The position numbers were made by a program, and so were the translations under genes. Positions 1-37,377 of a DNA stretch of 37,377 bases are shown in pieces. The notes under the pieces are model-generated. The model saw only the letters and a list, made by a program, of their open reading frames with translations. It made no database searches and had not been told where the DNA came from. Within the stretch, counting starts at the first letter, position 1, and each line of letters starts with the position of its first letter. The stretch lies in assembly GCF_900659865.1 (NCBI RefSeq), contig NZ_LR213799.1, positions 1 through 37,377 of the forward strand. Direction: 5' to 3'. The DNA comes from Hyella patelloides LEGE 07179 (lineage in GTDB: Bacteria; Cyanobacteriota; Cyanobacteriia; Cyanobacteriales; Xenococcaceae).

Positions 1-964
1 GGCTCGTCAATTCTATATTGTCACTGGCAACGAGAGATATTTGACCTCCACTCTCCGTACCTAAAGTAATATTTAAGATATCAGAGCCATTTTGCAACCG
101 AATATTTTTTCCTTGGAGTCGAATGTTACCTGCGCCATTACCAATAGCTTCAATTCTAGCCTCATCAGTTAAATTGATATCCTGAAAGCTGCTCGTTTCT
201 TGGTAATCTAACTTCCAGCCCTGTGGAGTAGGTTCAATGGAGACAAAACTATTTTCGGCAACGCTACCTAATTCGATATTACCTTGGGGTGCAGAAATTC
301 TGCCTCCTGTTATCTTAAGCTCTCCTCCGACAAAAGCGATCGTTTCTTGAGTCGGTACTTGCAATCCTCTGGGACTTTCTGAAAGAGGATCGGGGGCGAT
401 AGATTGATTAATTATGGGTTCTGCCGTTTCCCCAAACTGTAATCCTAAAGGAATATTAATCGTTAATAGAGGTGGAGTTTCTGGATTAGTAGCACTGTAG
501 GCAAAACCATTATTAAAGATATAACTGTCTGCTGTGGTAGCTAAAAATGAGCCATTAACATCTAAAGTGGCATTTGAGCCAAAGACAATCCCGTTAGGAT
601 TGAGCAACCATAAATTAGCTGCACCATCTACTCCCAAAGTACCGAAGAGCTCTGAGATATTATTTCCCGTCACGCGAGTGATAATATTGGTAATGCTTTC
701 TGGATTAGCAAAATAAACCCGATCGCCATTATTAATGCTCAGTTCGATAAAACTATGGAATAAATTGCGATCGCGAATTGCGCCACCTTCAATCAGATCG
801 GCTAAAGCCTCTTTAACCATCACATCATTAGTCACAAGAGAGCTTTCATCGTTCAAACTGCGATCGGGAACTACTTGAGCCTGAGTCAAAGATGAAGAGG
901 AAAAACCGAGTATACCACTTGAAAATAAGAATAATAATAGCTGCCCAAATTTAGTCTGCCACAT
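1..964 (-). CDS. Filamentous haemagglutinin N-terminal (TPS) domain exoprotein, 3' end beyond window
   Basis: Reading the minus strand from the ATG at 964-962 gives 321 codons open to the window edge. Residues 1-30 form a signal peptide with a hydrophobic core and a likely cut after TQA. Residues about 60-150 carry the two-partner-secretion signature: LFHSF, VYFANP, NIITRVTG, GTLGVDGAANLWLLNPNGI, then LDVNGSF. Later residues become a low-complexity series of short beta strands (IRLQGKNIRLQNGSD), as in beta-helical FHA proteins. In this family the domain guides the protein through a cognate TpsB/Omp85 pore to the cell surface; no TpsB gene is seen here. The gene is transcribed away from the polysaccharide locus and separated from it by 669 bases. 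The family call is firm; the ligand or role (adhesin, surface protein) is unknown because the C-terminal part is missing. Confidence 0.9.
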   Translation of the reverse strand, partial: MWQTKFGQLLLFLFSSGILGFSSSSLTQAQVVPDRSLNDESSLVTNDVMVKEALADLIEGGAIRDRNLFHSFIELSINNGDRVYFANPESITNIITRVTGNNISELFGTLGVDGAANLWLLNPNGIVFGSNATLDVNGSFLATTADSYIFNNGFAYSATNPETPPLLTINIPLGLQFGETAEPIINQSIAPDPLSESPRGLQVPTQETIAFVGGELKITGGRISAPQGNIELGSVAENSFVSIEPTPQGWKLDYQETSSFQDINLTDEARIEAIGNGAGNIRLQGKNIRLQNGSDILNITLGTESGGQISLVASDNIELTS

Positions 965-1169
965 CCGTAATCTATTTGCACCTCGATCGTTCGATAATTT
1001 AGATTACCCAAATCGATTATCAAAAGTTAAAATTATACTTCAGTAAAATCACTGAAACTAAAAAATCAAGAGCTGCATATTTTCCCCAAGCTCATCCTAT
1101 AAAAAGACTGTCATAGTTTACTCAAAAGGATTGTTCAATACAAGTGTTCAAGGGATTATTTGGCTTAAT

Positions 1170-1206
1170 GGCGATCTCAGCTTCGCTGAGGTGCTGCGCG
1201 ATCGCC
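1170..1206. repeat. Interspersed fold-back repeat with HIP1 end
   Basis: Outer arms GGCGAT (1170-1175) and ATCGCC (1201-1206) enclose a perfect inner hairpin CTCAGC-TTC-GCTGAG (1176-1190). The right end includes GCGATCGC. Short palindromic elements of this style, built around HIP1, are scattered through many cyanobacterial genomes. Its function is unknown; here it lies between divergent genes. Confidence 0.7.
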
Positions 1207-1399
1207 AATTCAGAAAACAATTATTTTTATCGAAATACTGATTTCCTGTTTCTTTCTAATCATTTGCTCTTAAACCCAGCAGACATCAGTGATAATGACT
1301 ATGCTGTAGTAACAAAGAGTTACTAGAAATTACAAAAAGTTACCATAATCTTACCTTATAGTTACTAGGGATCAAACTCATTCAGGGTAATATTAGTTA

Positions 1400-1438
1400 G
1401 TTCAAAGTAAGATTACTTAGATAAATATTACTTTGAAC
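1400..1438. repeat. 11-bp perfect inverted repeat upstream of EPS operon
   Basis: GTTCAAAGTAA at 1400-1410 is exactly complementary to TTACTTTGAAC at 1428-1438, with a 17-base loop. It lies about 200 bases upstream of the first glycosyltransferase. The low GC content and lack of a following T run argue against an intrinsic terminator, so a regulator-binding site or mRNA leader hairpin is more likely. This is inference only. Confidence 0.45.
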
Positions 1439-1633
1439 CAGAAAAGTAAATATAAAACACATAAAATGAACGCTTAGATTGAACTGTTAGATCTACTTAA
1501 TATTTTTCTTAACTAATTTAAGTCTAGGAAAAACACTTAAAAGCACTTTTAATACCAAGCAGCAATGAGATACATCCTACAATTTGTCAGAACTACTCTT
1601 TTATAAATAACTGCTCAAGAGGTTAATCAAGTT

Positions 1634-2740
1634 ATGAAGATAGCTTTAGTTCACGATTATTTGACACAAAGAGGTGGGGCAGAAAGAGTATTTGAAATGC
1701 TCTGTTCCTACTTTCCTCAAGGTGATATTTATACATCTGTTCATCATGAGGAAAAAACAGTAGAAATTGAAGGTAGAGAAGTACACACAACCTTTCTGCA
1801 AGATATCCCAGGATCGACTAGCCATTTTCGCTTGTTTGTTCCTTTGTATTATCCAGCATTCCGCTCCTTAGACCTTCAAGAGTACGACTTAATTATTAGT
1901 AGTACCTCCAGTTTTGCCAAAGGAGTACGCAAAAAGCCAGGAGCAATGCATATCTGCTTTTGCCATAATGTAACTCGTTTTCTATGGGATACTAAAATCT
2001 ATCTTCAAGAAAACAATAGCTATCAATCATTTTCTCCTCTAATCAATCAAGTCTTTAATCCGATTCGGAAAGTTGACTTAGAATGCGCTCAAGAGCCAGA
2101 TCTTTACATCGCTAATTCTTCTACTGTCGCTAAAAGAATCAAAAAATACTATAAAAGAAACGCTCTTACAGTTAACTATCCTATAGATACCAGTAAATTT
2201 ATTTTTTCTGATGCCAAAGAAGAATATTATTTGATATCTTCTCGCATGATTAGTTACAAACGACTCGATATAGTTATTGAGGCATTTAACTGGCTTGGCT
2301 TACCTCTAATCATCATTGGTGATGGTCCAGAAAGAGCGCGATTAGAATCTTTAGCTTTAGATAATATCAAGTTTCTTGGTTATGTCGAGGATGAATTACG
2401 CGCTAATTTAATGGCAAAAGCAAAAGGTGTAATTGTCATGGCTTTAGAAGATTATGGCTTAGTACCTATTGAAGCCAACGCTAGTGGAACTCCCGTAATT
2501 GCCTATGGTGCAGGGGGTGTTTTAGATACTCAGATTGACGGTGTCACAGGGATTTTATTTTCACCTCAAACTCCAGAAGCACTTCATAATGCTTTATTTA
2601 GAGCAGACCGAACTGACTGGGATTATCAACAAATCAGAAATCATGCGGTTGACAATTTCTCTGAGTCAGTATTTTTTAGTAAGATTAAACAAATTATTGG
2701 GGAATTTTGCGGTAACTCCGCATTAGAGGTTTTTAGTTAA
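1634..2740 (+). CDS. GT4-type glycosyltransferase (GT-B fold), first gene of EPS locus
   Basis: 368 residues, normal for a single-domain GT-B enzyme. The N terminus (MKIALVHDYLTQRGGAERVF) is the Rossmann-like acceptor domain with a glycine pair typical of GT4 mannosyl- and glucosyltransferases. The C-terminal half has the nucleotide-sugar-binding EX7E element, E272 and E280 in EDYGLVPIE, followed by ASGTPVIAYGAGG. No membrane segment is seen, so it should act at the cytoplasmic face, adding a sugar to a lipid-linked repeat unit. It opens a long plus-strand gene series; the next gene, a Wzc-type regulator, begins 18 bases after its stop, so the two are very probably co-transcribed. Start ATG at 1634 is preceded by AAGAGG at 1617-1622. 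Donor sugar cannot be read from sequence. Confidence 0.9.
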   Translation: MKIALVHDYLTQRGGAERVFEMLCSYFPQGDIYTSVHHEEKTVEIEGREVHTTFLQDIPGSTSHFRLFVPLYYPAFRSLDLQEYDLIISSTSSFAKGVRKKPGAMHICFCHNVTRFLWDTKIYLQENNSYQSFSPLINQVFNPIRKVDLECAQEPDLYIANSSTVAKRIKKYYKRNALTVNYPIDTSKFIFSDAKEEYYLISSRMISYKRLDIVIEAFNWLGLPLIIIGDGPERARLESLALDNIKFLGYVEDELRANLMAKAKGVIVMALEDYGLVPIEANASGTPVIAYGAGGVLDTQIDGVTGILFSPQTPEALHNALFRADRTDWDYQQIRNHAVDNFSESVFFSKIKQIIGEFCGNSALEVFS

Positions 2741-2758
2741 TAATTTAGCCCCAAAAAA

Positions 2759-4978
2759 ATGGAGCAAAGGATTGAAAATTATATGAATCAAAATGTTTAC
2801 GATCTAGATAATTCTACAGAATTAGGCTACGGCGAAATATTTTCTATTTTTTGGCGACGTCGCTCTTATTTTATTGGAATTTGTGGTGGAGTCTTAGCCT
2901 GTATGATTCCTTTGGTTTTGACTCAAAAACCTGTTTACAGAAGCTCAATGCAAATGCTAGTAGAGCCGAACTACGAGGATAAAGATAATAGAGGTGATTT
3001 CGATCCGATTGAATCCAGTATCGAGATTGACTATGCCACTCAATTAAATTTAATGCGTAGTTCACAATTGTTAGGTAGAGCAGTCGTCAAATTACGACCT
3101 TCTTATCCCGATATTACTACTGAAGAAATTCAGAACTATCTAGTAGTTTCTCAAGTAAGAGAACAAGAAGATAAGAAGGAAGTAGGAACTAAAATTTTCC
3201 AAGCAGTCTACAAGGATGAAGATGCCGAAAAAACCCAGCGAGTTCTAGAGGCAATTCAAGAGGTTTATTTAGAATACAACTTAGAACAACAAGATAAAAG
3301 ACTTCGAGAAGGTTTAAGCTTTATTAATCAGGAAATACCAGAAGTTCGGCAAAAGCTAACCAACGCCGAAAGAAACCTCGAGGTGATGCTGACTAGATAT
3401 AATTTGATTGCACCACAAACAGAAGCTATTGATATATCTAAATTACTAACTAATACTAGGCAACAAAGAGAAGAGTTGAAAGCTCAGTATAAACAAACTC
3501 AAAGTAAATACGAGTCTCTTGAACAGCAATTAGCAACCACAGGAAACGTTGATTCTGTAGATTCAAGATTAAGTTTATCCAGTCGCTATCAAAACTTATT
3601 GAATGAGTTACAAAGAATAGATATAGAACTAGAAACACAACGGAGTAGATTCACTGACTCTAACCCTATAGTTCAAGGTTTATTAACAGAACGTCGTCAA
3701 AAACAACAGCTACTAGAAAAAGAAGCTGGCAACATTTTGGGGTCAACTAATCTTCAAGTAAGTAGTTCTGATAATCTAGAAAGCCGTGGTCAATTAGATA
3801 GTTCTAATTTAGAGCTAGCAGAAGCCTTAGCTTCCACTAGAAATGAATTGATTGGGCTGGAATCGAGAGAAAGAAGTCTAGCACTTACAGAACAGAAACT
3901 CAAAGAAAAACTCAATCAATTTCCCGATTTAATCGCTCAATACAATAGCTTAGAGCAAGAAGTTGCAGTTCACCAAGCCACTCTCAAAAAACTACTAGAA
4001 TCCAGACAAGAAATTGGTATTGTCATTAACCGTGGCGGTTTTAGTTGGGAGATTATTGAGCCACCACAACAGGGGTTACAAATAAGTCCCAATATAACTC
4101 AAGATTTGGTACTGGGCGGAATTGTCTCTGTGTTTTTAGGTGCAGTTTCCGTAGTTATTATGGAAGCTTCTGATAATAAAATACGCGTTTCTAGGCAGTT
4201 ACAAGAGAAGGTTAACTTCCCATTACTGGGTACAACTCCAGGGTTATCTAAGATCAAAGATAGTCAGTTTTCAGTCCGCTTACCGTTTTTCTCTGGTAAC
4301 GATCAAGAGACTATTCCTCTTCAAGTTATTGAGTGGCTACCCTTCCGTGAATCTCTCGATTTGGTTTATGAGAATATTCAATTAATGTCTCAGAACTCTC
4401 TGATTAATTCTATAGCAATTACTAGCTCGATCGCAGGAGAAGGAAAATCAACAATTACTCTGGGTTTAGCTTTGAGTGCTGCTCGTCGGCGCAAAAAAGT
4501 CTTGGTGATTGATGGGGACTTACGTTGTCCTACTTTACACGAAAAACTCGATATTTCTAATGGTGTGGGGCTTTCTGACTTACTTGATGGCGTAACCAGT
4601 GTTCCCACTGTTCAAGAAATTTCTCGTGCGGGTTCCACAATCAGTGTTTTAACTTCTGGCTCTGCTACGAGCGACCCTGTAAAATTACTTAGTTCGGGTA
4701 GATTGCAAAATTTGATCGCGCATTTTGAGAAGACTTACGACCTAGTATTAATTGATACTCCTCCTGCAATTGGCATGGTAGATGCGATTAAAATTGCTTC
4801 TTCTTGTAGTGGAACAGTGGTGGTAGCTCGTTTAGAGAAAGCTAATTTCGCCGAGCTAATGGAAACCTATGGCTTACTCGGAAGGATTAATGTGCTGGGA
4901 ATGGTAGCCAATGACTCCAGAGAGGTACAGCAAAGATATGCGAAGAATAAACGTTATTTGCCTTCTGCTGAGGTGTAA
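2759..4978 (+). CDS. Wzc/ExoP-like polysaccharide co-polymerase fused to BY-type tyrosine kinase
   Basis: 739 residues, the size of full-length Wzc proteins. A cytoplasmic lead is followed by a first membrane helix (about 37-56), a long periplasmic Wzz domain rich in coiled coil (about 170-420) and a second helix (about 448-468). The kinase domain follows: Walker A AGEGKST with K563, Walker A' VLVIDGDLRCP, and Walker B LVLIDTPP. In this family the protein controls chain length and export together with Wza, through cycles of tyrosine autophosphorylation in the C-terminal tail. Here the tail (QQRYAKNKRYLPSAEV) has only two tyrosines, a reduced cluster. The chosen ATG has no clear ribosome site; a second ATG at 2783 would shorten the protein by eight residues and is equally possible. 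It sits between a glycosyltransferase and a sugar-phosphate transferase, as expected for a Wzy-dependent pathway. Confidence 0.93.
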   Translation: MEQRIENYMNQNVYDLDNSTELGYGEIFSIFWRRRSYFIGICGGVLACMIPLVLTQKPVYRSSMQMLVEPNYEDKDNRGDFDPIESSIEIDYATQLNLMRSSQLLGRAVVKLRPSYPDITTEEIQNYLVVSQVREQEDKKEVGTKIFQAVYKDEDAEKTQRVLEAIQEVYLEYNLEQQDKRLREGLSFINQEIPEVRQKLTNAERNLEVMLTRYNLIAPQTEAIDISKLLTNTRQQREELKAQYKQTQSKYESLEQQLATTGNVDSVDSRLSLSSRYQNLLNELQRIDIELETQRSRFTDSNPIVQGLLTERRQKQQLLEKEAGNILGSTNLQVSSSDNLESRGQLDSSNLELAEALASTRNELIGLESRERSLALTEQKLKEKLNQFPDLIAQYNSLEQEVAVHQATLKKLLESRQEIGIVINRGGFSWEIIEPPQQGLQISPNITQDLVLGGIVSVFLGAVSVVIMEASDNKIRVSRQLQEKVNFPLLGTTPGLSKIKDSQFSVRLPFFSGNDQETIPLQVIEWLPFRESLDLVYENIQLMSQNSLINSIAITSSIAGEGKSTITLGLALSAARRRKKVLVIDGDLRCPTLHEKLDISNGVGLSDLLDGVTSVPTVQEISRAGSTISVLTSGSATSDPVKLLSSGRLQNLIAHFEKTYDLVLIDTPPAIGMVDAIKIASSCSGTVVVARLEKANFAELMETYGLLGRINVLGMVANDSREVQQRYAKNKRYLPSAEV

Positions 4979-5007
4979 CAACAATATTAAGAGGAAACGA
5001 AACAACT

Positions 5008-5862
5008 ATGAGCAAAAATAATGTCTGGATCACTGCTTTCAAAACCATCGACTTAAGCTTTGACTCCAGCAAAAATTCTCCTTCTACAAGTCCTCGTCAT
5101 GTCAGATGGCGTAATAAAATTTTGTGGGTAAGTACTAACGGTGGTATGGGACTTTCAGAGTTGCCAGCCCTCAAGTCACAATGGTGGTTAATTAATTGTT
5201 TAAAAAAGTCTCCCATTGATAAGATTTGTCTTACGCCTCAATTAGAAGCAGCAGAAGCAGAGATTTGGGCTAAAGCAGGCAAAAAAGCCCAAAAAAAAGT
5301 ATTTTTGCGAACATTGCGCGATCGCAAACTGTTTTTACTCCAAAATAGTTGGGCTTGGAATCTCAAAAGAAGTATTGACTTTGTGATGGCTTTATTGATT
5401 TTGTGGTTACTGAGTCCTGTGATGTTAGTGATGATTGGCAAACAAAAACTAGCAGGTAAGCCTATCTTTGAAAAACAAAGATGTGTAGGGAAAAAAGGGT
5501 TACTGTTTGAAACTTTTCACTTTACTAGAAATCGTAGCGGTCGAAGAGCGTTCAAATTTAGCCTGAACAATTTACCCCAGTTAATTAATGTGTTGCGGGG
5601 AGAAATGAGCTTTGTCGGTCGTTACCCTTACTCTTTGGATGAAGCTCTAAGTCTCAACGATCAACAGCGCAAAGTGTTAAATGTGGTTCCTGGGATTGTC
5701 GGTTCTCAGTTTCAGCGTTTGCCACAAGCAGATACCCCAGACATCTTTTTACAAGATCGTGAATATTTAACTAATTGGTCTTTGGGCTTAGACCTCAAAA
5801 CTTTACTCCTCCATTTGCCTTTGGCTTTGTTGGGTAAAAGTCCTTCCCAAAAAACTACTTAG
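5008..5862 (+). CDS. HepC-like bacterial sugar (phosphoglycosyl) transferase with altered active site
   Basis: 284 residues. Residues 1-110 form a cyanobacterial N-terminal extension of unknown role; 118-145 is the membrane-associated hairpin (WNLKRSIDFVMALL... LLSPVML) of monotopic phosphoglycosyl transferases. The conserved core continues with QRCVGKKG (157-164), LPQLINVLRGEMSFVG (189-204) and VPGIVG (227-232). In this superfamily the catalytic Asp-Glu pair lies in the LDELPQ motif; here it reads LNNLPQ, so both acidic residues are Asn (N187, N188), and VGPRP is VGRYP. The stretch between FETFHF and the motif is also shorter than usual. It resembles the HepC group known from heterocyst envelope polysaccharide synthesis. 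It may be a non-catalytic partner or use other residues. GAGGAAAC at 4990-4998 supports the start. Family firm, activity uncertain. Confidence 0.82.
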   Translation: MSKNNVWITAFKTIDLSFDSSKNSPSTSPRHVRWRNKILWVSTNGGMGLSELPALKSQWWLINCLKKSPIDKICLTPQLEAAEAEIWAKAGKKAQKKVFLRTLRDRKLFLLQNSWAWNLKRSIDFVMALLILWLLSPVMLVMIGKQKLAGKPIFEKQRCVGKKGLLFETFHFTRNRSGRRAFKFSLNNLPQLINVLRGEMSFVGRYPYSLDEALSLNDQQRKVLNVVPGIVGSQFQRLPQADTPDIFLQDREYLTNWSLGLDLKTLLLHLPLALLGKSPSQKTT

Positions 5863-5948
5863 TGGCAGATTTTACTCAGGAAAATCGAGTTTCTGGAGAC
5901 TAATCTCCGAATTTACTTCCATTTCTAATTTAGGAATCAATTAAATAA

Positions 5949-7292
5949 ATGTTCCAGAATGTCGGTAAAAAAGTTAATTGGCTGATTCAAGGAAAAGGAA
6001 GTGTTGCAGCCACCGCTCAAACCATGATTACTATGGTAGGTATTTTAGCCATTAACGTAATCACAGGAATGATTACAGCAAGGACTTTGGGGCCAGAAGG
6101 TAGAGGGGAGCAAGCAGCCTTGATTTTGTGGCCAGAATTTATGGCAAATGTGATTACTTTGGGTATTCCTTCTGCTTTAGTTTATAATTTGCGACGCTAT
6201 CCCGAAGAAAGAAGCAATTTCTTTTCGGCTGCGGTTATTTTATGTACTGTATTGGGTATTGGCTCGGCTATTGTAGGGATTGTTTTTTTACCCCAATGGT
6301 TATCTCAGTATCCCACAGAGACAATTCGGATGGCTCAGGTGTTGATGCCGATTGTCCCGATTTTTTTACTCGCTCAATTATTTGCAGTGGCTTTAGATGC
6401 TTCTTCGCAGTTTGCGATTTCTAATTTAGGTCGCTACATGATGCCTGTAGGAACTCTAATACTGCTCGGTGGTTTGGCAATCTCTAATAAAATTACTCCT
6501 TATACTGCTGCTTTGGCATACATTTTGCCTGGCATTGTGGTTTTTGCTTCCCGCGTAGCTTACCTGAAAAAAATCTTTAAGTTTAAATGGTCTGGGTTAC
6601 GGAAAACTTACCGCAGGTTGATGAGTTATGGGGTGCGCTCTTATGGTGTGGAGTTAGTAAAAACTCTATCAGGGCAATTGAGTCAGGTGGTGATTATCGG
6701 TCTTTTAAGTAGTACTAATTTAGGAATTTATGTGGTGGCGTTGAAGCTATCGCGCATGATGAACGTGTTCCAAACTTCTTTTGTGACGGTACTCTTCCCT
6801 AAAGTAGCTGGTCGCCCAGTAAAAGAAGTCGTAGCTGTTACAGGGAGAGCAGTTAGAGTTAGTTTGGCTTTGACTTGTTCTGCGGGGCTGGTAATTAGTT
6901 TTCTCGCACCGATAGTTTTGAATGCACTGTATGGTCAAGAATTTCTAGCAGCGATCTCTGTTTTTCGGATTTTACTGATTGAAATTATTATTAGTGGTAC
7001 TGTCTGGGTCTTTTTACAGGCTTTTATGGCTGTGGGTAAACCAGGAGTAGTAACCATTTTGCAAGGTTTGGGGGTTGCTGTAAGTGTTCCTCTGATGTTT
7101 TTACTGATTCCTCAATATGGATTGGAAGGTGCGGGTATTGCTCTACTTTGTTCTAGTTCTATTAGATTGATTTTAGTTTATTCAAGCTATGGCTTAGTTT
7201 TAAAAGTATCTCCTCCCAGTTTGTTACTCAACAAAAAAGATTTAGATTATGTTTTTCAACAAGTTCGTTCCAAGCAGAAAAAACGGATTTAA
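5949..7292 (+). CDS. Wzx-type polysaccharide flippase (MOP superfamily)
   Basis: 447 residues, almost all membrane-embedded, with about 12-14 hydrophobic helices separated by short basic loops. The N-terminal pattern (ITGMITARTLGPEGRGEQAALILWPEF) is the signature of the polysaccharide-synthesis branch of the MOP/MATE exporters. Such proteins flip undecaprenyl-linked repeat units from the cytoplasmic to the periplasmic face. The position after the Wzc and sugar-transferase genes and before more glycosyltransferases and a Wzy-like protein fits this. It begins 86 bases after the preceding stop. Function as a flippase is inferred from family and context; the lipid-linked substrate is unknown. Confidence 0.9.
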   Translation: MFQNVGKKVNWLIQGKGSVAATAQTMITMVGILAINVITGMITARTLGPEGRGEQAALILWPEFMANVITLGIPSALVYNLRRYPEERSNFFSAAVILCTVLGIGSAIVGIVFLPQWLSQYPTETIRMAQVLMPIVPIFLLAQLFAVALDASSQFAISNLGRYMMPVGTLILLGGLAISNKITPYTAALAYILPGIVVFASRVAYLKKIFKFKWSGLRKTYRRLMSYGVRSYGVELVKTLSGQLSQVVIIGLLSSTNLGIYVVALKLSRMMNVFQTSFVTVLFPKVAGRPVKEVVAVTGRAVRVSLALTCSAGLVISFLAPIVLNALYGQEFLAAISVFRILLIEIIISGTVWVFLQAFMAVGKPGVVTILQGLGVAVSVPLMFLLIPQYGLEGAGIALLCSSSIRLILVYSSYGLVLKVSPPSLLLNKKDLDYVFQQVRSKQKKRI

Positions 7293-7394
7293 TTAAATTG
7301 TTTAACATAATTACTAATTATAAAAATGTCGATAAGTTATCATGCAGTATATATAAAAGCATAAATCTACAGCCAATTTTTTAACTAAAAAATC

Positions 7395-8555
7395 ATGAAA
7401 ATTTGTTTAGTAGCAATTAATTTTATTAAACATAATGGCGAAGGCAGAGTAAATTATGAAATCGCCCTAAAAGCTCTTGCCCAAGGTCATAATGTGACCT
7501 TAATAGCTCACAAGTTTGCTGAAGAAATCAAGCAACATCCCCATGCTACAGTTATTCAATTAAAATCATCAAAATTACCGACAACTATCCTCAAAAATTT
7601 TGATTTTTATCGCCAAACTAATGCTTGGTTAAAAAAGCACGGCAGTAAATTTGATTTTATTCAAGTAAGTGGTGTTAGTGCTTCATTCCCCGCAGATACT
7701 TATACCGTTCATTTCTTCCATGATACCTGGCTGAATTCTCCGTTTCATCCTTGGCAATTGAAACGTAATAGTTACGGTTTATATCAATTAATTTACGGTA
7801 AATTGTTAGCTAGAAGACAGAAAAAAGCCTATCAACAAGCTAAATTTTTAATTGCAGTTTCCGAAAATTTGCGACAAGAATTAATTGATTATGGGTTTGA
7901 GCCAGATAAAGTAAAAGTGATTAACAACGGAGTTGATTGTCAAGAATTTTCTGGACAAAATTCAACCACCAATGAACGTAAGTCTTTAGGATTACCTTCT
8001 CAAGTTCCGTTAGCTCTCTTCATTGGAGATGTGAAGTTACCACGTAAAAATTTAGATACGGTACTCCGAGCTTTAACAGACGTTCCCCAACTCCATCTGG
8101 CGGTGGTAGGTAGATTAAGAGGGAGTAATTACTATCCTCAGCTAGCGGTCGAACTGGGAATTGGCGATCGCGTTCAGTTTCTGGGTTTTCGTCAAGATGT
8201 GGCTGCCATTATGCAATCTGCCGACTTTTTTGTCTTACCTTCGCGTTACGACACCTTTGGCATGGTGGTGTTAGAAGCTATGGCAAGTGGCCTACCCGTA
8301 GTAATTACGCAAAATATGGGGGTATCTAGTTTAGTAACCCGAGAATCAGGCTTTACCTTACCTGATACAGAAGATATTCCTACTCTAACCGCAGCAATGG
8401 CAGAATTGACCCATAACCCCAGTCTCAGAAAACAGATGGGAGCAGCAGGAAAAGCGATCGCTAAAGCTAACAGTTGGCAAGTAATGGCAAACCAATATTT
8501 AGAGTTATTGCCTCCCCCAAGCCCTTCCGATCAATCTGTAGTGGAAATTGTTTAA
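7395..8555 (+). CDS. GT4-type glycosyltransferase (GT-B fold)
   Basis: 386 residues, a usual length. The N-terminal domain begins MKICLVAINFIKHNGEGRVNY and includes AVSENLRQELIDYGF, the inter-domain SEN/S segment common in GT4 enzymes, then VINNGVDCQEF. The C-terminal domain has the donor-binding motif as DTFGMVVLE (D286 to E294, an acidic-X7-Glu version), followed by AMASGLPVVI. It is soluble or peripherally bound and would extend the lipid-linked repeat unit. It lies between the flippase and the Wzy-like gene. The 102-base gap upstream is AT-rich and could hold its own promoter, although nothing decisive is seen. Confidence 0.9.
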   Translation: MKICLVAINFIKHNGEGRVNYEIALKALAQGHNVTLIAHKFAEEIKQHPHATVIQLKSSKLPTTILKNFDFYRQTNAWLKKHGSKFDFIQVSGVSASFPADTYTVHFFHDTWLNSPFHPWQLKRNSYGLYQLIYGKLLARRQKKAYQQAKFLIAVSENLRQELIDYGFEPDKVKVINNGVDCQEFSGQNSTTNERKSLGLPSQVPLALFIGDVKLPRKNLDTVLRALTDVPQLHLAVVGRLRGSNYYPQLAVELGIGDRVQFLGFRQDVAAIMQSADFFVLPSRYDTFGMVVLEAMASGLPVVITQNMGVSSLVTRESGFTLPDTEDIPTLTAAMAELTHNPSLRKQMGAAGKAIAKANSWQVMANQYLELLPPPSPSDQSVVEIV

Positions 8556-8674
8556 CTAATTACCTGGACAAAATATACAAAATATACCAAGTATTCTCTA
8601 TTTTGTTGCCAAAGACAGCGCGTTCTCTACTCTCTAACTATTAATTTAGTTTTGTCTACCTACCTAATTTAGTA

Positions 8675-10153
8675 ATGACTAGCAGTAACTATACCTCGAA
8701 AAAAACTCCTTGGAATTTAGAACCAGCACCAGCGTGGACTGCCATGATTGGCATTATAGTATTAGGTCTAATTGGTGCAGTCCCAGGTTTAGGCAGAGTG
8801 GTTACTCTATTCTTTCCTGTAGCATCTTTGGTAGTGGGGTTTTTCTTATACAGTCGTTATCCAATTCTTTATCTAGGTTATACCTGGTGGCTTTGGTTTT
8901 TAACTCCTTTTGTGCGTAGATTGGCTGATTTTGGTAGTGGCTACACAGAACCCAGTCCCATACTATTGAGTCCTTTTTTGGTGACTGCTCTTTGCTTTAT
9001 CACCTTGTTTAAGCAGTTACCGAAGCTCAATAGTCAAGGTAAGTTAGGTACACCTTTTGTTTTAGCTTTCATTGGTTTGTTTTATAGCTTACTGGTAGGT
9101 ATTATTTATCGAGAACCCACAAAATTAGTAATTGCTACTCTTGAATGGTTTACTCCCGTTATTTTTGGCTTTCATCTCTATGTTAATTGGCGCAGTTATC
9201 CCCAAATTCAGCGCAATATTGAACGGGTTTTTCTCTATGGAGTACTAATTGTCGGGTCTTATGGCGTACTGCAATATGTAGCTTTGCCCCAATGGGATCG
9301 CATCTGGCTAACCAACGCCCCCATCGATAGTATTTGTAGTGGTGGGGTAGAAGTTCTCAAATGCCGAGTTTATTCGACACTTAATTCTCCAGAACCCTTT
9401 GCGGGCTTCATGGCTGCGGGTTTATTACTTTTGCTTTGTAGCACCAGTAGATTGAGTATGCCAGCGCAAATTGCAGGTTATCTATCTTTCTTGCTAGCAA
9501 TGGTGCGTAGTGGTTGGTTGGGCTGGTTCGCTGGTTTTTTGGCCTTAATTTTCTCTTTGAAAGAAAAGTTTCAAATTCGTTTAATTCTGGTATTTCTGAT
9601 TATGATAGTTTGCATTGCACCATTAACTCAAATTGAGCAATTCTCAGGGGTTACAGAGCGATTGGGAACCTTTGGCAACCTAGAGAATGATGGTAGTGCT
9701 GATGCTAGACAAGAAACCTATGAAGAGGTGTTGGGTGAAGCTTTGACTAACTGGTTTGGTCAAGGAATTGGTGGTAAGCAATACGACAGTACACTATTAG
9801 CTTTACTAATGAATTTGGGCTGGATTGGCACTATTTTCTATGGGGGAGGGATGCTGCTATTAATTTTGAATTTGTTTTATCAGTCAGCCAGTAGAAACGA
9901 TGCTTTTGCCACGGCGATGAGGGGGGTGGTGATGACCGTTGTGGCTCGCTTACCCCTAAATAGTCCTTTAAAAGAAGTTCAAGGAATTATTTTCTGGGGC
10001 TTTTTAGGTTTGGGAGTTGCAGCCCATCGTTATTATCAGTATCAAAAAATGCTCTCGTTGCGAGAAGCTAATGGCTATTCTCTAGAAGGTAAGGACGTGT
10101 CCACAGAATCGAATTTGGGGGCTTATATTGTCCGTGAAAGAGACAATATGTGA
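8675..10153 (+). CDS. O-antigen ligase/polymerase-like membrane protein (Wzy candidate)
   Basis: 492 residues with about ten to twelve hydrophobic segments from residue 20 onwards and a large extracytoplasmic loop in the second half. That loop includes ICSGGVEVLKCRVYSTLNSPEPF and TERLGTFGNLENDGSADARQ; the arrangement of a loop with R and NxPE-like residues followed by DARQETYEEVL is what is seen in O-antigen ligase/Wzy families. In a Wzy-dependent locus this protein joins flipped repeat units into a polymer in the periplasm. A ligase role cannot be excluded, because the two families look alike by sequence. It follows a glycosyltransferase at a 119-base gap. The C-terminal 40 residues are hydrophilic. 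Confidence 0.85.
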   Translation: MTSSNYTSKKTPWNLEPAPAWTAMIGIIVLGLIGAVPGLGRVVTLFFPVASLVVGFFLYSRYPILYLGYTWWLWFLTPFVRRLADFGSGYTEPSPILLSPFLVTALCFITLFKQLPKLNSQGKLGTPFVLAFIGLFYSLLVGIIYREPTKLVIATLEWFTPVIFGFHLYVNWRSYPQIQRNIERVFLYGVLIVGSYGVLQYVALPQWDRIWLTNAPIDSICSGGVEVLKCRVYSTLNSPEPFAGFMAAGLLLLLCSTSRLSMPAQIAGYLSFLLAMVRSGWLGWFAGFLALIFSLKEKFQIRLILVFLIMIVCIAPLTQIEQFSGVTERLGTFGNLENDGSADARQETYEEVLGEALTNWFGQGIGGKQYDSTLLALLMNLGWIGTIFYGGGMLLLILNLFYQSASRNDAFATAMRGVVMTVVARLPLNSPLKEVQGIIFWGFLGLGVAAHRYYQYQKMLSLREANGYSLEGKDVSTESNLGAYIVRERDNM

Positions 10154-10310
10154 GTAGGCTTGTGCGCTCGTTAGGATAAAAAACTTTCTCGTATAGATAA
10201 TAAGAGTGGGGGTAGGGCAGGTTTGGGGAAAAAGACAAAATTATCATTATTAAATTTATTTATGCGTATTTAGTTATAGGGTAAAGGCAAATATTTTTGG
10301 AGAATCAACA

Positions 10311-11315
10311 ATGTTAAAAAATACTCAAATTAATTCGATTACTGGTTTACTGCAACTTAATGATACTGGAAGTAAAGCTCCTGCTTATTTAGGAAATGCG
10401 TTTATTAAAGCAGGCAAAATTGGGCAAGCAATCAGTTATTATGCTCAAGCCTTTAGAGCGATCGCCGATAAGGTGATTTTCCGCACTAAACCAGGTTGGT
10501 TAGAAGAACCTTGGGCAGAAAAAGCATATATTGCCAACCACGAACATAAGTTTGTTTATTGTCCGATTCCGAAAGTGGCTTGTTCTAGTTTTAAACGCTT
10601 TGCTGTGCAATTGAGCGATCTGAAAAACAAAGATGAGGTGCTTGATTTGCCCCCTAAATTATTTCACGCCTATGTAGATCACAACTTATCCTTTTTTGCC
10701 CACTATCTAGATCGTCGTGATGAAGCAATGGCTCTTCTAGATAATCCTGAATATTTTAAGTTTACTATTGTCAGAAATCCTTGGGATAGACTGACTTCTG
10801 CCTATATCAATAAATTTGTAAAACCCCTAGATATCGAACAGTCTAGTTCTCCTGGGAAGCAAGTAGTGGAAAAATACTATCAAGATCGTAATTTACCAGT
10901 AGATTACATTAAAGGCATTACTTTTAAACAGTTTGTGGAATATTTAGTTGCTCACAAAAACGAAGAAATTGATGGACATTGGCAACCCCAATCGATGTTT
11001 ATTAATAATAATCAGTTTGACTATGTTGGTCGCATTGAAACCTTAGATACTGACTTTAAAGCGATCGCTGATACAATTGGTGCTAAGACTAATTTAGGTT
11101 GGGCAAACCGCAGCAAAAGAGCCAGTCTCACAGACGATCATATACCTCAAAAAGCATCAGGCGATCGTCATTATTCTGACTACACCCCCGCAGAATTACG
11201 CCAGCTTTCCCAATATCCTGTTTACACAGAGTTTTATACTCCCGAACTTTTAGAATTAGTCAGACAAAGATATACCGAAGATGTCGAGAATTTTGGTTAT
11301 CAGTTTGGTGGTTAA
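10311..11315 (+). CDS. Sulfotransferase, carbohydrate sulfotransferase type (Sulfotransfer_2)
   Basis: 334 residues. The PAPS-binding 5'-phosphosulfate loop is PIPKVACSSF at residues 85-94, and the 3'-phosphate-binding element is IVRNPWDRLTSAY at 153-165; both are textbook for membrane-type carbohydrate sulfotransferases of the HNK-1/dermatan group. Residues about 20-52 (AYLGNAFIKAGKIGQAISYYAQAF) look like one TPR-like helical hairpin, an extra N-terminal piece. No signal peptide or membrane helix is seen, so it should act in the cytoplasm, sulfating a sugar before flipping. GGAG at 10299-10302 precedes the ATG. Embedded in the polysaccharide locus, it points to a sulfated polymer. The target sugar is unknown. 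Confidence 0.9.
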   Translation: MLKNTQINSITGLLQLNDTGSKAPAYLGNAFIKAGKIGQAISYYAQAFRAIADKVIFRTKPGWLEEPWAEKAYIANHEHKFVYCPIPKVACSSFKRFAVQLSDLKNKDEVLDLPPKLFHAYVDHNLSFFAHYLDRRDEAMALLDNPEYFKFTIVRNPWDRLTSAYINKFVKPLDIEQSSSPGKQVVEKYYQDRNLPVDYIKGITFKQFVEYLVAHKNEEIDGHWQPQSMFINNNQFDYVGRIETLDTDFKAIADTIGAKTNLGWANRSKRASLTDDHIPQKASGDRHYSDYTPAELRQLSQYPVYTEFYTPELLELVRQRYTEDVENFGYQFGG

Positions 11316-11506
11316 CTCATCCAGGGAAACACAGAACAAATAGAGAGGAACGAGGAAAATACTCTTTTTTATTTCTTACTTTAGGTGCAGATTCCTGATG
11401 AGAAACAAGTCCCGATCCTTCATTCATTCCTCAATCCTCATCCCTTGGTTAACTCCTCCTCACCTTCAAAGTCAAATTTTATTAACTCTATTTACTTGAT
11501 TAATTG

Positions 11507-12673
11507 ATGAAAAAAGTTCTTTGCCTTGGTACAGCAGGAAAAGGCGGTCAAGATGAACGCAGAATTTATCGTTTATCTAAATGGCTCAACGCGGATGTCT
11601 CTTACTATTTTGTAGACCGCTCTATTTCTAAAGTTGAAGCAGCTAAAGATGTGTGGCGAGTACTAAAATCTGAGCCTTGGGATTTGGTGTATCAAGAAGG
11701 TACGGGTTTGGCGGGGGGAGTTAATCTGATTTTGGCTTCTCTGTTACGTCAACAACCCTATGTAATCTCTTCTGGCGACCCCATAGCAGGATTTTTTCGC
11801 ACTACTAAAGGAAATTTAGTAGGCAATATCTTTGAGATTTACGAGCATTTGCTCTATCGCTATAGTGCAGGTTTTATGGGTTGGACTCCCTATTTAACAG
11901 GTGTGGCTATGAGAATGGGTGCGCCCAAAGCTGTCACCGTAGAAGGAGCGGTAGCATCTGATATCTTCTATCCCTATAGCCCAGAAAAACGCCGAGCAAT
12001 TCGTCAAAAATTGGGTATTCCTGAAAATCATTTAGTTTGTGGTGTGGTAGGTAGTTTAATTTGGGTACCGCCCCAATCCTACTGCTATGGTTACGAGCTA
12101 GTAGAAATTCTGAAGCGAGTTAAAAGAGATGATATTTCTTTTCTGATTGTGGGAGATGGTGATGGTAAAACCCGCATGGAAGAGGCTGTCCCAAAATCAT
12201 TACGCTCTCGGATTGTCTTTACGGGACGTTTACCAGAATCGGAAGTAGTTTCGGCAATGAATGCTATGGATATCGGCTTTGTCACCCTGTTTGGCGAAAT
12301 GGGCAACTATCGCTTAACTACCAAATTACCAGAATATTTAGGTTGTGGTGTCCCCGTAGCAATGAATCCCACTGCTGGTTTTTATGATTATGCAGCTAAT
12401 GGGGGTTGGGCTTTACCAGAAGGTCATCCTAGCGATCGCTTTTTCTGGGATCGATCTGCTTTATGGCTCGATAATCTTAGTTGGCAAGAAGTTAAGACTA
12501 AAAAAGAAGCTGCGGTGGAAGTAGCTGCTAAATACTTTGATTACGAGGTAATTGCGCCCAAATTCCGTGATTTTATGCATCGCTTGTTAGACCCCAAAAG
12601 TTTAAATCAAGATAAAGTGATCGCAAAAACTGATGAGCCAGGAGAAACTGAAAGTTCAAAATTACTTTTTTAA
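11507..12673 (+). CDS. Glycosyltransferase, GT4-like (GT-B fold)
   Basis: 388 residues from the ATG at 11507. A TTG directly before it (11504) is in frame, but ATG is the natural choice (MKKVLCLGTAGKGGQDERR). The C-terminal half has SLIWVPPQSYCYGYELVEIL and LIVGDGDGKTRMEEAVP, then VFTGRLPESEVVSAMNAMDI and KLPEYLGCGVPVAMN, the donor-binding part of GT-B enzymes. The classical EX7E spacing is not conserved, so it is a divergent member. The last 30 residues are polar and may be unstructured. It is separated by 191 bases from the upstream sulfotransferase. Likely role: adding one sugar of the repeat unit at the cytoplasmic face. Confidence 0.85.
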   Translation: MKKVLCLGTAGKGGQDERRIYRLSKWLNADVSYYFVDRSISKVEAAKDVWRVLKSEPWDLVYQEGTGLAGGVNLILASLLRQQPYVISSGDPIAGFFRTTKGNLVGNIFEIYEHLLYRYSAGFMGWTPYLTGVAMRMGAPKAVTVEGAVASDIFYPYSPEKRRAIRQKLGIPENHLVCGVVGSLIWVPPQSYCYGYELVEILKRVKRDDISFLIVGDGDGKTRMEEAVPKSLRSRIVFTGRLPESEVVSAMNAMDIGFVTLFGEMGNYRLTTKLPEYLGCGVPVAMNPTAGFYDYAANGGWALPEGHPSDRFFWDRSALWLDNLSWQEVKTKKEAAVEVAAKYFDYEVIAPKFRDFMHRLLDPKSLNQDKVIAKTDEPGETESSKLLF

Positions 12674-12780
12674 GCCTTGCTTACATATCAAGTAAAAAGA
12701 ATATTTAATCTCTAAAAAAATCTAAATCGGCTTGTTTTTAAATAGTTATTTAGCAAAAAAAAAGTTTATATTTTTCAGTT

Positions 12781-13605
12781 ATGTTTGTCTTTATAGTCCC
12801 CATCAAAAGCTCTCAAGTATCTAATTCTTGGAAACAAGTTTGTAAATTATTTGAACGTACTTTGCATTCTATCTGTCAACAAAATATTCAAGATTTTAGA
12901 GTAATTTGTGTTTGTCACGAACGTCCTGAAATTGACTTTAACCATCCTGCGGTAAGTTATTTAGAGGTAGATTTTCCCGTTCCTTATTGGAATAAAAAAG
13001 TTTTTATCAGAGCGGAAAATCACGATCAATGTGTTGATAAAGGACGCAAAATGTGGCTGGGTTTAGCAGAAGCCCAAAAATATAATCCCGATTACGTTAT
13101 GTTTGTCGATGCTGATGATTGTATCAGCAACAAAATAGTGGAATTTGTTCAAAGACAAGACCCAAATCATAATGGCTGGTTTTTCGAGCGAGGCTATGAG
13201 TACGAAGAAGGTAACAGTCAAATTTATCTGCGCTCCCAAGAATTTAACCAAAAGTGCGGTACAAGCTATATTTTTAAATTCGATTTAGTATTCCCTCAAT
13301 GGGTTGATTTTGAGGCAATTACGAGAGATTATCAACGTCATCAAATGTTTGGAAAATACTTAGCAGAAAAAGGAACACCTCTCAGTCCTTTACCATTTCC
13401 TGGCTCTATTTATATGACAGATAACCAAGAAAATATTTGGTTACAAAAAAGCTTTTTTACGCAAAAAGATCGTCCTTTAAAAGAGCAAATCAAATTTATC
13501 GCAGGGGACTTTTATCGTAAATTAAAATCACAGAAATTATCAGAAAAAATCAAGCAAGAGTTTGGTCTTTATAGCTTAAAAGAAAAACAAAAGATAGCAA
13601 TTTAA
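12781..13605 (+). CDS. GT-A-like glycosyltransferase (family-2-like) with DXD motif
   Basis: 274 residues. The N terminus (MFVFIVPIKSSQVSNSWKQV) and SICQQNIQDFRVICVCHERP resemble the nucleotide-binding strand-helix start of GT-A enzymes. The metal-binding DXD motif is FVDADD with D110 and D112. The usual C-terminal acceptor region is compact, and the protein is soluble. It is the only GT-A candidate among the locus transferases. It follows an AT-rich gap of 107 bases, and the next transferase gene starts 32 bases after its stop, suggesting co-transcription with it. Donor and acceptor are unknown; a relationship to sequence-divergent hypothetical glycosyltransferases of marine bacteria is possible. 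Confidence 0.75.
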   Translation: MFVFIVPIKSSQVSNSWKQVCKLFERTLHSICQQNIQDFRVICVCHERPEIDFNHPAVSYLEVDFPVPYWNKKVFIRAENHDQCVDKGRKMWLGLAEAQKYNPDYVMFVDADDCISNKIVEFVQRQDPNHNGWFFERGYEYEEGNSQIYLRSQEFNQKCGTSYIFKFDLVFPQWVDFEAITRDYQRHQMFGKYLAEKGTPLSPLPFPGSIYMTDNQENIWLQKSFFTQKDRPLKEQIKFIAGDFYRKLKSQKLSEKIKQEFGLYSLKEKQKIAI

Positions 13606-13637
13606 GCATCACTAATTACTAATTATTTTAGAGAGTT

Positions 13638-14783
13638 ATGAAAGTTTTATTTCTCGATCAAACTGGTAAATTAGCAGGAGCAGAAAGGGTTTTACTAGAC
13701 CTAGTGAAACCATACAAAACAGAGTGCCTAATTGGGTTATTTGAAGATGGCCCATTTAGAGAACTACTCGAAAAACAAAATACACCTGTAACCATTTTAG
13801 CCAGTAAACCCATTGAAGTTAGAAGAGAAAGTAGTTTACTACAAGGCTTGAGTAGTTTGGGTAAGTTTATTCCCCTATTATTAAAAGTAATCAAGCTCAG
13901 TCGCGATTACGATGTAATTTACGCTAATACCCCTAAAGCAATGGTAATCGGAGCTTTAGCTAGTGCTTTTAGCAATCGCCCTTTTGTTTACCACCTTCAT
14001 GATATTCTCACTCCCGAACACTTTAGCTCAACTAATCGTCGTCTGATTGTAACTTTAGCCAATCGCTTTGCCAATAAAGTAATTGCAGTATCCCAAGCAG
14101 CCCAAAACGCTTTTATCGCAGCAGGAGGCAAAGCAGAATTAGTTCAAGTAATTTACAACGGCTTTGAAGCAAACAAATTTCAGGGCTTTGAAACAGAAAG
14201 AGACACTGTCAGAGAAGAACTAGGCTTTGCCGATAAATTCATTGTGGGTCATTTTTGTCGTCTCTCTCCCTGGAAAGGACAAGATGTTTTGCTAGAAGCT
14301 TTAAGTCATTGTCCCGATGATATCGTAGCTGTCTTTGTCGGAGATGCTTTGTTTGGAGAAGAAGAATACGCAGCCCAGCTAAAAGAGCAAGTTACTAAGC
14401 TAAATTTAGTATCGCGAGTCAAGTTTTTAGGTTTTCGTCGAGATGTACCCCGCTTGATGACAGGCTGTGATTTAGTCGCCCATACTTCCACCGCTCCCGA
14501 ACCTGCTTCTAGGGTTTTAGTAGAAACTATGTTAGCGGGCAAACCCTTAGTAGCTAGTAGAAATGGAGGCACGACAGAATTAGTTCAAGAAGACAAAATG
14601 GGTTGGTTATTCCCTTCTGGTGATGCTACTGCTTTAGCCCAGATTATCAACGAGCGTTATCAGCAACCAGAGCATACCAGTAAAATTGCTACTCAAGCTC
14701 AAACTATGGCTGGTGAACTATTCAAATTGGAAAAAAATCAACAGGAGGTTACCCAGTTATTAGAGGAAGTAATTAAAAGTTAA
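13638..14783 (+). CDS. GT4-type glycosyltransferase (GT-B fold)
   Basis: 381 residues. The N terminus MKVLFLDQTGKLAGAERVL has the glycine-rich turn that binds the acceptor side of GT4 enzymes, followed by DVIYANTPKAMVIGALA and FVYHLHDIL. The donor site is intact: FCRLSPWKGQDVLLEAL, then EPASRVLVE with E288 and E296 (EX7E), then AGKPLVASRNGGTTELV. No transmembrane segment is present. The start is supported by GAGAG at 13631-13635. It is the last glycosyltransferase of the locus and probably shares a transcript with the GT-A-like gene before it. The 277-base gap that follows suggests that transcription may restart at the next sulfotransferase. Confidence 0.92.
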   Translation: MKVLFLDQTGKLAGAERVLLDLVKPYKTECLIGLFEDGPFRELLEKQNTPVTILASKPIEVRRESSLLQGLSSLGKFIPLLLKVIKLSRDYDVIYANTPKAMVIGALASAFSNRPFVYHLHDILTPEHFSSTNRRLIVTLANRFANKVIAVSQAAQNAFIAAGGKAELVQVIYNGFEANKFQGFETERDTVREELGFADKFIVGHFCRLSPWKGQDVLLEALSHCPDDIVAVFVGDALFGEEEYAAQLKEQVTKLNLVSRVKFLGFRRDVPRLMTGCDLVAHTSTAPEPASRVLVETMLAGKPLVASRNGGTTELVQEDKMGWLFPSGDATALAQIINERYQQPEHTSKIATQAQTMAGELFKLEKNQQEVTQLLEEVIKS

Positions 14784-14795
14784 AAGTTAAGTGCG

Positions 14796-14891
14796 ATTGA
14801 TCGCTAAATAAACTATATCAATAGTTTTTATATCACCCCATAAAGAGAATAACAAAATAAGTAAGTTAATAGTCACCAAATAGCGATCAAT
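14796..14891. repeat. Spaced 11-bp inverted repeat containing GATCGC
   Basis: ATTGATCGCTA at 14796-14806 is exactly complementary to TAGCGATCAAT at 14881-14891, 74 bases apart. Both arms contain a part of the HIP1 octamer. It lies in the 277-base gap between the last glycosyltransferase and a sulfotransferase gene. The role is unknown; chance pairing of two HIP1-like words is possible. Confidence 0.35.
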
Positions 14892-15060
14892 AAGAATGAT
14901 ACTAAGTAAATATACTTGCCAGAAAAAATAATAGTAAGCTAAATTTTGACTGAGAGGGATATCGCGGTTTCCGAACCATAAACTATCAAGGTGTTGACGA
15001 AAGAAACCAAAGTATATCGCTTTCTACAAACAACAAATTAAATCGCGAGAGGTAATAATA

Positions 15061-15645
15061 ATGAAAAACAAAGTTTTTGGTTTAGGTTTAAGTAAGACAG
15101 GAACATCTTCTCTCACTAGAGCTTTAACCGTACTAGGATACAAATCAGCCCACTTTATTAAAGTGCATCAATTTGATAAGTATGATGCTATTACAGATAC
15201 TCCCGTTCCCGTTATCTATCCAGCTTTAGACCAACAATATCCCAACGCCAAATTTGTCTTAACCCTAAGAGATGCAGAAGATTGGGTTAAATCATTTGCA
15301 GGTCATATTGAAAGACAAGAATGGACAAAAAGATATCCTAAAATGCGAAGTGATGCCTTACTAGCAACCATGCAACTCTACGGCACTATCTATTTTGACC
15401 GCCAGAAATTTTTGGATGGATATAACCGCTACAACGAAGAAGTAAAAGCCTACTTTGCAGATAGAAAAGATGACTTATTAATTATGGATATTTGTCAGGG
15501 TGATGGATGGGAAAAACTTTGCCCTTTTCTCGGTGTTCCTATTCCTGAAACTCCTTTTCCTGTAAAAAACGCTCAGAAAAATATTACTAAACCCAAACAA
15601 TTAGCCAGCCGTTTTTTACATAATATAGGTTTGTTAGAAGGATAG
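15061..15645 (+). CDS. Small sulfotransferase-family protein
   Basis: 194 residues. A P-loop-like 5'-phosphosulfate motif occurs near the start, GLSKTGTSSL at residues 8-17, and a 3'-phosphate-binding motif FVLTLRDAEDWVKSF at 65-79. This is the layout of the compact sulfotransferase family in which the loop begins almost at residue 1 and a DXXEW-like segment follows LRD. In that family the partner is PAPS; the acceptor is unknown. A good ribosome site, GAGAGG at 15047-15052, lies before the ATG. It is followed by a broken sulfotransferase gene and a glycoside hydrolase, so it may be the second sulfating enzyme of the polysaccharide. A few members of this family have other roles, so the exact reaction is uncertain. 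Confidence 0.82.
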   Translation: MKNKVFGLGLSKTGTSSLTRALTVLGYKSAHFIKVHQFDKYDAITDTPVPVIYPALDQQYPNAKFVLTLRDAEDWVKSFAGHIERQEWTKRYPKMRSDALLATMQLYGTIYFDRQKFLDGYNRYNEEVKAYFADRKDDLLIMDICQGDGWEKLCPFLGVPIPETPFPVKNAQKNITKPKQLASRFLHNIGLLEG

Positions 15646-15845
15646 TAATACAATCTGCATGATAAAAGTTTTATTAAGCATTAATTAAGAGCTTTTTACG
15701 ATTAACTAAAGTGAGCAGTGTTTGTTTCAATCAATAGCTATTGATTATTATTATATTATTTATTTCAAAAATATTATCTGAAGTAGTTTTGAATAGTTAA
15801 GATTTCATAAATCATTATTTCAACTAACTTTAAAGGTAGCTAAAA

Positions 15846-16127
15846 ATGACTAAGAAAACATATAGTAATCATCAATGTTTTCAAAAAATAAAACCGTTAT
15901 TAATGTCCTCATGGCTGCAAATTCAAAAGAATGCTTTGTGGTCTGAATATTGGAAAAAAATACGAAAAAAGCGTCCTCCTCGTGAGATTCATGCTTTTTG
16001 TATTGGTCTTCCTAAAACTGGAACTAATTCTATTGCCAATATGCTGGAATGTAAAACCGCCCATGAACCAGAAAAATCTATTTTATTCGATCTTTACAAA
16101 GCCAACATTAAAGGTCGAATAAGATAA
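15846..16127 (+). pseudogene. Truncated sulfotransferase (N-terminal 93 residues only)
   Basis: The reading frame starts at ATG 15846 and gives a basic leader followed by IHAFCIGLPKTGTNSIANML, a clear PAPS-binding loop at about residues 50-69, and AHEPEKSILFDLYKANIKG. It then stops at TAA 16125-16127. The 3'-phosphate-binding element and the rest of the fold, more than 150 residues in relatives, are missing, and no continuation is seen in the next 220 bases in any plus-strand frame. A fold-back element starts about 100 bases downstream. The gene is best read as a remnant whose 3' part was lost by insertion or deletion. It may still be translated as a short peptide. Confidence 0.75.
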
Positions 16128-16230
16128 ACCGTCTCTAGTTCAAAACCAGTAATGTTTTAAATAACATTTTTTGGGAACGCATGAAACCATGAATAGGCAA
16201 TAGCTAATTAATAATAAGTAATCTTCATTC

Positions 16231-16308
16231 TGACCAACGGTCACAGCAGGCTTCGTCGTTTTACGGCGGAGTAATCTGTGACTCGGTAACTCCTTATCTT
16301 AAAACGAC
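16231..16308. repeat. Dense fold-back element beside the truncated sulfotransferase
   Basis: Several exact inverted pairs occur within 80 bases: TGACC-AAC-GGTCA (16231-16243), GTCACAG (16240-16246) with CTGTGAC (16276-16282), GTCGTTTTA (16255-16263) with TAAAACGAC (16300-16308), and GGAGT (16268-16272) with ACTCC (16289-16293). The second and third pairs interleave, so the element could form alternative or pseudoknotted folds. It is more GC-rich than its surroundings. It may be the end of a mobile element or a miniature element; no transposase is visible. Confidence 0.55.
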
Positions 16309-16373
16309 CGTTCCTCTATCTGAACGAAGTATAAACGAGGTAAGGCTTGCTATTAAATAAAAAAACTAAAGCA

Positions 16374-18368
16374 ATGATCAAGTACAAAAGATATTTGAGT
16401 CTATCCATAGCTATCTTAGCTCTGGTATCGTGCATCAATATATCATCAGCAAAAAATTTAGTTGATAAGTATATAGACCCCGCTTATTATGAAAGCATTC
16501 CTTTTGGAGAGCATTCTCATTGGGTACAGCCCTGGCGAGCCTATCAAGAAACTATTCCTGCTCACCAGTTTATTGATGGTATTGGTGTGGTTTTTAACAT
16601 GAATGTCAAAAAGACAAATGTTAATCCCAATCTTATTACAGAGATGCTTGCTCGTTATGGAGTAAAGCAAGCTCGTATAGAGATTAATTGGAATCAAATC
16701 AATTACGAAGACGAAACTCAGATTAATTATGCTGATGAAATTCGCACTAAGCTATTAGCTCTGCAAAAACAGAATATTCGCCCCCTCGTCTTACTTAATG
16801 CAAGTCAAGGCGGGCCCTGTCCGATGCTGACATTTCGTAAAACCTTATCCAGAAATGCCAATGCTGGGGATACCAAAATCAGACTAGAAGACACTAGAGG
16901 CATAGAAGCTAATTATAGCGGTCTTTCTAACATGACAAAAAAAGCCTGGGCTGCCGAGATTCTCATTACAGAAATAGATGGCAATTGGGTTACTTTATCA
17001 AAACCACTACCAGACTCGATAGACATCAACACAAAAGTAAATATTGCCACTTTAAAATATCGCCCTTTTTCACCACCTGATACCGCAGATTATCAAAAAA
17101 CTGTAGCTGGATGGCAGAATTATGTGGGTACTGTGACAAGATTTGTTACGGAAACTTTAGGCACAACAAACAATTCAGATAGAGGTTTTGATTTAGAGAT
17201 TTGGAATGAGCTTTCTTTTGCTTCAGACTTTCTCTATATCAATAAGTATTACGATAAGGAAATCTACAAATATAAGAAAAATAGTATTTGGCAAAACCTA
17301 GTAACGGAAACTATTAACTATGTTGAGGCTCATTCCCAAGACTTTCAAGGAATCGAAATTAGTAATGGTTTTTCTAACACAACTCCTTGGCCAGCTTCTT
17401 CCCAAATGCCTCCTCGTATAGTTGCTCTCAATAAACATCCTTACCGCAGTCGCAAATACTTTCCTCAACAAGAGTATAAAGGTAGTCAAGCCCTAGATGC
17501 TTTGGGCAATGAAACCCAATTTACCCCTACATACTCAATTTGGTTTCCTGAATACTTCGCTACTTTTTTACAAACCGAAACCATACTTAGAGATATTGCA
17601 CCATTTCCCTCTGAGTTTGGTGGAGTGGTTCATGGTCGTAATGCAAGAGTTGTAGATGGCGAGGTTTTACCTATGACAACTTGGATTACGGAGGTTAATA
17701 TTCATCCTCAAGAAGACGATGCTGATGTAACTGAGGCTGAAGCCTTAGCTCTCAAAGCAAAGGCAGCAATGCGCTATTTTTGTTTTTATCTCAACAAGGG
17801 AGTAGAAAGAGTTTATCTTTATAATACGTTGGGTGGAAACAAGGGATACGGTATTGTGCAAGATAATTTTGCTCAATATGCTTCTCAAGCAGGTCAACAA
17901 TATCCTCAACAAGACCAAGAATATGTATCCCCAACTTTACTTACTACCAGTCGTATTTTGGCGCAAATGAAAGATGGTCTTGACCCTAATTTAAGTAATC
18001 TCAGACAGCTAGAAGTAATATCAATTCAAGAACAACACAACAACTATCAATTTGAAGGAGATGGCTCGAAAGCTCATCCGAATCTTTATAACAGAGAACT
18101 ATTTACATTTTTGCCTTATCAAGTAAACGAAAATAAGTTTGTAATTCCTTACTATATAATGACCAGAGACATTAAACAAGATTTACCTCCCGAAAATTAT
18201 CAATTAAGTCTTCGAGGATTTCAAGGGGATAAACTACAAGTCAAAATCTATGACCCACTCCAAGATAGATATTTACCAGAAGTTTCAGTCGAACAAAAAC
18301 AGGAGAAAACAGTAATTGACCTTGAAGCAACAGATTATCCTTACTTATTAATAGTAGAAGAGCAATAA
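16374..18368 (+). CDS. Exported clan GH-A glycoside hydrolase (GH39-like), possible lipoprotein
   Basis: 664 residues from ATG 16374; an in-frame TTG at 16347 would add nine residues before the signal peptide and is less likely. Residues 1-27 are a signal peptide (KYKR then a hydrophobic core); it contains LVSC, which fits a lipobox, and also ISSA followed by K as an alternative cut. A TIM-barrel-like region follows, with ARYGVKQARIEINW. The general acid/base candidate is E279 in EIWNELSF and the nucleophile candidate is E440 in ITEVNIHP, the spacing expected for retaining clan-A enzymes. Residues about 565-664 form a beta-rich C-terminal domain. It closes the polysaccharide locus and may trim or release the polymer, as PslG does in the Psl system. 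Substrate unknown; family number not certain. Confidence 0.75.
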   Translation: MIKYKRYLSLSIAILALVSCINISSAKNLVDKYIDPAYYESIPFGEHSHWVQPWRAYQETIPAHQFIDGIGVVFNMNVKKTNVNPNLITEMLARYGVKQARIEINWNQINYEDETQINYADEIRTKLLALQKQNIRPLVLLNASQGGPCPMLTFRKTLSRNANAGDTKIRLEDTRGIEANYSGLSNMTKKAWAAEILITEIDGNWVTLSKPLPDSIDINTKVNIATLKYRPFSPPDTADYQKTVAGWQNYVGTVTRFVTETLGTTNNSDRGFDLEIWNELSFASDFLYINKYYDKEIYKYKKNSIWQNLVTETINYVEAHSQDFQGIEISNGFSNTTPWPASSQMPPRIVALNKHPYRSRKYFPQQEYKGSQALDALGNETQFTPTYSIWFPEYFATFLQTETILRDIAPFPSEFGGVVHGRNARVVDGEVLPMTTWITEVNIHPQEDDADVTEAEALALKAKAAMRYFCFYLNKGVERVYLYNTLGGNKGYGIVQDNFAQYASQAGQQYPQQDQEYVSPTLLTTSRILAQMKDGLDPNLSNLRQLEVISIQEQHNNYQFEGDGSKAHPNLYNRELFTFLPYQVNENKFVIPYYIMTRDIKQDLPPENYQLSLRGFQGDKLQVKIYDPLQDRYLPEVSVEQKQEKTVIDLEATDYPYLLIVEEQ

Positions 18369-18949
18369 AAAAGACATGATAGTATCTATGAGTTAAAAAT
18401 TATACTTCGTTTCTAGAAAAATTTAAGCTATATTTATTTTAAGCAAACTATACAATACAAACTGTTTTTGATTTATTTATTAAACTTCAATTGTCAGTAT
18501 TTATACATAGAAATTGATATGTAAAGCATCATAATTAACATGAAATAGGTTCATTTACATACTATATTGAGCTAAATTTGTCATGAAAAAGTTAAATTTA
18601 GCTCTGATTCTATACATTTTCTTCATATCAAGAACAAGAAATGATGAATCATCCCTAGTTGACATTGATTTTACCTATGATCTATATGAGAAAATGAAAA
18701 TAAGATAAAAGCATAATATCTAACGTAGTAGTTAGTTATATTGCTTTTAGCCAAAATCTTTTTGATTATTCTCTATTATAATTGCCGTTGATTTAAAAAA
18801 TTTTAAGATAATTCATTAATATTTAGTAAATCAACAATTACATATTACTTAATATAAGATATTTAAAAGCTAAATTATGGTGTGAATAGCAAAAGGGATA
18901 ACATGAAAAGCTGAAACACTATTCATTAAAAGCCCCTGAGAAGTACATA
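18369..18949. other. AT-rich interval without a convincing gene
   Basis: 581 bases of very low GC content between the glycosidase and the NB-ARC gene. It holds an 11-bp inverted repeat (18569-18604). A 41-codon frame (ATG 18583 to TAA 18708) starts with a hydrophobic stretch but has no ribosome site and begins inside the inverted repeat. No other structure is apparent. The promoter of the NB-ARC gene must lie here, but no well-spaced pair was found. Confidence 0.55.
18569..18604. repeat. 11-bp perfect inverted repeat
   Basis: GAGCTAAATTT at 18569-18579 pairs exactly with AAATTTAGCTC at 18594-18604 across a 14-base loop. It lies 345 bases before the NB-ARC gene and 200 bases after the glycosidase. 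No T run follows on the plus strand, so an ordinary terminator is not indicated; an operator or an element end are alternatives. Confidence 0.45.
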
Positions 18950-20287
18950 ATGATTCAAAATAATCTTGATTTTCAAAAAGCTATTTATTTAGTAGATAGT
19001 AGAATAAAACCCCAACATCTCAATAAAATACAGGAAATTATTTTAATACAGTCTTTGGAGGGAAAAACTTATTCACAGATTGCCTCAGAATATAATTATG
19101 ATATGGAGTATATCAAGACTTCTGGTTCTGAACTCTGGAAATTATTGACTAAAGCTTTTGGAGAGCAAATTAGAAAAAATAATTGTACTCCTTTTATAAG
19201 AAGAAGAATATTAGAATCTACTTCTAAAAATACCTCTTTAGTTGACACCATAAAAAAAACTCACACAACTTTTTCTGAGCAAGAGATTAATAATATTTCT
19301 TTGATAGCTTCAGGAGTACCTAATTTTCAAGGAAGAGAGCGAGAATTAACTCAATTTAAAAGTTGGAGTCATGACCCTAATTGTCGATTTATTATGATTA
19401 AGGGAATGACTGGATGTGGAAAAACTACACTGGCTGCAAAAACCGCAGAAGTCTTAAAGCAAGATTTCTATCGAGTTATTTCTTTACCAGTCAGTGAAAA
19501 TCTTAAAGTAAAAAACTTGATCGAATTTTGTTTGCATAGCTTAGAACCTAATTTAGAGATTTCTTCCGATATTAACAAACTGTTAGTAGATTTAGCTTTT
19601 TATTTACAAAAGTATCGTTGTCTTTTAATTTTAGATGATTTAGATTCAATTTTTGAATTAAAAAGAATGATACCTCACTATCGTTCTAATTGTGAGCAAT
19701 ATGCTGCATTTTTACGTTGCTTGATTAATACTAGACATCAAAGTTTGGTAGTTGCTACGAGTCGTATTGATTTAAAGCAACTAGATTATTATGGTAGCAG
19801 TGATAATTTAAAGCTATTATCTTTAGAGGGATTAGAAAGTGATATTCTTTGGTCTATTTTTGAGAATGAAATTAGTCAAGATATCTCTCAAAATATCTGG
19901 GAGAGAATTTGTAATTACTATCGAAAAAATCCCGAACTAATTAAAATAATTGTCAGAAATCTTAGCTACTTACCAATATCTGACACTAATATATACAAGC
20001 AATATTATCCTTCTCTTGAAGAAGTAGATTATATCATTGAAAATGAGTTAAAGCTTTTGGACAAAATAGGCAAAGAGGTACTTTATTATTTAGCTTTTAG
20101 CTGTAACAATAATTCCTTAGATCGGTTACTGTACAGTGTTAGTCATCCACGAAACAAAGTACTAAAAGTTCTTGATGCAATACAAGATACCTTCTTGATG
20201 AAACAAGATAATTATGTTTTACAGCCAATGTTCAAACACTATCTACAACGTCATTTAGTGAAAACAGCAATGGCAAATGATAAATAG
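18950..20287 (+). CDS. HTH-NB-ARC (STAND) ATPase without C-terminal repeat sensor
   Basis: 445 residues. Residues about 5-90 form a helix-turn-helix-like domain (LEGKTYSQIASEYNYDMEYIKTSGSELWKLL) found at the N terminus of many cyanobacterial NB-ARC/WD40 proteins. The NB-ARC part begins with FQGRERELTQFKSW at about 125; Walker A is MTGCGKTT with K158, Walker B is LLILDDLD with D229 and D230, and VVATSR is the sensor-1 arginine. A winged-helix-like region follows to the end. Relatives usually continue with WD40, TPR or pentapeptide repeats that sense a ligand; this one ends after the winged helix. It could be a regulator, a truncated relic or a defence protein that uses another sensor. No frameshifted repeat region is seen in the 378 bases downstream. 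Codon use is more AT-rich than in neighbours. Confidence 0.85.
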   Translation: MIQNNLDFQKAIYLVDSRIKPQHLNKIQEIILIQSLEGKTYSQIASEYNYDMEYIKTSGSELWKLLTKAFGEQIRKNNCTPFIRRRILESTSKNTSLVDTIKKTHTTFSEQEINNISLIASGVPNFQGRERELTQFKSWSHDPNCRFIMIKGMTGCGKTTLAAKTAEVLKQDFYRVISLPVSENLKVKNLIEFCLHSLEPNLEISSDINKLLVDLAFYLQKYRCLLILDDLDSIFELKRMIPHYRSNCEQYAAFLRCLINTRHQSLVVATSRIDLKQLDYYGSSDNLKLLSLEGLESDILWSIFENEISQDISQNIWERICNYYRKNPELIKIIVRNLSYLPISDTNIYKQYYPSLEEVDYIIENELKLLDKIGKEVLYYLAFSCNNNSLDRLLYSVSHPRNKVLKVLDAIQDTFLMKQDNYVLQPMFKHYLQRHLVKTAMANDK

Positions 20288-20665
20288 TAATAATTACTGA
20301 GTTTTGTTTTGATAGTTTTTATTTTGCGATCGCAATTATACACCCATTAGCTAAAACAAATCTAAAGAAAATCTAAAATAAATAGCAACATCTTTATTAT
20401 CAATAGTAATCTAATTACAATAAAATCTTAAATTATCAAATATTTTGCTTAAAAACTAATATAATAAGAGTTATATTTAATCTTTCTGTGGTTAGATGCA
20501 TTAATTATTTATTTATTTTGCAGTAGTTTATTTCATTTTGGTGATTGTTTTTCGACGATCCCAATTGATAACTCCTTCTACATAGAAAGACATAAAAAAT
20601 GACTTACTTCAATTGGTAATTTATTTCAACTTAATTAAAATTATAATTTTGAAGTTTTTAAGAAA
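20288..20665. other. AT-rich interval
   Basis: 378 bases with one HIP1 octamer (near 20326) and otherwise AT-rich sequence with no stem-loop or reading frame worth reporting. It presumably carries the promoter of the DUF1830 gene. No trace of WD40-like repeats continuing the NB-ARC gene was found in the plus-strand frames. Confidence 0.5.
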
Positions 20666-20911
20666 ATGATTTCTACATCTCTTCCTCAAAAAACAAATTT
20701 TATTATTTGTTCTTATGTTAATGTAACTAGCACTATTCAAATAGCTCGTATTGCTAATATTGAGCATTGGTATTTAGAGCGTGTTATTTTTCCTGGTCAA
20801 CGTCTTATTTTTGAAGCTCCTGCTAATGCTATTGTCGAAATCTACACTAGCCAGTTAGCTAATGCTATTTTGGCAGAAAAGGTATCCTGTCAGAAGATAG
20901 CTATGGATTAG
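20666..20911 (+). CDS. DUF1830 domain protein
   Basis: 81 residues. The pattern IICSYVNVTSTIQIARIANI, then WYLERVIFPGQRLIFEAPANAIVEIYTS, is the conserved core of DUF1830, a small family seen in cyanobacteria. No signal peptide or membrane segment is present, and the length matches the family. The function is unknown. The family is probably all-beta and soluble. It lies alone between the NB-ARC gene and a long non-coding stretch, so its neighbourhood adds nothing to function. The start ATG has AAG at 20659-20661 as a weak ribosome site. Confidence 0.88.
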   Translation: MISTSLPQKTNFIICSYVNVTSTIQIARIANIEHWYLERVIFPGQRLIFEAPANAIVEIYTSQLANAILAEKVSCQKIAMD

Positions 20912-21061
20912 TCTGCTCAAATTATTGAATAATTTGCTGATTTAAGGTATGAAATTGGCTAGTTGACAGAGCTGATGAAAAGCATAATAGTAAGTTTGTC
21001 TGTTTAATTTCAGATAATAGAACTATTTTTTATGTTGTTTACGGGATCTGATTTATGTGTG

Positions 21062-21093
21062 AAAGGTATTGATTACAAAAGGTATTGATTACA
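21062..21093. repeat. Two tandem copies of a 16-bp unit
   Basis: AAAGGTATTGATTACA occurs at 21062-21077 and again at 21078-21093 with no difference. A partial echo of the unit (ATTAAAGG) follows. A recent slippage duplication or a pair of binding sites are both possible. Confidence 0.7.
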
Positions 21094-21241
21094 ATTAAAG
21101 GCAATAAAATCGAGTAATTTTTAACCATTGACAAGAGCAGCATTAACTGAATTTTAATCAATACTGAAAATAGCTACTATAGCCGTACAAAGTTAGATTA
21201 GGACAAAGTTTAGCTATCTGCTCGTAAGGATGAAGGATGGC

Positions 21242-21328
21242 GGTCAGACCCCGCGTCGCCGTCAGAGGTGCGACCCTGCGGATGTTCCATCCGCTAAGGA
21301 ACGCGCACCTAGCAAGGGAACGCTGACC
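21242..21328. repeat. GC-rich nested inverted-repeat element
   Basis: Three nested exact pairs are present: GGTCAG (21242-21247) with CTGACC (21323-21328), AGGTGCG (21266-21272) with CGCACCT (21304-21310), and a tight hairpin GCGGATG-TTC-CATCCGC (21278-21294). The base composition is far above that of the flanks. Elements of this look, with GGTGCGACC and GGAACGCGCACC words, are common interspersed repeats in cyanobacteria. It has no coding capacity. Confidence 0.75.
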
Positions 21329-21653
21329 AAGACAGGAATGAATTTACACTCTCAAGCAGAATGTCCTAAGCTAAATCCGTAACGCTATATCATCAAAGAA
21401 CGCGAGTATTGACTCATTTTTGTTTGTCATTATTAAATACCTCAACACCTTGGGCAGTGACATAAAGGGTTACTATAGCGAAAATAAGCCACAAACAATA
21501 TAAAACTGTGTTTTATCATTAGTTCTTTGTCTTATGTTAGTACTCTCAAATTATTTAGGGTTACTAAAGCTTATTTTCTACATATTTTAGATAATTCACA
21601 CATATATCTGTATTGGGATAATTTTCACCATCAAAAACTAGCGATATCCAACT

Positions 21654-22481
21654 ATGAATACCGTAAAAAAGTATTATCAAATTCAAAAACTTAAAGGATA
21701 CAATTTTATTGATGCTACTTTTCTGGTTCCTCAAAAAGTTTTTAATCAAATCAAAATTAAATTAACTAAAGATAAGTGTAATGAAATTGTAGGATTTGGT
21801 TGTTATGATATACCTCTATTAGCCTCATACTCTAGAAGCGGAACAAACTGGATTCGTTATATTGTTGAAAGTCTATCTAATCGCCCTACACCTGGGCAAA
21901 CCAGGCTTGTTGAAGGAAATGATTATGTTATCGATCGCTCTCATCAGGCTTACTTAGTAATGCATAAACATGAAGCTGTTATCCTGGTTGTGAGAGATTA
22001 CAGAGAATGCTTATTACGACACCATAAACAATTATGGGAAAAGTATCAAGATGTTGCAGCGTTTCTCAATGAAAAAAATGTTCCTCAAGCTCCAATTTGG
22101 TATATCAAAAACATTGAAGCCTTCGAGCGATTTGATGGTAAAAAGCTTCTTGTTTATTACGAAGATTTAATGTTAGAGCCAAAAATAACTATCGAGAATA
22201 TTGCCGAATTTTTATCGTTTGACCCCAATCGAGTAAAAGACTTCATCGATAAGCTTGACTACCATTTTCAAAATTCAGTGTCTTCTTATACTTTAGGTGG
22301 TTATGGTCATGCTTCTGTGACAACATCGACAAAAAGCCTCGATCATCATTCAAAGTCAAATTTAACACCAAAGCAAATTCTGGAATTTGACGATTTTTAT
22401 TTTTCTAATTTTCCCCATCTTTCCCAAAAGTACTTGTCTCGATATGACAAGAGAAAAGCAACTTCCGACATCGAACCATAA
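21654..22481 (+). CDS. Sulfotransferase-domain protein (Sulfotransfer_1-like)
   Basis: 275 residues. Residues 1-50 have no clear match. The PAPS-binding loop is ASYSRSGTNWIRYIVESL starting at residue 57, and the 3'-phosphate-binding motif is LVVRDYRECLLRHH at 111-124. Then come YYEDLMLEP and the helical part IENIAEFLSF, which match the cytosolic-type sulfotransferase pattern (LxYEDL). The protein is soluble. It lies 3.3 kb beyond the glycosidase, separated from the polysaccharide locus by NB-ARC, DUF1830 and repeats, but may act on the same polymer or on a lipid or small molecule. The start at ATG 21654 has no strong ribosome site. Confidence 0.85.
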   Translation: MNTVKKYYQIQKLKGYNFIDATFLVPQKVFNQIKIKLTKDKCNEIVGFGCYDIPLLASYSRSGTNWIRYIVESLSNRPTPGQTRLVEGNDYVIDRSHQAYLVMHKHEAVILVVRDYRECLLRHHKQLWEKYQDVAAFLNEKNVPQAPIWYIKNIEAFERFDGKKLLVYYEDLMLEPKITIENIAEFLSFDPNRVKDFIDKLDYHFQNSVSSYTLGGYGHASVTTSTKSLDHHSKSNLTPKQILEFDDFYFSNFPHLSQKYLSRYDKRKATSDIEP

Positions 22482-22592
22482 ATTTTGCGAGCAATCTCCA
22501 AACTTTTTGCAAAAATAAACAAATTAATAGACTTGGGGCGGGTCAAGCCGATAGCATTACCTACTATATATTGAGGTAGTGAGGGATTAAGT

Positions 22593-23135
22593 TTGCGAAG
22601 ACTATTAAGAATATCCAGAGCCATTGATACTCTAAATGAATGGGTTGGTCGTTTAACCTATGGCTTAGTCCTATTAATGGTGTTAGTGGGAGTCTGGAAT
22701 GTTTTGGGGCGATATATAGGAAGGTTTGTAGGACAAAATCTCACCTCAAATGCTTTGATCGAAATTCAATGGTATCTTTTCGATTTAGTATTTTTACTCG
22801 GTGGAGCTTATGCTCTCAAACACAACGAACACGTTCGAGTAGATATATTTTATAAAGATTGGCATCCTCGTCGTCAGGCTTTAGTTAATTTTATTGGCAC
22901 AATTATTTTTTTAATTCCTTTTTGCGGTCTTTTAGTTTATTTTTCTTGGGGAAATATCCTTAATTCTTGGAAAATCCTAGAAATGTCTCCCGACCCTGAT
23001 GGTTTACCTCGTTATCCTATTAAATCTTTTATTATAGTTAGCCTTGTCCTATTGATTCTCCAGGGAATTTCCGAAGCAATTAAAAATTGGGTTGCTCATC
23101 TTGGCAGTGATACCAATGAGGGGGAACAACAATGA
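22593..23135 (+). CDS. TRAP transporter small membrane subunit (DctQ family)
   Basis: 180 residues from a TTG start. GAGGG at 22581-22585 lies seven bases before TTG 22593, and no ATG follows until the first membrane helix is half over, so TTG is well supported. Four hydrophobic helices are seen (about 18-36, 52-70, 100-120, 142-162), as in DctQ proteins; the N-terminal pattern ISRAIDTLNEWVGR and the loop ALKHNEHVRVDIF are family marks. With DctM it forms the membrane part of a sodium-driven carboxylate or amino-acid importer. The stop overlaps the ATG of the large subunit by four bases, indicating translational coupling. Confidence 0.92.
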   Translation: MRRLLRISRAIDTLNEWVGRLTYGLVLLMVLVGVWNVLGRYIGRFVGQNLTSNALIEIQWYLFDLVFLLGGAYALKHNEHVRVDIFYKDWHPRRQALVNFIGTIIFLIPFCGLLVYFSWGNILNSWKILEMSPDPDGLPRYPIKSFIIVSLVLLILQGISEAIKNWVAHLGSDTNEGEQQ

Positions 23136-24463
23136 ATTATGATTGGTTGGGCATAGCCATGTTTGCAGGGGCTTTATGCTTATTATCTTTTGGCTACCCT
23201 GTAGCGTTTTCTCTCGGTGGTGTCTCACTAATTTTCGCGCTCATTGGGACTGCCATAGGAGAATTTAGTTTTAGTTTTTTTAATGCCATGCCCAGTCGCA
23301 TTTTTGGCATTATGGCTAACTATACCCTACTGGCTATTCCCTACTTTATTTTTCTCGGTTCGATGCTAGAAAAAACGGGAATTGCCGAGAAACTATTAGA
23401 AACGATGGGAATTCTTTTCGGCAGAATGCGGGGAGGATTGGCATTAGCCGTGGTTATTGTGGGAGCTTTATTAGCAGCCTCCACAGGAGTAGTAGCAGCA
23501 ACCGTAGTCGCAATGGGTTTAATTTCTTTACCCATTATGTTGCGTTATGGCTACAACAAAGAATTAGCCACGGGAGTTATTGTTGCTTCTGGTACTTTGG
23601 GGCAAATTATACCTCCCAGTGTAGTGCTAGTGGTTTTAGGAGATCAGTTAGGTATCTCTGTGGGGGATTTATTTCTCGGCTCATTAATTCCTGGGTTATT
23701 GATGGCAGGAATATTTTGTCTTCATGTAATTATTGTGGCTTTCCTCAAGCCAGAAGTCGCACCCGCATTACCACCAGAGGTACGAAATATTTCTCCGAAG
23801 CAATTGATAACAAGAGTTATTAAAGTAATGCTACCCACTTTAGGACTTATTTTATTGGTATTGGGAAGTATCTTTTTTGGCATTGCCACCCCTACAGAAG
23901 CAGGTGCAGTGGGTTCATTTGGTGCAATGATTTTAGCTGCTTTTAACCGCAAATTGACTTGGAATGCTCTAAAAGAAGTTTGTGATGCCACTATGAGAAT
24001 TACCACAATGGTAATCTTTATTTTACTTGGTTCTACTGCCTTTAGCTTGGTTTTTCGCGGTTTACATGGCGATCGCTTTATGTTCGATCTTTTGGCTAAT
24101 TTACCAGGAGGAAAGATTGGCTTTTTATTGGTAAATATGGCAACGATCTTTTTCTTGGGTTTCTTTATTGATTTTTTTGAAATTGCCTTTATCGTGATTC
24201 CTATTTTTGCTCCTGTAGCGGAAGCTTTAGGCTTAGATTTGGTTTGGTATGGCGTAATTATCGGCGCAAATTTACAAACCTCATTTCTGACTCCTCCTTT
24301 TGGTTTTGCTCTTTTTTACTTAAGAGGTGTTGCGCCACCAGAAATTAAAACAGAAGATATTTATCGTGGAGCAATTCCATTTATTTTGTTGCAATTATTA
24401 GTGTTAGCTTTAATTATTGTTTTCCCTCAATTAGTGAGTTTTATTCCTTCTTTGAGTAATTGA
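23132..24463 (+). CDS. TRAP transporter large membrane subunit (DctM family)
   Basis: 443 residues, the normal size of DctM. About 12 hydrophobic segments occur; conserved pieces are GYPVAFSLGG near residue 21, ASTGVVAATVVAMGLISLP, ASGTLGQIIPPSVVLVVLGDQ and ATPTEAGAVGSFGA, each diagnostic for the TRAP large subunit. It carries solute and sodium together. The start overlaps the end of the small-subunit gene (ATGA). No periplasmic binding protein (DctP) is within the window, though it may be encoded elsewhere, as happens in some cyanobacteria. A Synechocystis TRAP system of this type transports glutamate, but the substrate here cannot be read. Confidence 0.95.
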   Translation: MNYDWLGIAMFAGALCLLSFGYPVAFSLGGVSLIFALIGTAIGEFSFSFFNAMPSRIFGIMANYTLLAIPYFIFLGSMLEKTGIAEKLLETMGILFGRMRGGLALAVVIVGALLAASTGVVAATVVAMGLISLPIMLRYGYNKELATGVIVASGTLGQIIPPSVVLVVLGDQLGISVGDLFLGSLIPGLLMAGIFCLHVIIVAFLKPEVAPALPPEVRNISPKQLITRVIKVMLPTLGLILLVLGSIFFGIATPTEAGAVGSFGAMILAAFNRKLTWNALKEVCDATMRITTMVIFILLGSTAFSLVFRGLHGDRFMFDLLANLPGGKIGFLLVNMATIFFLGFFIDFFEIAFIVIPIFAPVAEALGLDLVWYGVIIGANLQTSFLTPPFGFALFYLRGVAPPEIKTEDIYRGAIPFILLQLLVLALIIVFPQLVSFIPSLSN

Positions 24464-24486
24464 TTTGCAAGAAATGTTTCAAATTA

Positions 24487-24536
24487 AGTAGGGTAGGCAA
24501 TGCACTAAAGTACTTCCTTCGGTCGCCCACCCTACT
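24487..24536. terminator. Hairpin between convergent genes, GTAGGGTGGGC type
   Basis: AGTAGGGTAGGC at 24487-24498 pairs with GCCCACCCTACT at 24525-24536 with one mismatch and a 26-base loop. It sits between the TRAP large subunit and the minus-strand PEP-CTERM gene, so it could act as a terminator for both. The GTAGGGTGGGC word is also a frequent interspersed repeat in cyanobacteria, so it may be a repeat that landed here. Confidence 0.55.
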
Positions 24537-24566
24537 GCAAAAAATATCTATCTAATTTGATTTTCT

Positions 24567-25298
24567 TTATTTGCGTTTTTTCTTACTAATTAGACCCAAA
24601 GAAGTAACTCCTAGTAAGCCTAAAATAGCAGTGGGTTCGGGGACTGATACTTGTTTAGCAGTAAATAACCAGTCAGAAGATTTAATATGGTTAGCACCTA
24701 ACGCATCATTAGCAGCCGTAGTATCGGGAGCATGATTGATCCAACCCCAGCCAGATATACCATCGTAACCACGATAACCTCGATCGTTATTTTTATCGCC
24801 TAATCTAAAAGCAAAAGGAAAATTACCTTGTTCAGCATTTAGATCGAAGGAATAATTCACAGAATTAATTGTTGAAGAAATGTTTCCTTCTCCGACAAAA
24901 GCAATTACATCATCATCACTACCCGCTTGAGTAACTGATTCATAAGTAAAATCAATATCCCAAACACCTGTAGTTCCTGCTTTGTAGCTAGAACCAATAT
25001 CTTCACCACCAAAAGCTTGACCAGTTATGGAAATAGTATCATCAGCATTGTAATTCAAGAAAACTTTAGAGTCGTTGTGATTAAAATCAAAAGTGTATTC
25101 TTCTTTGGTATCTCTAGTCAATAAACCATCAAGACGCAAACCGTAATAAGGAGCAGCAACATTACCATTAGGATGATTATGAAGGCGATATTTTCCTAAT
25201 CCCACTGCGTAAGAAGAAGTAGCACTTAAAGCTAAAATACTACCAGTTAATAAACTAGTTTTAATAACGTTACTAAATGAGTTTTGAGTAATAGTCAT
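24567..25298 (-). CDS. PEP-CTERM anchored exported protein
   Basis: 243 residues from the ATG at 25298-25296; an in-frame TTG at 25328 lies upstream but would put ten residues before the signal peptide. Residues 1-31 form a signal peptide ending SSYA. The body is rich in Gly, Asp and Asn with beta-strand-like repeats (TYESVTQAGSDDDVIAF). The C terminus has VPEPTAILGLLGVTSLGL followed by KKKRK: the PEP motif, a hydrophobic helix and a basic tail that mark exosortase substrates. In bacteria that make exopolysaccharide, such proteins are anchored or released through exosortase. The function of the body is unknown. No exosortase gene is in the window. Confidence 0.9.
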   Translation of the reverse strand: MTITQNSFSNVIKTSLLTGSILALSATSSYAVGLGKYRLHNHPNGNVAAPYYGLRLDGLLTRDTKEEYTFDFNHNDSKVFLNYNADDTISITGQAFGGEDIGSSYKAGTTGVWDIDFTYESVTQAGSDDDVIAFVGEGNISSTINSVNYSFDLNAEQGNFPFAFRLGDKNNDRGYRGYDGISGWGWINHAPDTTAANDALGANHIKSSDWLFTAKQVSVPEPTAILGLLGVTSLGLISKKKRK

Positions 25299-25545
25299 AC
25301 TTTTTATTTCTAGATTCAATAAATTCAAGAAGATAATTTGTCAACTGTTGTTTTCACTAACAGTGTTTTCTCGGATGAATCTATCAAAGCATTATTTAGA
25401 CAAAAATTACTAGCTAAAATCTTCGTTTTTATGCAATTTTCATTAACTCAATGAGTAGTAAAATATTTCATTGAAATTCACATAAAATCGTCTTTAATTA
25501 AAAGTTTCAAATTTGTAAAAACAAGGAATTTTAATCAATCGATAA

Positions 25546-25734
25546 AGTTACTATAAACCTAATAAAGAAGCAAATCAGTGGGCAAAAGAGTTCCTAATTC
25601 CACCGAAATATAATTCAGAACTCTCACAATTGCGATCAAAGGAAAAGGTAAAAACATTTGCAGATCGACTGGGGATACATCCTTATATTGTGGTGGGACG
25701 ACTTCAACATGAGAGAATTATCGATCGCCCTTGA
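25546..25734 (+). pseudogene. Remnant of HigA-type antitoxin with ImmA/IrrE-like C terminus
   Basis: A 62-codon open frame, preceded by TAA and lacking any start, reads NKEANQWAKEFLIPPKYN, then VKTFADRLGIHPYIVVGRLQ, and ends at TGA 25732-25734. This matches the conserved C-terminal end of XRE-family HigA antitoxins that carry a peptidase-like domain (EAN-FA--LIP ... FA-ELGI-PGIVVGRLQ). The HTH part and the partner HigB toxin gene are absent. It is a relic of a toxin-antitoxin module lying just before a restriction-modification locus. Recognition rests on remembered family patterns. Confidence 0.72.
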
Positions 25735-25775
25735 ATGAATGGGTGAAAAGAAACTCTCGATCTTACGGGTTGAGG

Positions 25776-25834
25776 TTATCCTTTCTTCTACGAAACGTAA
25801 GGCGTTTTCGCTTTTCAGCAAAAGCAAAGGATAA
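25776..25834. repeat. Branched fold-back before hsdM
   Basis: TTATCCTTT (25776-25784) pairs with AAAGGATAA (25826-25834); inside lie ACG-AAA-CGT (25790-25798) and GCTTTT-CAGC-AAAAGC (25810-25825). The fold ends 47 bases before the hsdM ATG, so it would sit in the mRNA leader or promoter. It may be a mobile repeat or a regulatory structure. Confidence 0.5.
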
Positions 25835-25881
25835 AATAGCGAACAGGGCATATTTTCTTACACTTAATAGGAGTCAATTGA

Positions 25882-27351
25882 ATGATCGCAGGTGAGATTA
25901 AATCCAAGGTCGATAAGCTTTGGACAACTTTTTGGAATAACGGCATCAGTAACCCACTCTCCGTGATCGAACAAATATCCTATTTGCTCTTTATTAAAAG
26001 GCTTGATGACCTGGAACTAGCCAAGGAAAGAAAAGCCCAGCGATTGGGACAGCCAGTTAAGAATTCTATTTTCTCGGAAGAACAACAACGCTCGCGCTGG
26101 TCGCATTTTAAGAACCTCACCGATGCTGAGGAAGTGCTGCGAGTTGTTCGTGATGAGGCTTTTCCTTTTATTAAAAATCTTGGTGGTACTCAGGTAGAAA
26201 CCGCTTATGCCCGACACATGAAAGATGCGGTGTTTTTAATTGCTAATCCCGCCCTACTAACTAATGTGGTGACGCAGATCGAGCAGATTCCGATGGAAGA
26301 GCGGGACACCAAGGGCGACCTCTACGAATATATGCTTTCTAAGCTAACCACCGCAGGAACGAATGGACAGTTTAGAACCCCCCGCCACATTATCAAGATG
26401 ATAGTGGACTTGATGCAGCCAGGAGCGAGGGAAATCATCTGTGACCCCGCCTGTGGTACTGGTGGCTTCTTAGTTGCTGCTGCCGAGCATTTACGAGATT
26501 TAAAAGATTCTGACGGTAATCTGGTGTTGAATGCCCCAGGCAACCGCGAACACTTTAATCAGGAGATGTTTCACGGCTTTGATTTTGACGGGACGATGCT
26601 GCGAATTGGCAGTATGAACCTAATGCTGCATGGCATTGAAGACCCCAAGATTGAGGCACGAGATTCACTATCAGAGGATTATTCGGATATCAAAAAAGCC
26701 TTTACGATGATTTTGGCTAACCCACCATTTAAAGGTTCGGTAGAAGATTCTACAATTGCGCCAGACCTTAAAAAGGTAGTTAAGACAAAGAAAACTGAAT
26801 TGCTATTTTTACCCCTCTTCCTGCGACTGCTGAAAATCGGCGGACGGGCAGCCGTTATTGTTCCCGATGGGGTGCTGTTTGGTTCATCCAAGGCACATAA
26901 ATCAATCCGCAAAACCTTAATCGAGAATCATAAACTAGACGGGGTGGTTTCCATGCCATCGGGGGTATTTAAGCCCTATGCAGGGGTTTCTACGGCAGTT
27001 ATCATCTTTACCAAAGTGGGAGTAGAAAAAGACGGTACGGATCGTGTTTGGTTTTATGATATGAAAGCCGATGGTTTATCCCTCGATGATAAACGTCAGC
27101 CAATTGAAGAAAATGATATTCCCGATTTATTGGAGAAGTGGCACAACCGCGATCCCAAACAAGAATCAGATCGTAAATCTAAGGCGTTTTTTGTCCCCAA
27201 GAAAGAGATTAAGGATAATGGCTACGACCTCTCAATTAACCGCTACAAAGAGATTGAGTATGAGGAGGTAGAATACGAACCGCCCAAGGTTATTTCAGGT
27301 AAACTGCGATCGCTGAAAGCAGAAATAAGTTCCTTGTCAAGGGGGATTTAG
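25882..27351 (+). CDS. hsdM: Type I restriction-modification methyltransferase subunit HsdM
   Basis: 489 residues. An N-terminal helical domain (LWTTFWNNGISNPLSVIEQISYLL) comes first. The catalytic domain has AdoMet motif I DPACGTGG at 188-195 and the adenine N6-methylation motif NPPF at 280-283 (MILANPPFKGSVE). A strong ribosome site, AGGAG at 25869-25873, precedes the ATG. The C-terminal helix (GKLRSLKAEISS) ends as LSRGI, coded by the start of an interspersed repeat, where relatives continue for about ten more residues. A specificity subunit normally follows; here the damaged hsdR comes directly. Without HsdS the enzyme has no target recognition unless an HsdS is supplied from elsewhere. 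The catalytic core is intact. Confidence 0.93.
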   Translation: MIAGEIKSKVDKLWTTFWNNGISNPLSVIEQISYLLFIKRLDDLELAKERKAQRLGQPVKNSIFSEEQQRSRWSHFKNLTDAEEVLRVVRDEAFPFIKNLGGTQVETAYARHMKDAVFLIANPALLTNVVTQIEQIPMEERDTKGDLYEYMLSKLTTAGTNGQFRTPRHIIKMIVDLMQPGAREIICDPACGTGGFLVAAAEHLRDLKDSDGNLVLNAPGNREHFNQEMFHGFDFDGTMLRIGSMNLMLHGIEDPKIEARDSLSEDYSDIKKAFTMILANPPFKGSVEDSTIAPDLKKVVKTKKTELLFLPLFLRLLKIGGRAAVIVPDGVLFGSSKAHKSIRKTLIENHKLDGVVSMPSGVFKPYAGVSTAVIIFTKVGVEKDGTDRVWFYDMKADGLSLDDKRQPIEENDIPDLLEKWHNRDPKQESDRKSKAFFVPKKEIKDNGYDLSINRYKEIEYEEVEYEPPKVISGKLRSLKAEISSLSRGI

Positions 27352-27363
27352 GGGGATCGAAAC
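27331..27363. repeat. Interspersed repeat at the hsdM/hsdR junction
   Basis: The segment holds CCTTG-T-CAAGG (27332-27342) followed by two GGGGGAT units (GGGGGATTTAGGGGGATC), a word group I recognise as widespread in cyanobacterial genomes. It supplies the last codons and the TAG of hsdM and marks the point where hsdS and the hsdR 5' end are missing. Confidence 0.75.
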
Positions 27364-27464
27364 ATCACTTTCAACCCCAAACTCATCCCCATCCCAAAGC
27401 CCAAAAAGATCTGTCCAGAGAACAGCTTGCAGAACTAGAAACCAGGCTATCTCAAGCCGATGAA

Positions 27465-30401
27465 ATGAAGCAGATTGCCGAAAAACGGCAGCAGCAGACG
27501 GAAGCCGAACTCAATGCCCTCAAACAAGAGATTGCCACTCTCAAACAGCAAAATGAAGCAGTAGCCGATACCCACGATTACCACGAAGCAGATACCCGCC
27601 GTTACTTACTCGATATTCTCCTTCAAGAAGCTGGTTGGAATCTGAATCAGGATGACTGCATTGAGTATGAAGTTGAGGGAATGCCCAACAGTGCGGGTAA
27701 GGGGTATGTTGATTATGTCCTCTGGGGGGATGATGGTAAACCTTTGGGGCTAATTGAAGCCAAACGTACCAGCAGCAGTCCCACTAAAGGAAAACAGCAA
27801 GCCAAGCTCTATGCTGATTGTTTGGAAAAGAAATTTGACCAGCGACCCGTTATTTTTTACTCTAACGGTTATAATAATTGGATTTGGGATGATTATACCT
27901 ACCCTCCAAGAGAAATTCATGGCTTTCTCCAGAAAAATGAACTAGAACGAATCATTTTCCGCCGTAATAACCGCAAAAGCCTCGATCTGGTACTTCCAAA
28001 TCGAGACATCGCAGGACGGGCTTATCAGTTAGAAGCCCTCAAACGCATCACCGAAAACTTTGACCGACAAAACGCCCGTAAAGCCCTGCTGGTAATGGCA
28101 ACGGGGACGGGAAAAACCAGAACCGCGATCTCTCTAGTTGACCTGCTGATGCGGGCAAACTGGGCAAAACGAGTCCTATTTCTCGCCGACCGCAATGCTC
28201 TACTGACCCAAGCCTTTCGTAATTTTAAAACCCATCTGCCAACCGTTACCCCCGTTAATTTAATCGAAGATAAAAAGATTACATCAGCTAAAGACAAGAA
28301 TGCTGGTAGTGCCAACGTAATCCTGTCCACCTATCCCACCATGTTTAATCGCATTAATAACCAAGAAGATGCGGAATTTTACATCAGTCCTGGGTATTTT
28401 GATTTAGTCATTGTCGATGAGGCACACCGAGGCATTTATAAAAAATATCAGGCATTATTCGAGTATTTTGACAGTTTGCTGGTTGGGTTGACTGCTACAC
28501 CCCGTTCTGAAGTCCACCGAGATACCCACAAAATATTTGACTTGGAAACTGGTGTACCTACCTTTGCCTATGAACTCCAGGACGCGATCGCCGATGGCTA
28601 TTTAGTCCCCTCTCAAGGTATTACCGTACCGTTTAAATTCTTACGTCAGGGGGTTAAATACAGTCAACTATCTGAAGCCGAACGGGAAGAATATGAAGAG
28701 AAGTTTAGGGACGAAGAAACGGGGGAAATCCCCGATGAAGTCAATGCAGCAGCGATTAACAAGTGGTTATTTAACGAGGATACCGTTGACCAAGCTCTGC
28801 GGTTGCTGATGGAGAAGGGTCTTAAAGTAGAAGGAGGTGACAGACTGGGAAAAACCATTATCTTTGCTCGCAACCACGCCCATGCAGAATTTATCGTAGA
28901 ACGCTTCGATTTTAACTATCCCCACTATCAGGGTAAATTTGCCCAGGTAATCGATAGTCACAATAACTACGCTCAAAGCTTGCTTGATGAATTTTCAGAA
29001 CCCCAGAAAGAGCCGACAATTGCTGTATCGGTCGATATGCTCGATACAGGGGTTGATATTCCCGAAGTAGTGAATTTGGTCTTCTTTAAGCCCGTTTATT
29101 CTAGGGTTAAATTTAATCAGATGATCGGCAGGGGAACAAGGCTTTCTCCCGATCTGTTTGGTATCGGTCAGGATAAGGAAAAATTCTTTATTTTTGACCT
29201 CTGTAGTAATTTTGGCTTCTTTAACCAGGAAATCAAAGAATCAGACCCTAAGCCAGCCGAGAGCATTAGTGCCAAGCTGGTAAAAGCTCGCTTAAAGGTG
29301 AGTCAGATCATTTTGGATAAAGACTCAATTTCAGATCGGGAAACTTTAGAAGCTGAAAACCAAAAACTAAGAAGCTCTTTGCTGGATAATCTGCACCAGC
29401 ACGTAGCAACAATGGAGAAAAAGAACTTCCTGGTACGCAGACATCTCAAGCAGGTTGAGGAGTTTTCAGAACGAGAACGTTGGGATGAGTTAAGTGAAAA
29501 TGATACCGAATCAATAGCCGAGTCACTGGCACACCTTCCTAACGGACTTCCTAAAGAGGACGAACTAGCCAAACGCTTCGATCTGCTCTGCCTCAAACTT
29601 CAGTTATCAATCCTCAAAGGTACAAAATACTTTGTGAGTTTACGAGACAAGCTCAGGGATTTGCTCGACCGCCTGGAAGAAAAACAAACCATACCGATGG
29701 TTAAAGAGCAACTTCCATTCATAGAAGCAGTGCAGGATGAAAGCTGGTGGTCGGATGTAACCCCGATGATGGTTGAGTCGGTCAGGCTTAAAATACGCGA
29801 CCTCGTGAAGTTTATCGACCGAAAAGAGCAAACTATTGTCTATACCGATTTTAAAGATGAACTAGGAGATGTAGTAGAAGTTGACGTTCCAGTAGAGCAA
29901 ACAGGCTTTAGTCCCTATCAGTACCGTAAGAAGGTAGAAGCCTACATTCGAGAACATGAAAATCATATTGCCATTCATAAGCTTAAGCGGAACTTTCCCT
30001 TGACTGATGGAGATTTGGCAGAACTAGAAGAAATGTTATTTTCGGCTGAGGAAATTGAAAGCAGAGATGTCTTCGAGCAGGTTTACGGTAAGGATATGAG
30101 CCTGAAACTGTTTATCCGTCAGATAGTCGGGTTAGATCGCAACGCTGCTAAGACTGCCTTTGCCAAGTATCTGGAGAGCGGTAACTTTACGGCAAATCAA
30201 ATTCGCTTTGTTGAGAATATCATCGATTATCTGACCCAAAATGGCGTAATGAATCCAGGGTTACTTTACGAGTCTCCGTTTACTGATCTTCATAGCAGTG
30301 GGTTGGATGGAGTATTTAATGATGACGAAGCCGATGAGATTGTAGCTCTAGTGCGATCGCTCAATGAAACTGTTGATGACTCTTCTAGAACAGTAGCTTA
30401 A
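27465..30401 (+). CDS. hsdR: Type I restriction endonuclease subunit HsdR, N-terminally truncated
   Basis: 978 residues from ATG 27465. The frame is open further upstream to 27303 and codes for more of the same coiled coil (DLSREQLAELETRLSQADE), but no start is seen there, so the ATG is internal to the original gene and has no ribosome site. Domains: coiled coil (1-35), nuclease domain with VDYVLWGDDGKPLGLIEAK (E98, K100 of the PD-(D/E)XK site), SF2 motor with Walker A TGTGKT (K217), DEAH box (D318-H321) and motif VI QMIGRGTRLSP, then a long helical C-terminal part. Relatives with this nuclease start carry a DUF4145 domain of about 200 residues before the coiled coil; it is missing here. Motor and nuclease motifs are intact, but expression and assembly are doubtful. 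No frameshift is visible within it. Confidence 0.88.
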   Translation: MKQIAEKRQQQTEAELNALKQEIATLKQQNEAVADTHDYHEADTRRYLLDILLQEAGWNLNQDDCIEYEVEGMPNSAGKGYVDYVLWGDDGKPLGLIEAKRTSSSPTKGKQQAKLYADCLEKKFDQRPVIFYSNGYNNWIWDDYTYPPREIHGFLQKNELERIIFRRNNRKSLDLVLPNRDIAGRAYQLEALKRITENFDRQNARKALLVMATGTGKTRTAISLVDLLMRANWAKRVLFLADRNALLTQAFRNFKTHLPTVTPVNLIEDKKITSAKDKNAGSANVILSTYPTMFNRINNQEDAEFYISPGYFDLVIVDEAHRGIYKKYQALFEYFDSLLVGLTATPRSEVHRDTHKIFDLETGVPTFAYELQDAIADGYLVPSQGITVPFKFLRQGVKYSQLSEAEREEYEEKFRDEETGEIPDEVNAAAINKWLFNEDTVDQALRLLMEKGLKVEGGDRLGKTIIFARNHAHAEFIVERFDFNYPHYQGKFAQVIDSHNNYAQSLLDEFSEPQKEPTIAVSVDMLDTGVDIPEVVNLVFFKPVYSRVKFNQMIGRGTRLSPDLFGIGQDKEKFFIFDLCSNFGFFNQEIKESDPKPAESISAKLVKARLKVSQIILDKDSISDRETLEAENQKLRSSLLDNLHQHVATMEKKNFLVRRHLKQVEEFSERERWDELSENDTESIAESLAHLPNGLPKEDELAKRFDLLCLKLQLSILKGTKYFVSLRDKLRDLLDRLEEKQTIPMVKEQLPFIEAVQDESWWSDVTPMMVESVRLKIRDLVKFIDRKEQTIVYTDFKDELGDVVEVDVPVEQTGFSPYQYRKKVEAYIREHENHIAIHKLKRNFPLTDGDLAELEEMLFSAEEIESRDVFEQVYGKDMSLKLFIRQIVGLDRNAAKTAFAKYLESGNFTANQIRFVENIIDYLTQNGVMNPGLLYESPFTDLHSSGLDGVFNDDEADEIVALVRSLNETVDDSSRTVA

Positions 30402-30474
30402 AACTCAATTTGCACAGAATAGCGATAAAAGAATAATAATAAATCTCAAGGTAAGAGTCAATCTGCAATCTGCA

Positions 30475-30591
30475 ATTGCCTGACAGTTCAATTTCTTTCA
30501 TTGCTTGTAAATACTCGATCGCTGCTGCTAATTTGGAGTCATAAGCATCAGCAAACTCTTCAAACCATAACCCTTCATCAGAATATTCAAT
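30475..30591 (-). pseudogene. Possible gene remnant, 39 codons, unknown family
   Basis: Directly after a TAG, the minus strand reads IEYSDEGLWFEEFADAYDS then KLAAAIEYLQAMKEIELSG, an acidic helical composition unlike random AT-rich sequence. There is no start codon, and beyond this point the frame runs as low-quality sequence into the end of hsdR. It may be the tail of a small antitoxin-like or other accessory gene. The family was not recognised. Confidence 0.35.
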
Positions 30592-30682
30592 CTAACTATT
30601 GCCAAACTGAGAAAATAGTTAAGAAACGTTAAGATGGCTGTAGGAGTTACGATACTGTCTCAACTTGATAAAGGATTCTCTA

Positions 30683-31921
30683 GTGAATGGGTTATTGAAC
30701 CTCAAACAGCAAATCAAACGCAATCTGGTGTTCTTGTTTACTGCTGGATTGCTATTCTGGACAAGCATCACGTTACTGCTGCCTATCTTACCTGCTTATA
30801 TCCAAGATGTAGGGGGGACAACTCAACAGGTAGGTTTGGTTATGGGTTGTTTTGCTATTGGCTTATTGTGTTCTCGTACCTGGTTGGGACAAATAGCCGA
30901 TCGCCGAAGTCGTAAAATAGTAATTGTCATCGGTACTATAGTTGCGGGTACTGCACCTCTTGGTTATATTTTTATCCAGTCTATTCAAGGCTTAGCAGCG
31001 ATGCGAGCTTTCCACGGTATCAGTATTGCTGCTTTTACTGTTGGCTACAGTGCCTTAGTGGTGGATTTTGCTCCTAGAAAACATCGCGGGAAACTCATCG
31101 GCTATATGAATTTGGCTGTACCTTTAGGGATGAGTGTTGGCCCAGCTTTAGGAGGATTTTTACAAAAAAATACTAATTACCCTACTTTATTTGCGGTTTC
31201 TGCTGCTTGTGGCTTGGGTGCTTTGCTTTTAAGTAGCCAACTTAGAGAACTTTCCCAAAAAGAGCTTAATTTGCAGCATCCAGGATTGGAGCAACCTGTT
31301 CGAGATTTTCAGCAACTAATTAGCAATTCTGCTTTGGTAATTCCTGGGATAGTCTTATTTTTGGTTGGTTTGGTATTTGGTACTCTAGTAGCTTTTTTAC
31401 CTCTATACGTCAGAGAATTAGATATTGCTTTTAATGTGGGCTTATTTTACACCGTAGTTGCTATTGCCAGCTTTACCGTCAGGATTTTAATCGGCAAAAT
31501 CTCTGATAGTTATGGTAGAGGGATTCTGATTACGATCAGCCTAATTTTTTATATGATTTCGATGGTATTGCTAGCAAAGGCTAACAGTGCAGAGATGTTG
31601 TTACTAGCAGGTGCAGCAGAAGGTATCGGAGCGGGTATTTTAATCCCTACCATGCTAGCATTAATTAGCGATCGCTCTTATAGTAATGAAAGAGGTAAAG
31701 TATACGCTCTTTGCTTGGGAGGGTTTGATGTGGGGATTGCTCTAGCAGGTCCCGTATTGGGCTTTTTGGAAAGCTATTTAAGTTATCGTGGAGTCTTTGG
31801 CGTAGCAACGATTTTAGCTGCTATTGCCTTCGTAATTTTTGTGACTCGCTCTAACAAGAATTTAGCTCGCTCTTGGGGCTTTGCTTTGGGAAGAGAAAAA
31901 GACGTTTTTGCTTTGGATTAA
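30683..31921 (+). CDS. MFS transporter
   Basis: 412 residues from GTG 30683. AAGGA at 30671-30675 lies seven bases before this GTG, making it better supported than the in-frame TTG at 30665, which has no ribosome site. Twelve hydrophobic helices are predicted by eye. The loop 2-3 signature is GQIADRRSRK (motif A), and the proline/glycine-rich helix 5 region PLGMSVGPALGG matches drug:proton antiporter-type MFS proteins. The likely role is export of a small molecule; the substrate cannot be stated. It ends 43 bases before the minus-strand petL stop, with a perfect hairpin between them. Confidence 0.9.
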   Translation: MNGLLNLKQQIKRNLVFLFTAGLLFWTSITLLLPILPAYIQDVGGTTQQVGLVMGCFAIGLLCSRTWLGQIADRRSRKIVIVIGTIVAGTAPLGYIFIQSIQGLAAMRAFHGISIAAFTVGYSALVVDFAPRKHRGKLIGYMNLAVPLGMSVGPALGGFLQKNTNYPTLFAVSAACGLGALLLSSQLRELSQKELNLQHPGLEQPVRDFQQLISNSALVIPGIVLFLVGLVFGTLVAFLPLYVRELDIAFNVGLFYTVVAIASFTVRILIGKISDSYGRGILITISLIFYMISMVLLAKANSAEMLLLAGAAEGIGAGILIPTMLALISDRSYSNERGKVYALCLGGFDVGIALAGPVLGFLESYLSYRGVFGVATILAAIAFVIFVTRSNKNLARSWGFALGREKDVFALD

Positions 31922-31933
31922 TTCAGCGAACGG

Positions 31934-31960
31934 TAATCAGCGATCAGCGATCGCTGATTA
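31934..31960. terminator. Perfect 12-bp hairpin between convergent MFS and petL genes
   Basis: TAATCAGCGATC (31934-31945), loop AGC, GATCGCTGATTA (31949-31960): a perfect stem that includes a HIP1-type octamer. Its place between two convergent genes suggests bidirectional termination. No long T run follows, so termination strength is uncertain. Confidence 0.6.
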
Positions 31961-31964
31961 TTAA

Positions 31965-32060
31965 TTAAATGATTTTTGCTGAGCGTAAACCAAAGTATAA
32001 ACCTAAAGCGATCGCTGTATATAAACCAATGATCGAGACAAATAAAACTACGCCACCCAT
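31965..32060 (-). CDS. petL: Cytochrome b6f complex subunit PetL (31 residues)
   Basis: A 31-codon gene too short for most gene finders. ATG at 32060-32058, TAA at 31967-31965. The product MGGVVLFVSIIGLYTAIALG followed by LYFGLRSAKII is one membrane helix with a short basic end. Length and the GLYFGLRS-KII ending fit PetL, a small stabilising subunit of the cytochrome b6f complex in the thylakoid membrane. A good ribosome site (AAAGGA, minus strand, about 10 bases before ATG) supports translation. It is transcribed alone and converges on the MFS gene. Other single-helix photosynthesis subunits (PetN, PetG, PsbX-like) fit less well. Confidence 0.75.
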   Translation of the reverse strand: MGGVVLFVSIIGLYTAIALGLYFGLRSAKII

Positions 32061-32600
32061 GATATTCTTCCTTTAAAGTTTTTAAAATTTATTCAGATGC
32101 TATTGTACCAAGTAAAGATGTTTGAAGGAATGTCTTTAAGATATCATCACCACCAACTTGATTTTTTAGAGCCGTCTAAACATCTCCTTTTACATCATTA
32201 TCTTGAGATTCAAAACAACGAACAATCGTCTCTAGATTACTTAAATTACATTTCGTCAATCAGAATATTTTTTTATATTTTTATTGCCAATAAAATTCAG
32301 TTAAAGCCAGCGAAACATCAGCAAATAATAGCTAATGATTGCCAAAAATTAGATATAGGCTGACAAAACGTCAGTAAAATAGCGGTTACAGAAATATTGC
32401 TCAATTTTGCGATCGCCATTAAATTAAGAGTTTCTTTTTGGGAAATTTAGTATGGGTTTCATAAGTTGATCGCAGCTATGAAACTTGTTTTAAACAATCA
32501 CTACGAAAAATCAGTCTACTTCAAGATAATGTCCTAATCTCTCCTAAAATAATAAAGTTAAGCAACCATAACAAAAGCTTTTAGAGATATAGGAAAATTT
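32061..32600. other. Interval between divergent petL and nblB
   Basis: 540 bases that must hold promoters for petL (minus) and nblB (plus). An 88-codon plus-strand frame (ATG 32097) overlaps the petL leader; its product is low-complexity with no ribosome site and I do not accept it. One HIP1 octamer occurs near 32410. No stable hairpin or clear promoter was seen. Confidence 0.5.
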
Positions 32601-33260
32601 ATGAGTATTACACCAGAGTCAGTCAAAGAATTGTTGGAATCTGCCGATTTTGGCGATCGCATTAGAGGCATTAATCAGTTACGAGAAATTGAAGTTGCAA
32701 CGGCTTTTGAATTAATTCAGCCTTTGATTACGGATAAAAATACCAGAGTTCGCTATGCTGCGGTGAGTCAGTTAGATACTTTGGGAGTGGACAATAAAGC
32801 AAAATGTTTAGACTTATTACGAGATCGCTTATTTAACGATCCAGAGCCAGATGTCCAAGCTGCTGCTGCGGATGCCATTGGAGGACTAAAATTAACAGAA
32901 GCTTTCGACGATCTGAATAAGGTCTATCACGAAACACCAGAGTGGTTAATTCAGTTTAGTATTGTTGCTGCTTTAGGAGAATTAGGCGAGCCAAGAGGAT
33001 TTGATTTGTTAAACGAGGCTCTTGAGTCTGATAACAACCTGTTGCAAACCGCAGCTATTGGCGCATTAGGCGAGTTAGGAGATACTCGTGCTGTACCTTT
33101 ATTAGCTCCTTTTGCTGATAATGAAGACTGGCAAGTACGCTATCGTTTAGTGCAAGCTTTGGGTAGATTAGGGGGCGCAGAAGCTCAAACTACCATCCAG
33201 AAATTAGCCCAAGATGAAATGGAACAAGTAGCAAAAGAAGCTCAAAATAATTTAGCTTGA
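32601..33260 (+). CDS. nblB: HEAT-repeat protein NblB, phycobilisome turnover
   Basis: 219 residues made of about six HEAT-like helical repeats, with recurring units such as VRYAAVSQLDTLG, VQAAAADAIGGL, LQTAAIGALGELGDTRAVPLL and WQVRYRLVQALGRLGG. The length and the opening (MSITPESVKELLESADFGDRIRGINQLREI) match the cyanobacterial NblB group, relatives of phycobilin lyases that take part in phycobilisome breakdown during nutrient stress by acting on chromophore-bearing phycobiliproteins. It is soluble. AGGA about eight bases before the ATG supports the start. It stands alone; no nblA or cpc gene is near. A different HEAT-repeat bilin lyase is the main alternative. Confidence 0.82.
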   Translation: MSITPESVKELLESADFGDRIRGINQLREIEVATAFELIQPLITDKNTRVRYAAVSQLDTLGVDNKAKCLDLLRDRLFNDPEPDVQAAAADAIGGLKLTEAFDDLNKVYHETPEWLIQFSIVAALGELGEPRGFDLLNEALESDNNLLQTAAIGALGELGDTRAVPLLAPFADNEDWQVRYRLVQALGRLGGAEAQTTIQKLAQDEMEQVAKEAQNNLA

Positions 33261-33410
33261 AAAAGTAATCATCCAATTACCTAATCGTCTAATCGGTTGT
33301 CTTTTTGTCAGTAAAAAAAATCTATAACATTTGAGACTTATGAGCGAAAAAAAATTAACAATTCATCTTAATAACTTGCTACTTCGTCTCAACCAGGGTT
33401 TATTGGAGTA

Positions 33411-33435
33411 GGTATAAGAAGTCTTTTCTTATACC
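33411..33435. repeat. Perfect 10-bp hairpin in TPR-gene leader
   Basis: GGTATAAGAA (33411-33420), loop GTCTT, TTCTTATACC (33426-33435). It begins at the stop codon of a possible 23-codon frame (ATG 33340 to TAG 33411). It lies 110 bases before the TPR gene and 150 bases after nblB. It could be a terminator for nblB, although a T run is missing, or a leader element. Confidence 0.45.
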
Positions 33436-33544
33436 ACACGCTATCTTATGGGTAAGTTTAGTTAGTTTGCACACAATCTATTAACCTCAGTTATATACTG
33501 GGAAACTCAACTGGATTAACTTTGCTAACTGTAAAACTGGGATT

Positions 33545-34723
33545 ATGTTGAGATTGTTACTGCCTTCCCTCATATCTAGCCTATGCTTTGGGGTTGTCGT
33601 TACCCCTGCTGGATTGACGCAAACTAATACTGATTTTGTCATAGTCCAAGCAGCACAGACATCCCCTGAACAATTAGGCGATCTTTTGGCTCAGGGTCAA
33701 AAATTTGTTGAAAATAAAGAATATGAAAAAGCTCTAGTTGTTTATCAGCAAGCAGCCACCATTGATGAAAATAATTCTAAAATTTTCTCAGGTATCGGCT
33801 ATCTGCAAGCCACTTTAGGCAATTATAATGCTGCGGTGGAAGCTTATCAAAAAGCGATCGCTTTAGAACCAGATAACCCAGAGTTTTATCATGCTTTAGG
33901 GTACAGTTTGGGCAACGGAGGAAATAATACACGAGCTATTGAAGCTTATGAAATGGCAATTAGCCTTGCACCACAAAAAGCCAATAATTACTTGGGCTTA
34001 GCAATAGTCTTACTCAGAGAGCAACAGTATGCTCGCGTGGTGGATACTTACTATCGCATCAATAGTATTGAACCAGGAAATAAATATGCTCAGTCGATCA
34101 TGGCAACTGCTTTGATCGGGCAAGAACGTTATCCTGAAGCAATTGAATTTATCCAAAAAGCGATCGCTCAAGAACCAAATAATAGTCAGCTACACTTACA
34201 ATTAGCAACTCTATTTTTACTTCAACAAGATACTGCACAAGGTTTGGATGCACTAAAAAAAGCTCAACAACTCGATCCCGATAATGAATTAATCTACCTT
34301 CAAATGGCGAAAGTGACTCAATCTCAAGGAGATCTGGAAAATGCTTTAGAATTTTATCAAAAAGCATTAGTAATTAAGCCAGACTCGATCGAAGCTCAAA
34401 TAGAAGTTGCTAATATTTTACTCGGGCAAAAAAATTATATTCAAGCAATTGTTGCCTATCGCCGTTTAATTGAAATCGATCCAGAGAACCCTATCGCCCG
34501 TCATAATTTGGGTACTGCTTTAAAAGAGAGAGGTCGAGAACAAGAAGCGATCGCTGAGTGGCAAAAAGCTGTAGAATTATATCAAGCTCAAGGTGATGTA
34601 GCTGAAGCAGAAAAATTAAATGGTTTCCTAGAGGAATTAAAAAATGAGGTTAATCACTCAGGAAAGCTCACGCTTGAGAACGGTGAGTGGGTAATGCTTT
34701 TTATACCAGCAGACAAGAAATAA
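33545..34723 (+). CDS. Exported TPR-repeat protein
   Basis: 392 residues. Residues 1-25 resemble a signal peptide (MLRLLLPSLISSLCFGVVVT). From about residue 45 to 360 at least eight TPR units occur, for example YEKALVVYQQAATIDENNSK, YNAAVEAYQKAIALEPDNPE, TRAIEAYEMAISLAP, YPEAIEFIQKAIAQEPNNSQ and LENALEFYQKALVIKPDSIE. The last 30 residues leave the repeat. TPR solenoids bind proteins; exported ones in cyanobacteria often scaffold envelope or secretion complexes. The specific partner is unknown. The gene converges on a minus-strand unknown gene 56 bases away. Confidence 0.85.
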   Translation: MLRLLLPSLISSLCFGVVVTPAGLTQTNTDFVIVQAAQTSPEQLGDLLAQGQKFVENKEYEKALVVYQQAATIDENNSKIFSGIGYLQATLGNYNAAVEAYQKAIALEPDNPEFYHALGYSLGNGGNNTRAIEAYEMAISLAPQKANNYLGLAIVLLREQQYARVVDTYYRINSIEPGNKYAQSIMATALIGQERYPEAIEFIQKAIAQEPNNSQLHLQLATLFLLQQDTAQGLDALKKAQQLDPDNELIYLQMAKVTQSQGDLENALEFYQKALVIKPDSIEAQIEVANILLGQKNYIQAIVAYRRLIEIDPENPIARHNLGTALKERGREQEAIAEWQKAVELYQAQGDVAEAEKLNGFLEELKNEVNHSGKLTLENGEWVMLFIPADKK

Positions 34724-34779
34724 TAGATGTTTCAGAAACTTGATTGAAATCACATTTATTCTCTATTTTCAAGACAGGT

Positions 34780-35124
34780 TTAATCGGCATTCATAATAAT
34801 TTCACCATAATCATAGCTGTGGTCGAGAAAAAATGTCCCACGAACTTGAATATCTTCACCCTGTTTTTGCACCCATAACGTATCTATACCTGTATTGCCT
34901 TCCAGGGGTCCTTTATGTTCTAGCCAGTGTAAAACAAGTACTTTTCCTCCAGAGGGATGATCTCCATGAGCAACATACTGAAGTTTTCCTTCTTCATTAC
35001 CATCAGGAGTTAGATATTTTCCGCCATTTTCCTGCAATAAGATAATTACTGGTTGCCAATTTTCTTGATGAACTCGAAAACGGGCAATAATCTCTTTTTC
35101 TCTTAACCATTCTGGTATTGACAT
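34780..35124 (-). CDS. Conserved-looking small protein of unknown function
   Basis: 114 residues from ATG 35124-35122, preceded on its strand by AAGGA at about ten bases; a TTG at 35202 is in frame but would add 26 residues across a hairpin and is rejected. The product begins MSIPEWLREKEIIARFRVH and ends FFLDHSYDYGEIIMNAD. It contains GGKYLTPDGNEEGKLQYVAHG and is likely a compact soluble domain of mixed alpha/beta structure. No family was recognised. It lies 100 bases downstream of the halogenase-like gene on the same strand, so the two may be co-expressed. Confidence 0.72.
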   Translation of the reverse strand: MSIPEWLREKEIIARFRVHQENWQPVIILLQENGGKYLTPDGNEEGKLQYVAHGDHPSGGKVLVLHWLEHKGPLEGNTGIDTLWVQKQGEDIQVRGTFFLDHSYDYGEIIMNAD

Positions 35125-35161
35125 TAGCAAATTTTCCTTTAAAAGCTTTGATTTGGGAGAA

Positions 35162-35196
35162 AAGTATCTTTCGTATTGATGTGGCAAAAGATACTT
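35162..35196 (-). terminator. Hairpin after the halogenase-like gene
   Basis: AAGTATCTTT (35162-35171) and AAAGATACTT (35187-35196) form a perfect 10-bp stem with a 15-base loop. On the minus strand it is followed by TTTTC, a weak match to an intrinsic terminator. It separates the halogenase-like gene from the small downstream gene. Confidence 0.45.
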
Positions 35197-35224
35197 AAAC
35201 AATATTTAGTTAAGAAACCCGAAA

Positions 35225-36895
35225 CTACTTAACAAAAGCTAATTCAGTTTCTAACTTCTCAGTTACTTCATTTTGAGTGATGTAAGGGGTCAATTCTAGG
35301 TGACTATTTAAGTAACTAGATAGGTAAACGTTAATTTGCTCTACCATAAACTCATAATCTTTTATTGATTGTTCTTCTATGGCTTTATGTTCGCCTACGG
35401 TAATTTCAGCTTGACGCATAATTTGCCAAAGCTGTTTTTGCAATGATTGATAAAGCGGATTGAGAATACCCCAAACATTAGTATCTGCTAAAGAATAATC
35501 TGAGCAAATATGCTGATTGAAATGTCTTCGAGCATCAATTTCTTGAAAACGTTGAATTAATTCAATTGCTTGAGGATGATTGAACGACATATACACTAGC
35601 TGATTGTCTCGCTCCAATGCTTCGTACAGTTTGCGAGCATAGAATTCATAATCAGTAAACATCTGACGGGAGAAGTTTTCATTATCCAGGGCTTTGAGAG
35701 TACTCTGAGCAGCAAAATAAGCTGTGGCTACACCGCCAGTTAAACCTGGTGAAATCAAAGGATCGACAAAAAAGGCAGCTTCGCCAATACTTAACCAACC
35801 GTCGCCGACAATTTGTTCTGCATAGCCACGAATATTCGCACGCGCTCTTAAAGGCTGTTGAGTGCCATAAAGATCGGAAATTAGTTCGGCACCGCCGAGC
35901 ATTTGTTGGATTGCTGGGTATTTGCTGGCGTAATGATCGAATGCCACTTTGCGACCTTGGGCAAACTGAGAATCGCGATCTTGGCGCAACACCATGCCAA
36001 TGCTGACCACATCCTCTTCAGGACAACCATGAAGGGCAGCTAATTCTTCTTTAGTAGGCAATTGTGCTTCTGAACCCAGAAAACGGTTTAAGATAGAGTC
36101 ACTTTGAGCATCAGGTACATTTTCCCAAGAAATTAGCGGAATATACCACATCCAACCTTCACGAAAACAGAAATGTTGTGTATACTCGTCACGGCTAAAC
36201 TGAGCTACATTTGACCAGTCCTGGCGATCTCCTAAACGATTTAGGTTCTTGAAATAGCCCCAAACGGCATTGCTTTGAAAATTAACATTTTCTTTGTTAT
36301 ACAAACCAAGATGTCTGGCAATCACGCTTGCAGGGCCACTAGCATCCACTACTAATCGGGATTTGAGTTCGTATTTTTGTTGTTGGTAGCGATAGACAAT
36401 TTGATTACCGCGAGCACTAAATTCCGAATTAGCCAGTTCTACTTTCGCACCTTGAATTACTTCTACTCCCAAACGACGGGCATTCGCAATTAATAAACCA
36501 TCAAGTAAACGTCTTTCCACCTGAAAGGTTTCATCAAATGTTTCTAAGATATACTCTGGTGCTTCAGTAACCTTGGCAATGGATTCATCGACATGAAAAA
36601 AGCCCAAGCCATTTTTCGGGAAAAACAATAACTGAAGAGCTTCTTGTGAAATTCCTACAGAACGTAATGCTTTGCAAAAGCCCGAAAGAGTACTTTCTCC
36701 AATTTTAAATTTGGGTTTTGTCTCTCTTTCTAGAACTATTACCTGAAGTTCAGGACGCGCTTGCTTGAGCCAAGAGGCATAAAGAATACCTTGAGGACCA
36801 GCACCGATAACTACTACCTGATATTCACTTCTAGAACTCTTTCCAAGATGATTGCTTCCAAGATAATTGCTATTGTAGTTAGTTTGAACACTCAT
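35225..36895 (-). CDS. Flavin-dependent halogenase-like oxidoreductase
   Basis: 556 residues. The FAD-binding GxGxxG is GAGPQG at 31-36, with VIVLERE following as the ribose-binding strand; KIGESTL is at 64-70. The two motifs that mark flavin halogenases are both present: WxWxIP as WMWYIP at 248-253, and FxxPxxSxG as FVDPLISPG at 376-384. The enzyme family uses reduced flavin, oxygen and halide to make hypohalous acid that halogenates an aromatic substrate. Residues 400-556 form a helical C-terminal part of the kind found in phenol and pyrrole halogenases. The catalytic Lys could not be placed by eye. Geranylgeranyl-reductase-like and hydroxylase relatives remain alternatives. No biosynthetic gene cluster is around it; a small unknown gene follows. 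Confidence 0.8.
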   Translation of the reverse strand: MSVQTNYNSNYLGSNHLGKSSRSEYQVVVIGAGPQGILYASWLKQARPELQVIVLERETKPKFKIGESTLSGFCKALRSVGISQEALQLLFFPKNGLGFFHVDESIAKVTEAPEYILETFDETFQVERRLLDGLLIANARRLGVEVIQGAKVELANSEFSARGNQIVYRYQQQKYELKSRLVVDASGPASVIARHLGLYNKENVNFQSNAVWGYFKNLNRLGDRQDWSNVAQFSRDEYTQHFCFREGWMWYIPLISWENVPDAQSDSILNRFLGSEAQLPTKEELAALHGCPEEDVVSIGMVLRQDRDSQFAQGRKVAFDHYASKYPAIQQMLGGAELISDLYGTQQPLRARANIRGYAEQIVGDGWLSIGEAAFFVDPLISPGLTGGVATAYFAAQSTLKALDNENFSRQMFTDYEFYARKLYEALERDNQLVYMSFNHPQAIELIQRFQEIDARRHFNQHICSDYSLADTNVWGILNPLYQSLQKQLWQIMRQAEITVGEHKAIEEQSIKDYEFMVEQINVYLSSYLNSHLELTPYITQNEVTEKLETELAFVK

Positions 36896-37088
36896 TTAAA
36901 TTGCTTAAGTAAAATGTTGGAATACTTAGAAAGTAACTCGGTTTTTTTTATTTGATAATGAAGTTATTACTGATATTTTTCCAGGTTGCACTTTTAATAT
37001 CTAAGTAAAAATATCCAAAAAATACTTGAATCACAGTGATTGTGACAATAAGCGATTTTATTTAATTACTAAAATAAGATCAAAAAGA

Positions 37089-37377
37089 CTAGCAATTAGC
37101 CTCATTATTTAACCAAGTTAAGAGCGATCGCGCATCTAAGGGACTGGTAAATAAATAGCCTTGTCCGTAAAGACACTGAAGGGTTTGTAATTTAGCCAGT
37201 TGAGCTTGCGTTTCAATTCCTTCGGCAACTACTTCTAAGCCCAAACTTTTAGCCATCATCACAATGGCTTCCACAAGTTCGCTATTGTTTCCCTCAGCAT
37301 CAATTGCAGCAACAAAAGAACGGTCAATTTTCAGCGCGTCAATAGGTAAGCTGTGAAGATAGCTCAAAGAAGAATAA
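37089..37377 (-). CDS. EAL-domain protein, C-terminal end (5' end beyond window)
   Basis: The minus-strand frame is open to the right window edge and ends at TAG 37091-37089. It covers the last 95 residues: SSLSYLHSLPIDALKIDRSF, VVAEGIETQAQL and LYGQGYLFTSPL are the final conserved blocks of EAL phosphodiesterase domains, which hydrolyse cyclic di-GMP. The Lys of ALKID, the Glu of AEGIE and the QG of GQGYLF are present, so this end is not degenerate. The N-terminal EAL signature, and any GGDEF, PAS or response-receiver domain, lie outside the window. Because cyclic di-GMP often controls exopolysaccharide, a link to the locus upstream is conceivable but not shown. Confidence 0.92.
   Translation of the reverse strand, partial: YSSLSYLHSLPIDALKIDRSFVAAIDAEGNNSELVEAIVMMAKSLGLEVVAEGIETQAQLAKLQTLQCLYGQGYLFTSPLDARSLLTWLNNEANC

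Follow-up and report, generated by a model that had tools for sequence, protein, structure and literature searches.

Hyella patelloides, the host of the DNA analysed here, is a marine, pleurocapsalean cyanobacterium. The window is a whole contig of 37,377 nucleotides, in which genes were identified by Pfam and NCBIfam profile scans; all those described below lie on the forward strand. The first three encode a group 1 (GT4) glycosyltransferase, GT_a (1634–2740; Pfam), at the position of alr2832 in the Anabaena HEP island, a Wzc-type polysaccharide co-polymerase (PCP) and tyrosine autokinase (2759–4978; TIGR01007, 112 bits, cut-off 108) and a HepC-like priming sugar transferase (Bac_transf; 5008–5862; NF045514, 166 bits, cut-off 140). 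They are followed by a Wzx flippase (5949–7292; Pfam) in the usual place of HepA after HepC, a second GT4 enzyme, GT_b (7395–8555; Pfam), and a Wzy polymerase (8675–10153), which was assigned by its position and a weak match (Wzy_C, 24.7 bits, under the 31.7 cut-off) and has about 8 transmembrane segments by a simple hydropathy count. A PF03567 sulfotransferase with a TPR-like N-terminal segment (10311–11315; 118.5 bits) separates Wzy from three further glycosyltransferases, GT_c (11504–12673; group 1, Pfam), GT_d (12781–13605; GT2-like, with matches below the cut-offs) and GT_e (13638–14783; group 1, Pfam). The Wzc-, Wzx- and Wzy-type machinery of the initial annotation and its five glycosyltransferases, counted besides the priming enzyme, were thus borne out.

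Downstream of GT_e lie a 194-residue PF17784 sulfotransferase (15061–15645; 142 bits), a 93-residue N-terminal remnant of another sulfotransferase with no Pfam match (15846–16127), a glycoside-hydrolase-like protein, putatively secreted or anchored, recognised from an alignment of relatives (16347–18368), a STAND (NB-ARC) ATPase (18950–20287; Pfam), a DUF1830 ORF (20639–20911) and a PF00685 sulfotransferase (21654–22481; 40 bits). Three intact sulfotransferases of three subgroups and a fourth, broken one had been claimed at the outset, and all four were confirmed; the STAND gene and the DUF1830 ORF, between the glycosidase-like gene and the last sulfotransferase, had not been mentioned. Membership of the locus is unsupported for both the DUF1830 ORF and the 21654 gene (genes are named here by their first nucleotide where needed).

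The gene order from 1634 to 14783 is conserved in two related genomes, G018 and G014 (in the latter as far as GT_e, inside which the contig ends), and a third, G024, shows it in both of the pieces that can be seen; protein identities to the window reach 89%. Because the order is shared with these genomes, the arrangement is more than chance. GT_d, whose assignment is weak, is 77–85% identical in all three. Ratios of dN/dS, with dS near saturation, were 0.05–0.32 for 11 or 12 genes against each of G014 and G018 and for 8 genes against G024; genes 15061, 15846 and 21654 were left out of this set.

That the sulfotransferases belong to the locus, as first proposed, holds for the 10311 gene: in each of the group's four genomes it follows wzy and precedes GT_c, and the protein is 75–84% identical in the other three. 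It is unsupported for the 21654 gene, for which a search of the related stretches gave no counterpart. The motifs PKVACSSFKR and VRNPWDRLTSAY of the 10311 protein, which we take to be PAPS-binding, are intact and both invariant in the group, and the enzyme is the predicted core sulfotransferase of this locus type. A PDB search with the protein gave matches to its TPR-like N-terminus alone, and a scan of named genomes found one relative, on an uncultured Pleurocapsa MAG contig whose content is that of the G024 contig and which is therefore not independent of it. The 15061 enzyme has a copy of equal length and 81% identity in G024 and an N-terminally truncated copy in G014, and is absent from the G018 contig. 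Stretches carrying sulfotransferases were found in 9 of 35 genomes overall; within the window's own family (f1), G004 has 6 sulfotransferases and G022 has 4–5. G002 and G008 have the glycosidase yet no sulfotransferase in the stretches fetched, so that sulfation is not a requirement of the locus type. The sulfotransferases are variable add-ons to the locus type, and because they vary between loci their role as its defining core is unsupported.

The substrates of the locus enzymes might be small molecules, lipids or a different polysaccharide rather than the polymer, a reading that we regard as unlikely. It draws on relatives, a point on which the initial annotation had made its own proposal depend, and here the three enzymes differ. 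The solved relatives of the 15061 enzyme in the PDB are named oxamniquine-resistance sulfotransferases and similar, a type with small-molecule substrates; the 21654 enzyme has a weak likeness to cytosolic SULT1 enzymes; and the animal members of PF03567, the family of the 10311 enzyme, act on carbohydrates. The genome (8.06 Mb) also holds dozens of sulfotransferase-like rows (35 PF13469, 30 PF00685 and 6 PF03567, overlapping), and sulfotransferases of Hyella are known from a PKS cluster (PMC7381351). The constant place of the 10311 gene at the wzy/GT_c junction, its invariant motifs and the presence of separate sulfotransferases in further HEP-type loci nevertheless argue for the polymer as its target.

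The nearest comparison had been sought in the xss (synechan) cluster of Synechocystis sp. PCC 6803. The locus is indeed a Wzx/Wzy exopolysaccharide (EPS) locus with built-in sulfotransferases and with an order and content unlike xss, as had been stated, but xss is not its closest relative, and we think it very improbable that the locus is a shuffled cluster of this type. The two have a kit in common, namely Wzx, Wzy, PCP, several glycosyltransferases, two or more sulfotransferases from different subfamilies, a nearby STAND protein and an OPX gene in trans, xssT lying outside the xss cluster (PMC8205485). The components themselves do not correspond: XssA and XssE gave no significant match in a one-window search (best E 0.02–0.03), XssQ and the STAND protein of the window are not significantly similar, and the 37 kb contain not one copy of the XssQ site AAGTTNNAC, where 7.4 would be expected. 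As none of these comparisons gave a counterpart, homology to xss was dropped. The priming enzyme is of another class, XssP reaching 82 bits with the HepC model and the window protein 166, and the xss region is matched by window proteins only at the PCP, the priming transferase and two glycosyltransferases, with 21–30% identity. Of the partners that the initial annotation advised looking for, Poly_export (OPX) and APS kinase genes are encoded elsewhere in the genome, in trans to the locus, so that Wzx, Wzy, PCP and, on other contigs, OPX are all present. No histidine kinase or response regulator, the components of a two-component pair such as XssS/XssR, was found among the 29 window ORFs scanned, the window being a whole contig whose surroundings are unseen; the STAND gene is the regulator candidate within it.

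The nearest relatives are instead loci of the type of the HEP island of Anabaena sp. PCC 7120 (alr2825–alr2841), in which the order is rfbC–alr2831–alr2832–alr2833–hepC–hepA (PMC4390870). Island and window share homologues of GT_a, Wzc, HepC and Wzy in the same order. The window and its relatives have the order GT_a–Wzc–HepC, and so do all 16 of the longer stretches, which had been chosen for HepC. Six of the 16 are from family f33, which we infer from its top HepC scores and island-like gene content to be Nostocaceae; HepA and a Wzy homologue are also there, and in both f33 stretches that were checked the second gene ahead of GT_a encodes an rfbC-type epimerase, as in Anabaena. Homologues of GT_a, 59–83% identical, hold the same place before Wzc–HepC in relatives and f33 loci, and the window Wzy is 39–85% identical to genes at the Wzy position elsewhere (39–43% in f33). 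With the HepC model (cut-off 140 bits) the window scores 166, G014 181 and G018 156, and three examples from the window's family, G002, G022 and G004, score 254, 265 and 237. The HEP-type loci of these three share with the window GT_a–Wzc–HepC, a STAND gene adjoining GT_e, Wzy and the glycosidase, and differ from it in having HepA and other glycosyl- and methyltransferases. The window differs from the island in its Wzx in place of HepA and in its sulfotransferase (found in none of the six f33 stretches), glycosidase and STAND genes; Hyella's group is not known to form heterocysts. The window groups with G014 and G018 in a single clade in both the GT_a and the Wzc tree; the family node is modestly supported in the GT_a tree (82/41), and the Wzc tree does not fix the position of the Hyella clade.

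At the level of titles and abstracts, we found no paper tying HEP-type loci to sulfotransferases. Sulfotransferase clusters across many cyanobacteria are covered by supplementary file 3 and the figure supplements of PMC8205485, and loci of this kind may be among them; the main text of that paper has no mention of Stanieria, Pleurocapsa, Hyella, Anabaena or heterocysts. In the accessible part of PMC8277102, considered for hepA, heterocyst and flippase together, HepA was not found as a whole word. The kinship would link sulfated EPS of cyanobacteria with the heterocyst envelope polysaccharide, a system that has been studied genetically.

HepA adjoins HepC in 25 of 30 HepC loci, with model scores of 938–960 bits in G002, G022 and G004. 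Its place after HepC is held by Wzx in the window, G014 and G018, and no HepA above the cut-off was found in G000, G014, G018 or G024. The best HepA match of the genome, a hepA-like gene on contig C94, is interrupted and away from the locus. Since HepA is absent after HepC, we classify the locus as a variant of the HEP island rather than a plain member. A further stretch, G217, has GT_a–Wzc–HepC and neither a recognised HepA nor a recognised Wzx, so a HepC locus that lacks HepA need not have Wzx in its stead.

The Asp-Glu dyad is catalytic in PglC-type polyprenyl phosphoglycosyltransferases. In the HepC alignment it is replaced by NN in the window, HN in G014 and HK in G018, and the window protein also has the KFRTM..DAE loop deleted, so that it is probably catalytically dead, although HepC activity in the absence of the dyad is conceivable in principle. 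The dyad is likewise missing in 12 of 12 f33 HepC rows, is intact in G002 and G022 and is half lost in G004. A quick HepC tree separated the f33 loss from the one in the Hyella group; a single HepC group of the Hyella clade and f33 was not rejected by the AU test (p 0.086). The dN/dS values of hepC are 0.17 and 0.32, with dS near saturation. The prediction is that heterocyst HepC is catalytically inactive and that the true priming enzyme is to be sought elsewhere. That the locus is decaying and makes no product is more improbable still than descent from an xss-type cluster: the sulfotransferase remnant, the lost dyad, the interrupted hepA-like gene and the Ion Torrent draft would fit it, but the core ORFs are open, and in comparisons with one to three other genomes their dN/dS is clearly below 1.

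We consider it likely that the region 1634–20287 is a derived HEP-island-type EPS cluster making a Wzx/Wzy polymer whose unit is sulfated by the 10311 enzyme. Another priming transferase, encoded elsewhere, would begin the repeat unit by acting on undecaprenyl phosphate; the HepC-like protein would be retained as a non-catalytic partner, and the five glycosyltransferases would assemble the unit. On the best reading sulfation, which we infer from the gene content, takes place in the cytosol on the lipid-linked unit with PAPS, mainly by the 10311 enzyme and possibly also by the 15061 enzyme. Wzx would then flip the sulfated unit, Wzy polymerise it, and Wzc with the outer-membrane OPX protein encoded elsewhere export the polymer, which the secreted glycosidase may trim or remodel; the STAND ATPase might switch the locus on, as an analogue and not a homologue of XssQ.

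More tentatively, and with slightly more doubt than confidence, the observations may be read together. HepA would have been replaced by Wzx at least twice, in the Hyella group and in G233/G239 of another family, and so would be the repeat-unit flippase of these systems; HepC would be a pseudoenzyme retained in heterocystous cyanobacteria and the Hyella group; the heterocyst coat would belong to a widespread EPS family with a freely exchanged decoration module, sulfation included; and a local STAND ATPase would control the branch in Hyella's family. The exchange of HepA for Wzx is a natural replacement experiment that makes the role of HepA testable; the 10311 sulfotransferase and the linked STAND gene are likewise named candidates for testing.

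Two glutamates of the 16347 protein, in WNE (E288) and TE (E449), are invariant in 9 of 9 aligned sequences and, assigned by eye, suggest clan GH-A, with which they are shared; the protein has no detectable sequence family and no meaningful match in Pfam, NCBIfam or the PDB. It has an N-terminal hydrophobic segment, and its homologues lie near EPS genes in relatives. A single-sequence AF2 model reached a mean pLDDT of 34 and was discarded.

The STAND ATPase is a candidate dedicated regulator of the locus, given its neighbours: the gene lies beside GT_a–Wzc–HepC in 12 of the 14 relatives examined, against 0 of 5 control paralogues. A GT_e homologue adjoins it in many HEP-type loci of relatives, and in G017, where GT_a, Wzc and HepC are missing from the stretch, it still adjoins GT_e. 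Outside Hyella's family it is present in 1 of 16 HEP-type stretches. Ten STAND/GT_a intergenic stretches share, beyond A/T runs, no DNA motif clearly above shuffles.

No informative repeats were found around the broken sulfotransferase 15846. A 36-residue part of its ORF can be aligned (42%) to an intact 290-residue sulfotransferase adjoining GT_e in G024, and this protein as a query matched nothing further downstream of 15846 in the window. The assembly is from Ion Torrent reads; a simple frameshift would not, however, remove the rest of the gene.

What is new in this locus (1634–20287) is that, judged from its sequence, it would be a rearranged cluster of the heterocyst envelope polysaccharide (HEP) type, with a replaced flippase, a HepC that looks dead and sulfation that is exchangeable. 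Cyanobacterial EPS clusters with sulfotransferases have been described before (PMC8205485; see also PMC13125312); a literature search covering passages of PMC4390870, PMC4365693, PMC8277102 and PMC12507012 found no paper describing a locus of this kind.

Pfam and NCBIfam scans bear out the polysaccharide genes of the initial annotation, which lie from 1634 to 14783. On a curated model of HepC, the HEP priming sugar transferase (cut-off 140 bits), the window priming transferase scores 166 bits and its counterparts in G014, G018, G002, G022 and G004 score 156–265 bits. The next gene after HepC in G002, G022 and G004 is the ABC transporter HepA, at 938–960 bits. Ninety-five of 291 genomes sampled from the class lie above the HepC cut-off, and HepA is beside HepC (within a 1.5-kb flank) in 25 of the best 30 loci; the five exceptions are two short contig ends (L056, L060), one locus with HepA one gene beyond (L065, seen in L117) and two with Wzx in that place (L071, L076). 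Longer stretches from 16 genomes, picked for having HepC, all show the order GT_a–Wzc–HepC, GT_a being the glycosyltransferase encoded at 1634 in the window. In each of the six stretches from family f33, HepA and a Wzy homologous to that of the window are present too; HepA is absent from three of the other ten (L115, L118 and L121), and in L121, from G217, neither HepA nor Wzx was recognised beside the HepC in the stretch. The two f33 stretches checked (L108, L113) have a dTDP-4-dehydrorhamnose 3,5-epimerase gene two genes upstream of GT_a and share the order of the Anabaena HEP island given in a passage of PMC4390870 (rfbC, alr2831, the glycosyltransferase alr2832, alr2833, hepC, hepA). From this shared order f33 is taken to be heterocystous Nostocaceae.

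At the Asp-Glu of the HepC family motif LDELPQ the window has NN, G014 has HN and G018 has HK; upstream of it the KFRTM..DAE loop is missing or unrecognisable. This dyad, presumably catalytic as in PglC-type enzymes, is intact in G002, G005, G012, G015, G021, G022, G023, G026 and G043 and changed in G004 (DK) and G038 (AN). In the 30 loci from the class, every one of the 18 rows outside f33 keeps the dyad intact; all 12 f33 rows (L047–L053, L057, L062, L068, L070, L074) lack the Glu. With dS near saturation, the window HepC-like gene has dN/dS values of 0.17 (against G014) and 0.32 (against G018), as high as or higher than those of its neighbours (0.07–0.17 and 0.06–0.22). We infer that the HepC-like protein would be retained as a non-catalytic partner, with priming by another enzyme. 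In G018 a STAS-type priming transferase, XssP-like, adjoins the STAND gene.

Directly after the HepC-like gene, the window, G014 and G018 have Wzx; the visible piece of G024, the fourth genome of this Hyella group, begins within Wzx. A HepA search (E up to 1e-150, 13 candidates scored per genome, cut-off 725 bits) gave no match in G018 or G024. Matches to the HepA model of 554 bits in G014 (81% complete) and 574 bits in the Hyella genome fall below the cut-off, in the range of many matches that are taken to be other MsbA-like exporters. The highest-scoring HepA match of the Hyella genome, at 638 bits and covering 461 of the 610 positions, is on contig C94, where the hepA-like gene (L107 13465–16878) is split at about residue 465–470 by an IS605-type OrfB/TnpB transposase ORF. 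Two genomes of one genus in a different family have another Wzx in HepA's place, directly behind a HepC with intact dyad (G233, L118 7959–9422; G239, L076); it belongs to PF13440, at 320 bits in G233, and is 89% identical in G239. The replacement of HepA by Wzx therefore appears to have occurred at least twice. This exchange and sulfation are not linked: G004, with six sulfotransferases, and G022, with four or five, keep HepA. A 229-residue fragment in G008 (L042 7989–8678), which shares 72% identity with HepA over its C-terminal third and is read as a remnant, adjoins secA close to the glycosidase and Wzy EPS genes of that genome.

The sulfotransferases are exchangeable add-ons to this locus type. 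The same scans recover the three claimed as intact, at 10311 (PF03567), 15061 (PF17784) and 21654 (PF00685), and the broken fourth at 15846 as a remnant of 93 residues. The PF03567 gene sits between wzy and the glycosyltransferase gene at 11504 in all four genomes of the Hyella group, its products sharing 75–84% identity and keeping both presumed PAPS-binding motifs unchanged; among the remaining 76 relatives searched, no match is better than 128 bits, at 39% identity. The PF17784 gene is of equal length in the window and G024 (81% identical), truncated in G014 and missing from the G018 contig, where two methyltransferase genes take its place. Taking all retrieved stretches together, nine of 35 genomes have sulfotransferases (that of the window, G014, G018, G024, G004, G022, G015, G261 and, in pieces, G023). 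None was seen in the fetched stretches of G001, G002, G005, G008, G012, G017, G021, G025, G026, G038, G043, six f33 genomes and nine others, absences that are weak because the stretches are partial; in those of G001 and G017 the HEP core is not seen.

The polymer is predicted from these genes to be sulfated. PAPS is cytosolic, and the repeat unit would therefore most likely be sulfated while lipid-linked, ahead of Wzx; it would then be polymerised by Wzy, exported by Wzc with an outer-membrane Poly_export protein, and trimmed by a secreted glycosidase. For the Wza and PAPS synthesis genes that might have been looked for in the flanking DNA, the Hyella genome has candidates in trans: two Poly_export proteins, and one full and two weak matches to APS kinase.

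The candidate glycosidase, encoded at 16347 (673 residues), has no Pfam or NCBIfam family. The glutamates of WNE and TE are invariant in an alignment of nine homologues, itself included, and by eye mark it as a putative retaining enzyme of clan GH-A; no library placed its fold and an AF2 model was useless. Seven of 79 other relatives have a homologue, each on a contig bearing at least one homologue of the window EPS or sulfotransferase genes (in G014 the truncated sulfotransferase alone is visible), as do three genomes of the 291-genome class sample, the window's included (two copies in G158).

Upstream of the last sulfotransferase lies a STAND/NB-ARC gene (18950–20287), followed by a DUF1830 ORF (20639–20911), both additions to the initial annotation. 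The short STAND gene is beside GT_a–Wzc–HepC in 12 of 14 relatives (L038, L043, L089, L090, L092–L095, L097–L100), a set leaving out the window, G018 and the 3.2-kb G024 contig (L106); of the exceptions, L096 is without these neighbours and L091, an 8.8-kb contig, does not show them. Five STAND paralogues that are more distantly related all lack these neighbours, and outside the family the association is found in one of 16 stretches, with a longer STAND protein. The G018 STAND gene is about 6 kb from the glycosidase gene on one contig. This linkage and the precedent of XssQ suggest that the STAND protein may regulate the locus.

XssQ belongs to the synechan (xss) cluster of Synechocystis, with which the locus had initially been compared. 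Window proteins searched against the retrieved xss region matched only the polysaccharide co-polymerase, the priming transferase and two glycosyltransferases, at 21–30% identity, and XssA and XssE have no significant match in the window. XssQ is a STAND protein too, but without significant similarity to that of the window, and its consensus AAGTTNNAC, taken from a passage of PMC8205485, occurs 0 times in the whole window against about 7.4 expected. On these grounds an xss identity for the locus was rejected. XssP scores 82 bits on the HepC model, below the cut-off.

The window is the entire contig C34 of a genome of 8,063,701 bases in 675 contigs. The published draft of Hyella patelloides LEGE 07179, sequenced by Ion Torrent from a non-axenic culture, has about 8.1 Mb, 675 contigs and 37.57% GC (PMC7381351), and the main text of that paper mentions neither Wzx nor exopolysaccharide. 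Immediately past the sulfotransferase at 21654 is a TRAP transporter DctQ/DctM pair (22593–24463). Type I restriction-modification genes HsdM and HsdR occupy 25882–30401, with no HsdS recognised among the scanned window ORFs, and a tryptophan-halogenase-like flavoprotein is encoded on the minus strand at 35225–36895.
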